From positions 1 to 64,000 of the IMG/VR virus record IMGVR_UViG_3300046517_002960: DNA of 64,000 nt, one strand, 5' to 3'. Made by a program: the position numbers and the translations under genes. Shown here in pieces: positions 1 through 64,000 of the stretch. The stretch's first letter is position 1. The number at the start of each line of letters is the position of its first letter. The stretch is from a virus. The notes under the pieces were generated by a model. The model ran no database searches. It was not told the origin of the DNA and saw nothing but the letters and a program-made list of their open reading frames with translations.

Positions 1-480
1 ATGAAACGTAACCGCTATGACCTGAACGACCGTAACGCATATGACGGACGGCCTGTCCGCAAGCCAGCCAAGTCACCTCGCACCACGCCGGCGCGCCGTA
101 GCGTCACCTCCGGTACCGGCGGACAGTACGTCTCCGGCGGAGCGAACCAAACCGCTACGGTTGGGCAGGCCGGCGCCGGCGGCAACGCGCGCAGGCCGGC
201 CACGAACACGATGGCAAAGTCAAAGCATGGCGGCATGCCGATCACTTACTACGCGCCAATGGAGCGCTGGCAGCCGACAACCGCGCGTACGGCCGTCCAT
301 GCGCCAGCCCGGACCGCAGGCAAGCACTACGATCCCGCTACCCGTGAGGATGACGGCTCCGCATCGGTCGCCGAGGGTATCCGGCAGGCCGCCATGGCGC
401 GGCATTCCATCCTCCGCACGAACGGCGCGATCGACGTGCTGCCGCGCGTAGGTCCCGTCTGGTCCGACGACACGAACTGA
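1..480 (+). CDS. Hypothetical basic protein
   Basis: An ATG stands at base 1 of the window, so an earlier start outside cannot be excluded. The 159-residue product is rich in Arg, Ala, Gly and Thr, with a low-complexity basic first half and a better structured end (about residues 80-159). I recognise no domain. It is followed by the repeat-rich gene at 529 and is read in the same direction as every gene up to 52.6 kb. Confidence 0.6.
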   Translation: MKRNRYDLNDRNAYDGRPVRKPAKSPRTTPARRSVTSGTGGQYVSGGANQTATVGQAGAGGNARRPATNTMAKSKHGGMPITYYAPMERWQPTTARTAVHAPARTAGKHYDPATREDDGSASVAEGIRQAAMARHSILRTNGAIDVLPRVGPVWSDDTN

Positions 481-528
481 CACCTAGCTAACCCGAGCAA
501 CCCAAGATCACGATCAGGAGAAACGCTC

Positions 529-1281
529 ATGAACGAGAACATGAACACGATCTATTTCACCCGCACGTGCAAGCGCCGGCAGCGCCTCGGCGACACGCTG
601 GTTATCCGTACCGACGACGCCACGATCACGATCACAGCCGGCAAGCGTACGCAGGTCACCACCATGCACGACACGCCCAAGGCCGCGCCCAAGGCCGAGC
701 CCAAGGCCGAGCCCAAGGCCGCCGCGCCCAAGGCCGCCGCGCCCAAGGCCGCCGCTACCGTGCCAGCCGCCAAATTCCAGCCGGCCACCGAGCCCAAGGC
801 CGAGCCCAAGGCCGAGCCCAAGGCCGAGCCCAAGGCCGAGCCCAAGGCCACCGCGTGCAAGTGCGGACGCGTCCACCGCGCTGGCTCTGCCGCCGCCGCG
901 CGCTGCACCAAGCCGCAGGCCACCGACACGCCGCAGGCCACCGACACGCCGCAGGTCACCGACACGCCGCAGGCTGATCTGTTCACGGCTACCGTCACGT
1001 ACGCGAACGGTTCGGAAGACTCGCACACGAACATCCTGCCCGAGATCACCGCATGGCTGGCCGCGCGTAACCCCCGGATCGTTACCAGCGTGATCATGGT
1101 CCGTGCGGACGAGCCCAAGGCCGAGCCCAAGGCCGCCGCGCCCAAGGCCGCGCCCAAGGCCGCGCCCAAGGCCGAGCCCAAGGTCACCAATGAGGCAACC
1201 GTCGCGACCGCGCACCGTGGCCTGCCGCGCGTGTCCGGCACCGTGAGCCTGGCCGCGATGCGTGCCAAGTACGGGCACTGA
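529..1281 (+). CDS. PKAE-repeat protein with small N-terminal domain
   Basis: The start is preceded by GATCAGGAGAAACGCTC. Residues 6-42 form a compact predicted beta domain (IYFTRTCKRRQRLGDTLVIR...). The rest alternates Lys/Ala/Pro/Glu tandem repeats with a Cys-containing patch (CKCGRVHRAG, near residue 107) and three TDTPQ repeats. The composition recalls histone-H1-like tails, so binding to DNA or RNA is possible but only inferred. The N-terminal domain is paralogous to the protein at 3213-3506 (LYFTAGTKRAARIGRTMVVV), which also has a Lys/Ala/Pro tail. Function unknown. Confidence 0.8.
   Translation: MNENMNTIYFTRTCKRRQRLGDTLVIRTDDATITITAGKRTQVTTMHDTPKAAPKAEPKAEPKAAAPKAAAPKAAATVPAAKFQPATEPKAEPKAEPKAEPKAEPKATACKCGRVHRAGSAAAARCTKPQATDTPQATDTPQVTDTPQADLFTATVTYANGSEDSHTNILPEITAWLAARNPRIVTSVIMVRADEPKAEPKAAAPKAAPKAAPKAEPKVTNEATVATAHRGLPRVSGTVSLAAMRAKYGH
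675..848 (+). repeat. 12-bp in-frame tandem repeats (CCCAAGGCCGAG type)
   Basis: Units of CCCAAGGCCGAG or CCCAAGGCCGC code for PKAE/PKAA. They occur in three blocks, about 675-750, 790-848 and 1111-1183, inside the gene at 529. Near-identical units suggest expansion by slippage or unequal recombination. Confidence 0.85.
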
Positions 1282-1513
1282 CCCGTCGCACTGAGCCAGG
1301 CCAGGCCGCACGTGAGCCAGGCCGCAATGAGCCATGCGGGCATCGCGCGGGATGCCCGTACGGACACTCTGAGCCATGCGCCGGCCCGGTCTAGCCACTG
1401 AGCCAGACCGGGCCGCGCGTGCCTCTTGCCTAGGCCGGCCCGTACGGATGCCAACCGCGTACGGGCCGGCCTACGTGAGAGACACGCACCGATGCCCAAG
1501 ATCAGGAGACACC
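1282..1513 (+). other. Non-coding region with three strong hairpins and TGAGCCA repeats
   Basis: No convincing gene lies here. Three perfect or near-perfect hairpins occur in series: 1335-1344/1351-1360 (10 bp), 1382-1392/1405-1415 (11 bp, 12-nt loop) and 1431-1445/1459-1473 (15 bp, 13-nt loop). The heptamer TGAGCCA occurs at 1292, 1313, 1328, 1370 and 1399, and again at 1631. None of the hairpins has a T-tract. It may be a structured RNA, a processing region or a protein-binding site. Confidence 0.7.
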
Positions 1514-1612
1514 ATGAACTACAAGATCATCTCACGGCGTGACGGCTGGATCACGGCGGTAGGCGCGGACGGCAGGATCGTCCGCGTGTCCGCCGGCGGG
1601 AACGGCAAGTGA
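1514..1612 (+). CDS. Hypothetical 32-residue protein
   Basis: ATG preceded by AAGATCAGGAGACACC, the standard cassette of this genome. The peptide starts MNYKIISRRDGWITAV and looks like a single beta-hairpin unit. It somewhat resembles the N-terminal domain of the genes at 529 and 3213 (strand-turn-strand with basic residues), but this is too short to prove. Confidence 0.65.
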   Translation: MNYKIISRRDGWITAVGADGRIVRVSAGGNGK

Positions 1613-1646
1613 CCGGCCTGCGCGCGTACCTGAGCCACTGACAATC

Positions 1647-1660
1647 TCCGGCTAGCCGGA
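1647..1660 (+). repeat. Solo palindrome TCCGGCTAGCCGGA
   Basis: A perfect 14-nt palindrome between the gene ending at 1612 and ribozyme copy 1. It is the same sequence class that caps stem III in most ribozyme copies. Confidence 0.75.
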
Positions 1661-1676
1661 CAATCACCCGCCACTA

Positions 1677-1738
1677 GGCGAAACGCGCGGTGTGCGCGTC
1701 TGCGGGACATGGCCTACCCGCACCGACGATGCCAGGCC
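1677..1738 (+). ncRNA. Type II hammerhead-like ribozyme, copy 1
   Basis: GGC 1677-1679 (stem II), GAAA 1680-1683, stem III ACGCGC/GCGCGT (1683-1688/1694-1699) with a 5-nt loop, predicted cleavage after C1700 of GTC, stem I TGCGGG/CCCGCA (1701-1706/1717-1722), core CCGACGA 1723-1729, GCC 1731-1733 (stem II). AGGCC 1734-1738 is complementary to GGCCT in loop I. Core position 7 is C here and T in most copies, and this position is free in the hammerhead family. It has the shortest stem III, without the palindromic cap. The next ATG follows after 26 nt. Confidence 0.8.
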
Positions 1739-1764
1739 ACCGAACCAACTGATCGGGAGAGATC

Positions 1765-2508
1765 ATGTCCGACGTCATCCTGTACGCAAGCGCTGTCAAC
1801 CGCGGGCGCACCGCGTGGAACGCGACCAGCAAGTCCGCATGGACGCTGGCCGAGATCGCGGCCAACGTCGAAACCAAGTACGCGGAGAACACGCTGGTCA
1901 AGCTGGCCGCCGCCATCGCGGGCGACGACCTGTCCGGGGCCACGCTGGCCAATTACCGCACCGTGTGGCTCGCCTACGTCACCGATGAGAGCGACACGCG
2001 GGACGTCAAGAACAGCAACAGCTTCACCGTGCACGAGAAGTTCGCGAAACTGCCCGACCGCGTCAAGCTGCTGGCCAGCAAGCACTGGTCCGCGAGTGAG
2101 GCCCGCGCCTACGTCAAGGCGCTGAACGCGCCGGAGCCGGGCGAGGACGAGGTCGACGGTGAGGGCGCGGGCGAGAGTGCTGGCGCCGGCGCCGAGTCGC
2201 CCAACCGCCGTGACTGGCTGGTTAACAAGATCGCCGAGACTGAGGCCAAGCTGCTCAAGTGGTACACCGAACTGTCCGAGATTGACGCTGCGGACGACAC
2301 GGACAGCACCGACGCGGACAGCGCCGGCACCACGCCGGCTGCGCCCGTGCTTCACATCGTGGGCGGCGGCGTGCCCGAGCACGACGCCAGCGCCCCCCAC
2401 GCGGCCTGCCCCGTGTGCAAGGACCTGGGTATCGCGCCAGCCGTCACCGAGCAGGCCGGCTCCCCGCGCCGCGCCCGTCGCAACCGCCGCCAGCCGGCCG
2501 CCGCGTAA
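1765..2508 (+). CDS. Hypothetical protein with CxxC motif and basic tail
   Basis: Start preceded by GATCGGGAGAGATC. The 247 residues have an Ala-rich helical first half (about 1-120), which includes a possible helix-turn-helix-like segment around residues 28-70. An acidic linker (130-190) follows, then CPVC (about residue 217) and an Arg-rich end. DNA binding is conceivable from the helical half and the basic tail, but no family is recognised. Confidence 0.8.
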   Translation: MSDVILYASAVNRGRTAWNATSKSAWTLAEIAANVETKYAENTLVKLAAAIAGDDLSGATLANYRTVWLAYVTDESDTRDVKNSNSFTVHEKFAKLPDRVKLLASKHWSASEARAYVKALNAPEPGEDEVDGEGAGESAGAGAESPNRRDWLVNKIAETEAKLLKWYTELSEIDAADDTDSTDADSAGTTPAAPVLHIVGGGVPEHDASAPHAACPVCKDLGIAPAVTEQAGSPRRARRNRRQPAAA

Positions 2509-2521
2509 CCCGATCGCCGAG

Positions 2522-2552
2522 CCGGCCACGGTGCCCCGCGCACCGTGGCCGG
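2522..2552 (+). terminator. 13-bp GC hairpin after the gene at 1765
   Basis: CCGGCCACGGTGC (2522-2534) pairs perfectly with GCACCGTGGCCGG (2540-2552) around a 5-nt loop. There is no T-tract, so classic intrinsic termination is doubtful. It may instead stabilise the 3' end of the message. Ribozyme copy 2 starts 15 nt later. Confidence 0.55.
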
Positions 2553-2566
2553 CCGGACCAGCAAGA

Positions 2567-2650
2567 GGCGAAACGCGCGGATCCTCCGGCTGACCGGAGA
2601 GTTCCGCGCGTCTGCGGGATATGGCCTACCCGCACCGATGATGCCAGGCC
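2567..2650 (+). ncRNA. Type II hammerhead-like ribozyme, copy 2
   Basis: GGC 2567-2569, GAAA 2570-2573, stem III ACGCGCGGA/TCCGCGCGT capped by CTCCGGCTGACCGGAG, cleavage after C2612, stem I TGCGGG/CCCGCA (2613-2618/2629-2634), core CCGATGA 2635-2641, GCC 2643-2645, pseudoknot AGGCC 2646-2650. ATG 2672 follows after 21 nt. Confidence 0.8.
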
Positions 2651-2671
2651 ACCGATATCAGGAGTGATCAC

Positions 2672-2905
2672 ATGCTGTACCCGCTCAGGTACGCCCAGGT
2701 GTTCCGCGCGAACGGCACGCGCGTCGTGGCCGGCGACCACATCACCAGCCGGCTCGGCCGCCGGTACATGTTCCGCTACGCCACGGTGGCCGCGACCGAT
2801 ACCGCGTTTGGCCGCATCGTGGCCGCGCCCATCATGAGCGACGGATTCCCGCTCGGTCACAACGACGAGTTCACCGATTTCGCGTTCGGCCTGACCGTGC
2901 GCTGA
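2672..2905 (+). CDS. Hypothetical protein, 77 residues
   Basis: Start preceded by ATATCAGGAGTGATCAC. The protein is compact and beta-rich, ends in FGLTVR, and carries no Cys and no membrane segment. It lies directly downstream of ribozyme copy 2. No family recognised. Confidence 0.75.
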   Translation: MLYPLRYAQVFRANGTRVVAGDHITSRLGRRYMFRYATVAATDTAFGRIVAAPIMSDGFPLGHNDEFTDFAFGLTVR

Positions 2906-2929
2906 AAAGGGAAAGCCGCCGGCAAGCGA

Positions 2930-2938
2930 AACGCGCAA
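2930..2938 (+). ncRNA. Ribozyme remnant (GCGAAACGC)
   Basis: After the gene ending at 2905, AAGCGAAACGCGC matches the start of the ribozyme (stem II, GAAA, first bases of stem III). It then runs straight into AAGATCAGGAGACAG, so stems I and III are missing. It looks like a deletion derivative of the element. Confidence 0.5.
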
Positions 2939-2953
2939 GATCAGGAGACAGAC

Positions 2954-3106
2954 ATGATCACGATAACCGCCACCCCGCAGGTCGGCACGCCGGCCGTGCA
3001 GGACGCCGCACGTGCCCGCGCGATCACGGCCGGCGTGCCTACCCGCCAGCCTGACAGGTGGCAGCGTTACGCGGACATGGCGCAGGTCGGCTGGACCACC
3101 CATTAG
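2954..3106 (+). CDS. Hypothetical protein, 50 residues
   Basis: ATG preceded by AAGATCAGGAGACAGAC. The product starts MITITATPQVG and ends VGWTTH. Its TAG stop shares its last base with stem II of ribozyme copy 4. The MITIT start recurs at 31082 and 19464, which suggests that start regions were copied together with the ribosome-binding cassette. Function unknown. Confidence 0.7.
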   Translation: MITITATPQVGTPAVQDAARARAITAGVPTRQPDRWQRYADMAQVGWTTH

Positions 3107-3189
3107 GCGAAACGCGTGATTCTCCGGCCAGCCGGACAATCGCGCGTCCGTGCGGCGCTGGCCTGCCGCGCGCTGAATGATGCCAGGCC
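3106..3189 (+). ncRNA. Type II hammerhead-like ribozyme, copy 4
   Basis: GGC 3106-3108 overlaps the TAG stop. Stem III is ACGCGTGATT/AATCGCGCGT with a G-T pair, capped by TCCGGCCAGCCGGA. Cleavage is predicted after C3148. Stem I is CGTGCGGC/GCCGCGCG (3149-3156/3165-3172), different in sequence from copies 1-2 but still paired. The core is CTGAATGA (3173-3180): canonical C3-T4 with one extra A. GCC 3182-3184, AGGCC 3185-3189. Confidence 0.72.
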
Positions 3190-3212
3190 ACCGAACAGAT
3201 CAGGAGACAGAT

Positions 3213-3506
3213 ATGACCCGCCAGACCAGCCAGCCCGCGCAGCCCGGCAACGAGCTGTACTTCACCGCCGGGACTAAGCGCGCAGCCCGCATCGGGCGCA
3301 CGATGGTCGTCGTGACCGATGGCGCGCGGATCGAGATCACGCTGCCCGTGCGTGACGGCGAGGCGACCGCCATCACGGTCACGCGCGACCCGGACGTCAA
3401 GGTGGCGAACCGCGTGCGCAAGCCGGCGGCCGTCAAGCCGCAGGCCAGCAAGCCCGCTGCCAAGCCGCAGGCCGCGCGCAAGCAGCCCGCCGGCGCCGCC
3501 AAGTAG
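3213..3506 (+). CDS. Small protein with KPQA tail, paralog of the gene at 529
   Basis: Start ATG 3213 after AGATCAGGAGACAGAT. Residues 12-45 (NELYFTAGTKRAARIGRTMV) match the N-terminal domain of the gene at 529 in length and pattern. The last 35 residues are a Lys/Ala/Pro/Gln tail (KPAAVKPQASKPAAKPQAA). The shared architecture of compact beta domain plus basic tail suggests a common, possibly nucleic-acid-binding role. This is inferred. Confidence 0.78.
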   Translation: MTRQTSQPAQPGNELYFTAGTKRAARIGRTMVVVTDGARIEITLPVRDGEATAITVTRDPDVKVANRVRKPAAVKPQASKPAAKPQAARKQPAGAAK

Positions 3507-3591
3507 GCGAAACGCGCGTGACTCTCCGGCCAGCCGGAAGATTCCGCGCGTCCGCGAGGGATGGCCTACTCGCGCTGAATGATGCCAGGCC
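3506..3591 (+). ncRNA. Type II hammerhead-like ribozyme, copy 5
   Basis: GGC 3506-3508 overlaps the TAG stop. Stem III is ACGCGCG/CGCGCGT with the palindromic cap, and cleavage is predicted after C3552. Stem I is CGCGAG/CTCGCG (3553-3558/3569-3574), a covarying variant. The core is CTGAATGA with one extra A. GCC 3584-3586, AGGCC 3587-3591. The gene that should follow is decayed. Confidence 0.7.
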
Positions 3592-3742
3592 GCAGATCAG
3601 GAGTGACGCAGGCATGACGAATTTAGGCTGACCAGCCACCTGTGATCCGCTAGCCGCGCGCATGGCGCAGGTGACGCGGTGATACCGCACGCCGCCGGCG
3701 GCAGAACGGCGGGATTACCGGGACCGCGCACGACGACACACA
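3592..3742 (+). pseudogene. Decayed gene slot between ribozymes 5 and 6
   Basis: A good ribosome-binding site (CAGATCAGGAG) precedes ATG 3615, but that frame stops after five codons (MTNLG). No other frame gives a plausible protein before ribozyme copy 6. The spacing pattern of its neighbours suggests that a small gene once stood here. Confidence 0.4.
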
Positions 3743-3813
3743 GGCGAAACGCCGGCGGATGGAGGCGCCGGCGTCTGCGGGGCATGGCCTACCCGCACCG
3801 ATGATGCCAGGCC
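3743..3813 (+). ncRNA. Type II hammerhead-like ribozyme, copy 6
   Basis: GGC 3743-3745, GAAA, stem III ACGCCGGC/GCCGGCGT (3749-3756/3767-3774) with a plain 10-nt loop and no palindromic cap. Cleavage after C3775, stem I TGCGGG/CCCGCA (3776-3781/3792-3797), core CCGATGA 3798-3804, GCC 3806-3808, AGGCC 3809-3813. Its stem III sequence differs wholly from copies 2-5 yet pairs perfectly. Confidence 0.8.
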
Positions 3814-3834
3814 GCAGATCAGGGAAGTGATCAC

Positions 3835-4038
3835 ATGACCACCACCGACACGATGCCGCGCCCGACGCCCGCTCAGCTGCGTGAGCGCGCCGAGGCGCGC
3901 CGCGCCCACAGGACCCGTGACGCCGAGGCGCGCTGGATGCGCCAGCGCCGCCAGGCCGCGATCCGCAACGGCATGCCACGCAACACGCCGCTTACGCGCG
4001 CTGAGCTGGCTGCGCGCTGCGCCCGCGCCGGGCACTAG
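3835..4038 (+). CDS. Hypothetical Arg-rich helical protein, 67 residues
   Basis: Start after GATCAGGGAAGTGATCAC. The protein is strongly basic and helical (RERAEARRAHRTRDAEARWM), suggestive of nucleic-acid contact. The TAG stop is shared with ribozyme copy 7. No family recognised. Confidence 0.7.
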   Translation: MTTTDTMPRPTPAQLRERAEARRAHRTRDAEARWMRQRRQAAIRNGMPRNTPLTRAELAARCARAGH

Positions 4039-4124
4039 GCGAAACGCGCGGGATTGTCCGGCCAGCCGGAGGATTCCGTGCGTCTGCGGGGCGCTGGCCT
4101 GCCCCGCACCGATGATGCCAGGCC
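4038..4124 (+). ncRNA. Type II hammerhead-like ribozyme, copy 7
   Basis: GGC 4038-4040 overlaps the TAG stop. Stem III is ACGCGCGG/CCGTGCGT (G-T pair) capped by TCCGGCCAGCCGGA, and cleavage is predicted after C4084. Stem I is TGCGGGGC/GCCCCGCA (4085-4092/4101-4108). Core CCGATGA 4109-4115, GCC 4117-4119, AGGCC 4120-4124. Confidence 0.8.
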
Positions 4125-4152
4125 GCTACCCGAGACAGGTCAGGAGACAGCC

Positions 4153-4344
4153 ATGTCCAGCAGGAAAGCCGTACCCGCCGCGCTCGTCCTGCCTGCCCCG
4201 GACCGCGGGCGGGCACTGGCCGAGCTGCGCCAGTCCAACGCGTCCGGCCCGCACGGCCCGCGCTCCAAGCGGATCATCGCGCGGCGCGAGCGGCGCGGCA
4301 CCACGCAGGAGCTGCGCGACCTGCGCGGCCGGCGCCAGGACTGA
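4153..4344 (+). CDS. Hypothetical basic protein, 63 residues
   Basis: ATG 4153 after GGTCAGGAGACAGCC. The C-terminal half is rich in Arg (KRIIARRERRGTTQELRDLR). Resembles its neighbours at 3835 and 4452 only in size and charge. Function unknown. Confidence 0.65.
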   Translation: MSSRKAVPAALVLPAPDRGRALAELRQSNASGPHGPRSKRIIARRERRGTTQELRDLRGRRQD

Positions 4345-4346
4345 GA

Positions 4347-4430
4347 GGCGAAACGCGCGGAATCCTCCGGCTGACCGGAGACTCCGCGCGTCCGCAGGAC
4401 ATGGCCTGCCTGCGCTGATGATGCCAGGCC
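4347..4430 (+). ncRNA. Type II hammerhead-like ribozyme, copy 8 (canonical core)
   Basis: GGC 4347-4349, GAAA, stem III ACGCGCGGA/TCCGCGCGT with palindromic cap, cleavage after C4392. Stem I CGCAGG/CCTGCG (4393-4398/4409-4414). Core CTGATGA 4415-4421, which exactly matches the hammerhead consensus. GCC 4423-4425, AGGCC 4426-4430. This is the best copy to test first. Confidence 0.85.
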
Positions 4431-4451
4431 GCACACGATCAGGAGACCGAC

Positions 4452-4625
4452 ATGAACGGCACGCACCGCCATGACAGGACCGAACCGGGCAAGCACGAGC
4501 AGCCGCACTACGTCACGCGCTGCTGCCGATCCGGGCGGGAACACCGGCCGGTGTTCACCTACCAGCTGCGCGACACCAAGCTGGCGCTGACCAGCCCGCG
4601 CCCGGCGCAGGAGGCACGGGCATGA
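4452..4625 (+). CDS. Hypothetical protein, 57 residues
   Basis: ATG 4452 after CGATCAGGAGACCGAC. His- and Arg-rich (MNGTHRHDRTEPGKHEQPHY) with one CC pair. It overlaps the next gene by ATGA, so translation is probably coupled. No family recognised. Confidence 0.65.
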   Translation: MNGTHRHDRTEPGKHEQPHYVTRCCRSGREHRPVFTYQLRDTKLALTSPRPAQEARA

Positions 4626-4942
4626 GCGGCAGGATCACGCCCCCGACCTGGTACCTCGGCGCGCGGCACTACCAGCTGGAAGTCACCGACAGCAACTGGA
4701 TCCCGGTTCACCTGTCCGTCACGACCCGCGCGTACGGCGGATCCTGGCACGACACCGCCAGCATCGCGCGGGACTGCCCGCCAGCCACCGGGATGACAGG
4801 CCGCACGTGCCGCCGCCGGTACCCGTGGCCCGTTGACCGGGACCACCAGCGCCCGAACGGGCCGAGCCCGCACCAGAACCGGGATGACCCGCGCATCCCC
4901 GGCTTCGAGACCCCGCACGACCCGTACCGGGGCTACGTGTGA
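4622..4942 (+). CDS. Hypothetical protein, 106 residues
   Basis: Starts in the ATGA overlap with the gene at 4452 and runs up to the start of the next gene at 4942. Trp/Tyr-rich first half (WYLGARHYQLEVTDSNW), Pro/Arg-rich second half. No domain recognised. Confidence 0.7.
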   Translation: MSGRITPPTWYLGARHYQLEVTDSNWIPVHLSVTTRAYGGSWHDTASIARDCPPATGMTGRTCRRRYPWPVDRDHQRPNGPSPHQNRDDPRIPGFETPHDPYRGYV

Positions 4943-5190
4943 TGCCGTCCATCTACGCACCTAACGACGCGGTCGCCCTGCTCCAGAAGCTGCTCGCCGC
5001 CGCGCGTGACCTGACCGAGCCGAGCGAGCCGAACGCCGAGTACATCCGCGGGCAGGCCAACCTGATCGCGGATGCGTGCGGGCTCGGCAGTGACCGGCAG
5101 GACAGCGACGACGTGTGCGAAGCGCTCACCAGGGCGATCACGGGCGCGCACCTCAACATCGTCGGCGAAACCTACTACCCGGACTTCTAA
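4942..5190 (+). CDS. Hypothetical helical protein, 82 residues
   Basis: ATG 4942 overlaps the upstream TGA (TGATG); a GTG three bases earlier is also possible. Mostly helical (VALLQKLLAAARDLTEPSEP). Function unknown. It ends with TAA and is followed by ribozyme copy 9. Confidence 0.7.
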   Translation: MPSIYAPNDAVALLQKLLAAARDLTEPSEPNAEYIRGQANLIADACGLGSDRQDSDDVCEALTRAITGAHLNIVGETYYPDF

Positions 5191-5206
5191 GCGAGCCCGG
5201 TTGCCA

Positions 5207-5291
5207 GGCGAAACGGCGCGATTCTCCGGCCAGCCGGAGGATCGTGCCGTCTGCGGGGCGCTGGCCAGTCCCGCACCGATGATGCCAGGCC
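5207..5291 (+). ncRNA. Type II hammerhead-like ribozyme, copy 9
   Basis: GGC 5207-5209, stem III ACGGCGCGAT/ATCGTGCCGT (one G-T pair) with the CCAG-loop palindrome, cleavage after C5251. Stem I TGCGGG/CCCGCA (5252-5257/5270-5275), core CCGATGA 5276-5282, GCC 5284-5286, AGGCC 5287-5291. The outer stem III differs from copies 1-8 with compensating changes. Confidence 0.8.
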
Positions 5292-5312
5292 ACGCACGAT
5301 CAGGAGACCGAC

Positions 5313-5957
5313 ATGCACATCACGTACACGATGGCCGGCGCAGGCGAAGCCGAAGGCGTCACGCTCCACGCGACCAGAACCGGCCGAGACGCGGTTGACG
5401 TCCTGCGCGCCATCGAGAACACCGCCGGCCTGACGCTCACCCGCGTCCAGCTCAGGCCCGACGACAACCCGGACGCATGGGCGCTGAACGAGGTGCTGTG
5501 GGCCGCGCAGGCGGCGGGCTGCCCGGTGCGCCGCCAGTGGGTCCGCACGCGCGACGTGCGCATGGGCGATGAACTGGCGCACAAGCTGTCCGACACGCCG
5601 TGGACGTACACGCCGGTCACCGGCTGGGCCGACCGCCTGCTGGAGCTGTCGCGGTTCGGCGGCGGCCTGGCTGACGTCACGCACCGGACGTTCCGGGTCT
5701 CGGCCGCGCCGTGGTGGGTCCGCGACGACAACATGATGCTGACCTGCGACCTGGACGGCGAAGCACTGATCAGGCTGCGGCCGATCCGCGAGCCGGGCCG
5801 TTTCCGCTGCCCGTGCTGCGGCGATGACGTCATCTCCGCAGACGGCCGCGACTGGGTGTGCGGCGACTGCGCCGGAGCCGGCTGCGAGCAGTCGCGCGAC
5901 GCGTGCGGCGAGCTGAACTGGTGGAACTGCCAGCGCGATGATGAGGACGGTGCATGA
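5313..5957 (+). CDS. Hypothetical protein with C-terminal zinc ribbon
   Basis: Start after CGATCAGGAGACCGAC. The 214-residue protein ends in two CxxC pairs (FRCPCCGDD... and VCGDC, about residues 167-194) that should bind one zinc ion, followed by a further Cys pattern. The N-terminal 150 residues show mixed alpha/beta character with no recognised family. Overlaps the next small membrane protein by ATGA. Confidence 0.75.
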   Translation: MHITYTMAGAGEAEGVTLHATRTGRDAVDVLRAIENTAGLTLTRVQLRPDDNPDAWALNEVLWAAQAAGCPVRRQWVRTRDVRMGDELAHKLSDTPWTYTPVTGWADRLLELSRFGGGLADVTHRTFRVSAAPWWVRDDNMMLTCDLDGEALIRLRPIREPGRFRCPCCGDDVISADGRDWVCGDCAGAGCEQSRDACGELNWWNCQRDDEDGA

Positions 5958-6076
5958 TGCGCCTGCTGGACATGATGATCTTCGGCGTGCCCATGCTGCT
6001 GTTCGTCATCATCGCCGGGTACCTGATCTGGCGCGGGCGCCACCGCAGCGGGCGCGGGCTGTGGTGGGAGCTGTGA
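5954..6076 (+). CDS. Small single-pass membrane protein, 40 residues
   Basis: MMRLLDMMIFGVPMLLFVII begins a hydrophobic helix (about residues 7-25) followed by a basic tail, so the C-terminus is probably cytoplasmic. Both ends overlap neighbours by 4 nt. One of about ten such peptides in the window. Confidence 0.65.
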   Translation: MMRLLDMMIFGVPMLLFVIIAGYLIWRGRHRSGRGLWWEL

Positions 6077-6249
6077 GCACACGCTGGTTCGTCGCGGCCA
6101 GGCCCGGCACGGCAATGGTGTTCGGCGTCAAGGGCACCAGGGTCGTGTGGACGTCGCCGCGCTACACGGGCCGCAGGGGCGTGCCGCTGTCGTTCCTGCG
6201 AGCGCAGATGCGGCAGCAGGGCCGCGCGTTCTACGAGATCACCCGATAG
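6073..6249 (+). CDS. Hypothetical protein, 58 residues
   Basis: GTG start inside the GTGA overlap with the membrane peptide. Basic, beta-rich (STRWFVAARPGTAMVFGVKG). The TAG stop is shared with ribozyme copy 10. Function unknown. Confidence 0.65.
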   Translation: MSTRWFVAARPGTAMVFGVKGTRVVWTSPRYTGRRGVPLSFLRAQMRQQGRAFYEITR

Positions 6250-6332
6250 GCGAAACGCGCGGATCCTCCGGCTGGCCGGAGAGTTCCGTGCGTCCGCAGG
6301 ACATGGCCTGCCTGCGCCGATGATGCCAGGCC
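6249..6332 (+). ncRNA. Type II hammerhead-like ribozyme, copy 10
   Basis: GGC 6249-6251 overlaps the TAG stop. Stem III ACGCGCGGA/TTCCGTGCGT (G-T pair) with palindromic cap, cleavage after C6294. Stem I CGCAGG/CCTGCG (6295-6300/6311-6316), core CCGATGA 6317-6323, GCC 6325-6327, AGGCC 6328-6332. Stem I equals that of copy 8 while the core has C at position 4. Confidence 0.8.
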
Positions 6333-6360
6333 GCACACCTAGTGATCAGGGGAAACGATC

Positions 6361-7032
6361 ATGACTCACAGCACGCCCGGTGACCGGGCACGGATCGCGG
6401 CTGCCGAAGCCGCGCAGGCACGGATGCTCGCGGCGCTGCCGGACTTCCCGCAGTTCGGCTTCTACGTCAAGACCGGGCTGGCCGGCTACGGGCCGGACCT
6501 GGACGAGAACGACTACCCGGCGCGCAGCTGGGAAGACGTCGCGCACCAGGTCGCGGAGGAGCTGTCCTTCATGGCGGACTTCAACGCCGAGGGCGCATCC
6601 GCACTGGCCGACCAGGCGCGCGAGGCGCACGACGAGGCGCGCGAGGTTTTCCGGCTGTACGCGTCGGTCGCGGACTACCAGGGGATCGCGGACACGTACC
6701 GCGATGCGGACGATGCGCGCCGGCTCGCGGACGAGCTGGGCACGCTCGCGGCCAACTTCTCCAACCTGGCCAAAGAGCTGAACCCCGCGCCGCTGTACCA
6801 GGGCCGGCCGGAGCTGCGGCACGCGCGCATCTGGGACCTGATCAGCCAGCTCCCGGTGTACGTGTCGGACAACTTGAAGCTGTACGTCTGGGAATGCGAG
6901 GAAGACCCTGGCGATCCCGACGACGCGGAGCCAGGCGGCGGCTACGGGCCGGCCGGGGCCGGTCACACCGACGAGCACGACATCGCCCGCATGGAGGGCG
7001 ACGGCGCCGGCCTGTACTGCGCAGGGGCGTAA
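6361..7032 (+). CDS. Hypothetical helical acidic protein, 223 residues
   Basis: Start after GTGATCAGGGGAAACGATC. Long Ala/Glu/Asp-rich helices (about 60-140, LADQAREAHDEAREVFRLYA) suggest a coiled or helical-bundle protein. The end is Gly-rich. No signal peptide and no recognised family. Confidence 0.75.
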   Translation: MTHSTPGDRARIAAAEAAQARMLAALPDFPQFGFYVKTGLAGYGPDLDENDYPARSWEDVAHQVAEELSFMADFNAEGASALADQAREAHDEAREVFRLYASVADYQGIADTYRDADDARRLADELGTLAANFSNLAKELNPAPLYQGRPELRHARIWDLISQLPVYVSDNLKLYVWECEEDPGDPDDAEPGGGYGPAGAGHTDEHDIARMEGDGAGLYCAGA

Positions 7033-7035
7033 TCC

Positions 7036-7049
7036 TCCGGCCGGCCGGA
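7036..7049 (+). repeat. Solo palindrome TCCGGCCGGCCGGA
   Basis: Perfect palindrome three bases after the TAA at 7032, with none of the ribozyme core around it. The next start (7073) has its own ribosome-binding site. Confidence 0.7.
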
Positions 7050-7072
7050 CAAATCACGAACGGGAGACAGGC

Positions 7073-7303
7073 ATGAGCGACACCACGCAGGAGCACAACA
7101 GGCAGGCCGTGCGGCTCCGCGCCGCACTGTACCAGGAAGACGACGCCACGCTGGGCGCCATGCTGGCAGGCGGGACGAGCGTCCGGGCCGCGTTCGCGCA
7201 GCGGGTCGGCTGCGGCGACCTGCCGTACTCAGTCATCGAGCACGAGTTCACCGCCCACGCGGCACGTCAGCTCCGGCGCCTGGCGGACGGGGGCACGCTG
7301 TGA
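7073..7303 (+). CDS. Hypothetical protein, 76 residues
   Basis: Start after ACGGGAGACAGGC. Helical and mixed-charge (EHNRQAVRLRAALYQEDDAT). No family recognised. A very short GTG frame (7300-7365) overlaps its end. Confidence 0.7.
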   Translation: MSDTTQEHNRQAVRLRAALYQEDDATLGAMLAGGTSVRAAFAQRVGCGDLPYSVIEHEFTAHAARQLRRLADGGTL

Positions 7304-7365
7304 AGGCCGGCGTCGTGCGGATGAGCGACAAGACTGACGGACCATCGATCAGGAGACAATCATGA
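7300..7365 (+). CDS. Possible 21-residue peptide
   Basis: GTG in the stop overlap of the previous gene. The frame passes through the ribosome-binding site of the next gene and stops in its ATG (TCATGA). It has no supporting homology or composition, and may only be a coupling leader. Confidence 0.25.
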   Translation: MKAGVVRMSDKTDGPSIRRQS

Positions 7366-7643
7366 TGCCGCCGATACCAGCCGTGGTCCTGCTGCCCACC
7401 GAGACAGCGCACGGCTACTGGCCGGCCACCGTGGTCGCGGCCATCCCGCTCGGCCACGGCAACCTGTACGCCGTGACCGCCATCGAGCCCACCTCGTCAC
7501 CGGACGCACCCGCGTTCTTCGCGGCCGAGGCCGGCCGGAGCATCCACGGGTTCTGGGTCGCGGACACGGATACGGACACCTTCCCCGCCCCTGCCCTGGC
7601 CGATGCACTGGCCGCCATGACCCGCATGGCGGGGCTGCGCTGA
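7362..7643 (+). CDS. Hypothetical protein, 93 residues
   Basis: Start after CGATCAGGAGACAATC. Begins MMPPIPAVVLLPTETAHGYW. Mixed alpha/beta, with no Cys and no clear membrane helix. Function unknown. Confidence 0.7.
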   Translation: MMPPIPAVVLLPTETAHGYWPATVVAAIPLGHGNLYAVTAIEPTSSPDAPAFFAAEAGRSIHGFWVADTDTDTFPAPALADALAAMTRMAGLR

Positions 7644-7645
7644 CC

Positions 7646-7661
7646 TTCCGGCCGGCCGGAA
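7646..7661 (+). repeat. Solo palindrome TTCCGGCCGGCCGGAA
   Basis: Perfect 16-nt palindrome immediately after the TGA at 7643 and 17 nt before the next ATG. Confidence 0.7.
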
Positions 7662-7678
7662 CCTGAGAGGAGACGATC

Positions 7679-8362
7679 ATGAGCGGTGCGCGTACCCGGC
7701 GGATGCGCCGGATTGCGGCAAGCAGCGAGCTAGGCGACCTAGTCGCGAAGCTGCGCGCGAACGGCGCGGCATGCGACAGCGACTGGATGCGCCGGCACGA
7801 ATCACGCGAGGACGGCCAGCTGTGGCTGACCGCGCCGGTATCGCACGCCGACAAAGCGTCCGACACGCTAGCCGACTGCAACTACGAGGTCGCCAGCGAG
7901 CTGCTGCGCGAGGCGTCAGGCTTCGCCCGCTGGACGGTGTACGACGCGGCCTGGCACTTCGCCGGCACGGACATCAAGGTCCCGCGCGGTGGTCACCGCT
8001 ACCTGTCCGGCGGCATCGCCGAGCGGTCGGACGCGTGGCCCGGCGGGCTGATCGAGACGATCCTGGTCCGCGCGGATGACGCTGCCGCGCTGCGCGTGCT
8101 GGCTGGCATCATCGACGCGCTGGCCGGTTACCCGTCGCTGGACGACGCGCGGCTGGCCGAGATGGAGCACGAGCAGGCTCATCCGTCCGATCACGAGTGC
8201 TACGCGGACGCCGGCTGCGGCTGCGCCGTCCGCAACCACGGCCATGCGCCGGCTGACAGCAGCATCGATGCCGGCGACACCACAGACGACGGCGATGCCT
8301 GGTGCCAGCTGTGCGGTGACTGGGTTCCCCTCGGCACGACCGTCACGAACGGCGTGCTGTAG
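7679..8362 (+). CDS. Hypothetical protein with C-terminal Cys/His cluster
   Basis: Start after GAGAGGAGACGATC. The 227 residues begin with an Arg-rich stretch. Near the end come CGCAV...HGH and CQLCGDW (about residues 180-215), which look like a zinc-binding site. Function unknown. Confidence 0.75.
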   Translation: MSGARTRRMRRIAASSELGDLVAKLRANGAACDSDWMRRHESREDGQLWLTAPVSHADKASDTLADCNYEVASELLREASGFARWTVYDAAWHFAGTDIKVPRGGHRYLSGGIAERSDAWPGGLIETILVRADDAAALRVLAGIIDALAGYPSLDDARLAEMEHEQAHPSDHECYADAGCGCAVRNHGHAPADSSIDAGDTTDDGDAWCQLCGDWVPLGTTVTNGVL

Positions 8363-8413
8363 CAGCAGCGATACCGCGACTCCATACTGACCAGCAGGAT
8401 CAGGAGAACGACC

Positions 8414-8734
8414 ATGCCCACAATCACGGCCGAAGTCACCGCACCGACCTTCCGCACCGAGATCACCAGGTCCCGGCTCACGATCGAGCTGCCCGAGCGG
8501 CACATGAGCGTGGAGATCTTTGACGACGGCACCGTCCGCGTCACGCAGGAGTCCCACGACATCCTGGACGGCGCCCCGTCCGCGCCGGATTTCCCGCGCT
8601 ACGCGCCCGGCGGCGAGTACGAGTTCCGGCTGCCCGACCAGGTGGAGGTCAACGCCATCTGCGACACGCCCCTGGGCAGCCCGGACTTCGACAGCGGGGG
8701 CGCGTTCACGATCGCCGCGACCCACCGGCACTGA
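8414..8734 (+). CDS. Hypothetical beta-rich protein, 106 residues
   Basis: Start after GGATCAGGAGAACGACC. Alternating beta strands (MPTITAEVTAPTFRTEITRS). Acidic, with one Cys. No family recognised. Confidence 0.7.
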   Translation: MPTITAEVTAPTFRTEITRSRLTIELPERHMSVEIFDDGTVRVTQESHDILDGAPSAPDFPRYAPGGEYEFRLPDQVEVNAICDTPLGSPDFDSGGAFTIAATHRH

Positions 8735-8759
8735 CCAGGCCAGGAACAGGAGCACTGAC

Positions 8760-9122
8760 ATGAGCGACACGAACAACCTGCCCGAGATCACCCTGCGCAC
8801 CAGCCCGCAGCTGTCCATCGGCGACGCCGAGGAACTGGCCACGTGGTTCCTGCACAAGATGGGCACCGAACTGCGCGCCAGGCTGATGGCCGAGCGCCCG
8901 GTGCTGTACGCGCGGGTGTACCCCAGCGTCAACCCGGACGCGATCATGCGCAACGTAACAGCCGGCCTCGCCCGCGTGCAGCAGTCACAGGCCGAGGCGT
9001 TCGCGGCTGCCGCGGACAGGCATCTTCTCAGGCAGCGCCCCGGCCACTACCACGACCCGGCGGGCACGTACGACTACTGCACCGACAAGGCGTGCCCGCG
9101 CCTCAAGCCGCCCGCGTCCTGA
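8760..9122 (+). CDS. Hypothetical protein, 120 residues
   Basis: ATG 8760 after AACAGGAGCACTGAC. Helical middle (about 20-85). The end carries HYHDP...YCTDKACPRLK, which resembles a small metal-binding or Cys-His tail. Ribozyme copy 11 begins just after the stop. Confidence 0.7.
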   Translation: MSDTNNLPEITLRTSPQLSIGDAEELATWFLHKMGTELRARLMAERPVLYARVYPSVNPDAIMRNVTAGLARVQQSQAEAFAAAADRHLLRQRPGHYHDPAGTYDYCTDKACPRLKPPAS

Positions 9123-9124
9123 CC

Positions 9125-9210
9125 GGCGAAACGCGCGGAACCCTCCGGCCGACCGGAAATTCCGCGCGTCTGCGGGGCGCTGGCCTGCCCCGCACCGACG
9201 ATGCCAGGCC
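9125..9210 (+). ncRNA. Type II hammerhead-like ribozyme, copy 11
   Basis: GGC 9125-9127, stem III ACGCGCGGAA/TTCCGCGCGT with a CCGA-loop cap, cleavage after C9170. Stem I TGCGGGGC/GCCCCGCA (9171-9178/9187-9194), core CCGACGA 9195-9201 (position 7 is C, as in copies 1 and 12), GCC 9203-9205, AGGCC 9206-9210. Next ATG after 16 nt. Confidence 0.8.
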
Positions 9211-9226
9211 ATCACAGGAGGCAGTC

Positions 9227-9604
9227 ATGAAGTATTTCAGGATCCGCGAGGGCACCGGCATCGAGCAGGTGCTGGCGGATGAGGAGATCACGCCGGGCGA
9301 CGGCGCGTACTCGGCAGCCGAGGTGACGGAGGTGCTGAAGGCCCTGTTCGCGGACCAGCAGGTCCTGCGGCAGCCGAGACGCGGCGGAGAGCGCGTCACC
9401 GCAGGCGTGAGCCGGCCGCAGGACAGCGACGGGTACCGGGTGCTGGTGCAGGCACCGGGGCAGGATTTCTGGCTGGCCTCGAAGCTGGTCTTCGCGGGCA
9501 ACGCGAACGGCGTGGCGTACCGGGACTTCCCGGAGCTGATCGAGGACGCGGTGCGCATCGCGAACGCGATGCTCCGCGCGTGGGACAGGCACGGCGCGCA
9601 GTGA
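9227..9604 (+). CDS. Hypothetical protein, 125 residues
   Basis: ATG 9227 after ATCACAGGAGGCAGTC. Predicted alpha/beta (MKYFRIREGTGIEQVLADEE) with a C-terminal helix. Overlaps the next gene by GTGA. No family recognised. Confidence 0.72.
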   Translation: MKYFRIREGTGIEQVLADEEITPGDGAYSAAEVTEVLKALFADQQVLRQPRRGGERVTAGVSRPQDSDGYRVLVQAPGQDFWLASKLVFAGNANGVAYRDFPELIEDAVRIANAMLRAWDRHGAQ

Positions 9605-9942
9605 GCGGCGGGCAGGCGGTCCAGACGGGCCAGGTCATCCCCCTGGCCTGCGGTCACGCGCACACGGTGCAGTTCAACGACCCGAAGGACCGCGCCGCGC
9701 TGTTCTTCTGCGGCACATGCGACGGGCTGCGCGCGGCTCTCCCGGCTGACACGGATCCGGGCGAGGACGAAGACGAGTACGAGGACGAAGACGAGGACGG
9801 GGACGCGATGGGTCCGGGCACGGCGCTGCTGATCGTATCGGACGCGATCCCGGCCCGGGCGCGCACCGCGGAAGTGGAAGCCGCGCTGGACGTGCTGCAC
9901 CGCCTGGCGGAAGGCACGCTGAACGAGAGCGAGAGCATCTGA
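9601..9942 (+). CDS. Hypothetical protein with zinc-ribbon start and acidic middle
   Basis: GTG start in the GTGA overlap. CGH (residue 17) and CGTC (about 37-40) form a likely zinc site. An almost pure Asp/Glu run (GEDEDEYEDEDEDGD, about 54-68) separates it from a helical end. Function unknown. Confidence 0.68.
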   Translation: MSGGQAVQTGQVIPLACGHAHTVQFNDPKDRAALFFCGTCDGLRAALPADTDPGEDEDEYEDEDEDGDAMGPGTALLIVSDAIPARARTAEVEAALDVLHRLAEGTLNESESI

Positions 9943-9970
9943 CGCCCTAGCAGGCGGAGCGCACGGAACC

Positions 9971-9984
9971 TCCGGCTGACCGGA
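9971..9984 (+). repeat. Solo palindrome TCCGGCTGACCGGA
   Basis: Imperfect palindrome (stem CTCCGG/CCGGAG with CTGA loop, 9970-9985) in the gap between the genes at 9601 and 10028. Confidence 0.7.
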
Positions 9985-10027
9985 GCATTCACCGATACTG
10001 GCCGAACAGGATCAGGAGACAAGAGCC

Positions 10028-10762
10028 ATGCGCTTTTACATGGACTACTGGAACCGGCGCGGGAAGAACTACGGCGCCGGCATGAGCGACGGGTGCACCG
10101 CGCACGTGCGGGGCTGGCGGGCCGGCGTCCGCGTCCAGATCGGCGCGCAGGACGCCGACAAGGACCGGGACGAGGTCGCGGTCTGGATGACCAGCGGCAG
10201 CAACGGCGGACACGAATCCGCGTACCTGGGCACGGTCCGGGAGACGAAGGACGGGCCGCGCTGGGACGCGAGCGCGAACAGCAAGCCGTCGCGGAGTGCC
10301 AGGGCAGCTGCTCTCCGCGCAGAGCTGGCCGGGCTGCACAGCCAGCTAGCACAGGCACGCCGGGAGCTGGACGACGCCCCGGCTGCTGCCCGCGCCGAGC
10401 TGGACGATGTGCGCGCGGCGATCACGGCTGCCCGCGCCGAGCTGGCCGACGTCCCGGCCGCTGCTTACCGCGAGCTGGCCGGTGTCACGGACCGGATAGC
10501 CAAGCGGCGGCAGGCTCTGGCCGGCATGCCGGAGCCGCGCAGCGCAGACGAGAACCATCCGGGCATCGCACGGCACGCGCTCCAGCTCGCCATCAGCGCG
10601 CTGGAGGACGCGGCGGAGCGCGCGTTCGCATCCGGCCAGGGCACGGACTTCGAGTCGGAGACGGCGCTGATAGACCTGCGCGCCGAGCTGGGCCGGCTGG
10701 ACAAGCCGCGCATCACGACCACGCCGGCCGAGGGCTGCGACGCCTGGGACGAGGAGCTATGA
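10028..10762 (+). CDS. Hypothetical coiled-coil protein, 244 residues
   Basis: Start after GATCAGGAGACAAGAGCC. The first 85 residues are compact (MRFYMDYWNRRGKNYGAGMS). Residues 90-165 contain near-repeats of the type ARAELDDVRAAITAARAEL, predicted to form a coiled coil. The end is helical and acidic. It overlaps the next gene by ATGA. Family unknown. Confidence 0.75.
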   Translation: MRFYMDYWNRRGKNYGAGMSDGCTAHVRGWRAGVRVQIGAQDADKDRDEVAVWMTSGSNGGHESAYLGTVRETKDGPRWDASANSKPSRSARAAALRAELAGLHSQLAQARRELDDAPAAARAELDDVRAAITAARAELADVPAAAYRELAGVTDRIAKRRQALAGMPEPRSADENHPGIARHALQLAISALEDAAERAFASGQGTDFESETALIDLRAELGRLDKPRITTTPAEGCDAWDEEL

Positions 10763-11184
10763 CCACGCTGAGGGAGCGCATCCGCCAGAACCAGATCACC
10801 GCGAAAGCAACCCAGCGCGAGGGGCCGCCCGCCTACGTCGACTGGGGTGGTGACGAGCGCGGCGGGACCGCATGGTGGGACGTCACGCTGAAACTCGGCC
10901 GGGGAGAGGACAAGCGCCAGCTGACGGTCCCGTTCGGCCTGGGGCCAGGCTTCATGGGCAAGCCGCCCGACGCGCTGCGCGTGCTGTCGTGCCTGTGCGA
11001 GGACGCGGCTGGCTGGGAGAACGCCGATGGCTTCGAGGACTGGGTGCGCGAGTACGGCGCGGACGAGGACGACGGCACCAAGAACATGCAGCTGTACCAG
11101 CGGGTCACCGATGGCGTCAAGCGGCTGCGCCGGTTCCTGGGCGAGACGTACGAGGACTACTTGTGGGATACGGAGGACGTGTGA
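10759..11184 (+). CDS. Hypothetical protein, 141 residues
   Basis: Starts in the ATGA overlap and shares its stop with the next start (GTGATGAG). Begins MTTLRERIRQNQITAKATQR. The middle has Trp-rich strands (DWGGDERGGTAWWDVTLKL) and the end is acidic. No family recognised. Confidence 0.72.
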   Translation: MTTLRERIRQNQITAKATQREGPPAYVDWGGDERGGTAWWDVTLKLGRGEDKRQLTVPFGLGPGFMGKPPDALRVLSCLCEDAAGWENADGFEDWVREYGADEDDGTKNMQLYQRVTDGVKRLRRFLGETYEDYLWDTEDV

Positions 11185-11627
11185 TGAGCGTGGAAAGCCG
11201 TCGCGCGCAACTGCGCAGCCAGATCGCTGAGCCAGTCATCACCGGGGACATGACCCGCGCCGAGCGCGATGCCGAGATGGACCGCTGGCTAGCGGACTGC
11301 CAGGCTCAGAGCAAGCGGCTGGACGAGGAGCACATGCTGCTCGGGATCGGCCGGAGCGCGGCGGTCTGCATGACGCACGAGATCACCGGCCCCTGGCTGA
11401 GCGCCACGGCCAGCCGGTGGTACCTGGCCCTGCCCGAGCGGTACATGACCCCGGCCAGCATGGCCCGGCCGGACTGGGATCACAGCCACTACCCGCACGA
11501 CGAGCACGGGCACATCGGCCGGGTCACCACGCTCCAGCGGCCGAAGACCCAGGCAGACACCGAAGCGGAGAAAATGGTCGCCGCCATCCTGGCAGACATC
11601 GCCCGCGAGGACGCGGAGCCGGGATAG
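11184..11627 (+). CDS. Hypothetical protein, 147 residues
   Basis: ATG overlaps the upstream TGA by one base. Helical and charged start (1-50), with a His-rich stretch DWDHSHYPHDEHGHIGR (about 98-114) that could bind metal. The TAG stop is shared with ribozyme copy 12. Confidence 0.72.
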   Translation: MSVESRRAQLRSQIAEPVITGDMTRAERDAEMDRWLADCQAQSKRLDEEHMLLGIGRSAAVCMTHEITGPWLSATASRWYLALPERYMTPASMARPDWDHSHYPHDEHGHIGRVTTLQRPKTQADTEAEKMVAAILADIAREDAEPG

Positions 11628-11694
11628 GCGAAACCGGGCACGGAAAGCCCGGTCTGCGGGAGGGTGGCCGTTCCCGCACCGACGATGCCAGGCC
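11627..11694 (+). ncRNA. Type II hammerhead-like ribozyme, copy 12
   Basis: GGC 11627-11629 overlaps the TAG stop. Stem III ACCGGGC/GCCCGGT (11633-11639/11647-11653) with a plain 7-nt loop and no palindrome. Cleavage after C11654. Stem I TGCGGGA/TCCCGCA (11655-11661/11672-11678), core CCGACGA 11679-11685, GCC 11687-11689, AGGCC 11690-11694. Both stems are new sequence variants that still pair. Confidence 0.82.
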
Positions 11695-11723
11695 AGGTAC
11701 AGCAGACACGATCAGGAGAACGC

Positions 11724-11837
11724 ATGGACACCAGGACAGCACAGCCCCGCCAGCCCGAGCCGCAGCGCCCGCCGCTGGACGCGTACGGCGACGACGTCGT
11801 GCAGGCGCAGCAGGTCATCGGGAACAACGGCTGGTAA
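11724..11837 (+). CDS. Hypothetical protein, 37 residues
   Basis: ATG after CGATCAGGAGAACGC. Pro/Gln-rich start (MDTRTAQPRQPEPQRPPLDA) and QQVIGNNGW end. Stop TAA, then ribozyme copy 13. Function unknown. Confidence 0.55.
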   Translation: MDTRTAQPRQPEPQRPPLDAYGDDVVQAQQVIGNNGW

Positions 11838-11844
11838 GGGACCA

Positions 11845-11927
11845 GGCGAAACGCGCGGATTCTCCGGCTGGCCGGAGGATCCGCGCGTCTGCGGGAGACG
11901 GCCTCCCCGCACCGATGATGCCAGGCC
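11845..11927 (+). ncRNA. Type II hammerhead-like ribozyme, copy 13
   Basis: GGC 11845-11847, stem III ACGCGCGGAT/ATCCGCGCGT plus inner TCTCCGG/CCGGAGG (about 16 bp in all, 4-nt loop), cleavage after C11889. Stem I TGCGGG/CCCGCA (11890-11895/11906-11911), core CCGATGA 11912-11918, GCC 11920-11922, AGGCC 11923-11927. Confidence 0.8.
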
Positions 11928-11949
11928 AGGACCAAGATCAGGAGACAGC

Positions 11950-12141
11950 ATGAGCACTAGCACTTACGGCTATATCGCCCTGTACCAGGGCAGGCGCACC
12001 GAGCTGCCCGCCGAGAGCTTGTACGCGGCCAAGATGCAGGCCATCGAGTTCTTCAAGCCGCCGAAAAGCAAGCAGCATCTCGTCAGCGTGCACCTTGCCG
12101 AGAAAGACGGCGAGACCGTCATGCAGGTGATCACGTCATGA
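11950..12141 (+). CDS. Conserved small phage-type protein, 63 residues
   Basis: ATG after AAGATCAGGAGACAGC. The pattern (YQGRRTELPAESLYAAKMQA ... FKPPKSKQHLVSVHLAEKDG) looks like small single-domain proteins of unknown function common in many phages and prophages. That recognition rests on memory of the family pattern, not on a search. It supports a phage origin for the window. Confidence 0.75.
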   Translation: MSTSTYGYIALYQGRRTELPAESLYAAKMQAIEFFKPPKSKQHLVSVHLAEKDGETVMQVITS

Positions 12142-12194
12142 CCTGGTGGAGCGGGCCGCCCGCATCCAGCACCGGGGTCAGGAGAACACCATGA
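12138..12194 (+). CDS. Possible 18-residue peptide
   Basis: ATG in the overlap with the previous stop. MTWWSGPPASSTGVRRTP runs through the next ribosome-binding site and stops in the following ATG. May be a coupling leader or the remains of a gene. Confidence 0.3.
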   Translation: MTWWSGPPASSTGVRRTP

Positions 12195-12241
12195 AAGAGG
12201 TCGCACTCACCCTTCCGGCTGGCCGGAACATCACGAGATAA
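12191..12241 (+). CDS. Possible 16-residue peptide across a palindrome
   Basis: A strong ribosome-binding site (GGTCAGGAGAACACC) precedes ATG 12191. The frame MKEVALTLPAGRNITR crosses the solo palindrome and stops at 12241. Possibly a gene truncated by insertion of the palindrome and the next cassette. Confidence 0.35.
   Translation: MKEVALTLPAGRNITR
12213..12228 (+). repeat. Solo palindrome TTCCGGCTGGCCGGAA
   Basis: Lies inside the short frame at 12191 and 32 nt before the ATG at 12261. Same class as the cap of the ribozyme stem III. Confidence 0.7.
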
Positions 12242-12260
12242 CGATCAGGAGAGAAGCACC

Positions 12261-13610
12261 ATGGGATACACCGGGGAGCAAGTCATCGAGCGGTTCGTCC
12301 GCAACGCGGGCAAGGGCCGGTACAGCACCGAGCCGGGCAAGCGGCCGGGCACGCGCCGGCAGGCGTTCATTGACGGGTCGGGCTCCAGCCTGTTCTACGC
12401 CACTGACCGGGAGGGCCGGGTCATCGAGATCCAGTCCTACGGCGACTGGTTCCCGCTGGCGCGGCTGCTGCTGCACCCGTCCGGGCGGCCGATGATGTGG
12501 CTGCTGAACGGCGACCGCTGGCCGGGCGGCGGGTTCGGCCGGACGAACGCGCACAACGACATCGCGCGGGTGCACGCGCAGGCATCCGGCACGCCGTGCT
12601 TCATCGTGCCGTTCAGCGCGCTGCGGGCGGCCGGCATCGAGCTGGCGACGATCCGGCCGGTGCACGTGGAACCGGAGCGGTGGGAAGCCGAGGACCACTC
12701 CGCGGCTGCGCTGGACGAGGTGCCGGAGGGTCACCGCAAGCGCCGGGTCTTCCGGGACGCGACCGGGGCGGTCATCCTCAAGCCGGAGATCCCCGGGCCG
12801 GTCTGGGTGCAGCCGGACGGCAACGGCGGCTGGAAGGTGCAGAACCGCCGGATCGGCGAGCACGGGTACGCCTGGTACACCGACCAGGTTGACGGGCCGG
12901 CCTACCAGGGCGAGCTGGCCGACGCTTACGAGGACATCGAGCCGGGACCGGACGGGCGCTACCACTGGAGCACCGAGCGGCACTGGCTGGGCGCGTCACT
13001 GTTCCGTGCCCGGTACCGGGTCTCCGGCGGATACGCACGCGGCGTGTTCACCAAGCCCCGGAACCGCTGGGCGTACTTCGTGACGGCGTTCGACCACGAC
13101 GAGCCGCGCCCGCTGTGGTTCATGTCCGAGCTGGCGCGCGGCATCAGGCCGGCGACCGTGGCCGAGGCGGTCGATTCGCTCAAGCCGGCCGAGGTGCGGT
13201 ACGCGGAGGCGGCCGGGATCCCGGTGCTGCGCCAGGGCGACCTGTTCGTCATCCAGGCAGTGCACATCACGATCCCGCTGGACAGCGACGGCCACGGGCT
13301 GGACTACAGCCTGGTGACCGAGCGGGAGCTGAAGGCGCAGGGCGGCGAGCTGGTGCGGTTCGAGAACAGCTGGGGCCGGCACGGGCGGTACGTCAACGAC
13401 TCGCACACCGCGACCCGGGTGATCGCCATGCCGGACGGCGAGCTGTACGTGCGCGGCATCATGCGGCACCGCCCGGACAGGCGCCGGCCGGACCACGTCA
13501 ACCTGGAGCTGTGGGACCGGCAGACCTGGGGCCGCATCGTGCCCAACACGCAGGCCCGGTCGGTCGATGCCCGGCCGCGGTCGTGGTCGATGGGCGGTGC
13601 GGTTGATTAG
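12261..13610 (+). CDS. Hypothetical protein, 449 residues
   Basis: Start after CGATCAGGAGAGAAGCACC. This is the largest unknown soluble protein of the left part. It is Trp/Gly-rich and looks beta-rich throughout, with segments such as DWFPLARLLLHPSGRPMMWL near the start. No nucleotide-binding loop, zinc site or membrane helix is visible. I do not recognise its family. Confidence 0.82.
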   Translation: MGYTGEQVIERFVRNAGKGRYSTEPGKRPGTRRQAFIDGSGSSLFYATDREGRVIEIQSYGDWFPLARLLLHPSGRPMMWLLNGDRWPGGGFGRTNAHNDIARVHAQASGTPCFIVPFSALRAAGIELATIRPVHVEPERWEAEDHSAAALDEVPEGHRKRRVFRDATGAVILKPEIPGPVWVQPDGNGGWKVQNRRIGEHGYAWYTDQVDGPAYQGELADAYEDIEPGPDGRYHWSTERHWLGASLFRARYRVSGGYARGVFTKPRNRWAYFVTAFDHDEPRPLWFMSELARGIRPATVAEAVDSLKPAEVRYAEAAGIPVLRQGDLFVIQAVHITIPLDSDGHGLDYSLVTERELKAQGGELVRFENSWGRHGRYVNDSHTATRVIAMPDGELYVRGIMRHRPDRRRPDHVNLELWDRQTWGRIVPNTQARSVDARPRSWSMGGAVD

Positions 13611-13613
13611 GCG

Positions 13614-13639
13614 CGCCTTACCCTCGCTGCGATAAGGCG
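13614..13639 (+). terminator. Hairpin CGCCTTA/TAAGGCG
   Basis: 7-bp stem (13614-13620/13633-13639) with a 12-nt loop, just before the homing endonuclease. No T-tract. It may mark the left edge of the inserted gene. Confidence 0.4.
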
Positions 13640-13644
13640 GCGCA

Positions 13645-14193
13645 GTGCGATGGAAAGCTGTGCCTGGCTGGGAGGGTGCCTACGAGGTGTCGGATCACGG
13701 CCAGGTCAGGTCACTGGACCGCATCGTCCCGGCGCTGGACAGGTGGGGAAACCTGACGCTGTACCAGCGCCGGGGCATCATCCTGAAACAGCGGCTTAAC
13801 CGCGATGGCTACCCGGTCGTGGGCCTGTCCTCTGGCGGGCATACGACGACGAAACCAGTTCACGCGCTTGTGCTATCGGCTTTCGCTGGCCTATGCCCGC
13901 ACGGATTGCAAGCGTGCCATGGTCCAGGCGGACGGGCGGATAACCGGTGGCCCGAGAACCTGAGCTGGGGAACGGCTGTGGACAACCATGGGCGAGACAG
14001 ACGGCGCGACCACACGACATCGCGCGGCGAACATGACGGCAAGGCGAAACTAACCTGGGAACAAGTATGCGAAATACGCATGATCACAGGCACATCCCAG
14101 CAGGCCATAGCCGACGCATACAGCGTGACACAGTCAACCGTCAGCAAGATAAAGCTAGGGCGTCTCTGGCAATACCCGCCAGAGGAATGGTAG
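13645..14193 (+). CDS. NUMOD4 / HNH homing endonuclease
   Basis: GTG start gives MRWKAVPGWEGAYEVSDHGQ, the NUMOD4 DNA-binding motif (residues 2-50). The HNH nuclease region follows with H73, CH at 91-92, N100 and WPENLSWGT at 102-110. A C-terminal helix-turn-helix (about 130-175, QQAIADAYSVTQSTVSKIKL) is typical of this class. It is free-standing and has no SD-like sequence of the local type. Its GC content is visibly lower than that of neighbours, which indicates independent acquisition. It sits between the gene at 12261 and ribozyme copy 14. Confidence 0.92.
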   Translation: MRWKAVPGWEGAYEVSDHGQVRSLDRIVPALDRWGNLTLYQRRGIILKQRLNRDGYPVVGLSSGGHTTTKPVHALVLSAFAGLCPHGLQACHGPGGRADNRWPENLSWGTAVDNHGRDRRRDHTTSRGEHDGKAKLTWEQVCEIRMITGTSQQAIADAYSVTQSTVSKIKLGRLWQYPPEEW

Positions 14194-14219
14194 TGCCCGG
14201 CAACGAGGACGTGGACTAA

Positions 14220-14305
14220 GGCGAAACGGCGCGCATTCTCCGGCTGACCGGAGGATCGCGCCGTCTGCGGGGCGCTGGCCTGCCCTGCACCGATGATGCC
14301 AGGCC
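14220..14305 (+). ncRNA. Type II hammerhead-like ribozyme, copy 14
   Basis: GGC 14220-14222, stem III ACGGCGCG/CGCGCCGT with palindromic cap, cleavage after C14265. Stem I TGCGGGGC/GCCCTGCA (14266-14273/14282-14289, one G-T pair), core CCGATGA 14290-14296, GCC 14298-14300, AGGCC 14301-14305. Confidence 0.8.
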
Positions 14306-14323
14306 AGGAAGCAGGAGACAGAC

Positions 14324-14995
14324 ATGGAAACGCTGCAATTCGTGCGGATGATCGCGGGGCTCTCCCGCAGCGATGAGCCGGACGCGCCGGAGAGCAAGCC
14401 CGGCGACGACGCGATCGAAGCCATGGACAACCTCATCGCCATGGCGCGGGAGATCGCCCCCGCCCTGGAGAGCACGCTGCGGGACGCCCTGACCGAGGCG
14501 GACCGGGCACTGGGCGGCGACTCCAACGACGACGAGCACGACGCGCTCTACAGCGTGCGCGAGACCATCGCCGGGCTGCTGGGCGACGACTCCGAGCCGC
14601 CGAGCCCGGACTACGACGGCACCGAGGAAGTGCCGCTGGAAGAATGCCTGGAGGCCGCGCGCAAGCTGGGCGCGGAGCACGGCAAGGCAGCGGGCACCTG
14701 GGCGTTCGACGGCAACACGCCGCATGAGACGTACGTGGCGGCACTGCGCGGCATCCGCGAGGGCGACCCGGCGGTGCTGGACAGGTTCAATGCGCCGCCG
14801 GGCATCGGCAGCGAGTACGCGATCGAGAGCCTGTACTACGACCTGGACCTGGCCTACCCCCCGGACCGGCCCACGCCGGCGGAAGCCAGCGAGATCGCGC
14901 AGATCACGGAAGCGTTCGAGCAGGCGGAGCAGGACGCGTTCTGGGCCGAGGTGGAGCGCGCGGCCCGCTACCAGGTGGAGGGAGACGGATCGTGA
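14324..14995 (+). CDS. Hypothetical acidic helical protein, 223 residues
   Basis: Start after AAGCAGGAGACAGAC. Strongly acidic with long helices, and resembles the protein at 6361 in composition only. Its end overlaps the next gene by GTGA. No family recognised. Confidence 0.75.
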   Translation: METLQFVRMIAGLSRSDEPDAPESKPGDDAIEAMDNLIAMAREIAPALESTLRDALTEADRALGGDSNDDEHDALYSVRETIAGLLGDDSEPPSPDYDGTEEVPLEECLEAARKLGAEHGKAAGTWAFDGNTPHETYVAALRGIREGDPAVLDRFNAPPGIGSEYAIESLYYDLDLAYPPDRPTPAEASEIAQITEAFEQAEQDAFWAEVERAARYQVEGDGS

Positions 14996-15084
14996 ACACC
15001 GTCAGCTACGAGGACCTGAGCGCAGCCAGGCAGGCCGAGGTCACCGGCACCCGGCATTACAGCGTGTACGGGCGGGCCGGGTGA
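14992..15084 (+). CDS. Hypothetical peptide, 30 residues
   Basis: GTG in the GTGA overlap. Sequence MNTVSYEDLSAARQAEVTGT and a short tail. It ends in another GTGA overlap, so it may mainly couple translation of its neighbours. Confidence 0.5.
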   Translation: MNTVSYEDLSAARQAEVTGTRHYSVYGRAG

Positions 15085-15446
15085 GCCCGGCGCAGGCCGA
15101 GCGGGTCTGGCGCGGCTGCGCGCTGGCCGCGCTGAACGCCAGCTACTACCACGACGCGCACGACTTCGCGTCCGTCACGCTGTGCGGCCTGCCGCTGACC
15201 GGGCTGCGCGAGGACCGGGTGACGAACGGGATGCGGGAATGCCCGGCCTGCGCGCGGGTGGCCGCCGGGCACGCCGGCCACAGCGCGGATGACTGCCCGC
15301 TGCCCCGGCCGCTGCCGCGCACCGCGTTCTACGAGCGGATGCGGGCCGGGCATATCAGCAGGACGGGCCACCGGCTGAACGCCGTGCTGATCCCGGCAGG
15401 CGGCGGCATCATGCGCGTGCAGCGATCCTGCTGCCAGGACGAGTGA
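15081..15446 (+). CDS. Hypothetical protein with Cys/His cluster, 121 residues
   Basis: GTG start. CPACARV...GHAGHSADDC (about residues 55-75) is a likely zinc site. The end has a CC pair. Function unknown. Confidence 0.68.
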   Translation: MSPAQAERVWRGCALAALNASYYHDAHDFASVTLCGLPLTGLREDRVTNGMRECPACARVAAGHAGHSADDCPLPRPLPRTAFYERMRAGHISRTGHRLNAVLIPAGGGIMRVQRSCCQDE

Positions 15447-15461
15447 ACAGGAGGGTAACAG

Positions 15462-15719
15462 ATGACTGACTACGACGGCGCGCTGGACAGTTTCGATATC
15501 GAACCGGAAACCGGCGACGTGCTCGCGTGGGTTCACGACGGCGAGCGGTACGTGCACCCGGTCAGGATCACGCACGCCGAGCTGGCCGGCATGGCAGAGG
15601 CGTCCGGCGAGGCGTTCCAGGTGCGGACCGTACAGTGCGCGCGGTGCCACCTGAACCGGCCGGCGTTCGAGCTGAACAGCTTCGGCATCTGCGTGGTCTG
15701 CGTAACGGCAGGCCGCTGA
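15462..15719 (+). CDS. Zinc-ribbon protein, 85 residues
   Basis: Start after AACAGGAGGGTAACAG. Beta-rich first 55 residues, then CARCH and CVVC (about 59-80) spaced as in a zinc ribbon. The stop overlaps the next ATG (TGATG). Confidence 0.7.
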   Translation: MTDYDGALDSFDIEPETGDVLAWVHDGERYVHPVRITHAELAGMAEASGEAFQVRTVQCARCHLNRPAFELNSFGICVVCVTAGR

Positions 15720-16039
15720 TGTCCGGCAACGGCTGGATCTGCTACACATCCTGCCCGGCCAGCGAAGTCCCGGCCGGCGCGATCTGGCACGCCGAGGAAC
15801 GACGCTGGTTCAGCGCCGGAATCCTGCGCGCCGAGTACTCGTGGGGCGACCCGGCCAGCCACCCGGACTGGCGGTGGCCCGGCTTTACCGGCATGCCATG
15901 GATGCGCACCATCAACACCTCCCTGCCGGAAGGCGACCCGCGCCGGGTGACCTACTTCCGTGACCGGGACGCAGAACCTTCCGGCCAGCCGGACAATCAC
16001 GATCAGGAGGACGATCATGAAAGGCGCACCGCTGAATGA
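15719..16039 (+). CDS. Hypothetical protein, 106 residues, tail extended through a palindrome
   Basis: Trp-rich (GWICYTSCPASEV, HPDWRWPGF). The last 25 codons cover a solo palindrome (15980-15993, read as SGQP) and the ribosome-binding site of the next gene (read as DQED), and run 23 nt into the next gene. The natural end was probably earlier. Confidence 0.68.
   Translation: MSGNGWICYTSCPASEVPAGAIWHAEERRWFSAGILRAEYSWGDPASHPDWRWPGFTGMPWMRTINTSLPEGDPRRVTYFRDRDAEPSGQPDNHDQEDDHERRTAE
15980..15993 (+). repeat. Palindrome TCCGGCCAGCCGGA inside a coding end
   Basis: Translated as part of the C-terminal tail of the gene at 15719, then followed by CAATCACGATCAGGAGG, the ribosome-binding cassette of the gene at 16017. 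Confidence 0.7.
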
Positions 16040-16211
16040 CGCGGACCGCGAGGAGTGGATCAGGAACGACGAGGCCCTGCATGACTGGTGGAAATCCACG
16101 CACCAGGGAATCAGCACGTTCATCCGCGCCAACCGGGCCGAGCTGGACAAGCTGATCATCGCGGTGCGGGACGCGCCGCCGCCCGAGCGCACCTGGCGCG
16201 ATTACATTTGA
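16017..16211 (+). CDS. Hypothetical protein, 64 residues
   Basis: ATG after CGATCAGGAGGACGATC. Helical, mixed charge (DADREEWIRNDEALHDWWKS). No family recognised. Confidence 0.7.
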   Translation: MKGAPLNDADREEWIRNDEALHDWWKSTHQGISTFIRANRAELDKLIIAVRDAPPPERTWRDYI

Positions 16212-16238
16212 GCACACGATCAGGAGACACGATCACAC

Positions 16239-16868
16239 ATGAGTAACGACATCACGCCGGCCCTGGACACCACCGTCCGGGTGACACCGCGCATCCGCGA
16301 GCTGCTGACGCTGCTAGCTGACCCGCACGCGCCGATGCTGCCGGGCGAGCGCGCCGAGCTGGCCGGGCTGGTCCGGCTGCTGCTGGCCCGGCCGATCCCG
16401 GACCAGACCGTCAACGCCGGCTACATCGTGCAGCACGTCATCGACGGCTATCCCCGCGAGCCCGGCGCGTACCGGAGCTGGCTGGTCGCCTGCGAGGACC
16501 CGGCTACCGGCGAGTGGGTGACCTGGGAATGCTACGTCATGGACGACGGCGAGCACCCCGGCCGGCTGGCGTACGGCGCTGGCCACTACTTCTACAGCTC
16601 CGACCCGGCCATCAACAAGCACCGGGCACTGCGGGACCTGGCCCGGCGGGCGGGCGTCCCGGTCGCCACGGTCAGCATGGACACGGACGAAACGCTCAGC
16701 CGGCTCACGGACTGGCCGTACGACCTGAACTACAAGGAAGCGGACGACCTGATCGCAGGCGCGGACGCGCAGCCAGGGCGCGAGGTCGGCCACGGCACGG
16801 CGCGGCTGACCCGCCGCGAAGACAGCAGCTCCGTGCGCTACGACCTGCGAGAGCAGCCGAAGCGATGA
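16239..16868 (+). CDS. Hypothetical protein, 209 residues
   Basis: Start about 15 nt after ATCAGGAGACACG. Helical start (1-60), beta-rich aromatic centre (GAYRSWLVACEDPATGEWVT), then RDLARRAGVPVATVSM and an acidic end. Overlaps the next gene by 4 nt (ATGA). Unknown. Confidence 0.72.
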   Translation: MSNDITPALDTTVRVTPRIRELLTLLADPHAPMLPGERAELAGLVRLLLARPIPDQTVNAGYIVQHVIDGYPREPGAYRSWLVACEDPATGEWVTWECYVMDDGEHPGRLAYGAGHYFYSSDPAINKHRALRDLARRAGVPVATVSMDTDETLSRLTDWPYDLNYKEADDLIAGADAQPGREVGHGTARLTRREDSSSVRYDLREQPKR

Positions 16869-17245
16869 GCGCCGCGACCCCGCGGGACACGCAAGATCAC
16901 ATGCTCGGCTCGGGCGCGCTGTCCTTCTCCTGGTGGCAGAGGGCGGTCACCGCGGACGCGGACACGCCGCAGTGGACGGCCGTGCTGTCGTGCGAGGACG
17001 GGTACGGCGGCACGAAGACCGTAACCGTAAGCCACGACGTCGTGCTGGCGACCGCACGGCAGGTCGTGGGCAGTGCGGGCAAGACGCTGCGCACCCCGCG
17101 AGGCAGCGAGTACCCCGCATGGTCCCGCACCCTGGAGCAGCAGTGCTGGCGGCTGCTCACCGACCCGGACGACGCCGATTTCGACGCGCCCTGCGCGGAT
17201 GAGCTGCTTCAGCTCGCGGTGCTGGGCGAGGTGGTCTTCGGCTGA
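16865..17245 (+). CDS. Hypothetical protein, 126 residues
   Basis: Starts in the ATGA overlap. Trp/Ser-rich strands near the start (SFSWWQRAVTADADTPQW), helical end. No domain recognised. Confidence 0.7.
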   Translation: MSAATPRDTQDHMLGSGALSFSWWQRAVTADADTPQWTAVLSCEDGYGGTKTVTVSHDVVLATARQVVGSAGKTLRTPRGSEYPAWSRTLEQQCWRLLTDPDDADFDAPCADELLQLAVLGEVVFG

Positions 17246-17275
17246 CCCGGCCGTAATCACGCGATCAGGAGATTC

Positions 17276-17962
17276 ATGATTCACATGACGAACGAAACCG
17301 AGAACCCGGCGGTAGATCCCTACGCGCCGCAGCGGTTCACGCTGGAGATCACCTTCAGTCCCGGCCGGGGCTGGGAGGCCGTCTTCGATACCGCAGACCC
17401 GGCGCTGAGCACGAGCGGCCAGGGCTTCACGGCGGACAACCCGGCGCTGCTGCTGGCGGCCGTCACCCGGGCGCTGCGACCGCTGCACCGCACGCCGTGG
17501 CAGGTGTTCAGCACCGCGCACGGCGCCAGGGCGATCGAGGCGCTGCGCTGGTTCGCCGCGTACATGTACCGGGAGGCGGCCAGCGCGCAGGCCAGTTACG
17601 AGACGGTCAGCGCTGACCCGGAACTGGCCGCGAGGCAGGACGCGTCCATGATGACCACGATGGGCCTGTTCCACTCCGCGAGCCTGTTCGCGGACGCGGC
17701 GGCCCGCGCCGACCGGGCGCGGGAGGCGTACGAGGCGCTGGACGGCGACCGCGAGTACGCGTTCGAGACCTTCGACATGACGCACGGCTACGTGCTGAAG
17801 AACGCGCTCATGGTGCTGGCCGAGCATGTCCGCGAGGGCAAGGACCCGGTGCGGGACCTGGCTGTCGCGGACGCGGCCAGCGCGGCACGGCACGGGTACG
17901 AGCTGCTGGCCGGCGAGCTGGACGGCGAGGAGCCGCCGCTGGACGCCGGCTTCCAGGAGTGA
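17276..17962 (+). CDS. Hypothetical protein, 228 residues
   Basis: ATG 17276 after CGATCAGGAGATTC; a second ATG is at 17285. Residues 17-80 are beta-rich. The remainder is a long Ala-rich helical domain without Cys. Function unknown. Confidence 0.75.
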   Translation: MIHMTNETENPAVDPYAPQRFTLEITFSPGRGWEAVFDTADPALSTSGQGFTADNPALLLAAVTRALRPLHRTPWQVFSTAHGARAIEALRWFAAYMYREAASAQASYETVSADPELAARQDASMMTTMGLFHSASLFADAAARADRAREAYEALDGDREYAFETFDMTHGYVLKNALMVLAEHVREGKDPVRDLAVADAASAARHGYELLAGELDGEEPPLDAGFQE

Positions 17963-17964
17963 GC

Positions 17965-18153
17965 ATGCACGGCGAGATCATCAGCTTCTACGTCGAAGCA
18001 GACGGCCAGCACGTGGTGATGACGTGCGATAACCCGGATGAGGGCGCGTGCATCACGGTACGCGCCGCCAAGGCAGAGCTAGCCGCGATGGGCGATGCCG
18101 AGCCGGTGTACCTGATGGTGCGCCCGCAGCAGACCGCGACACCCGGCAACTAG
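17965..18153 (+). CDS. Hypothetical protein, 62 residues
   Basis: ATG 17965 is chosen because CCAGGAGTGAGC gives a 6-nt spacing; GTG 17959 in the stop overlap is the alternative. Beta-rich (MHGEIISFYVEADGQHVVMT). No family recognised. Confidence 0.65.
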   Translation: MHGEIISFYVEADGQHVVMTCDNPDEGACITVRAAKAELAAMGDAEPVYLMVRPQQTATPGN

Positions 18154-18178
18154 CAGAACACGAGATCAGGAGACTCAC

Positions 18179-18349
18179 ATGTCCGAGAAGCAGCCCCGGT
18201 TCAGCATGACGGTGACCTACACCGACGACCAGGTGCCCGGCTACCACGCCGGCACCCTGGCGGCCGTCGCGAAGTGGCTCGGCCGGCAGGTGAACGTGGA
18301 CAGCGCGCAGATCGCGCCCGTGGCCGGCGAGAGCCAGCCGGGCAGCTAG
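18179..18349 (+). CDS. Hypothetical protein, 56 residues
   Basis: ATG after GAGATCAGGAGACTCAC. Contains a short helix (LAAVAKWLGRQVNV). The TAG stop is shared with ribozyme copy 15. Confidence 0.65.
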   Translation: MSEKQPRFSMTVTYTDDQVPGYHAGTLAAVAKWLGRQVNVDSAQIAPVAGESQPGS

Positions 18350-18433
18350 GCGAAACGGCGCGATTCTCCGGCCAGCCGGAGGATCGCGCCGTCTGCGGGG
18401 CGCTGGCCAGCCCCGCACCGATGATGCCAGGCC
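18349..18433 (+). ncRNA. Type II hammerhead-like ribozyme, copy 15
   Basis: GGC 18349-18351 overlaps the TAG stop. Stem III ACGGCGCGAT/ATCGCGCCGT with palindromic cap, cleavage after C18393. Stem I TGCGGGGC/GCCCCGCA (18394-18401/18410-18417), core CCGATGA 18418-18424, GCC 18426-18428, AGGCC 18429-18433. Confidence 0.82.
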
Positions 18434-18454
18434 GGAGATCAGGAGATGACGCAC

Positions 18455-19030
18455 ATGACCGAGAGCTACGAGCGCGGCGGGTACACGATAACCATCAGCT
18501 ACGACCCAGGCGTGCCTGACCCGCGCGGGGACTTCGCCGGCTGCGGGCTGGTCCTGTCGCACAGGCGGTACAGCTGGCCGAACGACGCGGAAATCAGCTT
18601 CGGGATCTTCGACGGCTGGGAGGACGTCGCAGCCGAGCTGCGCATGCATCACGGCGCGCTGGTCATCATGCCGGTCTGGATGATCGACCACAGCGGCACG
18701 ACGATGCGCGCGGCTGACGAGAACCCGTTCCGCGATCCGTGGGATTCCGGCCAGCTCGGCTTCGCCTACATCACGGCGGAAACCTGGGCCATGACTCAGG
18801 GCGCTGCGTGGGAGGGCACGGACGAGCAGGTCGCGCAGGCCCGAAAGCTGATCGAGGACGAGGTAGAGACCTTCGGCGAGTGGTGCGCCGGCGAGACCTA
18901 CCAGTACGAGATCACCAGCCCGGACGGCGACCAGGCGGGCGCATGCAGCGGCTACATCGGCTGGGACTCCGCGGTTAGCGCGGCTGACGCCGAGGCAGAC
19001 CGCCTGGCCGCCGCCGCGAGCAGCAAGTAA
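18455..19030 (+). CDS. Conserved phage-type protein with WDSGQ motif
   Basis: ATG 18455 is preferred over ATG 18446 because only the former is correctly spaced from GATCAGGAG. The 191-residue protein has the order GAL-VIMPVWMIDHSGTTM, then PFRDPWDSGQLGFAYIT (about residues 79-107). I recognise this pattern from phage and mobile-element hypothetical proteins (DHSG ... WDSGQxG.xY). The biochemical role is unknown. It supports a phage origin. Confidence 0.78.
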   Translation: MTESYERGGYTITISYDPGVPDPRGDFAGCGLVLSHRRYSWPNDAEISFGIFDGWEDVAAELRMHHGALVIMPVWMIDHSGTTMRAADENPFRDPWDSGQLGFAYITAETWAMTQGAAWEGTDEQVAQARKLIEDEVETFGEWCAGETYQYEITSPDGDQAGACSGYIGWDSAVSAADAEADRLAAAASSK

Positions 19031-19050
19031 CGACGATCAGGAGCAGCGAC

Positions 19051-19467
19051 ATGAGCGGCAACATCTACGAGGGCCTGGGACCGCACGGCCCGTTCACGAC
19101 CAGGCTGGCCGAGCAGGAGCAGGCCAGCGACACCGGCACACTCCAGCCGGGCGACCAGGGCTACTGGCAGGTGTGGGGCGCGCACCCCATGGACATCCGG
19201 CCGGGCGACCTGGTGCTGGCGCGCTGGTCGCAGGACAACGAGCGCGAGCGCGGCATCCACCACTTCGCCGAGTACGAGGTGCTGGAAATGGCCCCGTGGC
19301 CGCTGCGCGAGGATGGCCGGGACGACCTGCGCAACTCGTGCCAGGTCCGGTTCCTCACCACGTCCAGCACGCCTGACCATCCGGTGTACGGCTCGGTCGG
19401 GATGCTCCAGGTAATGCGGCTGGTCAGGCCCGGGACCGGCAACTTCCTGGGAAAGTACGTCCGGTGA
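19051..19467 (+). CDS. Hypothetical protein, 138 residues
   Basis: Start after CGATCAGGAGCAGCGAC. Beta-barrel-like (DIRPGDLVLARWSQDNERER), with a GDLVLA motif as in small barrel folds. Function unknown. Overlaps the next gene by GTGA. Confidence 0.7.
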   Translation: MSGNIYEGLGPHGPFTTRLAEQEQASDTGTLQPGDQGYWQVWGAHPMDIRPGDLVLARWSQDNERERGIHHFAEYEVLEMAPWPLREDGRDDLRNSCQVRFLTTSSTPDHPVYGSVGMLQVMRLVRPGTGNFLGKYVR

Positions 19468-19778
19468 TCACGATCACGATCCCGCACCCGACCGACCCGT
19501 CCTACGACGAACGGCACGGCGTGGCCGCATGGCAGGAGACGCTGACCGCCGCGCCGCGCGTATGGGAGGCTGCCGGGGCTGACCTCCGCCAGTTCGAGGG
19601 GCGCCGATCTGGCGCCTGCGCCGAGAATGTCCGCGCCGCCATCGGGCACATCCTCGAAAGGCCGGACGACTTCATCGGCAAGGCCAGCTATTACGACCTG
19701 CGCGCCACGGTGGCCAGCCTGACCGGGCTGTTCTTCACGCTCCGGGAGCGCCCGGAAGGGAGGGTCCATGTTGAGTAA
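19464..19778 (+). CDS. Hypothetical protein, 104 residues
   Basis: GTG start gives MITITIPHPTDPSYDERHGV. Its end overlaps the start of the gene at 19768 by 11 nt. No family recognised. Confidence 0.68.
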   Translation: MITITIPHPTDPSYDERHGVAAWQETLTAAPRVWEAAGADLRQFEGRRSGACAENVRAAIGHILERPDDFIGKASYYDLRATVASLTGLFFTLRERPEGRVHVE

Positions 19779-20124
19779 CGAGTGCGCGTCGTGCGGGACG
19801 GAGGACCTGGTCGACCGGGAGCTGCGCTACGAGGCGTACCCGCCCGGACCCGGCAGGTACGAGCCAGAAACCTGCGAGCACTGCGGTGCCCCGCTGTGCG
19901 ACAGCTGCGCGCTGGCCGGCGCCCGCCATGACTGCCAGGACGAGCCTGCCGCCGTGAGAGAACGGCTGGAATACCTGCGCGGCGAGCTGCGCGCAGAGCG
20001 GATCAGCTACGGCGGGCTGGCCGAGCTGCAAGACCTGACCGGGCACATCGAGGACGGCGACACCGAGCTGCTTGAAGCGGCCGGCGTGCCTGAGGCCAGC
20101 CCGGACAACGAACAGGAGACCTGA
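19768..20124 (+). CDS. Zinc-ribbon protein with a shared GDTELLEAAGV domain
   Basis: ATG after GGAAGGGAGGGTCC. CASCG, CEHCG and CDSC (residues 6-51) should bind zinc. The C-terminal part (RLEYLRGELRAERISYGGLA ... GDTELLEAAGV) is clearly related to residues 65-110 of the protein at 27899. It ends in DNEQET, the translated ribosome-binding cassette of the next gene. Confidence 0.75.
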   Translation: MLSNECASCGTEDLVDRELRYEAYPPGPGRYEPETCEHCGAPLCDSCALAGARHDCQDEPAAVRERLEYLRGELRAERISYGGLAELQDLTGHIEDGDTELLEAAGVPEASPDNEQET

Positions 20125-20125
20125 C

Positions 20126-20627
20126 ATGCCCAGACCCGCGATGACGGCGAACGACTTCCGCCGCAACGCCGCCGAGGCCCAGGACCCGCAGATGCTCGGC
20201 GCGCAGGACAAGATGCGCTACGCGTGCTGGCTGATCCGGTTCCACGACCCCCGGGCCGGCATCGGCCACCCGGAGAACCGCTTCTGGCGCGCCCTGGCTG
20301 ACGACCCTGGCGCACTGGGCGCAGATGCCGGACAAGACCCGCGAGTACACCGGGGGCGACTGGTCGGCGTTCAACAACGCGCAGGTGATGGCGGACGGCT
20401 ACATCGAGCTGTCCCCGGTCAGCGACGAGAAGAAGCTGGACCTGCTGCGGCGGTTCTACCCGCCCGATCCCGAACCCGCGGCGGCGGTGCACGCCAGCCA
20501 CGAGCCGCTTACCGCTGACAACGTGACGGCGGGCGAGCGCAACCACCCGGACGGCTACGTGTACTGCGGCCGGTGCCTGCGCCCGCTGGGGGAGCTGGGC
20601 GGGCCGTGCGGGGAGAACCCGGCGTGA
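20126..20627 (+). pseudogene. Frameshifted gene, paralog of the gene at 35385
   Basis: The frame from ATG 20126 matches the protein at 35385 (AQDPQMLGAQDKMRYACWLI against ESDPEMLTSVDRLYYASWLL) up to about base 20303. The match then continues in the next frame (LAHWAQMPDKTREYTGGDWS against LEWAAHIPERTGGSQDWRAF). Dropping one G from CTGACGACCCTGG restores LADTLAHWAQ. The second frame ends at 20627 with CGRC...PC, a possible zinc site. It may be a sequencing error, a real mutation or a programmed frameshift. Confidence 0.72.
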
Positions 20628-20800
20628 TCACCGTCGTCTCGCCGCTGGACGAGGCCAAGTCCGGCGAGATGCGCAGCCGGTACCTCGCCTGGGAACTGGC
20701 GGGATGCCGGCCGCACGCATTCGCGCCGGAACCTGCGGTGACGTGGCTGTACTGCGAGCGGTGCGGCTGCGAGCGCGGCGCGGTCCAGCACACGAGCTGA
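20624..20800 (+). CDS. Hypothetical protein with CERC motif, 58 residues
   Basis: GTG start in the GTGA overlap. Starts MITVVSPLDEAKSGEMRSRY and ends WLYCERCGCERGAVQHTS, a probable half zinc site. Unknown. Confidence 0.62.
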   Translation: MITVVSPLDEAKSGEMRSRYLAWELAGCRPHAFAPEPAVTWLYCERCGCERGAVQHTS

Positions 20801-20812
20801 CCGGAGGCGGGC

Positions 20813-21172
20813 ATGAGCACCACGACGACCGTCTACCTGCTGCACTACGAGAGGCCGATCGGCGACACCGCCCGGCCCCGCATGACGGCGCAGCACTACG
20901 TCGGCTCGTACTGGAACCCGGGCCGGATCGCCAGCCACCGGTCCGGGACGAGCGGCGTGCCCATCACCGCGGCGTTCGCCCGGTGCGGCATCGGCTTCAC
21001 CGTCGCGCGGCTGGCCCGGGGCGGCAAGACGCTGGAGCGGGCGATCAAGAACGCCGGGCAGCACCGCCGGCACTGCCCGGTATGCACGCCGTCGCCGTGG
21101 CGCGGCCGGTGGGGCGAGCTGGTCATCCCAGCCCCTGACGGCGGCTGGCCTGACGGCGCAGACCCCGGCTGA
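20813..21172 (+). CDS. GIY-YIG-like nuclease domain protein
   Basis: ATG after ACCGGAGGCGGGC. The GIY-YIG elements are VYLLHYE (7-13) and HYVGSYW (28-34), with a basic/His patch (H42), the candidate catalytic Glu in LERAIKN (E75), and CPVC (88-91). The family pattern in phages ends with exactly such a CPxC. It probably cuts or processes DNA. Freestanding and short (119 residues), so it could also be a degenerate member. Confidence 0.65.
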   Translation: MSTTTTVYLLHYERPIGDTARPRMTAQHYVGSYWNPGRIASHRSGTSGVPITAAFARCGIGFTVARLARGGKTLERAIKNAGQHRRHCPVCTPSPWRGRWGELVIPAPDGGWPDGADPG

Positions 21173-21175
21173 CCC

Positions 21176-21189
21176 TCCGGCCGGCCGGA
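21176..21189 (+). repeat. Solo palindrome TCCGGCCGGCCGGA
   Basis: Directly after the stop of the gene at 20813, followed by a ribosome-binding cassette (CAGATCAGGAGACG). Confidence 0.7.
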
Positions 21190-21226
21190 CGATCCATGAC
21201 AGAACCAGATCAGGAGACGAGAACTG

Positions 21227-21607
21227 ATGACGACACGCGATGAGGCCAGGCGCACGGCGATGGCCTACGCCTGGGGCTGCGAAGACACAAGCAGCACCAA
21301 GACCGCATACCGGCCCGAGCTGGGCCAGGTCAGCGGCGACTGGGCGTTCGGCGAGGCGTACGCGCAGGGCCAGGACGACTACAACAGCGAGCGCCGGGGC
21401 GACATGACCTCGGTGCAGGCCGCGTACGGGAACTGGCAGGCCAGCGGCGGCAGGTCGGTGTTCAAGCGGGGCAGCCTGACGCTGGGCGACGAGCAGCGCG
21501 CCGAGCTGCGGGCGTCCTGGCCGTACCCGGACGCCCGGCCCGGAGCCTATGAGGGGTACTGGAGACTACAGGACCGGATGCAGGACGAAGCCTGGGCGCT
21601 GCTATGA
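21227..21607 (+). CDS. Hypothetical protein, 126 residues
   Basis: Start after GATCAGGAGACGAGAACTG. Aromatic-rich and helical (AMAYAWGCEDTSSTKTAYRP). Overlaps the next gene by ATGA. Unknown. Confidence 0.7.
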   Translation: MTTRDEARRTAMAYAWGCEDTSSTKTAYRPELGQVSGDWAFGEAYAQGQDDYNSERRGDMTSVQAAYGNWQASGGRSVFKRGSLTLGDEQRAELRASWPYPDARPGAYEGYWRLQDRMQDEAWALL

Positions 21608-21789
21608 GCCAGGAGCAGGCACAGGTCAGCAAGGCCAGTGCGGCACAGCGCGCGAGCCGCCGCACCCGCAAGACGCGGGGCGGCGGCGAGCCGGACAGCC
21701 CCTGGTGGCAGGAAGCCGCACCGTGGTACCAGGGCGGGAACCAGGACCGGGGCACGCAGGCAGGAGACGAGGACGGAAGCGATGACTGA
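21604..21789 (+). CDS. Hypothetical protein, 61 residues
   Basis: Starts in the ATGA overlap. Arg/Ala-rich start and acidic disordered end (QAGDEDGSDD). Overlaps the next ATG by several bases. Unknown. Confidence 0.6.
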   Translation: MSQEQAQVSKASAAQRASRRTRKTRGGGEPDSPWWQEAAPWYQGGNQDRGTQAGDEDGSDD

Positions 21790-22099
21790 CCTGCGGATCC
21801 CGCTGACCCCGAAGCAGGCGGACTGGCTGGCTGACCTGGCGGCCAGCGGTTCTGAGAGCTACGCGGAGGCCCTGGACGCCGGGGCGCGGATCGTGGCTGA
21901 TCCCCATGGCGGTGACGTGCTCATCGTCCCGCCCGCTGCCGCGCGCCCGCTGGGGCTGGCGGTGGGCATCCGAGCTGACCTGGCGGACGAGGGCGAGTAC
22001 TCCATCGGGGTGCGCAGTTCCGTGCTGGGCCTGGCCCGCAAGCTGACCGCGAACGGGATCTGCAACGCGGCCCCGCTGATCCCCGATGACAGGAGCTGA
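21782..22099 (+). CDS. Hypothetical protein, 105 residues
   Basis: ATG 21782 after GAGACGAGGACGGAAGCG. Begins MTDLRIPLTPKQADWLADLA. Mixed alpha/beta. Stop TGA overlaps ATG 22099 by one base. Confidence 0.68.
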   Translation: MTDLRIPLTPKQADWLADLAASGSESYAEALDAGARIVADPHGGDVLIVPPAAARPLGLAVGIRADLADEGEYSIGVRSSVLGLARKLTANGICNAAPLIPDDRS

Positions 22100-22545
22100 T
22101 GACGATGTGGACGATCGAATCCGCTATCCGGCAAGCGGTGCACGGCCAGCCGGGCGACCTGACCGACGACGCCCGGCTGTTCCTGCACGAGCAGGTCCAG
22201 CAGTACGTGAACGGCAAACAGGTCCTGCTCGCGGCGGCCACGGCAGTCATGCTGCTGGACGCGATCGCAGAACTGCGGCTGGAGACGGCAAGCGCGCAGC
22301 AGGAGCCCGCCGCCCAGGCAGAGGGCGTCAAGCACGTCCTGGCCGCCGTAGCCGGAACCGTATTCCGCAGCGGGATAGGCGAAGTGATCATCCTGCTCGA
22401 TACCGCTGACTACGTCATCAGCGTGGACAGCGACGGCGATACGGCCAGCGCATATCTCGTCACCGTGCCGCCCGCTGACATCGCGCAGGCCATGGACGCC
22501 GACCCGCGCGAGATCGGCGGCTGGTCCACCGGCTACGACATCTGA
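22099..22545 (+). CDS. Hypothetical protein, 148 residues
   Basis: ATG overlaps the upstream stop. Helical first half (HEQVQQYVNGKQVLLAAATA) with a hydrophobic but probably not membrane-spanning patch, beta-rich second half. No family recognised. Confidence 0.7.
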   Translation: MTMWTIESAIRQAVHGQPGDLTDDARLFLHEQVQQYVNGKQVLLAAATAVMLLDAIAELRLETASAQQEPAAQAEGVKHVLAAVAGTVFRSGIGEVIILLDTADYVISVDSDGDTASAYLVTVPPADIAQAMDADPREIGGWSTGYDI

Positions 22546-22575
22546 CCACCGGAAATGACAGCGCAGGAGACGAAA

Positions 22576-23034
22576 ATGACGACCATGACCGAGACACAGC
22601 CGGCCAGCCCCCAGGCCCGCCAGGATGCCGCGCGGGCAGGCCGGCAGGCCGCCGAGGACGACTTCGCACGGCTGGCCGGGGACCGCGATGCGCTACGGAA
22701 CGCATGGCTGGCCGCGTACACGCACAAGTTCGCGGAGCTGGCGGCGCCGTGCGCGACCGAAGCCCGGCTCATCGCGGCCGGGCGGGTGCCCGTGTTCCAC
22801 GCCGGGCAGCGGATCGAGTTCGCTAGCTGGGATCTGCTGGCGCTGGGCCGGGGCGAGTGGCAGGCGGGCGAGGTCGACAGCTACTACGAGCCGGACTGGC
22901 AGCCGGTCTACCCCGGCCCGGTGCTGCGCCTGGACGTCCGGGTGATCGGGAAGCGCGGCCAGCCGATCGGGAAGCCGATCGAGGTCAGCGAGTACCAGGT
23001 GCGCGTGCCGCAGGACGCGGAGGTGACGGCATGA
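22576..23034 (+). CDS. Hypothetical protein, 152 residues
   Basis: ATG 22576 after GCAGGAGACGAAA. Helical start (1-65), then a small beta domain (GQRIEFASWDLLALGRGEWQ). Overlaps the next gene by ATGA. Unknown. Confidence 0.72.
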   Translation: MTTMTETQPASPQARQDAARAGRQAAEDDFARLAGDRDALRNAWLAAYTHKFAELAAPCATEARLIAAGRVPVFHAGQRIEFASWDLLALGRGEWQAGEVDSYYEPDWQPVYPGPVLRLDVRVIGKRGQPIGKPIEVSEYQVRVPQDAEVTA

Positions 23035-23891
23035 GCGGCTGGACGCCAGAGCAGCTAGACGCGCTGAACGCCGAAGCTGAGCACAAGCAGCGGATGGAAG
23101 ACGACAGCGCCGACCCCGGCGACCCGGCTGAGCGCGAAGCGTGGGAAGCCGGGAACACGAGCGGGCACTCACCCTCAGACTGGCACGCGAGCCTGCCCTT
23201 CGAGGACGGGGAGACCCCGTACGGCCGGTGGCTGCGTGAGATGCGGCTGATGGAACTGGCGGGCATCGACCCGGCGAACGCCCCGCTGCGCGAAGCCTGG
23301 CAGCAGGCCATGGCGGCGCTGCCGGCGGAAGCGGGCGAAACCGCATACGGCCTGGCGATCCGCGCCCGTCGCGAAGCCTGGGACACCCTGCTGGCCGCGC
23401 ACGAATGCCAGCTGCGTACCTGCGTGTACTGCGGGGTGCCGGGCCTGGCTGAGCATTTCCAGGCCGTCAACGGCCGGAACTGGGCCTGCAAGCAGGGCCG
23501 GCTGTGCGACCTGCGGTACGCCCTGAACGGCAAGCTGTCCCAGGGGCTGCCCGACAACAGCGTGGCGTACTACGTGCAGACCCTGGTCCGCGAGCTGGCC
23601 CAGATGGCGCGCGATGACCGGGCGGCAGCCGGGCACCTGGCCGACCCGTGGGGCAGGCACACCGCCCGCCAGCACCGCATGCTGAGCACCCAGGACCTGG
23701 CCACGTTGCACGTCACCCTGACCGCCGCCGCCGGGTGGCTGCAGGACGCTGGCCGGGCGGACTGGGGCCAGGCGCTCGCCCAGGCCCGCGCATTGCACGG
23801 CTGCAAGCGCTGCGGCGCGATGGGGCCGCAGCCGTGCACCACCAACAGCGGCGCCGAGCGGCACAGCTGGCACCAAGGCCGGGCTTTCTGA
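23031..23891 (+). CDS. Hypothetical protein with two zinc-type Cys clusters, 286 residues
   Basis: Starts in the ATGA overlap. CVYCGVPG...CKQGRLC (about residues 129-158) and CKRCGAMGPQPC (about 258-269) look like zinc sites flanking a helical region. Function unknown, possibly nucleic-acid binding. Confidence 0.75.
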   Translation: MSGWTPEQLDALNAEAEHKQRMEDDSADPGDPAEREAWEAGNTSGHSPSDWHASLPFEDGETPYGRWLREMRLMELAGIDPANAPLREAWQQAMAALPAEAGETAYGLAIRARREAWDTLLAAHECQLRTCVYCGVPGLAEHFQAVNGRNWACKQGRLCDLRYALNGKLSQGLPDNSVAYYVQTLVRELAQMARDDRAAAGHLADPWGRHTARQHRMLSTQDLATLHVTLTAAAGWLQDAGRADWGQALAQARALHGCKRCGAMGPQPCTTNSGAERHSWHQGRAF

Positions 23892-23930
23892 TAGCCGGCT
23901 GACCCGAACACAGATGATCACCACGTAGGA

Positions 23931-24016
23931 GGCGAAACGGGCGCGATTCTCCGGCTGGCCGGATGATCGCGCCCGTCTGCGGGACGGTGGCCTTCCCGCA
24001 CCGATGATGCCAGGCC
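23931..24016 (+). ncRNA. Type II hammerhead-like ribozyme, copy 16 (last in the array)
   Basis: GGC 23931-23933, stem III ACGGGCGCGAT/ATCGCGCCCGT with palindromic cap, cleavage after C23977. Stem I TGCGGGA/TCCCGCA (23978-23984/23994-24000), core CCGATGA 24001-24007, GCC 24009-24011, AGGCC 24012-24016. No further full copy is seen downstream. Confidence 0.82.
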
Positions 24017-24042
24017 GCACGACGACGATCAGGAGCAATGAC

Positions 24043-25008
24043 ATGGCAGGGATCAGGCTGAACGCGATGGGCAAGCTGGAACTGTCCGCGTTCCGGACCG
24101 AAGACGAGGCCGGCGACGTGACGCTGGTCATCAAGACCGATGAGGGCACCGTCCGGATCTGGTGCGGCGGAAGCGAGGAGGACGCAACCCGGCTGGCTGT
24201 CGCGCTGGGCAAGGCCGCCATGCAGGCCCTCCAGGTCAGCGAGGAGTGGGACGACCGGCCAGACGAGGACGAGTACGGCTCGCAGGACGGCGACGGGTTC
24301 ATCATCCTGGACGGCGGCCGGTACTACCCGCAGCTCGGCCGGGAGCAAGGCTTCACCCCGGCGGACATGCCGCGCAACGGCTACCCCGACACGGACGTCG
24401 CAGCGTACGAGCTGGCCGGGCTGATGGCGGAGCACGACGAGAACCCGGACTCATGGGTATGCGGTGAGCACGGGCCGTCCGAGCGCGATGCCGGCGCCCT
24501 GGTGGACAGCTTCCTGGACTCCGCGAGCCCGGACATCAGGCTCAAGCCGCTGAACGGCGTGCGGTACGAGCCGGGCACCGAGGTCCGCTGGGATGACTCC
24601 ACCTGGGAGGTCCGGAAAGACTACGGCCAGCTCGGCGTGTGGCTGGTCATCCCGGTGGATCCGGACGCGGGCCGCGATCACCTGGTACCGCACAAGCTGA
24701 CCGACCGGGCTGATGACCTGAGCCGGGCGCGCCGCTGGATCGCGGAGTGCAACCTGGTCCGCGGGGAAGTGGCCGACCTGCCTGACGCCGAGGTCAAGCG
24801 CATCGTGGAGCGCCTGTACGAGGGCGGCTGGGCGGGGTTCGCCCGTGAGGCGGAGCTGCTGCGCCAGGCCCGCGCGTGGGCGCTGGAGAACACGTGGCTG
24901 GATGACCCCGAGGACATCGAGGATATGCCGGACGACCGGGTCTGGCTCGGGATCGAAGCGCGCTACGAGGGCGGCCGGGCGCAGTTCAAGCGGAACAACC
25001 CGTCATGA
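24043..25008 (+). CDS. Hypothetical acidic protein, 321 residues
   Basis: ATG 24043 after GATCAGGAGCAATGAC. The first 75 residues look like a small beta domain (LNAMGKLELSAFRTEDEAGD). The middle is acidic and the end helical. No signal, membrane helix or catalytic motif. Overlaps the next gene by ATGA. Confidence 0.75.
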   Translation: MAGIRLNAMGKLELSAFRTEDEAGDVTLVIKTDEGTVRIWCGGSEEDATRLAVALGKAAMQALQVSEEWDDRPDEDEYGSQDGDGFIILDGGRYYPQLGREQGFTPADMPRNGYPDTDVAAYELAGLMAEHDENPDSWVCGEHGPSERDAGALVDSFLDSASPDIRLKPLNGVRYEPGTEVRWDDSTWEVRKDYGQLGVWLVIPVDPDAGRDHLVPHKLTDRADDLSRARRWIAECNLVRGEVADLPDAEVKRIVERLYEGGWAGFAREAELLRQARAWALENTWLDDPEDIEDMPDDRVWLGIEARYEGGRAQFKRNNPS

Positions 25009-25298
25009 GCGACCCGGAAACGCCGCTGGCCCCGGTACCCCGGCCGCCGCTGGACGACCGGGTAATGGCCAACGGCAGCCCGGTCAGCCGCCTCACGGTC
25101 AAGCGGCCCAAGTACGGCGGCTGGTTTGTCATCCGCCGCCCGAAGGGCTCAGAGGATCCGGGCGGCGTGGTGCTGGAAGTCCGGATCCCGGGCCTGCGCG
25201 AGGACGTGCCGTTCGCAGACCAGGCTGACGCGCTGGTCGGCGCGGACAGCATTTACGCCGAGTACATCAGCGCAATCGACCGGCTCAAGGCCGGCTGA
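25005..25298 (+). CDS. Hypothetical protein, 97 residues
   Basis: Starts in the ATGA overlap. Pro-rich start, then a beta domain (YGGWFVIRRPKGSEDPGGVV). Unknown. Confidence 0.7.
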   Translation: MSDPETPLAPVPRPPLDDRVMANGSPVSRLTVKRPKYGGWFVIRRPKGSEDPGGVVLEVRIPGLREDVPFADQADALVGADSIYAEYISAIDRLKAG

Positions 25299-25314
25299 TA
25301 ACCAGGAGACAGGC

Positions 25315-25485
25315 ATGCATGAGGGCTGGAAATTCATCGACTGCGGCGAGATCGGCGGCACGCGGTACGTGGACGTGCTGGATGAGGGCGGCAACCCGGT
25401 CGAGTACGGGATCACGCTGGCCAGCGCCACCGCCCAGTACGAGCCGCACCCGGTCATGGCCATCAGCGAGCTGTACGACAACTGA
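25315..25485 (+). CDS. Hypothetical protein, 56 residues
   Basis: ATG after ACCAGGAGACAGGC. MHEGWKFIDCGEIGGTRYVD and an acidic end. Unknown. Confidence 0.65.
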   Translation: MHEGWKFIDCGEIGGTRYVDVLDEGGNPVEYGITLASATAQYEPHPVMAISELYDN

Positions 25486-25500
25486 GAACAGGAGACAGGC

Positions 25501-25860
25501 ATGGAGATCAGGGAAACCTGGCCCGACGCGACCGCCGGGCACGGCCTCGGCGATTCCGGCTGGTACGCGCCGTTCACTGACAGCAAGGCCGCGCTGTTCC
25601 GCGCCATGCAAGGCGAGTACGGCGGCTGCGTCAGCAAGATGTGGCGGCAGGAGCTGGTGGCGCACGGGCGCGCGGCGTTCGGCATCATGGTGCCGCCCGC
25701 GTACCGGGACGTCCGGTGCGGGTGGGTGTTCTCCCGGCGGGAGCGCTACGACAACGCCGAGCCGCACTGGCCGGCGGACAAGGCCACCTACATCCGCGAG
25801 GTGTGGGTGGAAGTCACGGACCCGGCGGCGGAATGGGGCTGGGAGAACGAGCAGCCGTGA
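25501..25860 (+). CDS. Hypothetical protein, 119 residues
   Basis: Start after AACAGGAGACAGGC. Trp-rich (WYAPFTDSKAALFRAMQGEY, and EWGWENEQP at the end). Overlaps the next gene by GTGA. Unknown. Confidence 0.7.
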   Translation: MEIRETWPDATAGHGLGDSGWYAPFTDSKAALFRAMQGEYGGCVSKMWRQELVAHGRAAFGIMVPPAYRDVRCGWVFSRRERYDNAEPHWPADKATYIREVWVEVTDPAAEWGWENEQP

Positions 25861-26192
25861 TCCTGCTCGGCCAGGACGACTGGCTGTTCTACGCGCGCCG
25901 CGCTGACGGCGTGCTCGTCTTCACCGTGGCAGAGACCGACTGGCACTGGCTGGAGACGCCGCACGGCGCCGACTGCTGGAACCCCGGCACCGGGCTCAAC
26001 TGCGACGGCGAGACCAAGATGACCTGCCGGCTGGACTGCACCTGGATGCACGAGTACGTCCGGGCGCATATGCGCGAGTACGACTGGGAGGAATGCGGCG
26101 ACGACCCGGTGTCGGGCGAATACCTCGGCTGGGGACCTGACCAGGACGAGGCGTTCATGGCGGCGAGCCGGCGAAACTACCTCATCAACTAG
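25857..26192 (+). CDS. Hypothetical protein, 111 residues
   Basis: GTG start. Aromatic and Cys-containing (CNWPG-type loop around CWNPGTGLNCD and CRLDCTW). It could bind metal or form disulfides, but no export signal is present. Unknown. Confidence 0.68.
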   Translation: MILLGQDDWLFYARRADGVLVFTVAETDWHWLETPHGADCWNPGTGLNCDGETKMTCRLDCTWMHEYVRAHMREYDWEECGDDPVSGEYLGWGPDQDEAFMAASRRNYLIN

Positions 26193-26196
26193 AACC

Positions 26197-26210
26197 TCCG
26201 GCCAGCCGGA
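26197..26210 (+). repeat. Solo palindrome TCCGGCCAGCCGGA
   Basis: Four bases after the TAG at 26192, followed by CGATTCACAGATCAGGAGAC, the ribosome-binding cassette of the next gene. Confidence 0.7.
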
Positions 26211-26234
26211 CGATTCACAGATCAGGAGACACCG

Positions 26235-26561
26235 ATGCCCAGGACTATCACCTACGCCATCGAGGAAGACACGGGCCTGGTCTACAGCCGGGTCGGCGAT
26301 CAGGTCGCCGTGCCGGTGCTGGACTTCGAGGCCATCGGCCAGGGCGGCGACGGCTACAAGCCGGGGGACTTCCGCGGGCCGACGCGGTACAACCTGGAGA
26401 AGTGCTCGGTCTACGAGGTGGGCTTCGGCAGCCTGCGGTGGACGAGGAACATCCCGGTCGCGGTCAAGAACCGGCACCGGGAGTTCTGGGGCTTCCCCCC
26501 GCTGAAGTACGAGGACCCGCGCTACCGGGCCGAGCGCCAGCCGCCCGCCCGGCGGCACTGA
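26235..26561 (+). CDS. Hypothetical protein, 108 residues
   Basis: Start after AGATCAGGAGACACCG. Begins MPRTITYAIEEDTGLVYSRV, basic end. Unknown. Confidence 0.7.
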   Translation: MPRTITYAIEEDTGLVYSRVGDQVAVPVLDFEAIGQGGDGYKPGDFRGPTRYNLEKCSVYEVGFGSLRWTRNIPVAVKNRHREFWGFPPLKYEDPRYRAERQPPARRH

Positions 26562-26587
26562 GCACGAGATGAGATCAGGAGACAGGC

Positions 26588-27040
26588 ATGGCATTCGGCG
26601 ATAACGGCGAGCAGATGACGCTCGCGGAGTTCCTGGGAGCGTTCGGCGAGCGCCGGGTCATCGAGGTCGACACGACCCGGGACGCGGCCAGCAACAGCCC
26701 GTGGATCGTCATCCGGTCCGGCCGGTTCTCAGTCGTGATGGTCCCGCAGGACCTGGACGGCGAGTACCTGGACATCGACGTCCACCCGTTCGTTGACGGC
26801 CTGGCCGCCACGGCCAGCGTGTTCGCGATGAGCGACGGGCGTGACGTGCCCAGCCTGGCCAAAACCGGGACGACCAGCTACAAGCGGCCGTCCGCGCAGC
26901 TGGTCGCGGTGATCATCGGGGAGCAGGGCACGGACCCGTTCCTGTGCTCGGGCACCCGGGGCTGCCGGGCACCGGACGGCGATGAGCATCACGCGTACTG
27001 CTGCCCGCGCTACTCGCTGAACGCGCCGACCGCGCCATGA
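26588..27040 (+). CDS. Hypothetical protein, 150 residues
   Basis: Start after AGATCAGGAGACAGGC. Beta-rich centre (SPWIVIRSGRFSVVMVPQDL). The end carries CSGTRGC and YCCPRY, a possible metal site. Overlaps the next gene by ATGA. Confidence 0.7.
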   Translation: MAFGDNGEQMTLAEFLGAFGERRVIEVDTTRDAASNSPWIVIRSGRFSVVMVPQDLDGEYLDIDVHPFVDGLAATASVFAMSDGRDVPSLAKTGTTSYKRPSAQLVAVIIGEQGTDPFLCSGTRGCRAPDGDEHHAYCCPRYSLNAPTAP

Positions 27041-27186
27041 GAACGTCATTCCTCTACACGATCGGGGCGGTAGTCATCCTCGGGATCCTCGTCGCACTGG
27101 CCGCCTGGGCGCTCAAGAGCGGCATCCACGGCGTGCACTACGTCCCGCGCGGCCGGGACACCCAGACCCGCAGGCCGCCCGGCTGA
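27037..27186 (+). CDS. Small single-pass membrane protein, 49 residues
   Basis: MRTSFLYTIGAVVILGILVA starts a 20-residue hydrophobic helix (about 7-25), with a basic cytoplasmic-type tail. Followed by a strong hairpin at 27191. Confidence 0.65.
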   Translation: MRTSFLYTIGAVVILGILVALAAWALKSGIHGVHYVPRGRDTQTRRPPG

Positions 27187-27190
27187 GCAG

Positions 27191-27232
27191 GCCCCGGCCC
27201 GTGGCGGGCCATCCCGCGCCACGAGCCGGGGC
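27191..27232 (+). terminator. Strong two-part GC hairpin
   Basis: GCCCCGGC/GCCGGGGC (27191-27198/27225-27232) with inner CGTGGCG/CGCCACG (27200-27206/27217-27223). It stands directly after a stop codon and has no T-tract. It is followed by the conserved element at 27238, the same order as at 46957/47012. Confidence 0.6.
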
Positions 27233-27237
27233 ACACC

Positions 27238-27284
27238 GGAACCGTACCACCGCGCCTGCCGGGTAACCGCCGGTTCCGTCACGA
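27238..27284 (+). promoter_or_regulatory. Conserved GAACCGTAC-N15-GTAACCGC element, copy A
   Basis: GAACCGTAC (27239-27247), 15 nt, GTAACCGC (27263-27270), then CGGTTCCG and CAC. GGAACCG and CGGTTCC form a 7-bp inverted repeat. The same parts with the same spacing occur at 47013-47056. The position after a terminator-like hairpin and before a start suggests a promoter or a regulator site. Confidence 0.5.
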
Positions 27285-27300
27285 GATCAGGAGACAGCCC

Positions 27301-27573
27301 ATGAATACCAAGATCGTCCGCATGAACGGCGTGCCCGTGCGCGTGCCGAGCGACCAGCTGACCGACCCGGACCCCTGGCGGGCCGAGGACTGCGGCGCCC
27401 GCGAGCCGGAATGGCCGGATGGCATGGGAGGCCAGGTCGTCTGCACGCTGCCCCCGCACGCGCGCCCGGACGGCCCGGACGGCGTCGCGCACATGGCCAA
27501 CAACGCGGCCTCCGACATCATCGCGATCTGGTGGGACGTGCCCGCCGTGTGGAACGTTGACGACGACAACTGA
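27301..27573 (+). CDS. Hypothetical protein, 90 residues
   Basis: Start after GAGATCAGGAGACAGCCC. First gene after the hairpin and conserved element. MNTKIVRMNGVPVRVPSDQL, Cys pair at 31 and 48, Trp-rich end. Unknown. Confidence 0.68.
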   Translation: MNTKIVRMNGVPVRVPSDQLTDPDPWRAEDCGAREPEWPDGMGGQVVCTLPPHARPDGPDGVAHMANNAASDIIAIWWDVPAVWNVDDDN

Positions 27574-27589
27574 GAGCAGGAGACAGCAC

Positions 27590-27871
27590 ATGAGCGGCTA
27601 CCCCGCGAACCCGGTCAGCGTCTTCACCGCGCTGCGGGACGACCCGGACAGCACCCTGTCCAAGCACATCGGCGTGTTCAGCGACGAGGAACTGGCCCAG
27701 GAGGGCTGCCAGGAAGATGCCGACGAGGACTGGCAGAACCAGCGGCACATGCAGCCGGACGTGCCGCGCCCGGTCCTGACCTGGCAGGACGCCCGGAGCT
27801 GCCCGCTGCCGGACGGCAGCCGGTACACGGTGCTCCTGACCACGCTGGACGTACGCACCGGGATGGGCTGA
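27590..27871 (+). CDS. Hypothetical protein, 93 residues
   Basis: ATG after GAGCAGGAGACAGCAC. Acidic middle (EEGCQEDADEDW-like), basic/Pro centre. Unknown. Confidence 0.68.
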   Translation: MSGYPANPVSVFTALRDDPDSTLSKHIGVFSDEELAQEGCQEDADEDWQNQRHMQPDVPRPVLTWQDARSCPLPDGSRYTVLLTTLDVRTGMG

Positions 27872-27898
27872 CAGCAACCACCAGACAGGAGACAGCAC

Positions 27899-28525
27899 AT
27901 GAGCGAGAGCTACCCGCGCAACAAGCTGGTCGAGTGCCCCGAACCGGGCATTCTGTTCACCCGCGACAACGCCGCATGGGTCTACCACGCCCTGAAAGCA
28001 GTGCGGGAAAGCGGGCAGTCCATTCCCGAGCAGGACGAGCTGTGCGACGAGCTGGCCGGCATCCTGTTCCCGCCGGAAGCGTCCCAGCAGCGCCTGGAGG
28101 CCATCCGCGCCTCTCTGCGGGCCGGGAACATCAGCTACGGCGAGCTGACCGAACTCCAGGCCCTGGCCCCTCACACCGAGCCTGGCGACACCGAGCTGCT
28201 GGAAGCTGCGGGGGTACCCGGATACCCGCACGAGCAGGCCAGCACCGCGAACAGCGCGAGCCTGGAGGCGTTCACCAACGCACTGCTAGAGCAGGTGCCC
28301 CTGCCCGGCAACGACCGCGCCGACGCGAAGCTGGCCCGGCTCGCGGACGCCATCTCAGCGGCTGCCGGCATTGACCCGGACACAGCCAGCTGGCTGGCGG
28401 CGCGGGTGTTCGGCACGCTGGAGGCGATGCGCGTGGAATCCGGGGAGTACCGGGATCCCCGCAATGGCCCGCCGTGGGACGTGGCCGCGCTGGTGGCGGT
28501 CCTGAACTGCGAGGACGGCAGATGA
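27899..28525 (+). CDS. Hypothetical protein sharing the GDTELLEAAGV domain, 208 residues
   Basis: ATG after AGACAGGAGACAGCAC. Residues 65-110 (RLEAIRASLRAGNISYGELT ... GDTELLEAAGV) match the C-terminal part of the zinc-ribbon protein at 19768, so the two genes share a small helical domain. The rest is helical. Overlaps the next gene by ATGA. Confidence 0.75.
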   Translation: MSESYPRNKLVECPEPGILFTRDNAAWVYHALKAVRESGQSIPEQDELCDELAGILFPPEASQQRLEAIRASLRAGNISYGELTELQALAPHTEPGDTELLEAAGVPGYPHEQASTANSASLEAFTNALLEQVPLPGNDRADAKLARLADAISAAAGIDPDTASWLAARVFGTLEAMRVESGEYRDPRNGPPWDVAALVAVLNCEDGR

Positions 28526-28848
28526 CGTACCTGCGGAACGGCTGGGAGCACCTGACCGGGGACGAGACGGCGATCTACGAGGCGATCCGGCAGCTGGCCC
28601 GCCAGCGGCGCTCCGGCAACACCAGCCAGGTCGCCAGTTACAGCGGCCTGAACCGCACGCTGGTCAGCCGGCTCGCCACGGAGCTGCGGATGCGCGGCTT
28701 CATCGCGGACGTGAGCACGAACGCGGCGCACCACTGGCGGATCACCGCCCAGCCGGTGCCGTACTCCGCGGAGCAGCGCCGCCAGGACCGGGAGGCGGCC
28801 CGCCGGCAGCGGGAGACGGACGAGCAGGGCAGGAACGGCACGAGCTGA
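28522..28848 (+). CDS. Winged-helix DNA-binding protein
   Basis: Starts in the ATGA overlap. Residues 14-75 read as a winged helix: helix TAIYEAIRQLARQ, then a helix-turn-helix (NTSQVASYSGLNRTLVSRLA), then ELRMRGFIADVSTN...HHWRIT as the wing. This is the MarR/Lrp-like layout. The last 30 residues are a charged helix. It ends 19 bases before the repeated promoter/operator motif at 28867, so it is a candidate regulator of that motif (inferred). Confidence 0.72.
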   Translation: MTYLRNGWEHLTGDETAIYEAIRQLARQRRSGNTSQVASYSGLNRTLVSRLATELRMRGFIADVSTNAAHHWRITAQPVPYSAEQRRQDREAARRQRETDEQGRNGTS

Positions 28849-28866
28849 CCCGCCCGGCTTAACACG

Positions 28867-28890
28867 TGTCATGTATACTGTAAGAGACAG
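28867..28890 (+). promoter_or_regulatory. Repeated promoter/operator motif, copy 1
   Basis: TGTCATGTATACTGTAAGAG followed by ACAG. It contains a -10-like TATACT (28874-28879) flanked by the inverted halves TGTC (28867-28870) and GACA (28886-28889). The same 24-nt sequence is at 38362, and a close relative is on the - strand at 58857-58834. It stands 22 nt before ATG 28912. Confidence 0.75.
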
Positions 28891-28911
28891 CGAGAGCAGG
28901 AGCCAGGAACG

Positions 28912-28944
28912 ATGATGCACGCAGACAAGCTGCGGCGGTGCTGA
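28912..28944 (+). CDS. Possible 10-residue leader peptide
   Basis: First ATG after the promoter, preceded by GAGCAGGAGCCAGGAACG. It encodes MMHADKLRRC, and its TGA lies inside the GTG start region of the next gene (GTGCTGA). This is consistent with translational coupling. Confidence 0.4.
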   Translation: MMHADKLRRC

Positions 28945-29267
28945 CCGTAGCCGGCAGGCCCGGCGAGACGCTGGCAGAGAAGATCGCCCGGCTGAAGGAC
29001 GGCACCTGGCACGCGAGCGAGCGGCCGGCGCAGGTGACCGGCAACGTCTGGCGCAAGGCGCCGGGCGGCGTCCCGGTCCGCACCCGGCGGCCGGCCTGGC
29101 GGGGCCGGATCTTCCGCCACCCGCCAGGCGGGAACCGGCCCGAGCAGGACGGCTGCCAGCACAGTCACACGACGGTCAGCGGGGCGCAGCGCTGCGCCGG
29201 GCAGGAGGCCAGGCGGCGGAACCGCGAGCTGGCCAGGACAGGGAACGACACGGATCAGGAGACATGA
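28938..29267 (+). CDS. Hypothetical basic protein, 109 residues
   Basis: GTG start overlapping the leader frame. Helical start (GETLAEKIARLKDGTWHASE), Arg/Pro-rich centre, and Cys/His (CQHSHTTVSGAQRCAGQE) that may bind metal. It ends with DTDQET, the translated ribosome-binding cassette of the next gene. Confidence 0.62.
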   Translation: MLTVAGRPGETLAEKIARLKDGTWHASERPAQVTGNVWRKAPGGVPVRTRRPAWRGRIFRHPPGGNRPEQDGCQHSHTTVSGAQRCAGQEARRRNRELARTGNDTDQET

Positions 29268-29268
29268 C

Positions 29269-29553
29269 ATGCGCGATGACCCGGACCTCACAGCTGCGGC
29301 GGCAGAACTCGGCGGGACGCTCCGCCGGCTGTTCCCGTCCCCTGCTGACGTGGAAGCAGCGCTCCGCGATGGCCTGATCCGGGCGCAGTCTGCCGGCGGG
29401 CCGGCCGGCGAACTGGCTGCCGGGCTGATCGAGGTGATGAACCTCGCGCACCGCTGGAACCTCCAGTCGGGAGACGACCCGGGCGCCACGATCAGGCCCG
29501 GCGACGCGGCAGGCGAGATCATCAACGCGATAGCCCGCGGGCTGGGCAGCTGA
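29269..29553 (+). CDS. Hypothetical helical protein, 94 residues
   Basis: ATG 29269 after GATCAGGAGACATGAC. Its last 24 codons (GATIRPGDAAGEIINAIARG...) are duplicated almost exactly at 29773-29844. Unknown function. Confidence 0.7.
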   Translation: MRDDPDLTAAAAELGGTLRRLFPSPADVEAALRDGLIRAQSAGGPAGELAAGLIEVMNLAHRWNLQSGDDPGATIRPGDAAGEIINAIARGLGS

Positions 29554-29588
29554 ATCCCCGGCCAGCCGGACAATCACAGATCAGGAGA
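29482..29588 (+). repeat. 107-bp direct repeat, copy 1
   Basis: Covers the end of the gene at 29269, a solo palindrome (29557-29570) and the next ribosome-binding cassette. It differs from copy 2 (29773-29879) at about two positions, so the duplication is recent. Confidence 0.85.
29557..29570 (+). repeat. Solo palindrome (CCGGCCAGCCGG core)
   Basis: Within direct repeat copy 1. The copy 2 counterpart (29849-29860) has become a perfect palindrome by one substitution. Confidence 0.65.
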
Positions 29589-29593
29589 GGCAC

Positions 29594-29758
29594 ATGAGCG
29601 AAGACAGGCCGATGGACCTGAACGAGAACATGCGGATGCACATGATCTACACGCACGACCGCACCCTGGAAGACCTCGCCGGCCGCTCCTACGACAACCT
29701 GAAAGCCGAGCACGACACGATGGACTGCCCGGCGACCCGCGCAAAAGACCCCCGATGA
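29594..29758 (+). CDS. Hypothetical protein, 54 residues
   Basis: ATG after AGATCAGGAGAGGCAC. MSEDRPMDLNENMRMHMIYT, Met/His-rich. It is flanked by the two copies of the 107-bp repeat and overlaps the next frame by ATGA. Confidence 0.62.
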   Translation: MSEDRPMDLNENMRMHMIYTHDRTLEDLAGRSYDNLKAEHDTMDCPATRAKDPR

Positions 29759-29844
29759 CCGCCACCGCGCCCGGCGCCACGATCAGGCCCGGCGACACGG
29801 CAGGCGAGATCATCAACGCGATAGCCCGCGGGCTGGGCAGCTGA
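29755..29844 (+). CDS. 29-residue peptide created by duplication
   Basis: Starts in the ATGA overlap (MTATAPGATIRPGDTAGEII...). After six codons it repeats the C-terminus of the gene at 29269. It is probably a by-product of the 107-bp duplication and may have no function. Confidence 0.45.
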   Translation: MTATAPGATIRPGDTAGEIINAIARGLGS

Positions 29845-29879
29845 ATCCCCGGCCGGCCGGACAATCACAGATCAGGAGA
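29773..29879 (+). repeat. 107-bp direct repeat, copy 2
   Basis: Second copy of 29482-29588, 291 bases away. It provides the palindrome (29849-29860) and the ribosome-binding cassette for the gene at 29885. Confidence 0.85.
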
Positions 29880-29884
29880 AACAC

Positions 29885-30754
29885 ATGAACAGCAGCGATG
29901 AGCACGGCCTCCCGGACGCCGGGAACGGCGAGCTGGCGGACTACGCGATCGAGCCGGGCGTGATCCGGCGCCAGGCGCAGGACGCCATGGCCGGGCGCCC
30001 GGACCGCGCGGGCATACCTGCCGGGAGGCGCGATGACCCGGACCTGATCGCAGACGCGATGAAGGCGCTGGAGGACCGGGTGCTGGCGCTCGTGCCGGAA
30101 GACCAGCGCGACCGGGCCGGGGATTGGATCAGCGACCTGCTGGACCTGGCGCCGGGCGAGGCGCTGGACCCGGGCGCAGCGCATGACCTGGCGCGCAGGA
30201 CCCTGGCAGGCCCGCAGCGGACACTGACCGACGCCGAGATCAACCGCTACGCGCGGTTCTACCCGCATCACGAGGCGGAAGACCTGCAAGCCATCACCGC
30301 TTACCCGTGCGTGGCGCTCGGCGGTGACGAGGACGACGACGGGGCAGTACAGGTGTACGCCTACGCGGAAGACGGCGGCGTGGTCGTCTCGCTGCACTAC
30401 GACTCGGCCGGGCCGGCTGATGACGGGTCCGGTCCGTGGGCGTACTACGGCAAGTACGGCGCCGTGCCGACGCTGGTGCTGGGCGGCGACGGCAAGCCGG
30501 TGTACGTGGCAGCCGAGGGCGTCCCGGACCTGTCTGAAGGCCTGGTCCTGCCTGCTCACGATGCGATCGCCAGGATGAGCCAGATAGGAAACGGCAGCGA
30601 CGCTGAGTTCGGGGACGTGCTCGAAGCCGGCCAGGACTGCGCCTTCTCGCTGCGGAAACTGCTGGCCATCACCGGCCGCCCCGCCCCGGAAACTGCGCCC
30701 GAGGGGGGATTCACGGCCGAGGGGGGATTCACGGCTCAGGACAGCGCCCAGTAA
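29885..30754 (+). CDS. Hypothetical protein, 289 residues
   Basis: Start after AGATCAGGAGAAACAC. Helical start (1-115), an alpha/beta centre (YPCVALGGDEDDDGAVQVYA) and a tail with two copies of EGGFTA before AQDSAQ. The tail resembles the end of the protein at 31082 (EGGSAAQDSPGT). Family unknown. Confidence 0.75.
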   Translation: MNSSDEHGLPDAGNGELADYAIEPGVIRRQAQDAMAGRPDRAGIPAGRRDDPDLIADAMKALEDRVLALVPEDQRDRAGDWISDLLDLAPGEALDPGAAHDLARRTLAGPQRTLTDAEINRYARFYPHHEAEDLQAITAYPCVALGGDEDDDGAVQVYAYAEDGGVVVSLHYDSAGPADDGSGPWAYYGKYGAVPTLVLGGDGKPVYVAAEGVPDLSEGLVLPAHDAIARMSQIGNGSDAEFGDVLEAGQDCAFSLRKLLAITGRPAPETAPEGGFTAEGGFTAQDSAQ

Positions 30755-30795
30755 CCCGCAGACACGACACGGAACACGATCAGGAGGCACGAACG

Positions 30796-31023
30796 ATGAA
30801 CGGCAGTAATGAGCCCGAGATCACCCTGGCCATCTACGCCAAGAGCCTCGGCCGGGACACATCCGCACGCGAGCACAAGGCCCTGCTGGACGCCAAGGAC
30901 GCGGCCAGCGTCGAGGGCACCACCACCTGGCTGCTCAACGGCGCCGGAGCCAGGGTAGCTGCCATAGTCCCGGTTGAGCTGGTCCAGTACGCGAGACGGC
31001 ACGGATGGGGAGTGAACCACTGA
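30796..31023 (+). CDS. Hypothetical protein, 75 residues
   Basis: Start after CGATCAGGAGGCACGAACG. MNGSNEPEITLAIYAKSLGR; helical and small. Unknown. Confidence 0.68.
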   Translation: MNGSNEPEITLAIYAKSLGRDTSAREHKALLDAKDAASVEGTTTWLLNGAGARVAAIVPVELVQYARRHGWGVNH

Positions 31024-31081
31024 TAGCGGCACCGAAGATCACCACGAGCATCGGTAACAGACACGATCAGGAGACAAGAAC

Positions 31082-31585
31082 ATGATCACGATTACCGAAG
31101 ACCAGCTCGCCCAGGTCATCCGGGACAGCGAGCTGACCGCCATAGACCCGGGCGTGCTGTACCGGAAGCTAGCGGCGCTGCCGCGCGATCCGGAGCCCCG
31201 GCCGGCCCGGGACGCGCTGCTGGCGTTCACGGCCGATGTCCTGGCGTGCGCGCCCGATGACGCCGCGGACCCGTCCAGCCTGGACACCGAGGCGCTGGCA
31301 GGCCTGGCGTTCTCAGCCGGGCAGCTGCTGGGCGGCGAGCCCACGGTCTACGACCAGGACAGCAACCAGAACGCGGCCCAGCTGGCCGGCGCGAAGGTGC
31401 TGCTGGCCCAGATCAAGCAGGTCGAGGAGCCGGACGGCAGCTGGCCGGGCGGCGACGTGGTGGACGTGCTGACCGAGTGGTTCACCGGGCTGGGCCTGGA
31501 CATCGAGTCCCTGGAAGGCACCCGGTGGGCGGACGAGTGGGCCGACGAGGGGGGATCTGCGGCTCAGGACAGCCCGGGCACGTAA
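31082..31585 (+). CDS. Hypothetical acidic protein, 167 residues
   Basis: Start after CGATCAGGAGACAAGAAC. MITITEDQLAQVIRDSELTA; helical throughout. The tail EGGSAAQDSPGT shares its DNA (GAGGGGGGAT...GGCTCAGGACAGC) with the end of the gene at 29885. Confidence 0.72.
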   Translation: MITITEDQLAQVIRDSELTAIDPGVLYRKLAALPRDPEPRPARDALLAFTADVLACAPDDAADPSSLDTEALAGLAFSAGQLLGGEPTVYDQDSNQNAAQLAGAKVLLAQIKQVEEPDGSWPGGDVVDVLTEWFTGLGLDIESLEGTRWADEWADEGGSAAQDSPGT

Positions 31586-31624
31586 CCAGGCACGGCAGCG
31601 AACACGACCAGGAGACGAAGAACT

Positions 31625-31795
31625 ATGGAAACGATCATCATCACCGCCGCCCAGCTTCACGCGGCAGCGAACTGGGTGCTGGCCGGCCCGGACATGGCCC
31701 AGGTCACGCTGACCGTCCACGGCGAGACCCTGCGGGCCGTCCAGGGCGACGACATCGGGGAATTCGGCCCGGACGGCAGCACCCTGCCCGAATAG
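31625..31795 (+). CDS. Hypothetical protein, 56 residues
   Basis: ATG after CGACCAGGAGACGAAGAACT. METIIITAAQLHAAANWVLA, with a start resembling that of the gene at 31082 (METIIITAAQL against MITITEDQL). Unknown. Confidence 0.65.
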   Translation: METIIITAAQLHAAANWVLAGPDMAQVTLTVHGETLRAVQGDDIGEFGPDGSTLPE

Positions 31796-31828
31796 CAGGC
31801 CCGGCAAGACACGATCAGGAGACACGCT

Positions 31829-32845
31829 ATGCCCGGCGAGAACGAGTACCCGGCTGAGTACGACAGCCATGACGGCAGCTTCGACTACCTGCCGCCGCTA
31901 GAGCACGACAAGGCAGCCTTCGGCCGGGTCATCCCGGACGAGGCCACCGACAACGCGATCATCATCACGGCCGGGGAGCTGTGGGACCGCTACGGGCTCC
32001 ACGACCCGGACCAAGTCCTGTCCGGCGCCCAGCGTCTCGCGGTCAGCGAGGCGGTGCGCCGGTTCCGGGAGCACGTCGGCGACGACGAGGATCCAGGCGA
32101 GGACTACGACCCGGAGGACGCGCGGTACGACAGCCCGCAGGGCCAGCTGGACCAGGCGGTCGCGGCGGCGATCATGACCGCCAGCACGCTGTACGCCCGT
32201 TTCGGGGACGCGACTGCTGCCGGGGCCTGGGCCGTGCTGATCACGACGATGCTCGGCGATGACAGCCAGTACGCAGCGGTCCGCGCGGCCATCAGCGCCG
32301 ATGACACCGCGGACGTGCCGCTGGCGCAGACCGCGCGGGACGCGCTGATGCCGCACGCGTGCGGGGAGTGCGGAACCGAAGCGGACGCTCCCGGCCGGGA
32401 GCCGGATCACTTCAGCTGGTGCTCCCGGGCAGCGAGCCGCTGGGAGGTGGCATTCGGCCCGGTGGACACAAGCATAAATGCGGCCTCCGCAGAGGCGGCA
32501 GCAACCCAGGCCGCGGCCGAGCGCGAGTTCGAGGTCAGCGGCAAGTACTACCAGGCCGACCCGAACCCGGCCGTGCTCGTCCGGCGGGCGGGCGGCGGCT
32601 CATGGCAGCAGGTGTACCTGAACCCCGGCGAGGTCGAGACGGCGGTCGCGGCGCTCAAAGCCCGGGTGCACGGCGAGGACCAGGCGGCGGGGAAGTCCCT
32701 GGCCTGGCACGAGGGCACTCACGCCTGGAAGCAGCACGACGGCTACCCACGGCACCAGCACTCGGTCAACGGCGTGCTGACCATCGCGCCGGGTGACACG
32801 CGGCTGCATTTCTCCCATGGCCCGGAATTCCGCGAGGGCACCTGA
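31829..32845 (+). CDS. Hypothetical protein, 338 residues
   Basis: Start after CGATCAGGAGACACGCT. Acidic helical first half (1-170), CGEC...WCSR (about 178-196, possible zinc site), an Ala-rich linker, and a C-terminal part with many His (HEGTHAWKQHDGYPRHQHSV). No family recognised. Stop overlaps the next ATG (TGATG). Confidence 0.75.
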   Translation: MPGENEYPAEYDSHDGSFDYLPPLEHDKAAFGRVIPDEATDNAIIITAGELWDRYGLHDPDQVLSGAQRLAVSEAVRRFREHVGDDEDPGEDYDPEDARYDSPQGQLDQAVAAAIMTASTLYARFGDATAAGAWAVLITTMLGDDSQYAAVRAAISADDTADVPLAQTARDALMPHACGECGTEADAPGREPDHFSWCSRAASRWEVAFGPVDTSINAASAEAAATQAAAEREFEVSGKYYQADPNPAVLVRRAGGGSWQQVYLNPGEVETAVAALKARVHGEDQAAGKSLAWHEGTHAWKQHDGYPRHQHSVNGVLTIAPGDTRLHFSHGPEFREGT

Positions 32846-33006
32846 TGAGCTGGCTGCGCTGGCAGCAGGCGCACCTGCGGTTCGAGGTGCAGTGCTGGTG
32901 GCTGATCCTCACCGGCCGGGGGCACAAGAACGCGCCGCAGAGCCTGGAAGACGCATACGTCCGTGAGGTGCAGCTGTGGAACGAGCGCCAGGGCGGCCCG
33001 CGATGA
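32845..33006 (+). CDS. Hypothetical protein, 53 residues
   Basis: ATG overlaps the upstream stop. MSWLRWQQAHLRFEVQCWWL is amphipathic with many Trp. It may associate peripherally with membranes (inferred). A nine-codon frame (33003-33029, MSQGRQSS) overlaps its stop. Confidence 0.6.
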   Translation: MSWLRWQQAHLRFEVQCWWLILTGRGHKNAPQSLEDAYVREVQLWNERQGGPR

Positions 33007-33046
33007 GCCAGGGAAGACAGTCCAGCTGACGATCAGGAGAAGCCAC

Positions 33047-33550
33047 ATGAGCGACATCGGCGACGCGGCCAGGGAACCCGTCACGCCGGCAACCTGGGCG
33101 ATCCTGCAAGCCGACCCGGAGACGCTGGCATGGGCACAGGAGGTATCCCGGGCGGTGCAGGCCGCGTACCAGCAAGGGGTGCCCCCTGACTACGCGATGG
33201 AGCGGATGCGCGAGCAGGCGGCGCGCAGGCAGGAACCGGCCACGCCGGCTGACCCGGCAGCGGAGATCGAGGCGGCGCTGCGCGAGTACGACGCCGACGT
33301 GGCAGCAGGCGCGTTCATGCTGCCGGACCTGCCGCCCGGGCCGGGCACGTGCACCGGCTGCGGCGGCCCGACCGGGGACGCCAAGATGGCGGTGTGCGTG
33401 TACTGCACAGCATTCGCCCTGGAGGACACGGGCGCCGGCGAGATGCAGGTGATCAGCAAACTTGATCGCCTGCTTGATCGCCTGATCGCGACCATGATGC
33501 TGGTCGGGCTGGTCCTCATGATCAGCGTCATCATGATGGTGCTGCGCTGA
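33047..33550 (+). CDS. Zinc-ribbon protein with C-terminal membrane anchor
   Basis: ATG 33047 after CGATCAGGAGAAGCCAC. Helical first 100 residues, CTGCGGP and CVYC (about 103-124) as a zinc ribbon, then a hydrophobic tail (about 147-166, MMLVGLVLMISVIMMVL). It is tail-anchored, so the zinc part should face the cytoplasm. Confidence 0.72.
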   Translation: MSDIGDAAREPVTPATWAILQADPETLAWAQEVSRAVQAAYQQGVPPDYAMERMREQAARRQEPATPADPAAEIEAALREYDADVAAGAFMLPDLPPGPGTCTGCGGPTGDAKMAVCVYCTAFALEDTGAGEMQVISKLDRLLDRLIATMMLVGLVLMISVIMMVLR

Positions 33551-33783
33551 TGCGCGAGAGCCAGTACATCGACGCCTACCTGGACGCCACCGCCGAGCCG
33601 GGCACCCGGTGGACGCCGCACACGTACCTGAGCTACACGCTGCGCGGCAAGGCGAAGGGGTACTCCGGGCACTACTACCGGGCGCTGATGCGGGCGATCA
33701 GCCGCCGGACAGCCGCGGGCACCGTGATCGCGGTCCCGTCCAAGGGCCGCAGCACCGCCTACGTGCGGATAGAGCACACGTGA
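33550..33783 (+). CDS. Hypothetical protein, 77 residues
   Basis: ATG overlaps the upstream stop. Basic (GKAKGYSGHYYRALMRAISR), with a possible helix-turn-helix-like centre. Unknown. Confidence 0.65.
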   Translation: MRESQYIDAYLDATAEPGTRWTPHTYLSYTLRGKAKGYSGHYYRALMRAISRRTAAGTVIAVPSKGRSTAYVRIEHT

Positions 33784-33911
33784 TGCATGAGCTGCTGCTG
33801 GCCGGGTGCTCAGCGGCCGGCCTGGCAGCCACCGGGGCAACCGCCTGGCTGCCCGTGCTGTACTGGCGGGCCTGCCGGGAGCAGAAACGAGAACAGGAGA
33901 CAGGACGATGA
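33783..33911 (+). CDS. Small membrane protein, 42 residues
   Basis: MHELLLAGCSAAGLAATGAT begins a single hydrophobic helix. The tail KREQETGR is the translated ribosome-binding cassette of the next gene. Confidence 0.58.
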   Translation: MHELLLAGCSAAGLAATGATAWLPVLYWRACREQKREQETGR

Positions 33912-34237
33912 AGCTGACACTCGAACTCCCCGGCGCGGTACGCGTCGTCGCGACGACAGACTACAAGGGCAGCCCGCTGACCGCGGTGCTGATCGGCGAC
34001 ACCGAGGTGCTGTTCGCGGACGGCCACGAGCCAGGCGGGCTGACGCCGGCGATGTGGGAGGACGTCATCAGCACCCGGCTGGCGCACGTCCTGGCCCGGC
34101 TGCTGCTGGACGAGGCCTTCGGCGGGCTGGACGGCGAGCTGTGGAGCGCCGAGTCGCCGACCGGCCGGGAGACGTGGGGGCGGGAGAGCGCGGCGTACGA
34201 GGTGCGGCTGGTGCCGGACCCGGAAGCCGGGCCGTGA
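33908..34237 (+). CDS. Hypothetical protein, 109 residues
   Basis: ATG after GAACAGGAGACAGGACG. Beta-rich start (MKLTLELPGAVRVVATTDYK) and helical centre. Overlaps the next gene by GTGA. Unknown. Confidence 0.7.
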   Translation: MKLTLELPGAVRVVATTDYKGSPLTAVLIGDTEVLFADGHEPGGLTPAMWEDVISTRLAHVLARLLLDEAFGGLDGELWSAESPTGRETWGRESAAYEVRLVPDPEAGP

Positions 34238-34734
34238 GCACCGGCTACGACGAGGCGGATGCCTACGAGCTGGCGGCGAACCTGCACGTGCTCCGCGCGG
34301 TCATCCTCCACGGCAGGGGAAGCGGGCCGCTTCCCCTGCCGCCGATGGGCAGCGTCCCGGAGCCGGCGGAGCTGAGCGAGGCTGAAGCCCGGGCCGTGAT
34401 GGCCGGCGCCACCCAGATCGTCCTGGCGCGGCTGCGCGGCAGAGGCTACCCCGATCCGGAGGTAGCGGACATCAACAGCGGCCGGTGCGTGGACTGGGCT
34501 GAGCTAGTCTGCGGTGTCGTCGCCGGCATGATCATGACCGAGTGGGACGACCCGCAGTCCGGGCTGCTGCACACGTTCGTGCACTGGCAGGGCCGCTGGT
34601 ACGACGCCGAGCGGCTGGACGGCACGGCGGATGTCACCGGCCTGCCCATCTTCAGCCGGTTCCCGGGCACCCGGAGCGGACCTGAATTCGTCCGCAACAC
34701 CGCGGATGTACTCGCCGAGTACTGGCGGGATTAG
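34234..34734 (+). CDS. Hypothetical protein, 166 residues
   Basis: GTG start. Helical (YDEADAYELAANLHVLRAVI), with HTFVHWQGRWYDAE near residue 109. Unknown. Confidence 0.7.
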   Translation: MSTGYDEADAYELAANLHVLRAVILHGRGSGPLPLPPMGSVPEPAELSEAEARAVMAGATQIVLARLRGRGYPDPEVADINSGRCVDWAELVCGVVAGMIMTEWDDPQSGLLHTFVHWQGRWYDAERLDGTADVTGLPIFSRFPGTRSGPEFVRNTADVLAEYWRD

Positions 34735-34735
34735 G

Positions 34736-34828
34736 GTGGCCGGCGCGGTGCTGGCCTTCATCGGCGGGCTGGTGCTCTGGACGTTCCTCGCCAGGGCGGC
34801 GATCCGCCGATGCAACCGGGAACGATGA
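34736..34828 (+). CDS. Small membrane protein, 30 residues
   Basis: GTG one base after the upstream TAG. MAGAVLAFIGGLVLWTFLAR is a transmembrane helix followed by a basic end. Confidence 0.5.
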   Translation: MAGAVLAFIGGLVLWTFLARAAIRRCNRER

Positions 34829-34849
34829 CGATCAGGAGACGAGACGCTG

Positions 34850-35170
34850 ATGACGGAAGCAGAGAAGGACGCGCTGGCGGACCAGCTGGCTATAGGCGTC
34901 CTGCTGGAAGCGTTCGGCCCGCTCGGGATCAGCGTGCGGGCCTGCGACGCGGCGTTCGAGGCGGTGCTGGGCAGCAGCGCGTTCGAGGGTGACCTGGTGC
35001 AGGCGCTGGGGGACTGCGTGTCCGCGCCGCAGGACGGCTGGTGCCGGTGCACCCTGGACCGGACGCGCCGCTTCCACCGGGGTGACTGCCCGGTCGATCC
35101 CGGCGGGCAGTTCCGGTTCACCGGAGCGGAGCTGACCGGGCGGCCCGGACTGGAAAAGGCACGGCCATGA
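34850..35170 (+). CDS. Hypothetical Cys-containing protein, 106 residues
   Basis: Start after CGATCAGGAGACGAGACGCTG. Helical first half, then DGWCRCTLDRTRRFHRGDCP (about 63-82), a possible metal-binding site. Overlaps the next gene by ATGA. Confidence 0.68.
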   Translation: MTEAEKDALADQLAIGVLLEAFGPLGISVRACDAAFEAVLGSSAFEGDLVQALGDCVSAPQDGWCRCTLDRTRRFHRGDCPVDPGGQFRFTGAELTGRPGLEKARP

Positions 35171-35388
35171 CCCGTCAGAAGGACACGTGGCGTTCGTCCA
35201 GGGGCGCGCAGGCGTACCGCGAAGCGTACCGGTATATCGCGGACGGCAACCCGGACCTGCCAGCCGGGCAGCAGCGGCGGCTGGCGCTGCGCTACCTGCG
35301 CATCACGGCATCGCCGCCGCTGAGCTGGAGGGGCACGCTGTCGGCCTGGCGGGCCGCGCGGGAACAGGGACAGGAGAAGAACGCATGA
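35167..35388 (+). CDS. Hypothetical basic protein, 73 residues
   Basis: Starts in the ATGA overlap. Arg/Tyr-rich helices (GAQAYREAYRYIADGNPDLP). Overlaps the next gene by ATGA. Confidence 0.68.
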   Translation: MTRQKDTWRSSRGAQAYREAYRYIADGNPDLPAGQQRRLALRYLRITASPPLSWRGTLSAWRAAREQGQEKNA

Positions 35389-35933
35389 GCAACGGCGACA
35401 TCCTGGGCGCGATCGCGGTCCTACTGGCGGAGGCCAGCTACGACAGCGGGCTGTCCCGGAAGGAATGGACGCGGGCACCCGCGGTCCAGGCGCGGCAGGC
35501 GCTGTGCGCGGCGCTGGGCATCGACGCCGGCGAGCAGGACGCGGACCGCCTCCGTGCCCAGCTGTCCGTGATGCTGGACGTCACCGGCCAGGACTGGCCC
35601 CCGGACCTGAGCGACCCGCACGTCCAGCGGGGGCGCGAGCTGGCAGCCGAGGAGAGCGACCCGGAAATGCTGACGTCGGTGGACCGGCTCTACTACGCGT
35701 CCTGGCTGCTCCGGCAGAACCATCCCCGGGTGACGGATGACGACTGGATGGTGTGGGGCAACCTAGCCGACCACCTGGAGTGGGCGGCGCACATCCCGGA
35801 GCGAACGGGCGGGAGCCAGGACTGGCGAGCGTTCAACCGAGCGCAGGACCTGGCCACCGGGGTCATCCGGCTCCAGGACCATCACGCGCCGACCCGGGCG
35901 AAGCTGCTGCGCTGGGTGGGTGAACTGTCGTGA
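35385..35933 (+). CDS. Hypothetical protein, intact paralog of the broken gene at 20126
   Basis: Starts in the ATGA overlap. Residues about 92-165 (ESDPEMLTSVDRLYYASWLL ... DWRAFNRAQDLATGVIRL) match the two frames of the gene at 20126, which makes this the reference for repairing that frameshift. Helical throughout. Overlaps the next gene by GTGA. Confidence 0.75.
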   Translation: MSNGDILGAIAVLLAEASYDSGLSRKEWTRAPAVQARQALCAALGIDAGEQDADRLRAQLSVMLDVTGQDWPPDLSDPHVQRGRELAAEESDPEMLTSVDRLYYASWLLRQNHPRVTDDDWMVWGNLADHLEWAAHIPERTGGSQDWRAFNRAQDLATGVIRLQDHHAPTRAKLLRWVGELS

Positions 35934-36355
35934 GCAGGCCCCGGCCGGTCGCCTGGACGGCAGGCAAAGCACGGCACGGCCGGCACACCGCATTGGTGTG
36001 GAACGGCGCGATGGGCCTGCCGCCCGGCTGGGCTGTCTGGCTGCCCGGCAGCGAGTTCCCGGTCAGCGAGGGCGACGCCCGGACCATGGACGCCGCCCGG
36101 GAGCAGGCCGGGGACGAGCTGCGCCGGCTGGCCCGGCAGCGCACCAGGATCAGGATCACCCGCTGCCACGACCCGGACCTGCGCGGCAGGACCTACGGCG
36201 GGCACACCGCGAGCACCATCGGGCGGCGGCTGTTCGGCCGCACGGCATACGCGATCCCGTCCGCGGACCCTAATAACCGGGGCCAGGGCATGATTGCCCG
36301 GGACGACAGGCACGGCACGCACGTGCTGGCCGACTACGTGGAGTACAGCGAATGA
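35930..36355 (+). CDS. Hypothetical protein, 141 residues
   Basis: GTG start. Trp/Pro-rich start, Arg-rich helix (EQAGDELRRLARQRTRIRIT), then a Gly-rich part. Unknown. Confidence 0.7.
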   Translation: MSRPRPVAWTAGKARHGRHTALVWNGAMGLPPGWAVWLPGSEFPVSEGDARTMDAAREQAGDELRRLARQRTRIRITRCHDPDLRGRTYGGHTASTIGRRLFGRTAYAIPSADPNNRGQGMIARDDRHGTHVLADYVEYSE

Positions 36356-36651
36356 GATGGACGATGAGCCGGGACGGCAAGCGGCGGACCACGATGCGCG
36401 CGTCCTTCCGGCTGGACCGCCAGAACCTGACTGACATCCTGTGCTACCTGGCGCTGAGCCAGGGCTGGGACGTGGACGGCAAGCCCCCCAGCACGGCCTG
36501 GCTGGAAGGCCAGATCCGGGCTGAGCTGGAGTCGCACGGCATGGGCCAGTGGCCGTACTGGCGCGAGGAGCTGCCCGATGACGAGCAGGCCGCCGCGGTG
36601 ATGGCCTGGGCGGCCCAGCAGGTAGCCCGGCTGGCCCCGGCCGGAAGCTGA
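36352..36651 (+). CDS. Hypothetical protein, 99 residues
   Basis: Starts in the ATGA overlap. Basic start (MRWTMSRDGKRRTTMRASFR), helical end (QAAAVMAWAAQQVARLAPAG). Unknown. Confidence 0.7.
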   Translation: MRWTMSRDGKRRTTMRASFRLDRQNLTDILCYLALSQGWDVDGKPPSTAWLEGQIRAELESHGMGQWPYWREELPDDEQAAAVMAWAAQQVARLAPAGS

Positions 36652-36667
36652 GAACAGGAGACGGGAC

Positions 36668-37123
36668 ATGAGCGAGCAGGAGATTCACTGGCACCTGGAC
36701 ACCGCCGTCTGGCAGCGGGCGGCGTTCCGCGGATACGATGCGGAAATCTGGTGGACCGGGCCGGGCACGCAGCTGAGCTGGCAGATCCACCTGCTGGGCG
36801 AGAACGAGCTGGACCCGGTGGCCCGGGGCACGGGCGCGGACGAGACGGACGCCAAGGCGCAGGCCGGGTACGTGCTGCGGAAGCTGACCGCCGCGGAGCT
36901 GACCCCGGCGCAGCTAGCCGCGCTGAAGCAACTGGCCGACCCGGCGCGCACTCTCGAGAGCACGCTGTTCGCGTTCAACGGGGTGCGGGTCACCACGGCG
37001 CAGGCGCTAGCGCGGCTGGGCCTGGTGCGCTTCCGCGAGGGCAGCACGATGCGCGACTGGGGCATCCTGCTGCACACCAGGGAACAGGACGAGCACACGG
37101 ACGCAGATCAGGAGACGAGATGA
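36668..37123 (+). CDS. Hypothetical protein, 151 residues
   Basis: Start after GAACAGGAGACGGGAC. Beta-rich first 70 residues, then helical with VTTAQALARLGLVRFREGST. The tail DADQETR is the translated cassette of the next gene. Unknown. Confidence 0.7.
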   Translation: MSEQEIHWHLDTAVWQRAAFRGYDAEIWWTGPGTQLSWQIHLLGENELDPVARGTGADETDAKAQAGYVLRKLTAAELTPAQLAALKQLADPARTLESTLFAFNGVRVTTAQALARLGLVRFREGSTMRDWGILLHTREQDEHTDADQETR

Positions 37124-37317
37124 ACGAAAGATTCAGGGGCAAGAGCCCGGTACCGCTGGTGCTGCTCATCGCCGGCTTCCTCCTCGCCGGGCCGGGGCTG
37201 GTATTCAGTAACGCGGCCCTGCTGCTGGCCGGCTACGCGTGCTGGGGCCTGGCCTTGGCATCCGTAGCGTTCCTGCTGAACCGGGACCGGCAGCAGAACC
37301 AGGGAAGGGGAGACTGA
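37120..37317 (+). CDS. Small two-helix membrane protein, 65 residues
   Basis: ATG in the overlap after CAGATCAGGAGACGAG. Two hydrophobic segments (about 11-29 and 34-53) with charged ends. No family recognised. Confidence 0.65.
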   Translation: MNERFRGKSPVPLVLLIAGFLLAGPGLVFSNAALLLAGYACWGLALASVAFLLNRDRQQNQGRGD

Positions 37318-37318
37318 C

Positions 37319-37945
37319 ATGGCACGGACAGGAACAGGCCGGATGGATGCCGGCTTCGCGGTGTTCAACCTGCACGTCAACGACGCGCAGGACAAGGCCC
37401 GGGAAATCTTCATCGCCCAGTACGGGCAGGACAAGTGGGACGCCGTGCTCGCCCCGCTCGAGCGTGACGGGATCATGGCGATCTTCGAGCAGGAGCTGAC
37501 CTTCGAGATCGCGTTCTACATCACCACGATCATGCTGATCGTCAACGAGGACGTCACGGTGCCGGACGCCTGTCCCGCGGATCCCCTGACCGCGCTCGGG
37601 CTGTCCCCGGAGCAGGCTGCCGCCGCGCGGGCTGCCGCCGATGAGCAGGCGGCACACGAGGATCAGACCCGGCCGGACTGGGCGGTCACCCCGGACGCAC
37701 CGCACATCCGGGAGCGGCTGCGCGGCGAACGGCTGCTCGCGCTGGCTGCCGACCAGGTGCAGCAGGCGTGGGGCCTGAAGTTCGTGACGGCCCGGCTGCT
37801 CGGCCCGGTGCTATGGCACGCGCTGATCGCCCGGGAGATCCTGGGACTGATCGCCGCCCAGGACCCCGATGTCTCAGCTGAGACGGTCCGGGCGATGGTG
37901 AACGGCGCCTGGAACCAGCTGACGGAAGCGGAGAGCGCGTCATGA
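37319..37945 (+). CDS. Hypothetical protein, 208 residues
   Basis: ATG one base after the previous stop, after AGGGAAGGGGAGACTGAC. Helical; a hydrophobic stretch (FEIAFYITTIMLIVNEDV, about 61-78) is short for a membrane helix. The second half has long helices. Overlaps the next gene by ATGA. Confidence 0.72.
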   Translation: MARTGTGRMDAGFAVFNLHVNDAQDKAREIFIAQYGQDKWDAVLAPLERDGIMAIFEQELTFEIAFYITTIMLIVNEDVTVPDACPADPLTALGLSPEQAAAARAAADEQAAHEDQTRPDWAVTPDAPHIRERLRGERLLALAADQVQQAWGLKFVTARLLGPVLWHALIAREILGLIAAQDPDVSAETVRAMVNGAWNQLTEAESAS

Positions 37946-38094
37946 TCATCGCCTGCGAACTCGCCGTCATCGCCATCGCGCTGATCACGCTGACCGGCCT
38001 GGCCGGCCATCACCTGCACTGGGTCCGCGAGCAAGCCCGTGAGCAGGCTGCGGCACGCCGTGACGAGATCCTGCGCAAGGTAGGTGCCCGGTGA
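37942..38094 (+). CDS. Small single-pass membrane protein, 50 residues
   Basis: MIIACELAVIAIALITLTGL is a transmembrane helix followed by a charged helix (REQAREQAAARRDEILRKV), the layout of holin accessory or spanin-like peptides, though no such function can be assigned. Confidence 0.62.
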   Translation: MIIACELAVIAIALITLTGLAGHHLHWVREQAREQAAARRDEILRKVGAR

Positions 38095-38357
38095 GCAGCC
38101 GGGGCCTGGAGGCGGCCGAGCAAGCCCGCCAGGAGGCCGAGCACGCCCAGCAGCAGGAATGCGCGCGGAAGCACCGCGCCAGCTGGTGGGTGTACCAGCG
38201 CAAGTGCAACTTCAGCGCGTTCAGCGGCTACCACTACACGCCCAGCGAGTACTCCGGCTGCAAGTGCGGCATATGCGGCAGGCGGTGGCGGACGAAGGCA
38301 GCGTACGTCAGTACCCTGCCGGACAGCCCGCCCCAGCAGGGAGGTTCGCCCGGCTAG
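38091..38357 (+). CDS. Zinc-ribbon-like protein, 88 residues
   Basis: GTG start in the GTGA overlap. Charged helix at the start (LEAAEQARQEAEHAQQQECA), then CKCGICGRRW (about 59-68). Unknown. The promoter motif at 38362 follows its stop. Confidence 0.66.
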   Translation: MSSRGLEAAEQARQEAEHAQQQECARKHRASWWVYQRKCNFSAFSGYHYTPSEYSGCKCGICGRRWRTKAAYVSTLPDSPPQQGGSPG

Positions 38358-38361
38358 CACC

Positions 38362-38385
38362 TGTCATGTATACTGTAAGAGACAG
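38362..38385 (+). promoter_or_regulatory. Repeated promoter/operator motif, copy 2
   Basis: Same 24 nt as at 28867, here with CCTGTC/GACAGG inverted ends (6 bp) around TATACT (38369-38374). The upstream GCCCGGCT is also shared with copy 1. It stands 94 nt before ATG 38480. Confidence 0.75.
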
Positions 38386-38476
38386 GTACTAACCTGGATG
38401 CCGCCGGGCTGGCACCCGGCAGGGTTAGCGGGTCCGCGGAAGCGGGACCATAGGATCAGGATCAGATCAGGAGACA
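38386..38476 (+). ncRNA. Structured 5' leader
   Basis: Between promoter copy 2 and the gene at 38480. CTAACC pairs with GGTTAG, and inside it GCCGGG with CCCGGC. A second hairpin, GGTCCGC...GGACC, follows. Then come three ATCAGG repeats 6-7 bases apart, the last being the ribosome-binding site. It could be a regulatory leader; no known riboswitch class is recognised. Confidence 0.45.
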
Positions 38477-38479
38477 GCC

Positions 38480-38830
38480 ATGACCACGACCATGACCACG
38501 GACGACCGGCACCGGATCGCGCTGCTGGAGCAGCGGCAGCAGCTCCGCCACATCCTGGACGAGCACTACGGCCGGGTGCAGGCTGAGCTGGGCCGTCTCA
38601 ACGGGGACAAGGTCCGGCTGGAGGCGCTGTTCGCGGACCGGATGGAACTGCCTGTCATCGGGTCGTTCCGGAACCTGCTCACCGCCATGGCGGCCCGGTG
38701 GTGCACGGCAGCAGAGGAGGCCCGCAAGCCCGGCAAGGACCAGGACTTCGGCGTCGCGGCCGGGCTCGAGCTGGCAGCCCAGGAGATCGAGGCGCTGCTG
38801 GCGGCCACCAAAACCGGGGAACCGCGATGA
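38480..38830 (+). CDS. Hypothetical coiled-coil protein, 116 residues
   Basis: First gene after promoter copy 2, with start after AGATCAGGAGACAGCC. Helical with heptad-like spacing (LLEQRQQLRHILDEHYGRVQ). Overlaps the next gene by ATGA. Unknown. Confidence 0.72.
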   Translation: MTTTMTTDDRHRIALLEQRQQLRHILDEHYGRVQAELGRLNGDKVRLEALFADRMELPVIGSFRNLLTAMAARWCTAAEEARKPGKDQDFGVAAGLELAAQEIEALLAATKTGEPR

Positions 38831-39219
38831 GCGGCGAGAACGCACGAGCTGCCCGGCTGGAGCGCAAGGCCGCCGCGGTAGAGGCAGCCGCGGAGGGCAT
38901 CCTCGTGACGACCGGCCGGCTCGCGACCGGCCCGGTGCGCCGGTACCTGGCCCTGCTGTACGACGCGGCCGAGGCGGACGGCTTCGAGCACGGCTGCGCG
39001 CAGGCAGTCAGTGGGCTGCCGCCGCCGGAGGACTATCACATCGTCCCGCTGCCGGCATCAGTGCACGACCGGCACGGCCACCCCATCGGCGAGCCGGTCA
39101 CGTCTGATGCCATGCGCTGGGACGCGGCCTACCCGCTGACCGCGCTGTGCAGCACGTGCCAGCAGCCGGTCCGCTGCGAGACAGCGGAGTCGCCATGGAC
39201 GCACAGCAGTGACGGGTAA
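38827..39219 (+). CDS. Hypothetical protein with CxxC, 130 residues
   Basis: Starts in the ATGA overlap. Ala-rich helical start, then CSTCQQPVRC (about 108-117), a likely zinc site. Overlaps the next gene by 11 nt. Confidence 0.68.
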   Translation: MSGENARAARLERKAAAVEAAAEGILVTTGRLATGPVRRYLALLYDAAEADGFEHGCAQAVSGLPPPEDYHIVPLPASVHDRHGHPIGEPVTSDAMRWDAAYPLTALCSTCQQPVRCETAESPWTHSSDG

Positions 39220-39595
39220 GACCAGGGTCGTGGGAGGCCGCCCGTCACGGCAGTCGCTGGAGCGCGCAGCCGGGACGCCGGAGCCGGCCGACCCGGGCGC
39301 CTTCTACCGGGTAGAGCCCGGCGAGACGCACCCGGAGTACTTCCCGGACAGCCTTCCCGGGCAGGCGGACGCGATCTCGCGAGCAGAATGGCTGTCGGTG
39401 GCGCACTCGGTGCAGCGGGTCCTGGTTACCCGGGACGTGCCGCGGCTCGCGCTGCCGGCCTGCCGGGACAAGGTGATCCGGCGGTGCCGGGGCGGTACCT
39501 CGCTGTGGGCGGCGTCTGGCGGGCAGCCGGACCGCGGCGAGCCGGCCGCGGAAACGGCGGAGGCCGCGGTGGTCCTGGACCTGCGCGGGATATGA
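39209..39595 (+). CDS. Hypothetical protein, 128 residues
   Basis: GTG start. Basic start (GKTRVVGGRPSRQSLERAAG), helical end. Immediately upstream of the RepA-like ATPase and perhaps functionally linked. Unknown. Confidence 0.65.
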   Translation: MTGKTRVVGGRPSRQSLERAAGTPEPADPGAFYRVEPGETHPEYFPDSLPGQADAISRAEWLSVAHSVQRVLVTRDVPRLALPACRDKVIRRCRGGTSLWAASGGQPDRGEPAAETAEAAVVLDLRGI

Positions 39596-39616
39596 GGACA
39601 CGATCAGGAGACCGAG

Positions 39617-40672
39617 ATGCTGATTAACGCGGCGGGCCTGGACACCAGGCCACCGGAGGAAGTCGTGAAGGGGATGATCCCTCGTGTGGGCGCGGGCTTC
39701 GCCTGGGGGCCGTCGTACTGGGGCAAGTCCCTGGTATTCGGCGGCGAGCTAGCCCTGGCGGTCGCCAACGGGCACCCGTTCCTCGGCCGCGAGGTAATCC
39801 GCGGGTCCGTCGCGCTGTGCCTGGGCGAGGGCCTGTACGACGCCGGGGTGCGCAAGCAGGCCCGGATCATCCGGCAGCAGCGCGACAACGCGGCGCACGC
39901 GGCGGCCCTGTCCGAGATCGAGGACGACCCTGCCGCCGGGGCGGAGTGGCTGGAAGGCCAGCAGCCGTACACCGACGACCGGCTGTTCATCGAGACCGAG
40001 GCCTTCGTGCTGCCCGTCGATGCCCGGGGCGGGATCAGCCCGGGCATGCGGCAGGCGCTGGACGGGCTGGCCCGGCTCCCGGACCTGGAGCTGGTCGTCC
40101 TGGACTCGCTGGCCAACTTCACCGGGGGCGCCTCGCTGTCCCACGACGCGTCCGCGAACCGGATCATGCTCGGCATGCACGCGATGGTGGCGGAGCTGCA
40201 ATGCTGCGTGCTGGCCATCAGCCACCCGACCGCGAAGGGCGATAAGATGCTCGGCGCGCTGCGGCTGTTCAACTCGGCGGACTTCGTGTACCAGATCGAG
40301 CCGGTGCAGGGCAGCCCGGGCAGCGGCAGCCCGATGGTCGCGGCGCTGGCCTGCCAGAAGAACAAGTACGGGCCGCCGTTCGCCCCGGTGCAGTACGTCA
40401 TCGAGCCGATCGAGTGGGCCGAGCCGGCCACCGATGACGCAGGGAACGTGCTGGACGGCGAGCCGGACGTCACGACCCGGTCAGCCACGGTGCGGCTGCA
40501 CCAGCCGAAGTCCGCGAAAGTGCTGCGGCTGCCGTCCCCGGAACTGTCCGGCCAGCCGGAGAATCAGCCAGGGCTGCGGCTGGCCGCGCCCGTCATGGCC
40601 CCGGCCAAGCGGACCGGGATACGCCCCACGGCCGGCCGGGGCGGGGCGGTCTTCGCACTGAGAGGGATGTAG
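39617..40672 (+). CDS. RepA/AAA_25-type RecA-fold ATPase
   Basis: Start after CGATCAGGAGACCGAG. Walker A GPSYWGKS (31-38), a Glu in CLGEG (71), Walker B LVVLDSLANF (159-168) and ISHPTAKGDK (201-210) match the plasmid RepA / phage replicative-helicase-loader family, a hexameric ATPase that acts on single-stranded DNA. It probably serves in replication or recombination. It is alone among small genes rather than next to the polymerase. Near its end (bases 40547-40560) a copy of the window-wide palindrome is translated as SGQP. Confidence 0.85.
   Translation: MLINAAGLDTRPPEEVVKGMIPRVGAGFAWGPSYWGKSLVFGGELALAVANGHPFLGREVIRGSVALCLGEGLYDAGVRKQARIIRQQRDNAAHAAALSEIEDDPAAGAEWLEGQQPYTDDRLFIETEAFVLPVDARGGISPGMRQALDGLARLPDLELVVLDSLANFTGGASLSHDASANRIMLGMHAMVAELQCCVLAISHPTAKGDKMLGALRLFNSADFVYQIEPVQGSPGSGSPMVAALACQKNKYGPPFAPVQYVIEPIEWAEPATDDAGNVLDGEPDVTTRSATVRLHQPKSAKVLRLPSPELSGQPENQPGLRLAAPVMAPAKRTGIRPTAGRGGAVFALRGM
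40547..40560 (+). repeat. Palindrome TCCGGCCAGCCGGA inside a coding sequence
   Basis: Lies in the C-terminal, poorly conserved part of the RepA-like gene (PELSGQPENQPG) and keeps the reading frame open. Flanking bases (GAGAATCAGCC) resemble those of the intergenic copies. Confidence 0.65.
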
Positions 40673-40686
40673 GAGGTGAGCAGGAC

Positions 40687-41187
40687 ATGAGTACACAGCA
40701 CATCGACATCGCCCGGTGGATCTCGGACAACTGGGTCTGGGTCCTGATCCTGATCTGGGTCTTCGGCGGCGGCATCGCCGAATGGGTGCACGTGCAGGCC
40801 AGGCGGCACCGCAAGGCAGTCGAGCGCCGCCGCCAGTACCGGCTCCGGATGGCCTACGCCCGGCACGGGATGCCGTATATCCAGGCAGGCGGGCAGATCA
40901 CCGGCATAGCGTCGACCGGGCACGGCACCGTCAATGTCCAGGGTGCCACGCAGCCCGGCGACGACCTGGCGCTGCCCGCGGCGGTAATCCCCGCGCCGCC
41001 CGGCGCCCGGCCCCTGCACGGGGTACCCGGCGCGTGCCGGCACGAGCGGATCGTCCCGGTGATCACGGACGGCGGCGAGGTCCGCAAGTGGATCTGCGCG
41101 AACTGGACCCGGGGCTGCGCAGCGGAGTTCCCGCCGGAAATCGCTGTCTACGAGGGGGACCTGGGCGAGCCGGCGGAGGGGTCGTGA
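40687..41187 (+). CDS. Membrane-anchored protein with C-terminal Cys motif, 166 residues
   Basis: ATG 40687 after GGAGGTGAGCAGGAC. One transmembrane helix at about 15-33 (NWVWVLILIWVFGGGIAEW), a basic helix, then CRHERIVPVI...CANWTRGC (about 119-142), which may bind zinc. The layout resembles actinophage membrane proteins of unknown role. Confidence 0.7.
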   Translation: MSTQHIDIARWISDNWVWVLILIWVFGGGIAEWVHVQARRHRKAVERRRQYRLRMAYARHGMPYIQAGGQITGIASTGHGTVNVQGATQPGDDLALPAAVIPAPPGARPLHGVPGACRHERIVPVITDGGEVRKWICANWTRGCAAEFPPEIAVYEGDLGEPAEGS

Positions 41188-41612
41188 CGGAGGCCTGGGT
41201 GCCCGGCACCGGCCCGGTGGACATCGTCCGGCTGGAGGGCGTGCCGCCGGACCTGGCCACCGGGGTGTACCGGGTGGAATTCTGCGGGCCGGGCGAAGCC
41301 CTGCTCCCCGGCGAGGGCAGCCTGAGCCTCCCGGTATTCCGGTTCCTGGGCGCGGAGGACGACGAGCCCCCGCACTGGAACCGGCCCGGCGTCCGGTACC
41401 TGACCCCGACCGAGATCCGGCAGATCCGAGCGCTGCGCTCGCAGCGAGATGAGCGCGGCAAGCGCCTCTACACGCTGGACGTGCTGGCCGCCCGGTTCGG
41501 CACGACCGCGACCACCATCTCCCGGCTGACCCGGCCGAAGGACCACGTGCCGGTGCCGCGCAGGCGGCGTAAGCCAGCCATCAACGACAACGATCAGGAG
41601 ACAGGGCCATGA
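41184..41612 (+). CDS. Hypothetical protein with helix-turn-helix, 142 residues
   Basis: GTG start. Beta-rich first 65 residues. Then TPTEIRQIRALRSQR and TLDVLAARFGTTATTISRLT (about 105-124), a resolvase-type helix-turn-helix, and a basic end. Possibly a small DNA-binding regulator. The tail NDNDQETGP is the translated cassette of the next gene. Confidence 0.68.
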   Translation: MTEAWVPGTGPVDIVRLEGVPPDLATGVYRVEFCGPGEALLPGEGSLSLPVFRFLGAEDDEPPHWNRPGVRYLTPTEIRQIRALRSQRDERGKRLYTLDVLAARFGTTATTISRLTRPKDHVPVPRRRRKPAINDNDQETGP

Positions 41613-42049
41613 AAGACGCAGTAGTGCACGTGCACCTCCGCACCGACGAGGAAGCGTTCGCGTTCGGCGACTTCGCCCGCCGGCAGCCAGGAGTAACGGC
41701 CGTGCAGCTCACCACCCGGGGGCTGAACCCACAGGAGCTGGAGTACGCCCCGCCGGAGCTGACGCCGGAACCCCGGTTCCTCGCCGATCCGGTCTTCGTG
41801 TCCGGGAACAGCCCGGCCGAGCTGGAGAGCGAGGCGCTGGCGCACGTCGAGATGGCTACCGGCTGGACAGGCGGGCAGCTGAAGGTGTGGACCCCGTACC
41901 TGATCCACGAAGTCCCGCCGGCTCCCGGACGCAGGTCCGCGCAGGCACAGGCAGCCGCCGCGCAGGAGCACCGGCTGTACGCGGAGATCGCCGTCAAAGC
42001 CTGGGACGTGCTGCCCGCGCTACCCGCACAGGAGGACAAGGATGCCTGA
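41609..42049 (+). CDS. Hypothetical protein, 146 residues
   Basis: ATG after CGATCAGGAGACAGGGCC. MKDAVVHVHLRTDEEAFAFG, alpha/beta start and helical end. Overlaps the next gene by 8 nt. Unknown. Confidence 0.7.
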   Translation: MKDAVVHVHLRTDEEAFAFGDFARRQPGVTAVQLTTRGLNPQELEYAPPELTPEPRFLADPVFVSGNSPAELESEALAHVEMATGWTGGQLKVWTPYLIHEVPPAPGRRSAQAQAAAAQEHRLYAEIAVKAWDVLPALPAQEDKDA

Positions 42050-42491
42050 ACAGGACCCGAAGGACTGGCTGCTGGCCGAGGGCTACGCGGCGGTCGCGTG
42101 GGCCAGCTCCCCGCAGGCGAAGGCCCAGTTCGAGGCGGCCATGGGGTTCGCGCGGCGGACCGGGGTCAAGATGACCGAGGCGGAGCTGTGCGCGGTGCTG
42201 TGGGTCGCGCAGACCGCGGAAGTACCAGACGACCCCTCCGGCAGGACCCGGGTGAAGCGGGAGCTGAAGTTCGAGCCCGAGGGCGGTGACGACGGCGAGC
42301 TGCCCGCGGTGTTCCAGCTGCTGAACTGGCTGACGCCGCAGAACAGGGACGGCCGGGCGGCGGGCGGCTGGGTGAACGCCGGGCCGGCGATGCGGACCGT
42401 GCTGGCCGGCGGGATCAGCCGGCGGGAGCTGGAGCAGCTGCTGGCGGACGGGATCGCGAACCTGGCCTGGGACGGGAGCCTGAACGGATGA
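42042..42491 (+). CDS. Hypothetical helical protein, 149 residues
   Basis: ATG after GCACAGGAGGACAAGG. Ala/Trp-rich helices (WLLAEGYAAVAWASSPQAKA). No family recognised. Confidence 0.7.
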   Translation: MPEQDPKDWLLAEGYAAVAWASSPQAKAQFEAAMGFARRTGVKMTEAELCAVLWVAQTAEVPDDPSGRTRVKRELKFEPEGGDDGELPAVFQLLNWLTPQNRDGRAAGGWVNAGPAMRTVLAGGISRRELEQLLADGIANLAWDGSLNG

Positions 42492-42901
42492 GCGGGCTGC
42501 TGCCAGTCAGGAACGAGGAAGACCTGGCCCTGGACAACGCGGCCTTCAATGACGACGGGCTGGTCCCGCTGTTCATCAACGGCGGCCGGTACGGCGGCGA
42601 CTGGAACATGGCGGCGTCGCTGAACGCTGACGCCGGTTCCTGCGGCAGTTTCTGGGTCATGCGGCCCGGCTCTGTCAGCACGGCTGACCCGCGGTACCCG
42701 GACATGGTCATCGAGACGGCATTCGGCTGGCTGAAGACGCAGGCCCGGACCAGGGGATGGCGGGTACTGAGCTGGGAGAACCTGAACAGCGAGTACGGCC
42801 CGGCCGAGCGGCCCTACTTCGCGCTAGCCCGGGCGATACTCGGCAACGAGCGCTTCGAGCCCCTGACCGGGGTCCTGTACGCGGACGAGGCAGACAAGTG
42901 A
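42488..42901 (+). CDS. Hypothetical protein, 137 residues
   Basis: Starts in the ATGA overlap. Alpha/beta with RTRGWRVLSWENLNSEYGPA. Some resemblance to an acetyltransferase-like end, but too weak to assign. Overlaps the next gene by GTGA. Confidence 0.7.
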   Translation: MSGLLPVRNEEDLALDNAAFNDDGLVPLFINGGRYGGDWNMAASLNADAGSCGSFWVMRPGSVSTADPRYPDMVIETAFGWLKTQARTRGWRVLSWENLNSEYGPAERPYFALARAILGNERFEPLTGVLYADEADK

Positions 42902-43092
42902 ACATCGAGAACGGCGACCGGGTGACGCTGCTGAAGCTGGACGGCATCGGCGGCACCGTCACCCGGGTCCGGGACGACGGCCGGGTGGCGGTGCTGGCCG
43001 ACTGTGCTGCCCAGTCCGTGGTCTGGGACCGCGCCGACCTGGGACGGCCCCGCCCGCCGCGCAAGGCACGCGATCAGGAGGATGACCGATGA
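42898..43092 (+). CDS. Small KOW/SH3-like barrel protein, 64 residues
   Basis: GTG start. NIENGDRVTLLKLDGIGGTV then VRDDGRVAVLAD is the strand pattern of a small SH3-like barrel. The tail DQEDDR is the translated cassette of the next gene. Confidence 0.6.
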   Translation: MNIENGDRVTLLKLDGIGGTVTRVRDDGRVAVLADCAAQSVVWDRADLGRPRPPRKARDQEDDR

Positions 43093-43259
43093 GCGGGACA
43101 CCGCCCGTGAACTACGGGCAGATGGACCAGAAGCAGGCGCTGGCCTACGCCAGCAACATCCTGCGGACGCTGTCCGCGCAGGACGCGGAGCTGGACTCGG
43201 GCAAGCTGCTGTACTCCGCCCGGGTGCTGGATAACTACGGGAAGGACATGGAGGACTGA
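43089..43259 (+). CDS. Hypothetical protein, 56 residues
   Basis: ATG after CGATCAGGAGGATGACCG. Helical (QMDQKQALAYASNILRTLSA). Unknown. Confidence 0.65.
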   Translation: MSGTPPVNYGQMDQKQALAYASNILRTLSAQDAELDSGKLLYSARVLDNYGKDMED

Positions 43260-43260
43260 C

Positions 43261-43464
43261 ATGAGCAGGGACAGGAGCTGGCACAGCGCTCTCCGGCAGG
43301 CCGGGCTGGACAGCGGACCCCGGATGAGCGGCCGTGAGCGGATCGCTCGGATGCGCGAGGAGGCCCGCGAAAGCGAGCGGCGGCGCAGCTTCCGGTACGG
43401 GCTGGCGGCTCTCGCAGCGCTCGCCGTGCTCATCGCCGCCGTCATCGTCGCGGCGGTGCACTGA
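43261..43464 (+). CDS. Small tail-anchored membrane protein, 67 residues
   Basis: Charged first 45 residues and a C-terminal hydrophobic helix (about 46-67, YGLAALAALAVLIAAVIVAA). Starts one base after the previous stop. Confidence 0.68.
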   Translation: MSRDRSWHSALRQAGLDSGPRMSGRERIARMREEARESERRRSFRYGLAALAALAVLIAAVIVAAVH

Positions 43465-43465
43465 C

Positions 43466-43780
43466 ATGGCGGTCCACCGGATGGACATCGCCATCGAGGC
43501 GAAGGAAGACGAAACCGGCGAGGGCGTTCAGCCCGGCTACCCCGCGCCGAAAGAATCCGCCGAGGTCCTGCGGGACATCCTGGCCGACGAGACCAAGCAC
43601 CACGACGGGCTCGGCTGGCGGACCACGGGGGTCACCCCCGTCGCGGCGGGCACGGTGCTAGTCAGCGCGGCTGACCTGCGGCACGTGCTGGACCGGGTAG
43701 CGCAAGGCCACTGGCTGGACTACCTGCCGGAGGGCGCGGCTGCGGCGGCGCTCCGCGAGCAACTGGAGGGACAGGAATGA
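43466..43780 (+). CDS. Hypothetical protein, 104 residues
   Basis: ATG one base after the previous stop. MAVHRMDIAIEAKEDETGEG; acidic start, helical end. Overlaps the next gene by ATGA. Confidence 0.68.
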   Translation: MAVHRMDIAIEAKEDETGEGVQPGYPAPKESAEVLRDILADETKHHDGLGWRTTGVTPVAAGTVLVSAADLRHVLDRVAQGHWLDYLPEGAAAAALREQLEGQE

Positions 43781-44049
43781 GCGAGCAGGCCGCACAGCAG
43801 GCAGCGGAACAGGAGGCGCCGGCCGCGGTGCCGGTCACCTTCCGGGTGACGACGTACTGGAAGCGCGGGCGCAACGAGCCCGGCCTGACGTCCATGGCCA
43901 GCCAGCGCCTGGTCATCAGCCAGGCGCTGGACTGGGTGCTGAACGAGCTCCCGGACGACGCCGTGACGGTAACCGGGGACGGGAACGGGTGCACGGTGGT
44001 CATCGACTGGTCAAGGGTGCCGGGCGCGATCCGGTACGGGAGGCGGTAG
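43777..44049 (+). CDS. Hypothetical protein, 90 residues
   Basis: Starts in the ATGA overlap. Gln/Ala-rich start, then a beta domain (AVPVTFRVTTYWKRGRNEPG). Unknown. Confidence 0.68.
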   Translation: MSEQAAQQAAEQEAPAAVPVTFRVTTYWKRGRNEPGLTSMASQRLVISQALDWVLNELPDDAVTVTGDGNGCTVVIDWSRVPGAIRYGRR

Positions 44050-44051
44050 CC

Positions 44052-44867
44052 ATGCCGACACCGGCCCTGGACTTCCTGGAGAAGGTCCGCACCTGGCAGG
44101 AAGCTGACGGAGCGTCGTCCGGGCTGCCGCTGGTAATCCCGGACAGCACGCAGAGCCGGCTGGACGCGATCCTGGCCGACATGGACCTCGGGTACAACCG
44201 CGCGGACCTGGAGACCCGCGCCCGGCGCTGGCTGATCGGCTACCACGAGCTGACAGGGCAGCAGGGCGGCCTGACCCCGGAGCAGCAGCGCGAGCTGGAC
44301 TCCATCGTGACGTGCATCCCGCTGTGGGACGCCCGGCAGCAGCGATCCGGCCCCTGGCTGGCCAGCGTCCCGCGGCTCGCGTGGATCGTGCTCGCAGCCA
44401 TCGTGTGCCTGCTGGCCGGGCTGGGCGCCGCCTGGGCACTGGCCTCGTCCGGCAACGGCGCCCCGCCGCCCGCCGGCCCCGTCGCCCAGGCGCCGCCCGG
44501 GCCGGCCCAGGGTCCGCTGACCGACCAGCAGCAGTTCCGGGCCGACTGGAACGTGCCGGCCAGCGCGACCGCGGACGCCGGGAACCCGGCCGCGCTCGTG
44601 TGGCTGGACAGCCAGGACCAGCTGTACCACGTGACCCCGTGGGGCGTCCCCGCGGATGACGCGGGCTGGCACGACACCACCGCCATCACGGCGGCCGTGC
44701 ACGGCACCCAGGCCGACGTCACGGACGGCGACGCCATCTGGACCGTGACCACGGGCCAGCCGTTCGTGCTGTCCGGCAACCCGCAGGTGATCTACCGTGT
44801 CCTGCGGGACGGCACCATCCAGTCGGTGCCCGCATCGCACGGCATCAAGATCCGGCATCACCTCTAG
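44052..44867 (+). CDS. Single-pass membrane protein with exported-type domain, 271 residues
   Basis: ATG two bases after the previous stop. Cytoplasmic-type helical part (1-105), one transmembrane helix (about 112-134, LAWIVLAAIVCLLAGLGAAW), a Pro/Ala linker, then a beta-rich domain of about 120 residues. It is followed by a second membrane protein with a large outer domain, and the two probably act together at the cell envelope (inferred). Confidence 0.75.
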   Translation: MPTPALDFLEKVRTWQEADGASSGLPLVIPDSTQSRLDAILADMDLGYNRADLETRARRWLIGYHELTGQQGGLTPEQQRELDSIVTCIPLWDARQQRSGPWLASVPRLAWIVLAAIVCLLAGLGAAWALASSGNGAPPPAGPVAQAPPGPAQGPLTDQQQFRADWNVPASATADAGNPAALVWLDSQDQLYHVTPWGVPADDAGWHDTTAITAAVHGTQADVTDGDAIWTVTTGQPFVLSGNPQVIYRVLRDGTIQSVPASHGIKIRHHL

Positions 44868-44894
44868 CAGCCAGACCAAGAACAGGAGACAGCA

Positions 44895-46934
44895 ATGCCA
44901 GCCATCATCGCGGGCCTGCTCGCCGGGGTCATCCTCGGCCTCGTCAGCGCCGGCCTCTCGCTCATCAGGTCGAAGGGCGAAGGCGGCACGTCCGCCGCCG
45001 TCAACTTCTTCGGCAACCTGATCATCACCGGCCTGGTCATCACCTGGCCGTTCACCGGGTACCTCCAGATGCGGGCGACGCTGTTCGGCGTCCTGCCGCT
45101 GGTCTTCCTCGATCTGGTCCTCGCGATGATCATCGCGTGGTGCGCGGACGGCGCCGCCCACGGGCTGTCCGCCGCCTCTATCGTCATGATCGTGGCGGTA
45201 ATCGCGTCCGGGCTGACCTGGGTCAAGATGGACTACGGCCCGCATGACGCGAAGAAGGCGGCGAACATCGTCCAGGTCACCTGCGAGTACGGCAGCGGCC
45301 ACCCGGGCAAGCCCGCTCCGGGGTGCCCGAATGCGTACTCCGGGTCCGGCGACACGCTGCCGGCCAGCTCCACCGACCACCTGGTGATCGTCACCCCGGA
45401 CCAGGCCGCCACCCGGGCGTCGCAGGCGATGTCCTCGGGCATCGCGGCGACCCGCAACTACGCCACCTACACCAACCTCGGGCCGGCCACGCTGCAGCGG
45501 GTGGACGGGCAGATGTGGTACGTCTTCCAGCTCGAGTACGACGGCGCGGGCAACAAGCAGCGGCTGCACGGCGTCGTGCCCGGCTACGTCATGATCAGCG
45601 CCGAGGACCCGAACGCCGAACCGGTAGAGCGGTACGACGGGAACTACACCATGATCGTGTCGCTGGCTGGCGGGCAGGGCTCCGAGCCGCTGCGCTACGT
45701 CCGCGACCACATGGCCGGCGGCACGGGCGTCATCCTGGCGGACCCGACCCTGGAGATCGCCGACAGCAACACCCCGGGAGTCCCGGCCGGCACGCCGTTC
45801 TTCACGGTCACCATCCTCGAACCGCAGCTCGGGCAGACCTTCATGGCGCCGACCGGCGTCGCGCTGGTCAACGCGCACACCGGGCAGATCACCCGGTACG
45901 ACCTGCCGGGCCACGGGCCGAACCAGCTCTCGGCGCACGCGCCGTGGGTCGACCGGGTCTACAGCGCGGACATGGCCGAGCAGATCGCCAACTGGTGGGG
46001 CCGGTACGCCCAGGCCGGCTGGGGCGGCATCGGGTCCACCAACGCCAACCGTTTCGTGGTCTCCGACACCCCGGTCCTGACGTACACCGGGGACGAGAAC
46101 CCCAGCTGGAGAATGCTGCTCACCTCCATGAACTCCGAGACCTCGGTCTACCGGATCGTGGAGTTCGACTCGGCGACCGGCGCGATGCGGATCTACAAGC
46201 CGGCGTTCCCGATGGGGATCGAGTCCAACGTCGCGCAGGCGTTCTGCAACGCGCAGGGCGTAGGCGCGGGGAACGTCAAGTCGAACCACCTGGTGCCGGA
46301 GCACCTGAGCCTGCACGTCATCGACGGCGAGCTGGTCTGGATGGCCAGCTACGAGTCGTCCAAGGGCAACGGCGCCACTGACGCCAGCGCCTCGGCCCAG
46401 CAGGAAGGCGACAACGGCGACCCGTGCGGCAACGGCGAGGCGCCGGCCGACAACCCCACCTTCACCGGGGTCGGCTTCGTGCCGGCCTACCAGGCCACCG
46501 CGTCCAACGCCGTGTTCGGCAACACCCGGCAGGCGGCCCTGACCAACCTGTTCACCGGGATCGCCCAGCAGGGCAGCGGCAACGGGGCCAACCCCAGCTC
46601 GGGCGCGGTGCAGGTCACCGTGGCCGGGACGCTGTGCGGCAAGGCGTCCGACGTCTCCGGCGGGAACCAGGTGTACTACCTGACCCTGTGCGGGGCGAGC
46701 GGCAAGCCGGACAACAGCAAGGTCTTCACCGCGACCAGCGCGACCGGCCCGGCCGTGGTGCTGTCCCAGCCCGGCGACAAAGTCGTGCTGAAGGTGCTCA
46801 AGGCGACCGCCAGCAACAGCCAGCAGCAGGTCCAGGGGTTCAGCGACGCGCAGCACCCGGTCGGCCAGGGCGGGGGAACCGCTCCCGCGGCGGCGGCGTC
46901 CGCTCCAGCTGCACCGTCACCGGCTAGCAGCTGA
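44895..46934 (+). CDS. Large membrane-anchored exported protein, 679 residues
   Basis: Start after GAACAGGAGACAGCA. Four hydrophobic helices in the first 110 residues (about 3-23, 35-53, 60-80, 88-107). A domain of about 540 residues with beta character follows, and an Ala/Pro/Ser tail. Cys residues in the outer part (for example CEYGSGHPGK, CGNGEAP, LCGKAS, LCGASG) suit disulfides outside the cytoplasm. It is the longest + strand gene. Candidate roles are surface modification or superinfection control, which are guesses. Family not recognised. Confidence 0.8.
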   Translation: MPAIIAGLLAGVILGLVSAGLSLIRSKGEGGTSAAVNFFGNLIITGLVITWPFTGYLQMRATLFGVLPLVFLDLVLAMIIAWCADGAAHGLSAASIVMIVAVIASGLTWVKMDYGPHDAKKAANIVQVTCEYGSGHPGKPAPGCPNAYSGSGDTLPASSTDHLVIVTPDQAATRASQAMSSGIAATRNYATYTNLGPATLQRVDGQMWYVFQLEYDGAGNKQRLHGVVPGYVMISAEDPNAEPVERYDGNYTMIVSLAGGQGSEPLRYVRDHMAGGTGVILADPTLEIADSNTPGVPAGTPFFTVTILEPQLGQTFMAPTGVALVNAHTGQITRYDLPGHGPNQLSAHAPWVDRVYSADMAEQIANWWGRYAQAGWGGIGSTNANRFVVSDTPVLTYTGDENPSWRMLLTSMNSETSVYRIVEFDSATGAMRIYKPAFPMGIESNVAQAFCNAQGVGAGNVKSNHLVPEHLSLHVIDGELVWMASYESSKGNGATDASASAQQEGDNGDPCGNGEAPADNPTFTGVGFVPAYQATASNAVFGNTRQAALTNLFTGIAQQGSGNGANPSSGAVQVTVAGTLCGKASDVSGGNQVYYLTLCGASGKPDNSKVFTATSATGPAVVLSQPGDKVVLKVLKATASNSQQQVQGFSDAQHPVGQGGGTAPAAAASAPAAPSPASS

Positions 46935-46956
46935 CAACCTAGCGCTCTGGCTGAGC

Positions 46957-46993
46957 GCCCCGGCAGGGCGGCCATCCTCCGTCCTGCCGGGGC
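46957..46993 (+). terminator. 11-bp GC hairpin after the large membrane gene
   Basis: GCCCCGGCAGG (46957-46967) pairs with CCTGCCGGGGC (46983-46993), loop 15 nt, no T-tract. Followed by the conserved element at 47012, as the hairpin at 27191 is followed by its partner. Confidence 0.6.
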
Positions 46994-47011
46994 TGCGGCC
47001 GGTGCGCCACC

Positions 47012-47056
47012 AGAACCGTACACGGCCGGGACCGGCGTAACCGCGGGTTCCGGCAC
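47012..47056 (+). promoter_or_regulatory. Conserved GAACCGTAC-N15-GTAACCGC element, copy B
   Basis: GAACCGTAC (47013-47021), 15 nt, GTAACCGC (47037-47044), GGGTTCCG, then CAC. It has the same spacing as copy A at 27238 with unrelated spacer sequence, so the outer parts are selected. The next ATG (47076) has its own site CAGGAGGAAAGATTC. Confidence 0.5.
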
Positions 47057-47075
47057 CAGGCAGGAGGAAAGATTC

Positions 47076-47315
47076 ATGAATCAGGAAACCATCAACGCCA
47101 TCGCGAAGGACGCAGCGGAACTAGGCCGTCAGCTGTACGCCGAAGGCGTCACTGACACTGACACCCAGGCGCGGATCATCGCCGGGGCGATGCCCGTGAT
47201 GGCGGAGCACGAGATCGCCGTGCACGCGATCACGGAACGCGCCCAGGGCAAGCGATACGGGCCGCGGGAGCCGGACGCCAGCCCCTCTGGCACCGCAGCG
47301 CGGCTCGGCTGCTGA
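47076..47315 (+). CDS. Hypothetical helical protein, 79 residues
   Basis: Start after GGCAGGAGGAAAGATTC. MNQETINAIAKDAAELGRQL, two helices, then disordered. Unknown. Confidence 0.68.
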   Translation: MNQETINAIAKDAAELGRQLYAEGVTDTDTQARIIAGAMPVMAEHEIAVHAITERAQGKRYGPREPDASPSGTAARLGC

Positions 47316-47317
47316 GC

Positions 47318-47602
47318 ATGGACGCCACCGACCCGGCCGAGGCCGCCGCGAACGACGTGCGGGCCGCGCTGCACCTGCCCGGCGCGATCAGGGGCTGGTC
47401 ACCGCGTAGCCAGGTACGGCTGCCCAGGAGCACGGCCGAGCGGGTGAAGTGGCTGCTGGCCTACGCGGACTGGCTCCGGCAGGAAGCGGGCAGCCAGGGC
47501 GGGCAGCCGGAAGACCGGCAGCAGCACCAGGCCCGCGAGCTCCACGGCACCTTCGGCCGCACGCTGGAAGACCCGGACGCCGGTAACGGCCCGCCGCCGT
47601 GA
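47318..47602 (+). CDS. Hypothetical protein, 94 residues
   Basis: ATG two bases after the previous stop. Helical (STAERVKWLLAYADWLRQEA), charged end. Unknown. Confidence 0.66.
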   Translation: MDATDPAEAAANDVRAALHLPGAIRGWSPRSQVRLPRSTAERVKWLLAYADWLRQEAGSQGGQPEDRQQHQARELHGTFGRTLEDPDAGNGPPP

Positions 47603-47619
47603 GCAGGAAGGAGTCAGGA

Positions 47620-47826
47620 ATGGGCGAAGCCCGGGAATGGGAACGGCGGCGCGCGGCGCTAGCGGCAGGCGAGCCGTGGGACGAGAGCACTGCCGTCTCG
47701 GTGAACGGCACCGCGCTGTACGGCGCGGAAGCACAGGCGACCATCGCCAGCGGCGCGGCGGTGCACTGCGGCACCTGCTCCAGCCCGCATCAGAAGGTCT
47801 GCCACGACAATCCGCACCCGCGGTAG
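47620..47826 (+). CDS. Hypothetical protein with CxxC, 68 residues
   Basis: ATG 47620 after AGGAAGGAGTCAGGA; GTG 47599 in the stop overlap is an alternative. Helical start, then CGTCSSPHQKVCHDN (about 50-64), a likely zinc site. Confidence 0.62.
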   Translation: MGEAREWERRRAALAAGEPWDESTAVSVNGTALYGAEAQATIASGAAVHCGTCSSPHQKVCHDNPHPR

Positions 47827-47842
47827 AGCTGAGCAGCACGGC

Positions 47843-48264
47843 TCACCACGGCCTGCCTGCCCCGGCGTCCGGCTCCGGCCGGGGCGGGGCGGGCGCGCCC
47901 TTGTGCGCTTCGATCCACTCGCCGATGATCCGCCGGGCGCGGGCCACGCTGTACCCGCCACGGAGCTGGTTGCAGTACACCGGCCGGCCCGCGGCGGGCG
48001 TGCACACCGGGCAGGGGTTGAGACGCCGCCCGGCGCCGTGCGCGGGCCGGATGTTGCGCAGGTCCCAGGCCAGGTCCGGTCGGTCAGCCACCGACTCGAG
48101 ATGGTCCGCCTGAACAGCGCCCCCATGGCCGCAAATATGGCAGACCCCGCCATGGTGCGAGACCGCGTACTTCGCGAACCGGTCCCACCTAATCTGGTGC
48201 CCTTGGTCGGCGCCACGCCATCCGGCTCACGCCGCGGGCTGCGCGGCAGCGGAACGTCGGGCAA
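47843..48264 (-). pseudogene. HNH endonuclease, frameshifted
   Basis: The nuclease part is clear (from about 48190 down to 47843): RFAKYAV, CHICGHGGAVQADH with the HNH histidines, then DLRNIRPAHG and CPVC...YCNQLRGG, followed by the usual end SVARARRII. This frame has a TGA just upstream and no start codon before the motif. The expected N-terminus (PLPRSPRREPDGVAPTKG) begins with TTG 48264 in another frame. A frame change near 48190-48200 therefore separates the two. It is the only - strand gene within the + strand region and is tail-to-tail with the gene at 47620. Confidence 0.75.
48199..48255 (-). repeat. HNH N-terminal repeat, copy A
   Basis: 57 nt coding for VPLPRSPRREPDGVAPTKG on the - strand, attached to the HNH body. 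It is about 88% identical to copy B at 48954-49010, with mostly synonymous differences. Confidence 0.75.
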
Positions 48265-48367
48265 TCACATCACCTCCCCTGCTCTCACGGTAAAATGCAA
48301 GCAGGAAATGCTGCCGGGAACCGCTGGAACGGCCCCGGCAGCGCGAGTCAAATGGAGTGACCCGCCA

Positions 48368-48946
48368 ATGGCTGAGCCTACCAAGCGTTGCTCCCGCTGC
48401 AGGCAGGACAAATCGACGCTGACAGCCTTCTCCAGGAACCGGTCGAGGCCTGATGGGCTCTGCAGCCAATGCAAAGCCTGCGCCCGGCTTCCAGCCCAGG
48501 GCATATGGGGCAGGAGCGCCAGTCACAGTCGCCATCCGCTGTTCCGCATCTGGACAAGCATGCTCGATCGGTGCGAGAACCCGGCTCATCATGCGTATGC
48601 CCGGTACGGCGGCCGGGGCATCTCCGTCTGCAAGCGGTGGCACGACTTCGCTGCTTTCCGGGATGACATCGAATCGCATATCGGACCACGGCCAGCCAGA
48701 AAGACCCTGGATCGCTACCCGGACAACGACGGCAACTACGAGCTCGGGAACGTGCGCTGGGCGACAAAACAAGAGCAGGCAGACGGCCAGACCCGCAACG
48801 GCGGCCTTACCCGGAATCAGATAAACGCGCGGCGTGAGCAGGTTCGCGTAATGCTCGCCGCAGGCAGCACGTACCGGCAGATAGCGGACACGCTAAAACT
48901 GGGTGTCCGCACAGTCCGCAACGACGCTAGTAAGGCTGGCAAGTAG
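48368..48946 (+). CDS. Homing-endonuclease-like protein (YGGRGI / LDR / RWAT class)
   Basis: ATG 48368. N-terminal zinc ribbon (C8, C11, C32, C35), then IWTSMLDRC, YGGRGISVCKRWHDF (80-94), TLDRYPDNDGNYELGN (113-128) and RWATKQEQ (130-137), the signature of a common family of phage HNH-like homing endonucleases. The end (about 165-190, YRQIADTLKLGVRTVRNDAS) is a helix-turn-helix. GC is lower than in neighbours. TAAAAT at 48291 may be part of its own promoter. It is inserted between two copies of an HNH N-terminus. Confidence 0.85.
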   Translation: MAEPTKRCSRCRQDKSTLTAFSRNRSRPDGLCSQCKACARLPAQGIWGRSASHSRHPLFRIWTSMLDRCENPAHHAYARYGGRGISVCKRWHDFAAFRDDIESHIGPRPARKTLDRYPDNDGNYELGNVRWATKQEQADGQTRNGGLTRNQINARREQVRVMLAAGSTYRQIADTLKLGVRTVRNDASKAGK

Positions 48947-49016
48947 AGCGCGACCCCTTCGTCGGCGGCACGCCGTCCGGCTCGCGGCGCGGGCTGCGCG
49001 GCAGCGGGACGCTCAT
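48927..49016 (-). pseudogene. Orphan HNH N-terminus (copy B)
   Basis: ATG 49016 encodes MSVPLPRSPRREPDGVPPTK and nine more residues before a stop inside the end of the + strand endonuclease. It is the start of a second HNH gene whose body is missing. The repeat shared with copy A is 48954-49010. Confidence 0.6.
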
Positions 49017-49046
49017 ACTCAAGACGATAACGACAGGAGGCAGCTC

Positions 49047-49310
49047 ATGAAACGTGCCTGGTTCGCCGGCACGGACGGCACCTACTACCGGAACTGCCCG
49101 CTGATCATGGCCGAGCAGCAGCGCTGCCTGCGGCGGCCGTGGCGGTACCGGCTGTTCTGGCAGCTGGACGCCGAATGGCACGAGGTCTTCCGCCAGGGCG
49201 TCAAGCGGAAGGACCGGCTCGGCCGCGGCGACGTGCTCGTGCAGCCACGGCCGTTCCGCGAGGCCTACCCGGACAAGCCGGGCCTCTGGCAGCTGGACGA
49301 GTACCGGTAG
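49047..49310 (+). CDS. Hypothetical basic protein, 87 residues
   Basis: ATG after CGACAGGAGGCAGCTC. Arg/Trp-rich (CLRRPWRYRLFWQLDAEWHE), one CxxxxC pair. Unknown. Confidence 0.68.
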   Translation: MKRAWFAGTDGTYYRNCPLIMAEQQRCLRRPWRYRLFWQLDAEWHEVFRQGVKRKDRLGRGDVLVQPRPFREAYPDKPGLWQLDEYR

Positions 49311-49329
49311 CGAGAACAGGAGACAGATC

Positions 49330-49548
49330 ATGGACGACGACCTGCCCGCGGTACACCTGGCGCGCCCGCACGAGATCCAGCTGCGCAGCCGCATCCTGGA
49401 CGGCGGCAAGCTGCGCGAAGTGACCTCCACCGCACGGGTAGCCGGCACGTCCCGGGCCTGGGAGATCTACACGCGCTGGAACGGCCGTCCCAAGGTGATC
49501 AAGCTGCGGCCGGACGACCTGGCTGCCGTCACGGACCCCTACGAGTAA
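49330..49548 (+). CDS. Hypothetical protein, 72 residues
   Basis: Start after GAACAGGAGACAGATC. Beta-rich (LREVTSTARVAGTSRAWEIY). Unknown. Confidence 0.68.
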   Translation: MDDDLPAVHLARPHEIQLRSRILDGGKLREVTSTARVAGTSRAWEIYTRWNGRPKVIKLRPDDLAAVTDPYE

Positions 49549-49560
49549 CAAGAGGCACAC

Positions 49561-49824
49561 ATGAGCACCACCGAGATCCCGGACCTGATCCAGCGCGGCA
49601 CCGTGGGGCCGGTCACCTACTACGCGGACCCGGATGCCCTGGACCGGTACGCGCTCTGGATCCGGGTGATCCGCTGCGGCGGCGAGTTCCGGGTCACCGT
49701 GTTCCGGCTGGACCTCGAGCTGCGCGCGTTCGACTACCTGCCCCGCGAGGCAGTGCCGGACGGGCCGCTGGACGCGGCCACGGTGACACAGCTGGCCCGC
49801 GAGGCGCTGGGCGGGCAGGCATGA
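49561..49824 (+). CDS. Hypothetical protein, 87 residues
   Basis: Start after a weak site (ACAAGAGGCACAC). Beta-rich aromatic centre (DRYALWIRVIRCGGEFRVTV), helical end. Overlaps the next gene by ATGA. Confidence 0.66.
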   Translation: MSTTEIPDLIQRGTVGPVTYYADPDALDRYALWIRVIRCGGEFRVTVFRLDLELRAFDYLPREAVPDGPLDAATVTQLAREALGGQA

Positions 49825-50087
49825 CGACGGGCCTGGGATACCGCTGGGGCACCAGCGGGTGGCTGATCGACCCGGTGCTGTACCGGATCCTCCTGTTCAG
49901 CGCATGGACCGGCAATGAGGCGTACCTTTTCACGGACCCGCACGTCCGGGCCTGGGTAGCGGTGCCGCTCACGGTGGGCCTGACAGCGCTGACCGGGGTC
50001 TGGGTGCTCCTGCCGCTGCTCGCCTGGGCACGGGCTTACCTGCACCGGGGGCACCCTCGCCGGCGGCTGCAGGACGGCCCGCGGTGA
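49821..50087 (+). CDS. Small membrane protein, 88 residues
   Basis: Starts in the ATGA overlap. One clear hydrophobic helix at about 45-70 (WVAVPLTVGLTALTGVWVLL), perhaps a second at 18-35, and an Arg-rich end. Overlaps the methyltransferase start by GTGA. Confidence 0.62.
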   Translation: MTTGLGYRWGTSGWLIDPVLYRILLFSAWTGNEAYLFTDPHVRAWVAVPLTVGLTALTGVWVLLPLLAWARAYLHRGHPRRRLQDGPR

Positions 50088-50599
50088 GGGGCATCACCCC
50101 GGCGGTGCTGCTGGAAGACCCGAAGTACCCGCATAACGTCGGGATCGCGTTCCGCGCCTGCGCGCTGCTCGGCGTGGCACAGCTGTGGTACACCGGCACC
50201 CGGGGCGAGAGCGCCTGGCGGGAGCTGCGGCGGCTGCCGCGCGAGGAGCGGATGCCCCGGTACACGGCCCGGACCGAGCTGATCGCCGCGCCGGGCCGGT
50301 GGACAGGCGAGTTCCCGCCGGGCACCGTGCCGGTCGCGGTGGAGGTCAGCCCCACGGCGGAGGACCTGACCTGGTTCGAGCACCCGCAGGACGCGGTGTA
50401 CGTGTTCGGGCCGGAGGACGGGTCGCTGTCCAAGGGCACCCGGTCGGCGTGCCACCGGTTCGTGACCCTGCCGAGCGACGGGCCGCTGAACCTGGCCGTC
50501 GCGGTCGGCGCGGTGCTGATGGACCGGCGCGTCAAGGCGATCGCGGCCGGGCGGGAGGAGTCCCGGGGCGCCTACAAGCGCGTCCGGTCCATCGTCTGA
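50084..50599 (+). CDS. SpoU/TrmH-family (SPOUT) RNA methyltransferase
   Basis: GTG start in the GTGA overlap. The three SpoU motifs are in order: HNVGIAFRACALLGV (17-31), VYVFGPEDGSLS (105-116) and LPSDGPLNLAVAVGAVL (129-145), with the knotted SAM site near the end. The family transfers a methyl group from SAM to ribose or base in tRNA or rRNA. The asparagine of motif 1 and the Glu of motif 2 are present. 171 residues is the usual size of the catalytic domain without an extra RNA-binding domain. It could modify host or phage tRNA. Confidence 0.9.
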   Translation: MRGITPAVLLEDPKYPHNVGIAFRACALLGVAQLWYTGTRGESAWRELRRLPREERMPRYTARTELIAAPGRWTGEFPPGTVPVAVEVSPTAEDLTWFEHPQDAVYVFGPEDGSLSKGTRSACHRFVTLPSDGPLNLAVAVGAVLMDRRVKAIAAGREESRGAYKRVRSIV

Positions 50600-50627
50600 A
50601 CCGGAAACGAGAACAGGAGACAGCTAC

Positions 50628-51293
50628 ATGTTCAGCATGGAGATCCCCGGCACGAACGGTAACACGCTGGTCGTCCAGAGCGACGGCCCCGGCCAGGTCA
50701 CGGTCAGCGTCCTCGGCCCGCGGGGCGGCGAGCTCGGCAGCGCTGCCCTGACCGAGCGTACGGCGGCCCAGGCGGCGACCGCGCTCATGCACGCCTACCA
50801 GGGCCGCTGGACCAGCACGCCAGTCCGGGAGAACGGCACGGGCCTTCCCGGGGGCAGCCGGCTCACGTACTTCGACTACCGCAAGGCCTGGTTCGGCAGC
50901 AGCGAGCGGACGATCGGCATCGCCGCGGCCGTCAGCGAGGCTGGCGGCGGCGATGCCTGGAATTTCGAGGTGGCCGAGGTGAACCTGGGCCAGTACGGCA
51001 CCGCGCTGCAGGTGCGGGTGTTCGATGACGGGTTCGCCGCGTTCGCCGAGCTGCCGGAGTTCTTCGCTGCCCTGGCGGCAGGCGGCCCGGAGACCCTGGA
51101 CGGCGTCGTGGTGCTGCTGGAGGACCTGGGGGCGGCTGACCGGACTGCCACCGAGCCGCCGTACCCGCCAGAGGCGGACCCGGTGGAGAAAGCGGCGGCG
51201 GTCATCCGGAACCACCCCTCCGGGACCCGGGACCGCAAGCAGGCCCTGGCCGTGGCGGCGGCGGTGCTGGCCGAGCTCGGGCTGAGCCCGTGA
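50628..51293 (+). CDS. Hypothetical protein, 221 residues
   Basis: Start after GAACAGGAGACAGCTAC. Beta-rich first half (MFSMEIPGTNGNTLVVQSDG), helical acidic second half. No family recognised. Overlaps the next gene by GTGA. Confidence 0.72.
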   Translation: MFSMEIPGTNGNTLVVQSDGPGQVTVSVLGPRGGELGSAALTERTAAQAATALMHAYQGRWTSTPVRENGTGLPGGSRLTYFDYRKAWFGSSERTIGIAAAVSEAGGGDAWNFEVAEVNLGQYGTALQVRVFDDGFAAFAELPEFFAALAAGGPETLDGVVVLLEDLGAADRTATEPPYPPEADPVEKAAAVIRNHPSGTRDRKQALAVAAAVLAELGLSP

Positions 51294-51511
51294 GCGCTGC
51301 GCCGCGGATGGAGGACAGCTGCCCGCACCAGCCCCGGCTGGCGTACTGCGATGCCTGCTCGTCGGTGCCGCGGATGTCCCGGTGGGCGGTAACGCTGACC
51401 GGGTACCAGCTAGCCGATGCGCTCGAGACCATCGACCGCGAGCCCCGCTACTACCAGCCGCCAGAACGCAAGGCGGTCCTCATCGAGGCCGCCCGGCGGC
51501 TGCGGCCGTAA
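51290..51511 (+). CDS. Hypothetical zinc-site protein, 73 residues
   Basis: GTG start. CPHQPRLAYCDAC (residues 11-23) is a likely zinc site. The second half is helical (YQLADALETIDREPRYYQPP). Confidence 0.66.
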   Translation: MSAAPRMEDSCPHQPRLAYCDACSSVPRMSRWAVTLTGYQLADALETIDREPRYYQPPERKAVLIEAARRLRP

Positions 51512-51538
51512 GACAGCGACGAGAACAGGAGAACGATC

Positions 51539-51940
51539 ATGGCAGTTACCCAGCACCGGACCGGGTTCTTCCTGACCGGGGACCTGGCCGTGAGACTCAC
51601 GGTCTTCGACCACCACTGCCCGCAGGTCCCGGACAGCGCCTGGGAGGCGTTCGAGCGCGGCTGGCGGCACGCGCACGGCAGCGACGTACCCGGCGGCGGC
51701 ACGATCACCGGGTACGTGACCGGCCACGCAGGCTGGACCTGGGACACCACGTTCACGGACGGCACCGTCGTCATCGGCGACCCGGACGGGCCGCTGTCCC
51801 TGGAAAGCGAGCCAGCCGGGCCGGGAGGCTGCCGCATCGTCTTCTGGGACGACGGGACGCCGTACGACACCGGGCTGCGGGTCTGGGAGGGCGAGGCAGG
51901 CATCATCGCCGCGCTGCTGCGCGAGCACAAGGACAGCTGA
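51539..51940 (+). CDS. Hypothetical beta-rich protein, 133 residues
   Basis: Start after GAACAGGAGAACGATC. Gly/Asp-rich strands (GDLAVRLTVFDHHCPQVPDS). Unknown. Confidence 0.7.
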   Translation: MAVTQHRTGFFLTGDLAVRLTVFDHHCPQVPDSAWEAFERGWRHAHGSDVPGGGTITGYVTGHAGWTWDTTFTDGTVVIGDPDGPLSLESEPAGPGGCRIVFWDDGTPYDTGLRVWEGEAGIIAALLREHKDS

Positions 51941-51958
51941 GGGAGCAGGAGAACGACC

Positions 51959-52582
51959 ATGACAAGCACGATCTACCTCTACGAGGACAACGCCGGCGGG
52001 CTGCACGCGCGCAAGGACGACGGCCCGGTCTGGGACTTCGGCACCTGCGGCGCCATCACTGGCCCGGAACCCCGGATGTTCCTGCCCGACGCGCTCGCCT
52101 GGCTGAAGGGCGACTGGGAGCCCGGCGAGAACGACGGCCAGCACACCTGCGGCGACACCGAGCCTGCCGAGGGGAACAAGCTGATCGCCACCTGCGACGA
52201 CGAGCGCGTCACCGTGATCCGGGAGCACGGCGAGCCGGTCGCGGGCGGGTCCGGCCGCGCCTACCTCGGCCCCGAGCTGCTGGCGCTCCCCCCGGAGCAG
52301 GCCCCGAAGCGGCAGTGCTACTGGGTCCCGGAGGAGCAGTTCGATGACGAGGGCTGGATCCCCTCGCTGGTGACCGAGGGCGAGCCGGGCCATGACCCGT
52401 TCACCGGCAAAGGCCCGTGCGCCAGCCCGTGGCACTGGGGACGGACCCTGGACGAAGCGCGGGCGACCGCGGCGCGGATGAACGAGCAGGACTTTCACCT
52501 CTCGGAGCAGGACGTGCTGGAGATCAGGCTGTCGTCCATAGCGGCGCACCTGGCCGCGGGAGGCGAGCGCAGGTACAGCTGA
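51959..52582 (+). CDS. Hypothetical protein, 207 residues; last + strand gene
   Basis: Start after GAGCAGGAGAACGACC. MTSTIYLYEDNAGGLHARKD; acidic, Trp/Gly-rich, three Cys. It faces the - strand gene that ends at 52752. Confidence 0.72.
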   Translation: MTSTIYLYEDNAGGLHARKDDGPVWDFGTCGAITGPEPRMFLPDALAWLKGDWEPGENDGQHTCGDTEPAEGNKLIATCDDERVTVIREHGEPVAGGSGRAYLGPELLALPPEQAPKRQCYWVPEEQFDDEGWIPSLVTEGEPGHDPFTGKGPCASPWHWGRTLDEARATAARMNEQDFHLSEQDVLEIRLSSIAAHLAAGGERRYS

Positions 52583-52751
52583 GCACGCTCACCACCCGCG
52601 ACCGGACAGCGCAGGCCAGGCCCCCGTGCAGGTCCAGGCCGGCCCGGTCACGGGCGGAGGGCGGGCCGGCGGGTTGCCCCCCGGGCCTGAGCAGCGCCAG
52701 CAGCCCTGGTCCCGGGTTCCCGGGGCACTCGGCCGGCCGTCCCTCCGCCTG
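52583..52751. other. Convergent intergenic region
   Basis: 169 bases between the ends of the last + strand gene and the last - strand gene. Very GC-rich with short inverted repeats (for example CCCGGG twice near 52721-52733). I see no good bidirectional terminator with a T-tract and no convincing gene. Confidence 0.5.
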
Positions 52752-53468
52752 TCACGGCGCGGTCCACCAGTCCAGCCGCATGACCTTCTCCGTGGCCAGC
52801 CCGGCCGGAATGCGGCGGCCGTCCGGACCGGGCAGCCACACCCGGGCGCAGGCATTGATCACCACGTCGTCGCTGCAGTACGGCCAGGTCCACAGCGGCT
52901 CCCGGGTCATCCCCAGCGGCTCGAGCACCGCGCCCAGCGGCGCCCCGGTCTCCTCCAGGGCGCGCAGCGCGTCCGCGCCGCCCGGGCAGTCCCGGACCCG
53001 GCCGGGGATGACCAGCGAGGTAACCCGGGCGCACAGCCGGCTGCCGCGGGCGGTGCGCAGCTCGCCGCGGCGCCGCAGCGCCAGTATCCGGCCGTCCAGG
53101 TGCGTGACCAGGTGCTTGCGCTCGCCCGCCGTCATCGGCGTGGTGCCGTCCCGCACCACCCGGGCAGTGACCGGCTCGCCGGCGTACTCCCCGGCCAGGT
53201 TCGTGAACAGCTCCCCGGCGGCCATCCGGCGGACCAGGGCGCCCACGGGGCTGACGTCGTGCTCGTCCGGGAGCAGGGTGGGCAGGCCCCCCGGCGGCCC
53301 CGGCAGGCGCTCGTCCAGGGCACGGGTGATGCCCGCCACCTTGGCGGCGTCCGGGGCGTCGGCGTCGGCGATGCGCCGGATGACGGCGATGACGTCGAAG
53401 AACGTGCCGAGCAGGGACAGGTCGGGGGGCAGGTCAAGGCCGGCGGAGGGCGCGGGTGTCTGCTGCAT
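52752..53468 (-). CDS. Possible chorismate-lyase/UTRA-fold protein, 238 residues
   Basis: ATG 53468. A helical first 100 residues precede a segment reading LRTARGSRLCARVTSLVIP ... TGAPLGAVLEPLGM ... RIPAGLATEKVM. This follows the strand order and PLGxxL turn of the chorismate lyase / UTRA superfamily. In that fold the domain binds small aromatic or sugar ligands. The resemblance is by eye and modest, and neither enzyme activity nor ligand can be claimed. Last gene of the - strand operon. Confidence 0.6.
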   Translation of the reverse strand: MQQTPAPSAGLDLPPDLSLLGTFFDVIAVIRRIADADAPDAAKVAGITRALDERLPGPPGGLPTLLPDEHDVSPVGALVRRMAAGELFTNLAGEYAGEPVTARVVRDGTTPMTAGERKHLVTHLDGRILALRRRGELRTARGSRLCARVTSLVIPGRVRDCPGGADALRALEETGAPLGAVLEPLGMTREPLWTWPYCSDDVVINACARVWLPGPDGRRIPAGLATEKVMRLDWWTAP

Positions 53469-53509
53469 GAACCGAAAGTAGTCCCGCGGTCACGCAAAAG
53501 CGATCAGCA

Positions 53510-53530
53510 GAGCGTAGTTTTTTCACGCTC
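53510..53530 (-). terminator. AT-rich hairpin between two - strand genes
   Basis: GAGCGT/ACGCTC (6 bp) with a T6-containing loop. The surrounding 53485-53560 is the most AT-rich patch of the region. It may terminate the upstream gene or carry a promoter for the gene at 53468; I cannot decide which. Confidence 0.4.
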
Positions 53531-53573
53531 AGTAGCACGCCGGTTACAATGCGGAGGCTCAGAGGTGCGGCCG

Positions 53574-54470
53574 TCAGAACCGCCCGCCCAGCTTCGCCCA
53601 GCTCCAGCAAACCGGGCTGACCGCCGTGGTATAGCAGCACATCGCGCCCTCGGCGTTGACGTAGATGACCCGCATCCGGTCGTTCGCCGGGTCGTACGCG
53701 ATGCCCGCGCCGCCCCGCGCACCGGACTGGCCCGGGTCAGCCGCCGCCCAGGAGCCGTCCCCGATCTTCACGTTGACCTGGCCGTTACCCTCCCAGACGC
53801 CGACATGCCAGGGCCGCCCGGACCCGTCGAACGCGACGTCCGCGGCGTACGTGCTCCCGGCTGCGCTGGCTGCCCCGGATGGCCGTGGCCACTGGCCGTG
53901 ATCCGTAGTCCAGGCCTCGTCGTCATCGATCGTCCCGCCGCACATGGCGAAGTCGTACTTGACCTGCCGTAGCTGGGCGCGGGGTTCCCACATCCCCTCG
54001 CTCCAGCTACGGCACTGCCACGCGTAGGTGATCCGGCCCGCATCGAGCTGCCGCTTGCAGAACGAGTCGTCGCCGTACCCGCCGGCCCGGGCCTTGCCGA
54101 TGACCGACTTCACCCCGTCGAAGTACGCGTCGACCAGGGCCTTCTGATCCGGGGCCATGACCTCGAAATCCTGGTCGCAGCTGAAGTACAGCGGGATGCC
54201 GCGCAGGCCCAGGCCGTTCGCGAAGCTGTCCGCGGCCCGCGCGTCGGCCTGACCGCCGGAGTAGCCCCGGGATGTCTGGGTCTTGCCGTCCTGGTGCACG
54301 ATGCACACGCTCATGCCCAGCGACATCAGCTTGTCGAGTTCGGCCTTCGACAGGTTCTTCGTCGGATCGCTGGAGCTGTACCGGCAGGCAAACGTGTACC
54401 CGGCGTTCTTCATGCAGTTCAGGTCGGGGCGGGACCACGAGTAGTCGCAGCCCCTGGCTACCAGCGGCAT
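53574..54470 (-). CDS. DUF1906 glycoside-hydrolase-like protein with C-terminal repeats
   Basis: ATG 54470 after CGGAGGAGCCCGGC. The first 200 residues follow the DUF1906 / Rv2525c-like TIM-barrel family: RGCDYSWSRPDL (6-17), GYTFACRYSS (24-33), LMSLGMSVCIVHQ, IPLYFSCDQDF (about 92-102, with acidic residues at the barrel mouth), then ARAGGYGDDSFC. The last 90 residues (RPWHVGVWEGNGQVNVKIGD) look like lectin or propeller repeats. It probably acts on cell-wall polysaccharide as an endolysin or virion enzyme, but has no signal peptide. A lone lysis-type gene in a replication-side operon is unusual. Confidence 0.82.
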   Translation of the reverse strand: MPLVARGCDYSWSRPDLNCMKNAGYTFACRYSSSDPTKNLSKAELDKLMSLGMSVCIVHQDGKTQTSRGYSGGQADARAADSFANGLGLRGIPLYFSCDQDFEVMAPDQKALVDAYFDGVKSVIGKARAGGYGDDSFCKRQLDAGRITYAWQCRSWSEGMWEPRAQLRQVKYDFAMCGGTIDDDEAWTTDHGQWPRPSGAASAAGSTYAADVAFDGSGRPWHVGVWEGNGQVNVKIGDGSWAAADPGQSGARGGAGIAYDPANDRMRVIYVNAEGAMCCYTTAVSPVCWSWAKLGGRF

Positions 54471-54513
54471 GCCGGGCTCCTCCGCACGAGGGGGGATTTC
54501 CCGGCTCCCGATT

Positions 54514-54529
54514 CTCCGGCTGACCGGAG
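54514..54529 (-). repeat. Solo palindrome CTCCGGCTGACCGGAG
   Basis: In the leader of the DUF1906 gene, 45 nt upstream of its ATG, with the G-run CGAGGGGGGATTT nearby. Only - strand intergenic copy noticed. Confidence 0.65.
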
Positions 54530-54561
54530 GAAGGCCGCGGGCTCCAGCCCCAGCGTAGCCC

Positions 54562-55320
54562 TTACTGCCGCCCCCCGCCCCCGGCGTGACGGCCGGGCGG
54601 CGGGTCAGGCAGCGGCGGCGGGTCCGGCGGCGCGGCGGCGATGTCGGCCAGCTGCTTCTCCCACCGGTCCAGCCCGGCGCCGCACTCGGCCAGGATAGCC
54701 CGCAGCATCACGGTCAGGCTGTCCCCGAACGCGTTCAGCCGGGTCACCCGGGCCTGGGCCTCCACCGGCCCCTCGGCGGCGATCCGGGCCGCGGTCAGCC
54801 GGGCCTGGGCCTCGGCCTCGGCGGTGGTCCGGGCGGCGACGGCCTCAGCCTCGGCCAGGGTCCGGCCGGCCCGCTCCCGGGTGGTCCGCATCAGCTGCGC
54901 CGCGGTCTGCCGGGCGTCGTCCAGCTGGGCGTCGGCGGTGCGCTGGGCCGCGTCCAGCAGCCGCAGCGCGTCGGCCCGGGCCTGCTCCCGGCCGCTCTCG
55001 CCGCGCAGCCGGTCCCGCTCGGAGCGGGTCAGCCGCAGCTCCCCGCGAAGCTGGCCCACCTCGGCGTCGGCCGCCGACCGGGCGGTGGCCAGCTCCGAGC
55101 GGACGCTGCCCGCCTCGGCGCGGGCGTCCCGCAGCTGCCCGGCACACGCCTTCTGCGCGTCCTGCGCGTCCCGCAGCGCGCCGGCGCACCGGGTCAGGAA
55201 CTCGCGGACCTGCACCGGGTCCAGGCCGCCCCGGCGGACGGTCATGAGATCGGCGGCGGTGATGTCATCCGGGGACAGCGGGCCGGCCGGCGGCCTGCCT
55301 CCCGGTGCCTGCGAGGTCAC
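54562..55320 (-). CDS. DivIVA/Wag31-like coiled-coil protein, 252 residues
   Basis: GTG 55320, two bases after the flavohemoglobin stop. Residues 15-50 (LSPDDITAADLMTVRRGGLD ... VREFLTRCAGAL) correspond to the DivIVA N-terminal membrane-targeting domain (LTP..I....F....GYd..eVd.FL). A coiled coil of about 165 residues follows (50-215), and a Pro-rich end. In actinobacteria Wag31/DivIVA organises polar growth. A phage copy could interfere with or use the host pole. The lipid-binding tip residues are not conserved, so targeting is uncertain. Confidence 0.7.
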   Translation of the reverse strand: MTSQAPGGRPPAGPLSPDDITAADLMTVRRGGLDPVQVREFLTRCAGALRDAQDAQKACAGQLRDARAEAGSVRSELATARSAADAEVGQLRGELRLTRSERDRLRGESGREQARADALRLLDAAQRTADAQLDDARQTAAQLMRTTRERAGRTLAEAEAVAARTTAEAEAQARLTAARIAAEGPVEAQARVTRLNAFGDSLTVMLRAILAECGAGLDRWEKQLADIAAAPPDPPPLPDPPPGRHAGGGGRQ

Positions 55321-55321
55321 G

Positions 55322-56452
55322 TCAGTCTCCCCACTGCTCGGCGTGGACCTGCCCGCCGGGCACGCCGAGGCCGATCAGGCGGCCGGTGGTGACCTGGACC
55401 ATCGCGGGAGACCCGCACACGTAGCACTCCCAGCCGGACCAGTCGCCGTCGCGGGCGGCCACGTCGATGACGGTGCCGCGGGCGCCGTCCCAGGAGGCGG
55501 GGGCGCGACCGGACACCGCCGGGACCACCTCCAGCCACGGCCGGGCGCGGGCCTTGGCGGCCAGGGCGTCCAGGTCGTACAGCCCGTCCGGGGTCTGCGC
55601 GCCGAAGTACAGCCGGACCGCGGGCGGGTCCGGGCGGGCGGCCAGCTCCTCCAGCATTGCCGCCAGCGGGGCCAGCCCGGTCGACCCGGCCAGCATCAGC
55701 ACCGGCCGGGGCGTGGCGGCCAGGGTCAGGACCCCGGACGGGGCCGACAGCCGCATCGCGTCGCCCGGGGCGGCCCGCGCGGTGATCGCCGTGGAGAAGA
55801 TCCCGCCGTCGACCGCGCGCACGTGGAAGATCATCGTCCGGCCGTCGCCGGGCGGGTTGGCCGGCGACAGCGGGCGGCGGAACCGGGGCAGCCCGGAGCC
55901 CCGGCCCGGGTCCCGGGTGCCCAGCCACTCGGCCAGCACCGACTGCCCGGCCGTCCAGGCCATCGGGACGGCCAGCCGCACGGCCAGTACGGCGATGTCG
56001 GCGGTGCGGTGCGCGACATCGGTCACGGTGGCGTCCCAGGCGCGCGGCAGGCCGTCGTCCTCGGTGAACGCGGCGGTCATCAGCTTGGCCAGCGCGGTGT
56101 AGGCCTCCGCCCATTCCGCGGCCAGGTCCTCGGTCCAGTCCGCGCCCTTGTGCGCGGCCAGCGCGTACAGCAGCGCGCTGCCGACCAGGTCCCAGTCGCC
56201 GGGCTCGGGGCCGTAGAACCGGTGGTTCTTGCCCAGGCCGCGGGCCAGCTGCGCCAGCACGGCCTCGTCGTCCAGGTGGGTGAGGACCTTCAGCAGCGCG
56301 GCCAGCAGCCGGTCCCGCTGCCGGTCCATGCCGGGCGGGAACATCTCCATCACCCGCTGGCCCCCGGCGCGGAACAGCTCGGCGTAGAACAGCCGGGCCA
56401 GCTCCGCGGTATCGACTCCGGACAGGCTGGCGGCCAGGATCTGGGCATCCAC
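55322..56452 (-). CDS. Flavohemoglobin-like protein (globin plus ferredoxin reductase), 376 residues
   Basis: GTG 56452 is chosen because GCGGGAGGCC lies about 9 nt upstream and MDAQ...S begins the globin fold. Globin part (1-140): LFYAELF with the B10 Tyr (Y23), MFPPGMDRQRDRLLAAL, proximal His in GLGKNHRFYG (H77). Reductase part (about 185-376): RRPLS in place of the usual RxYS FAD motif, GDAMRLSAPSGVL, NAD motif AGSTGLAPL (255-263), YFGAQTPDGLYDLD, CGSPAM (346-351). Flavohemoglobins use NAD(P)H and O2 to turn nitric oxide into nitrate in the cytoplasm. The missing Tyr of the FAD motif could lower activity. Highly unusual phage cargo. Confidence 0.88.
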   Translation of the reverse strand: MDAQILAASLSGVDTAELARLFYAELFRAGGQRVMEMFPPGMDRQRDRLLAALLKVLTHLDDEAVLAQLARGLGKNHRFYGPEPGDWDLVGSALLYALAAHKGADWTEDLAAEWAEAYTALAKLMTAAFTEDDGLPRAWDATVTDVAHRTADIAVLAVRLAVPMAWTAGQSVLAEWLGTRDPGRGSGLPRFRRPLSPANPPGDGRTMIFHVRAVDGGIFSTAITARAAPGDAMRLSAPSGVLTLAATPRPVLMLAGSTGLAPLAAMLEELAARPDPPAVRLYFGAQTPDGLYDLDALAAKARARPWLEVVPAVSGRAPASWDGARGTVIDVAARDGDWSGWECYVCGSPAMVQVTTGRLIGLGVPGGQVHAEQWGD

Positions 56453-56795
56453 CAGGGACGGGCCTCCCGCTTGGGTGCTGAAGCCGGACCAGGCCAGTAA
56501 AGACCTTCGGCGCCCGGATCGCAAGAGCAGGCGCCGGATCCCGGCCGCGAGCCCAGAACCGGGTCAGCGCCCGCAGCACCTCACAGCCGTCGCACGCGCA
56601 CCACATCGCCATGCCGCAGCGCGGGCACCAGTCATAATCCGCAGGCGGGAAGGTTCCGGGCACGTGCTCGTGATGCTCGGTCGGCACACCGCAGTACAGG
56701 CACTCCGGGATGCGGTCCCGGTGACGCGATCCCGGCAGGGGCCTGGCAGCGGAGAACGGCGGGTCCCCGTTCGGCTCAGTCCCAGGTGGCGTCAT
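56453..56795 (-). CDS. Zinc-ribbon reading frame without its own stop
   Basis: ATG 56795, overlapping the end of the DUF4326 gene by 20 nt. Coding-like residues include CLYCGVP, CPRCGMAMWC and CDGCE, a double zinc ribbon. The frame stays open through the whole flavohemoglobin gene in a different frame and stops only at 55317, although codon character is lost near 56453. The end given here is where the flavohemoglobin starts. Possible explanations are a lost stop, an indel, or a +1 frameshift that fuses zinc ribbon to globin. Confidence 0.55.
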
Positions 56796-58074
56796 CGGCC
56801 GCCGCCGCGTAGTCGTTGCACTCAGGGCAGTCACGGCAGGCCCGGCCGCCACACACCCGGCACCCGCACGGCCCGGGGGAGTGACCCGGATTCCGGGCAG
56901 GCTCGTACGGGTCCTGGTAGTCCGGATCACGGCGCCACATCATGTCCTCGTCACGCATGCCGGTGTTGCCGAACACGTCCCAGTACGCCTGCTCGCCCTG
57001 CGGCTCGCCGAAAGCCCAGATGCTCTGGCCGTAGCCTGGCGGCTCGCCGTACCCGGGCTGCATGAACTCCGCCGGGGTCGGCCGGAAGCCGGTGCGGGAG
57101 CGGTACTCCGGGTCCGGCAGGTACCCGTCCGCCACCGCGTCCAGCTCCGGCTCGCCTAGCGTGCAGTCACCACTCTCGGCGCAGGCCTGCGCCATCGCGT
57201 CGGCCACGTCCCGCCACAGCGGTTCCGGCCACAGCCGCTGCCCGTCCGCGGTCACGTGCGGATCCAGGCCGCGGCGCCCGGCCACGTACCAGGCGGCGTA
57301 ATCCAGGTCGGCCGCGAACGCGGCGTCGCCGTCGCCCGTCAGCATCCGGGCCTTCCCGGCGTACTGCCAGGCGGTCAGAAGCGGCTCAGCGGCCGTCTCA
57401 GGCGCGTACGGAGGCAGCTGAGGCGGGGGCCTGCCGTCCGCCAGCGCGGCCAGCACGTCGCCGTGACACGGCTCCGGCTTGCAGCAGCAGCCCAGCACCT
57501 TGCCGCGCAGCTCACCCAGCCGGGCCAGCAGCGCGGGCTGGGTCATGATCCAGGCCTCGTACTTCGCGATCACCGCGGCGCGGTCGCCGTCCCGGCCGAG
57601 GACGTACGGGTTGCCCCACTGGCCGGGCCGCATGATGTTCACCTCGCACGGCTCGTGCCGCAGGTTCACCGCCCGGGTAGCCCGGGGGCGCGGGTCGCCG
57701 CAGCCTTCCGGGTCGCCGTCCGCGCTCTCCCAGGCCGGGTCGCCGGAGTGCCGGTACTGTCCCGGCTGCAGGACCAGGGGCGGCGGGGGAGGCTGCGGCG
57801 GAGCCGGCCGGGCCTGGGCAGCAGGGGAAAGCCCGGCCGTCACCGCATCGAAAACCCACCGCGGCCAGGTATGAACCCGCAGCGGGCCTTCAGTGGTCAG
57901 CGCCGGGGCGATCCCGTGCCAGCGTGCTAGCCGTGCGGTCCGCAAGCCTAGCTCGAGCAGGAACCCGTACGTGACAGGAAAGCCCCGGGCTGACGCATAG
58001 TAGTACGTCGTGCACCGCGTGTGGGGTTCGGGCACGGGAAGCTGCGTAACCGCCTCGTAAGGGCCGCCGCTCAC
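56776..58074 (-). CDS. DUF4326-domain protein, 432 residues
   Basis: GTG 58074 in the GTGA overlap with the upstream gene. DUF4326 sits at about residues 135-215: VNLRHEPCEVNIMRPGQWGN, PYVLGRDG, the helix AVIAKYEAWI and LRGKVLGCCCKPEPCHGDVL with the family Cys-Cys and CHGD motif. The domain occurs in many phages and is of unknown activity, perhaps nucleotide-related. The remainder is acidic and ends in a Cys cluster (CGCRVCGGRACRDCPEC), a likely zinc site. Longer than the bare domain (about 100 residues). Confidence 0.78.
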   Translation of the reverse strand: MSGGPYEAVTQLPVPEPHTRCTTYYYASARGFPVTYGFLLELGLRTARLARWHGIAPALTTEGPLRVHTWPRWVFDAVTAGLSPAAQARPAPPQPPPPPLVLQPGQYRHSGDPAWESADGDPEGCGDPRPRATRAVNLRHEPCEVNIMRPGQWGNPYVLGRDGDRAAVIAKYEAWIMTQPALLARLGELRGKVLGCCCKPEPCHGDVLAALADGRPPPQLPPYAPETAAEPLLTAWQYAGKARMLTGDGDAAFAADLDYAAWYVAGRRGLDPHVTADGQRLWPEPLWRDVADAMAQACAESGDCTLGEPELDAVADGYLPDPEYRSRTGFRPTPAEFMQPGYGEPPGYGQSIWAFGEPQGEQAYWDVFGNTGMRDEDMMWRRDPDYQDPYEPARNPGHSPGPCGCRVCGGRACRDCPECNDYAAAADDATWD

Positions 58075-58313
58075 CGGATCGCCGCCATCGGCTCGAGCGC
58101 GCGGCACAGCGGGCACCACACCAGGCCGGCCAGGCCCGCCGCGCGGATCTTGTCCTCCACCCCGGCCCGGGTCATCCGCGGCCACAGCCGCAGTACCTGG
58201 CACGGGGACAGCCCGGCGGCGTACAGCTGCCCGGCCATCGCAGGGGTCAGCGTCTTCGGCAGCGGCGGCACCGGGGGCGCGGGCATGCCGGGCAGCGGCT
58301 CCTGGTCACTCAT
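58071..58313 (-). CDS. Hypothetical protein, 80 residues
   Basis: ATG 58313 after GGGGGACGGCG. Pro-rich start (MSDQEPLPGMPAPPVPPLPK), helical centre, CPLC near the end (68-71). Both ends overlap neighbours. Confidence 0.66.
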   Translation of the reverse strand: MSDQEPLPGMPAPPVPPLPKTLTPAMAGQLYAAGLSPCQVLRLWPRMTRAGVEDKIRAAGLAGLVWCPLCRALEPMAAIR

Positions 58314-58473
58314 CGCCGTCCCCCGCATCACCGTGCTCCGCCAGCCCGCCGTCGATCACCCGCAGCACCGGGGCCTCCTCGCGGATCACGAGTCCCGGAT
58401 CGCCGTAGACGGCCCGCAGCAGCCGCTGCACGGCGTCCTGGTTCAGCGGCGCCTGGCCGCGGCGCTCAGCCAC
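58306..58473 (-). CDS. Hypothetical protein, 55 residues
   Basis: GTG 58473 overlapping the upstream gene by 8 nt. MAERRGQAPLNQDAVQRLLR then DPGLVIREEAPVLRVIDGGL; one helix and strands. Unknown. Confidence 0.58.
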   Translation of the reverse strand: MAERRGQAPLNQDAVQRLLRAVYGDPGLVIREEAPVLRVIDGGLAEHGDAGDGDE

Positions 58474-58618
58474 GGCGGGCCACCTCGTCCAGCATCTCGC
58501 GGAAGCCCAGATCGATGATCATGTCCGCGGTGCAGATCAGGCAGTCCTGCCCGGGCGGGTGCCGGCCGCAGTCGCCGAGCCGGTCCGCCAGGGCCGCGAG
58601 CACGAGCAGGCGGCTCAC
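58466..58618 (-). CDS. Hypothetical protein with Cys triad, 50 residues
   Basis: GTG 58618 in the GTGA overlap. Contains CGRHPPGQDCLIC (about 17-29), a likely metal site, and a helical end. Confidence 0.6.
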   Translation of the reverse strand: MSRLLVLAALADRLGDCGRHPPGQDCLICTADMIIDLGFREMLDEVARRG

Positions 58619-58818
58619 CGGAACCCCCGCGCCCGCAGCAAGGTGATCTCGTCCGGGCTGTAGTTCCCGGTGGCCGCCAGGTACAGCAGGTACCCCTCCG
58701 CTCGCGGGCAGAACGTCCCGCCCCCGGCTGCACCGGGGCGCGCCCCGCAGTCGCCTTCGCACTGGCAGCCGCGCGAGCTCCGCTGGCCGGCGCAGTGCGC
58801 GCAGTCACTCGTCGTCAT
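58615..58818 (-). CDS. Hypothetical Cys-rich protein, 67 residues; first gene of the operon
   Basis: ATG 58818 after ACGGGAGACAGGG. CAHC...CQCEGDC (residues 6-27) should bind zinc. The end is YLLYLAATGNYSPDEITLLR. It stands about 20 nt behind the third copy of the promoter motif, so it leads a likely operon running to 52752. Confidence 0.68.
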   Translation of the reverse strand: MTTSDCAHCAGQRSSRGCQCEGDCGARPGAAGGGTFCPRAEGYLLYLAATGNYSPDEITLLRARGFR

Positions 58819-58833
58819 CCCTGTCTCCCGTAT

Positions 58834-58857
58834 CTGTCTGTTGCAGTATACGTCACA
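58834..58857 (-). promoter_or_regulatory. Repeated promoter/operator motif, copy 3
   Basis: On the - strand TGTGACGTATACTGCAACAG then ACAG. Identical to copies 1-2 in TATACT and most other bases, though the left half-site is TGTG. It overlaps the last two bases of the gene at 58853-59128. Confidence 0.7.
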
Positions 58858-59128
58858 GCTGCGTCCGGCAGACTCGCCAGCGGCGGTACGCACGGGTCTC
58901 GCGGTTGGACCGGTCGATTTCCAGCCTGAGCACGACAGTAGGCACCAGGACGAGGTAGAACCGCCAGCCTTCCCACCAGCCGCCGTCCCAGCCCTGCACG
59001 TCATGAACCCAGTACAGGCCGATCCAGGTGTCGTGCGGGTCGAAGTACGGCCCCCTGAAGTGCACCCGCGGATAGTCCTCATCCGGCAGGGCGGCGACCC
59101 TGGCGCGGCGGCAGCCGGTCACGCTCAC
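58853..59128 (-). CDS. Hypothetical aromatic-rich protein, 91 residues
   Basis: GTG 59128 in the GTGA overlap with the helicase stop. FDPHDTWIGLYWVHDVQGWD and many Trp; beta-rich. Unknown. Confidence 0.66.
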   Translation of the reverse strand: MSVTGCRRARVAALPDEDYPRVHFRGPYFDPHDTWIGLYWVHDVQGWDGGWWEGWRFYLVLVPTVVLRLEIDRSNRETRAYRRWRVCRTQL

Positions 59129-60423
59129 CACCCCGCCACGGTCAGCTCGCGCTTCGCACGAGTCACAGCCGTATAGAGCCAGCGGGCGCGGGTCCCGGTG
59201 CCGGGCGGCGGCCAGGGCTCCTCGATCACCAGCACCTTGTCCGCTTCCGAGCCCTGGCTCTTGTGCACGGTCTGGGCGTAGCCGTAGTCGAACAGGGCCA
59301 GGTCGCGGTCGCGGATGCCGCGGGCGGCCCCGGGCGGCGCGCCGAACAGGCGCCGGGCCACCTCGCCCTGCCACGGCTCGTCCAGGGCGTCCAGCCCGAT
59401 CGTCATCGGGCAGGTCTCCTCGCCGCCGCGGAGCCGGGGCTCGCCCGCCTGCAGGATGACGCCGCGCTGGCCGTTGAACAGCCCCTCGGCGTGGTTGTTG
59501 CGCAGGCAGATCACCACGTCGCCGGGCTGCGGCGGGCCGCTGCGCCCGTGCCAGGCCCGCATCGCCTCGTTGTGGTACGCGCGGGTGCGGTTGGTCGCGC
59601 ACAGGATCATGTCCGCCTCCCCCGGGTGCAGCCCGTCGTACCCGATCCGGTCCGGGCGGATCTTGGCCACGCCGGGGCCGTACACGCCGTGCGGGATGTG
59701 CCCCTGCTCCCGTGCCCAGCGGGCGACGTTGAGGATCGCCATCCCGGCCGGGTCGGCGGCGCTCTGCCGGTGGATCTCCTCCAGCCGCAGGTGCGGCGCG
59801 GCCATCAGGGAGAACGCGGACTGGACCGGGGGCAGCTGGCCGTGGTCGCCGATGGCCAGCACCGGGACGCCGTGGCTGGTCAGGTCGGCCCACAGCCGCT
59901 CCGGGATCATGGACGCCTCGTCGGCGACGACCAGGTCCAGCCCGGCCAGCGGCTCCGGCACCGGGGTGAAGCTGACCTGCTGCGCGGCCGGGCACGGCTG
60001 CTCACGGCGCTGGTGCGCGGCGCAGCGGTCTTCCCCGGCGGGCAGCATCCCGGTGCTGTCCGCGCAGTAGGCCAGCACGGCCGGGCGGTACAGCAGCCGG
60101 TGGATGGTGGACACCACGGCGGGGCTGGCGCGCAGCGCGTCCAGCTTGCCGCGCAGCACCTGGACCGCCTTGCCGGTGTAGGCGCAGAACGCGATCCGGG
60201 CATCGCCCAGCAGCCCGGGCAGCAGCCCGGCCAGGGTGGTCTTGCCGGTGCCGGCCAGGCCGCCGAGGATCAGCGGGCGCGGCCCCCCGTCGTCGTACCA
60301 CCGGGTAACCGCGTCCAGGGCCTGCCGCTGGCCGTCACTGAGCTGGGCCAGCAGGGCGCCGTGCAGCGAGGCGGGCGACGGCGCGGCGGCCCGGGCCAGG
60401 GCGGGTCCCGCGTCAGCCCTCAC
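59125..60423 (-). CDS. SF1 DNA helicase, RecD/Dda type, 432 residues
   Basis: GTG 60423 in the GTGA overlap. Walker A GGLAGTGKTT (54-63), AYTGKAV motif Ia, Walker B VVADEAS (165-171), motif III GDHGQLPP (192-199), VHKSQGSEA (386-394) and YTAVTRAK (417-424) are the SF1B helicase signatures, with a UvrD_C_2-type end. It should unwind DNA 5' to 3' in replication or recombination. Cys/His residues between motifs Ia and II (C120, C134, H137, C144) may form an added zinc site. Confidence 0.93.
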   Translation of the reverse strand: MRADAGPALARAAAPSPASLHGALLAQLSDGQRQALDAVTRWYDDGGPRPLILGGLAGTGKTTLAGLLPGLLGDARIAFCAYTGKAVQVLRGKLDALRASPAVVSTIHRLLYRPAVLAYCADSTGMLPAGEDRCAAHQRREQPCPAAQQVSFTPVPEPLAGLDLVVADEASMIPERLWADLTSHGVPVLAIGDHGQLPPVQSAFSLMAAPHLRLEEIHRQSAADPAGMAILNVARWAREQGHIPHGVYGPGVAKIRPDRIGYDGLHPGEADMILCATNRTRAYHNEAMRAWHGRSGPPQPGDVVICLRNNHAEGLFNGQRGVILQAGEPRLRGGEETCPMTIGLDALDEPWQGEVARRLFGAPPGAARGIRDRDLALFDYGYAQTVHKSQGSEADKVLVIEEPWPPPGTGTRARWLYTAVTRAKRELTVAGW

Positions 60424-60632
60424 GGATGCGCCTTGCGGTACGCCTCATTAGCTGCCTCGCAGCCCCGGCACACGTCCCAGTGATCGCCGTCCGCATCTGC
60501 GTGCAGCTCCCCCAGGGGGAACCGGCCGAAGCAGATGCAGCACATGACCAGCCCGCCCGGGCACGCCGGCCCCCGGTGCTGAGTGCCGCAGCACAGCCGG
60601 ACCGGGACCCAGGGCACCAGCTCCGTGCTCAC
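60420..60632 (-). CDS. Zinc-ribbon protein, 70 residues
   Basis: GTG 60632 in the GTGA overlap. CCICFGRFP and CRGCE (about 33-58) form a zinc site. Directly precedes the helicase and may be its partner (inferred). Confidence 0.68.
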   Translation of the reverse strand: MSTELVPWVPVRLCCGTQHRGPACPGGLVMCCICFGRFPLGELHADADGDHWDVCRGCEAANEAYRKAHP

Positions 60633-60973
60633 GCCGGCCTCTGGCGCAGGTGCGGCGCGGCATGGTCCGGGTTGGCGGGCCGGGACCCGGGCGCCCGGTT
60701 GACCGCGCGCAGCCGGGCACCGGAGGGCAGCCACGGAGCGGCCGGGTGGACCTCGCGCGGCTCGCCGTCCAGGTGCAGCGCGTCCCACGGGACCCGGCAG
60801 CCCGCCTCGTGCACGTCGGCCCACCCCTTGCCCATCCGGGCCGGGTCGGCGGCGATCAGCGCGCCGCAGCACGCCGCGCGGACCCACAGCGACCGCGGCG
60901 AGGGCGGCGGGGTCCGGTGCTCCCGGCGCCGCTGACGCGGATCCGTGTTCCGGTACTTGCGGCTGCGGCTCAT
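60629..60973 (-). CDS. Hypothetical basic protein, 114 residues
   Basis: ATG 60973 after GAACAGGAGAGCAG. Arg-rich start (MSRSRKYRNTDPRQRRREHR), CC pair near residue 36. Possibly nucleic-acid binding. Unknown. Confidence 0.68.
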   Translation of the reverse strand: MSRSRKYRNTDPRQRRREHRTPPPSPRSLWVRAACCGALIAADPARMGKGWADVHEAGCRVPWDALHLDGEPREVHPAAPWLPSGARLRAVNRAPGSRPANPDHAAPHLRQRPA

Positions 60974-61485
60974 CTGCTCTCCTGTTCCTGGTCATGACGC
61001 CCGCGCTGGCCCGCCGCCGCGCCGCCGTTGCGGCTGATGTACTCCCGCCAGGGCACGAACCCGCCCTGCGGCCAGAACCCCCACTCGCCGCGGCGCGGGC
61101 CGGTGATGACCAGCGTCCACAGCGGGACTTCGACGGTCGTGATCATGTGCGCGGCCCGGCGGCCCATCCGGTGCACGGTGAACCGCTCGCACAGCCGCAT
61201 GAAACGGCGGCCCGGGTCGCGCTTGTCCGGCCAGACCCGCTCGATGTAGGACCCGTGCAGGATGAGCGAGGCGAACGCCCACGGGTGATCGTGCGGATCC
61301 GGGTCCTTATCCGGCCGGTGAATGTGGTGCAGGTACACCGCGAGCCAGGGCGTCTCGATCAGCCGGAGCCGGTCCAGGTACGGGTCGCCGTCCGCGCCGA
61401 TATCGACGCCGGACAGCAGCCCCCACCGGACGTGCGCGCTGCCCGCGGTGATCTTGCGCGTTGCCGTTGCCTGCCTGCCGTTCAT
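60970..61485 (-). CDS. Cupin-like phage protein, 171 residues
   Basis: ATG 61485 after GGCAGGAGAGCAG. LHHIHRPDKDPDPHDHPWAF (52-71) gives the clustered His/Asp of a cupin-type metal site, and the second motif lies near RMGRRAAHMITT. This pattern is familiar from actinophage hypothetical proteins. Enzyme activity unknown. The tail HDQEQESR is the translated ribosome-binding site of the next gene. Confidence 0.7.
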   Translation of the reverse strand: MNGRQATATRKITAGSAHVRWGLLSGVDIGADGDPYLDRLRLIETPWLAVYLHHIHRPDKDPDPHDHPWAFASLILHGSYIERVWPDKRDPGRRFMRLCERFTVHRMGRRAAHMITTVEVPLWTLVITGPRRGEWGFWPQGGFVPWREYISRNGGAAAGQRGRHDQEQESR

Positions 61486-61505
61486 CTGCTCTCCTGCCCT
61501 GTCAT
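61482..61505 (-). CDS. Possible 7-residue leader peptide
   Basis: ATG 61505 after GGGCAGGAGACAGCC encodes MTGQESR and stops in the next ATG (AGATGA). Its ribosome-binding site is good, so it may promote re-initiation at 61485. Confidence 0.3.
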   Translation of the reverse strand: MTGQESR

Positions 61506-61531
61506 GGCTGTCTCCTGCCCTGTCGTGATTA

Positions 61532-61684
61532 TCATCTGCTGCCGCACCGGCACGGCCCGTGCCGCGGGCAGCCCTGCGCGCACCAGTGGCCTTCGGCCGC
61601 GCCGTTGCCGGGGCTGGCGTCGCGGCTCCAGCACCGGCAGCGCCGGGTCCGGGCGCGGCGCCACCACCGGGCCACCGGGTTCAC
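61532..61684 (-). CDS. Cys-rich small protein, 50 residues
   Basis: GTG 61684 in the GTGA overlap with the polymerase stop. CRCW...CAQGCPRHGPCRCG (about 17-48) is a zinc-binding pattern. Arg-rich start. Unknown. Confidence 0.62.
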   Translation of the reverse strand: MNPVARWWRRARTRRCRCWSRDASPGNGAAEGHWCAQGCPRHGPCRCGSR

Positions 61685-64000
61685 GAGCTGTCCGGCCAGG
61701 CCTGGAACGGACCCTCGCCGGCCGCCTCGATCGGCACTCCGTAGATCTCGTAGAACCGCTGGCTGCGCATGCACGCGATCAGCGTGGCCAGCGCCTCCTC
61801 GGCCTCGGCTAGCGGCACGAACGCGAACACCTCGTCGTGGATGGGCAGCAGCGGGTAGTGCCCCCACCGGGTGTCCTTCCACCGCAGCACCCCGTCGACC
61901 AGCAGCTCGCGGGCGGTGCCCTGGATGCAGTTGTGCGACAGGAACCCGTCCGCGATCAAGGTCCGGGTGCTGGTCTGGATTGAGGCGAGCACCAGGTCCC
62001 CGGCAGGCTCTACCGCTTCCACCTGAACAGGTTCGGTCATCCCGGCGGTCACCGAGATGTCCTCCCACAGCGCCTCGTAACGCGGCTGGAAGCGCACCGG
62101 CTGGAGCGTGCCGAGAATCTGCATGATGTGCCGGACAGATGTAGTCCCGGCCCGGTGGCACCGGGACGTGTTACCCAGTGAATCCGGCCGGAGCGTGTGC
62201 ATCAGCCCCAGGTCAGTCATGCCCTTGCAGAACGCGTCCATCACCGGGCCTGGATTCTGGGCGAACTCCAGCTTGCGGGCGGCCCGGACCTGATTCGGCG
62301 TGCAGATCTGGAGGTTTGCCTCGCCGTCGTACAGCCCGGCCAGCCAGCCAGCCGTACGAGTGTCAGCTTCCCGCCAGGTCCCGATGGACAGCAGCTCGTC
62401 GCCAGGCTGAAGTACGTCAGCCTGCACCCAGGACAGGTACCGGCCGCGCTTGCCGTTGAGCTGCCTGCGCCGGACAAGCCACAGGTGGTCCGCGCTGCAC
62501 GTGACAGCCCGGCCGCCGGCCCGCACCAGGACAGACGGCTTGCGCACCATGCTGGCGGCTTCCACGACAGCCGTCCGCATCCGGCGATGCTGATTACCGG
62601 GCAGCCGGTTCTCATCGAAAGCCACGAGCCGGTCGCCCACCTGAATCTCCGCGGCTGGCACGTACCGCAGATCGCTTCTGAGCACGGGCGTGTCCGGGGC
62701 CAGGCAGTAGTTGCCGGCCGCGTGGTGACGGCCGCGGGGCAGCCAGATGGTCCGGCCGGAGTACGCGGTCCAGGCCCGGTTGCCGGATTGCGCGTAGGCC
62801 CGCATCTCCTGGTCCCAGGCGGCGTACCGGGGAGCGATCTGCTCGAACGCCCGGTGCACCGCCCGGCCGTGCGCCACTGGCAGCCCGACCTGCTTCGCCC
62901 CGGTGTCCGGGCCGCCGCCGAACATCTTACTGAACACGATGCGCTTGGAGTTGTAGCGGTCTTCCTTGCCGGCGTTCCCGCCGAAGGCCATCCGGGCGGC
63001 CATCCAGTGCAGCCCCTTCTGGTCCAGCCCGCAGGCCGGGTGACACGGGTCGTTCCCGCACGCCTGGCAGCGGGTGGACAGCTCGGCCTCCAGCAGCGCG
63101 AAGTCGCCGCTCAGCGCGGCGCCGACCCGGATCTCCACGCCGGAGAAGTCGGCGCTGATCCCGGCCATCGGCACCCCGTACGGGCTGGTCAGCTCGTCGT
63201 CGGCGATGACGCAGGCGCGGATCCCGCCCTGCCGTGAGAATTGTTGCCCGTTGGGTCTCACGCAACTACTGCGACCCGTGTCGGCGTTGATCGTGTAGAC
63301 CACCGGGCGCATCCGGCCGTCGCCGCGTTCGCACAGCGTGTTCAGCGGGTTGAGCAGCAGGCCGAGGGTAGTGACGTCATGCCGGTACTCCAGGATCTGC
63401 CGGCACAGCTCGGAATGCTCGTAGAAGTCCCGGCCGTCCTGGCCGTCCTGCTTGGCCAGCGGCTCGAGCACGTCCTTGGCCGCGGACGGGCCGCCGCTCC
63501 CGGTCCGGCCCAGCGGCACGCCCATCGCGGCCAGCGCGGCCGGGACTTCCTTGGACGAGCTCGGGTTGGCGATGTCCGGGCACAGCTCGGCCACCCGCCG
63601 CCGGGCTGCCTCGCGGGCCTGCTCGTACTCGGCGATCTTGGCCTGGATGTGGCGGTGGTCCAGCCGGAACCCGTCGTGCGCGACCCGGGCGCACATGGCC
63701 TGGAAGACCCGCTCGCGGGCCAGCACGTGCTCGTCCGGGCGGGGCAGCACGCGCAGCACCGCGGCCAGGTCCAGCACGTCGGACCCGGCGTACCGCTCGA
63801 ACGTCTCGCAGTCCTTGCGGACCATGGCCCAGCCGGATTTCTCCCGCGGGGTGCTGGCCTCCAGGTTGGTCAGCCACCGGCCGGACTTGAACAGCGCGCT
63901 GCGCGCCTCGTCGGCCGGCTTGGACGCCGAGTAGCCGCCCAGCAGGCCGAGGGCGAGCCGCTTCAGCTCGTTCTCGTCCGACCCGGCCAGCGACGGGTCG
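61681..64000 (-). CDS. Family-A DNA polymerase with intein (5' end outside the window)
   Basis: The frame is open to the window edge, so the start is missing. The visible part begins in a degenerate 3'-5' exonuclease region (ELKRLALGLLGGY, ETFERYAGSDVLDL with the Exo III Tyr/Asp). Polymerase motif A is SADFSGVEIRVGAA (63156-63127 and on), motif B KRIVFSKMFGGG (62946-62911), and motif C PIHDEVFAF (HDE at 61839-61831). The intein interrupts the conserved IQGTAREL segment between motifs B and C. After splicing the catalytic part is of normal length. It should replicate the phage genome. All catalytic acids are present. Confidence 0.93.
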   Translation of the reverse strand, partial: DPSLAGSDENELKRLALGLLGGYSASKPADEARSALFKSGRWLTNLEASTPREKSGWAMVRKDCETFERYAGSDVLDLAAVLRVLPRPDEHVLARERVFQAMCARVAHDGFRLDHRHIQAKIAEYEQAREAARRRVAELCPDIANPSSSKEVPAALAAMGVPLGRTGSGGPSAAKDVLEPLAKQDGQDGRDFYEHSELCRQILEYRHDVTTLGLLLNPLNTLCERGDGRMRPVVYTINADTGRSSCVRPNGQQFSRQGGIRACVIADDELTSPYGVPMAGISADFSGVEIRVGAALSGDFALLEAELSTRCQACGNDPCHPACGLDQKGLHWMAARMAFGGNAGKEDRYNSKRIVFSKMFGGGPDTGAKQVGLPVAHGRAVHRAFEQIAPRYAAWDQEMRAYAQSGNRAWTAYSGRTIWLPRGRHHAAGNYCLAPDTPVLRSDLRYVPAAEIQVGDRLVAFDENRLPGNQHRRMRTAVVEAASMVRKPSVLVRAGGRAVTCSADHLWLVRRRQLNGKRGRYLSWVQADVLQPGDELLSIGTWREADTRTAGWLAGLYDGEANLQICTPNQVRAARKLEFAQNPGPVMDAFCKGMTDLGLMHTLRPDSLGNTSRCHRAGTTSVRHIMQILGTLQPVRFQPRYEALWEDISVTAGMTEPVQVEAVEPAGDLVLASIQTSTRTLIADGFLSHNCIQGTARELLVDGVLRWKDTRWGHYPLLPIHDEVFAFVPLAEAEEALATLIACMRSQRFYEIYGVPIEAAGEGPFQAWPDSS
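61930..62706 (-). mobile_element. Intein with LAGLIDADG endonuclease region (259 residues)
   Basis: It starts with Cys (CLAPDTPVLR, block A) after NY and ends FLSHN (block G) before Cys+1 of CIQGTARE. Block B is VTCSADHLW. Block C is AGWLAGLYDGEANL, a LAGLIDADG-type helix, and block F is near LVLASIQTSTRTLIADG. The second LAGLIDADG helix is less clear (near HIMQILGTLQP), so the endonuclease may be decaying. It splices itself out of the polymerase, and the endonuclease would spread the intein to empty polymerase genes. Confidence 0.92.

Follow-up and report, generated by a model that had tools for sequence, protein, structure and literature searches.

A phage gene array with 15 type II hammerhead-like elements

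The window analysed here is the opening 64 kb of an IMG/VR virus record of 190,216 bases, which comes from a large uncultured phage. Between positions 1677 and 24017, a stem-aware descriptor in which the core and stems I, II and III were all required detected 15 intergenic type II hammerhead-like RNAs, all on the + strand and none on the - strand. When the window was simulated 60 times with an order-2 Markov model (3.8 Mb in all), the same descriptor gave no match, and the core pattern without the stem requirement found 14 of the 15. The fifteen copies that the original prediction had placed in a 22-kb array are thus all present, and each of them has the predicted circular order of a type II hammerhead: GGC-GAAA-stem III-GUC-stem I-core-U-GCC-AGGCC. 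When the window was searched with Rfam cmscan, 14 matches to Hammerhead_II (RF02276, curated cut-off 37 bits) were obtained. Two of them, scoring 43.6 and 40.9 bits, exceed the gathering score, the other 12 fall below it (E 0.0025-2.2), and the copy at 3106 gave no Rfam match. With all 4227 Rfam families in the search, nothing but Hammerhead_II was kept at the array sites, as against hammerhead types I and III, pistol and twister. A model, R1, was also built from the 15 copies; the copies' own R1 scores are therefore no independent evidence. The remaining 126 kb of the record contained no comparable element. Extra ribozymes considered outside 1.7-24 kb were rejected as weak palindrome noise, and matches to a short core pattern at 611, 16332, 22163, 31254 and 56798 were rejected since the other parts of the element are absent.

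The individual copies are given here with their predicted cut and Rfam score; each is also supported by the descriptor. Here C4 denotes a C at core position 4. The array opens with a C4 copy at 1677..1739 (cut after 1700; 31.1 bits), with the core CCGACGA and a short stem III, followed by a C4 copy at 2567..2651 (cut after 2612; 29.4 bits) whose minimum-energy fold contains stems I and III. The next two, at 3106..3189 (cut after 3148; descriptor) and 3506..3592 (cut after 3552; 25.8 bits), both have the core CTGAATGA with an A6a insertion; the first starts on the upstream gene's stop codon, and the second is followed only by a 5-codon open reading frame. Two C4 copies come next, at 3743..3814 (cut after 3775; 30.4 bits) and at 4038..4125 (cut after 4084; 30.4 bits), the latter starting on the upstream stop codon and folding with a z of -3.6. 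The sole copy with the consensus core CTGATGA lies at 4347..4431 (cut after 4392; 31.0 bits). All later copies have C4: 5207..5292 (cut after 5251; 28.3 bits), 6249..6333 (cut after 6294; 23.7 bits; starting on the upstream stop codon), 9125..9211 (core CCGACGA; cut after 9170; 29.7 bits), and 11627..11695 (core CCGACGA; cut after 11654; 43.6 bits, above gathering), which has a short stem III and again starts on the upstream stop codon. The copy at 11845..11928 (cut after 11889; 33.0 bits) folds with a z of -4.1, and that at 18349..18434 (cut after 18393; 33.2 bits) starts on the upstream stop codon and has the most stable fold (z -4.7). Between these two lies 14220..14306 (cut after 14265; 34.9 bits), and the array ends with 23931..24017 (cut after 23977; 40.9 bits, above gathering).

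The catalytic core

GAAA, GTC, C3, G5, A6, G8, A9, the GGC/GCC pair of elements and AGGCC are invariant in all 15 copies, while the loops and stems vary. The original prediction had named position 7 as the core base that varies. Position 7 does vary, but not alone, and the most variable position is 4, where the near-invariant U4 is replaced by C in 12 of the 15 copies. Two copies (3106 and 3506) carry the A6a insertion, and one (4347) has the full consensus core. The array thus departs from a strict CUGANGA with U4, and its C4 and A6a copies are described here as core variants rather than strict members of RF02276. An alternative core register restoring U4 was rejected, as it would break more core bases. 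The extra U before GCC is not special: it occurs in 100 of 143 phage type II copies, a sample that our search pattern enriched for that U.

A natural hammerhead with an A6a insertion has low activity (PMC3088659), and a U4C viroid variant was slow in vitro and yet sufficient in vivo and for infectivity (cited in PMC3088659); core variants of both kinds that retain some activity occur naturally (PMC3088659). Since U4C and A6a are linked to reduced activity elsewhere, cleavage of the array copies cannot be assumed, and C4 probably makes it slower than that of hammerheads with the consensus core. The copies might be crippled hammerheads kept for their structure, their hairpins and pseudoknot acting as 5' UTR stabilisers or as a switch of ribosome access, with cleavage slow or absent. 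The frequency of C4 and A6a, the low activity of natural variants of both kinds (PMC3088659), and a stem III that is in most copies much longer than in the Streptomyces phage R4 discussed below would all fit such a role. However, all 15 copies keep every other core base, including the catalysis-critical G8, G12 and GUC, a conservation beyond what a purely structural role would require, and U4C sufficed for viroid infectivity. We regard this explanation as rather unlikely.

The distribution of C4 is narrow. With patterns permitting either base, we collected about 135 copies from other phages, and convincing ones with C4 came only from a 210-kb relative of the window phage; two further C4 matches in this set have marginal stems. 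An IMG/VR scan of viral contigs, other than the window's own record, for C4 copies with GCCAG likewise returned the 210-kb relative only. A tie between C4 and the first stem I pair, seen in the window, is absent in the relative and was taken to reflect shared descent. That C4 is limited in these scans to the window phage and this relative, and is mixed with U4 in the same array, could be read as a sign of conditional ribozymes, in which cleavage weakened by C4 would be gated by a phage or host factor, an ion level or the translation state, leading to timed expression; regulated cleavage was suggested earlier for slow phage variants (PMC3088659). We saw no extra conserved aptamer-like domain and have no candidate factor or ligand, and we consider such gating quite improbable. 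A broader proposal is that the copies represent a dispersed subfamily of hammerheads with a C4-based uridine turn, tuned or gated, in which partial or conditional cutting would set the relative expression of neighbouring genes. It is a speculative possibility to which we give only limited credence.

Stems, pseudoknot and folding

The two-sided changes originally noted in stems I and III were borne out, both stems covarying in two kinds of test. In an alignment-free comparison, stem III paired at 96%, against 72% when the 3' strands were swapped between copies (none of 5000 permutations as high), and stem I at 100%, against 92% after swapping (one of 5000 permutations as high). This comparison had 16 rows, one being a misparsed overlap of copy 5207 that lowers the observed stem III value. 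In a MAFFT alignment with the named structure, 97% of the cells pair, as compared to 31-42% when the partners are slid by 1-3 columns, and 12 cells changed on both sides, against 3.8 in shuffles. As the copies are mutually related, these pairing statistics are not to be read as probabilities. Stem II is invariant across the copies and hence uninformative for covariation.

The predicted pseudoknot between loop I and AGGCC is as described, with four invariant pairs and flanking pairs in most copies. Both of its sides change from one phage to another: the window has UGGCCU/AGGCCA, the relative UGACCU/AGGUCA and a further phage UUGCCCU/AGGGCAA. Its constancy inside a given genome may be due to a recent common origin of the copies and not to selection. 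The minimum-energy fold contains hammerhead stems I and III in 12 copies, with z values from -0.7 to -4.7, and the copies at 1677, 4347 and 6249 prefer another fold. Nested folding cannot display the pseudoknot, and stem II competes there with the 3' AGGCC.

In most copies stem III is long and in two parts, and its tip is a hairpin that is also dispersed in the window on its own. One such solo hairpin, TCTCCGGCTAGCCGGACAATCAC at 1640..1666 on the + strand, matches the stem III tip and stands without a ribozyme; further ones lie at 7037, 7648, 9972, 12215, 15981, 21177, 26198, 29558 and 29849. Upstream of many genes we also observed a start-associated GATCAGGAGA. These solo hairpins, in about ten other gaps, and the start-associated motif would fit a reading of the elements as DNA-level repeats, either operator- or start-associated or a small mobile hairpin element, with only a resemblance to hammerheads. 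The covarying helices and pseudoknot, the full core in the right circular order and the Rfam matches argue against this, and we hold it to be very improbable. Separately, a candidate truncated remnant, AGCGAAACGCGC, is found at 2925..2936 on the + strand, immediately 5' of the ribosome-binding site that serves the gene at 2954; it is possibly a decayed ribozyme copy.

Placement and proposed role

All 15 copies lie between genes and on the coding strand, in tandem among co-oriented genes, and nearly all gaps of at least 90 nt in the region contain one. The distance from the upstream stop codon to the element ranges from overlap, the first G of the element overlapping the stop codon in six copies, to hundreds of bases. 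By contrast, the distance from the end of the motif, set one base past AGGCC, to the downstream start codon is 15-28 nt. The original prediction of a position 16-29 nt before a start codon therefore holds as to placement, but the range is slightly different, and the copy at 3506 precedes only the 5-codon open reading frame. A nearly constant distance to the start and a variable distance to the stop tie the element to the downstream gene. From the predicted cut to the next start codon, all copies have 56-69 nt (for 3506, to the start of the 5-codon frame), with the starts at 6361 and 18455 set by eye; the script gave 52-69 nt, with an ATG 9 nt early for the copy at 18349. Of ten genes located after ribozymes, only two could be assigned to a PHROG, and neither PHROG has a known function. 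A sigma-70-like promoter search, a weak test, found no match in the first 20 kb, and the "early" label originally attached to the transcript is unsupported in the present analysis.

We consider it likely that the elements are type II pseudoknot hammerheads amplified in this lineage, with a divergent core, which process mRNA in cis. RNA polymerase would read through the + strand gene array, and each element would fold and cut after GUC. The 3' end of the upstream message would consist of the stem III hairpin, one overhanging base and a 2',3'-cyclic phosphate. The downstream message would begin with a 5'-hydroxyl on the first stem I pair and continue through the pseudoknot to the ribosome-binding site, within a new leader of about 56-69 nt. 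Each cistron would in this way gain a stability and a translation of its own. The sequence, order, covariation and placement of the elements and their retention before orthologous genes are observed; from these we infer that the array is transcribed throughout, that the elements cleave, that the ends are protected and that expression is affected. A division into single-gene messages explains the sequence best, and was already proposed in 2011 (PMC3088659). Ligation is conceivable in principle where ribozymes are paired in one transcript, so that cleavage would be followed by the formation of spliced or circular RNAs between them. The 190-kb record has no RtcB-like ligase, and such products were sought with phage clusters and none were found (PMC3088659); we find this outcome scarcely credible.

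A distant relative and the history of the array

A search of the window against phage records gave no nucleotide match. Searches with the gene after copy 15 or with DNA polymerase returned no relatives, and these were found by a helicase alignment instead. IMGVR_UViG_3300037258_000590 (210 kb) is a distant relative, with a helicase 43-44% identical. This genome has 11 model matches, some decayed, in a partly homologous region. The genes following the copies at 3743, 5207 and 11627 have homologues in the relative that likewise follow a ribozyme (59% identity over 80 aa for the gene after 5207). Like the window, the relative thus has an array, C4 in some copies and ribozymes before three orthologous genes; unlike it, nearly all its copies have a GACC/GGTC pseudoknot and several are decayed. 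Copies of the window are on average 80% identical to one another and those of the relative 79%, compared with 71% across the two genomes; copies before orthologous genes are no more alike than other pairs. This pattern indicates concerted evolution or separate expansions of the ribozymes. In each of three further relatives we found no more than one copy, and the two that were inspected have U4. Since the records of two of these three are short, this does no more than suggest an expansion.

Comparison with known systems

Hammerheads from bacteria and phages have been known in large numbers since 2011, and we found no proven function for them in the literature searched. Type II hammerheads, their pseudoknot and gene-flanking clusters in prophages were described in that year (PMC3088659), with the proposal that they cut phage transcripts into single-gene messages and with cleavage of polycistronic RNA in vitro and in E. 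coli; hammerheads are also reported to be enriched near Mu-like phage genes (PMC10085705). The motif and the idea of transcript cutting in phages were therefore known already. What this analysis adds is the size of the array among the records examined, the lineage with C4, the conserved position before orthologous genes and the connection to R4. The view that phages carry hammerheads only singly is contradicted by the prophage clusters and by R4-type phages, which have at least 9-11 copies. At least 50 viral records bear the pattern, three with at least 11 matches and several with at least 5-7; as these counts are lower bounds, the 15 copies form the largest array only among the roughly 55 records examined. 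One of the three with at least 11 is Streptomyces phage Paedore, and the descriptor found 9 copies in the related phage R4. In the array stretch of the R4 record only CDS are annotated and the ribozymes are not; ribozymes overlap with the annotated genes gp60.1, gp67.1 and gp75.1, all of them tiny, and one copy sits within what is annotated as the start of the anti-restriction gene gp72. For array phages other than the window phage, the script placed the cut mostly 50-64 nt before the start. We found no description of the R4-like arrays in the literature searched, most subscription papers being outside its scope.

The recurrence in unrelated phages, the near-fixed distance to the start codon and the orthologous retention despite homogenisation within genomes argue for a role in mRNA processing. 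Since R4 infects laboratory Streptomyces and carries an array, function is directly testable, and with C4 in 12 of 15 copies the array would let the requirement for U4 be examined in a natural setting.

The window shares with RF02276 (PMC3088659) the circular order GGCGAAA...GUC...CNGANGA...GCC, the phage setting and the pseudoknot between loop I and the 3' tail, which is usual though not universal in type II hammerheads. It differs in C4, in A6a and in the long two-part stem III of most copies. A pseudoknot in place of loop-loop contacts is also seen in the PK hammerhead structure 8YDC (PMC11300833), which is, by contrast, a designed two-strand RNA with the consensus U4. The prophage clusters resemble the array in having several intergenic ribozymes per predicted transcript, for which single-gene messages were proposed; those tested were small (the Agrobacterium ardA triple, PMC3088659), as compared to 15 copies over 22 kb in a 190-kb record. 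Finally, the R4-like Streptomyces phages (R4, Paedore and relatives) resemble the window in having type II copies ahead of small genes; these number 9 to 12, with 46-75 nt from cut to start, but they have U4 throughout, a short stem III and mostly an AGCC-type pseudoknot.

Solo hairpins and other features of the virus record

The palindromic hairpin CCGGCYRGCCGG also stands alone in the window, at positions 1648, 7037, 7648, 9972, 12215, 15981, 21177, 26198, 29558 and 29849, where it is often followed on its 3' side by AATCAC and then a ribosome-binding site. It is of the same type as the stem III tip of most window ribozymes, and it may be a source, a remnant, or a regulatory element of its own. 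Another sequence, GATCAGGAGAC, lies a few bases 5' of many start codons (window 1-47000), and the gene at 529-1281 has a repetitive coding stretch (660-1200) made of GCCGAGCCCAAG repeats.

Immediately 5' of the ribozyme copy at 14220 is a NUMOD4 homing-endonuclease-like gene (13645-14190, + strand). This phage record also carries a flavohemoprotein-like gene with globin and oxidoreductase NAD-binding domains (55325-56452, - strand) and, beyond the window, a cluster of 38 predicted tRNA genes (L147:5960-13547, about 149,960-157,547 of the record).

Arrays in other viral sequences

The densest array seen in this analysis is that of L138, a 4166-base viral contig with seven type II hammerhead matches over its whole length (4.2 kb). 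Streptomyces phage R4 has nine, all unannotated, at 41.8-49.5 kb, and its small annotated ORFs gp60.1, gp67.1 and gp75.1 overlap type II hammerheads. One R4 copy lies 5' of the likely true start of gp72, an Ocr-like anti-restriction gene, an arrangement resembling that of ardA downstream of hammerheads in a 2011 paper (PMC3088659).
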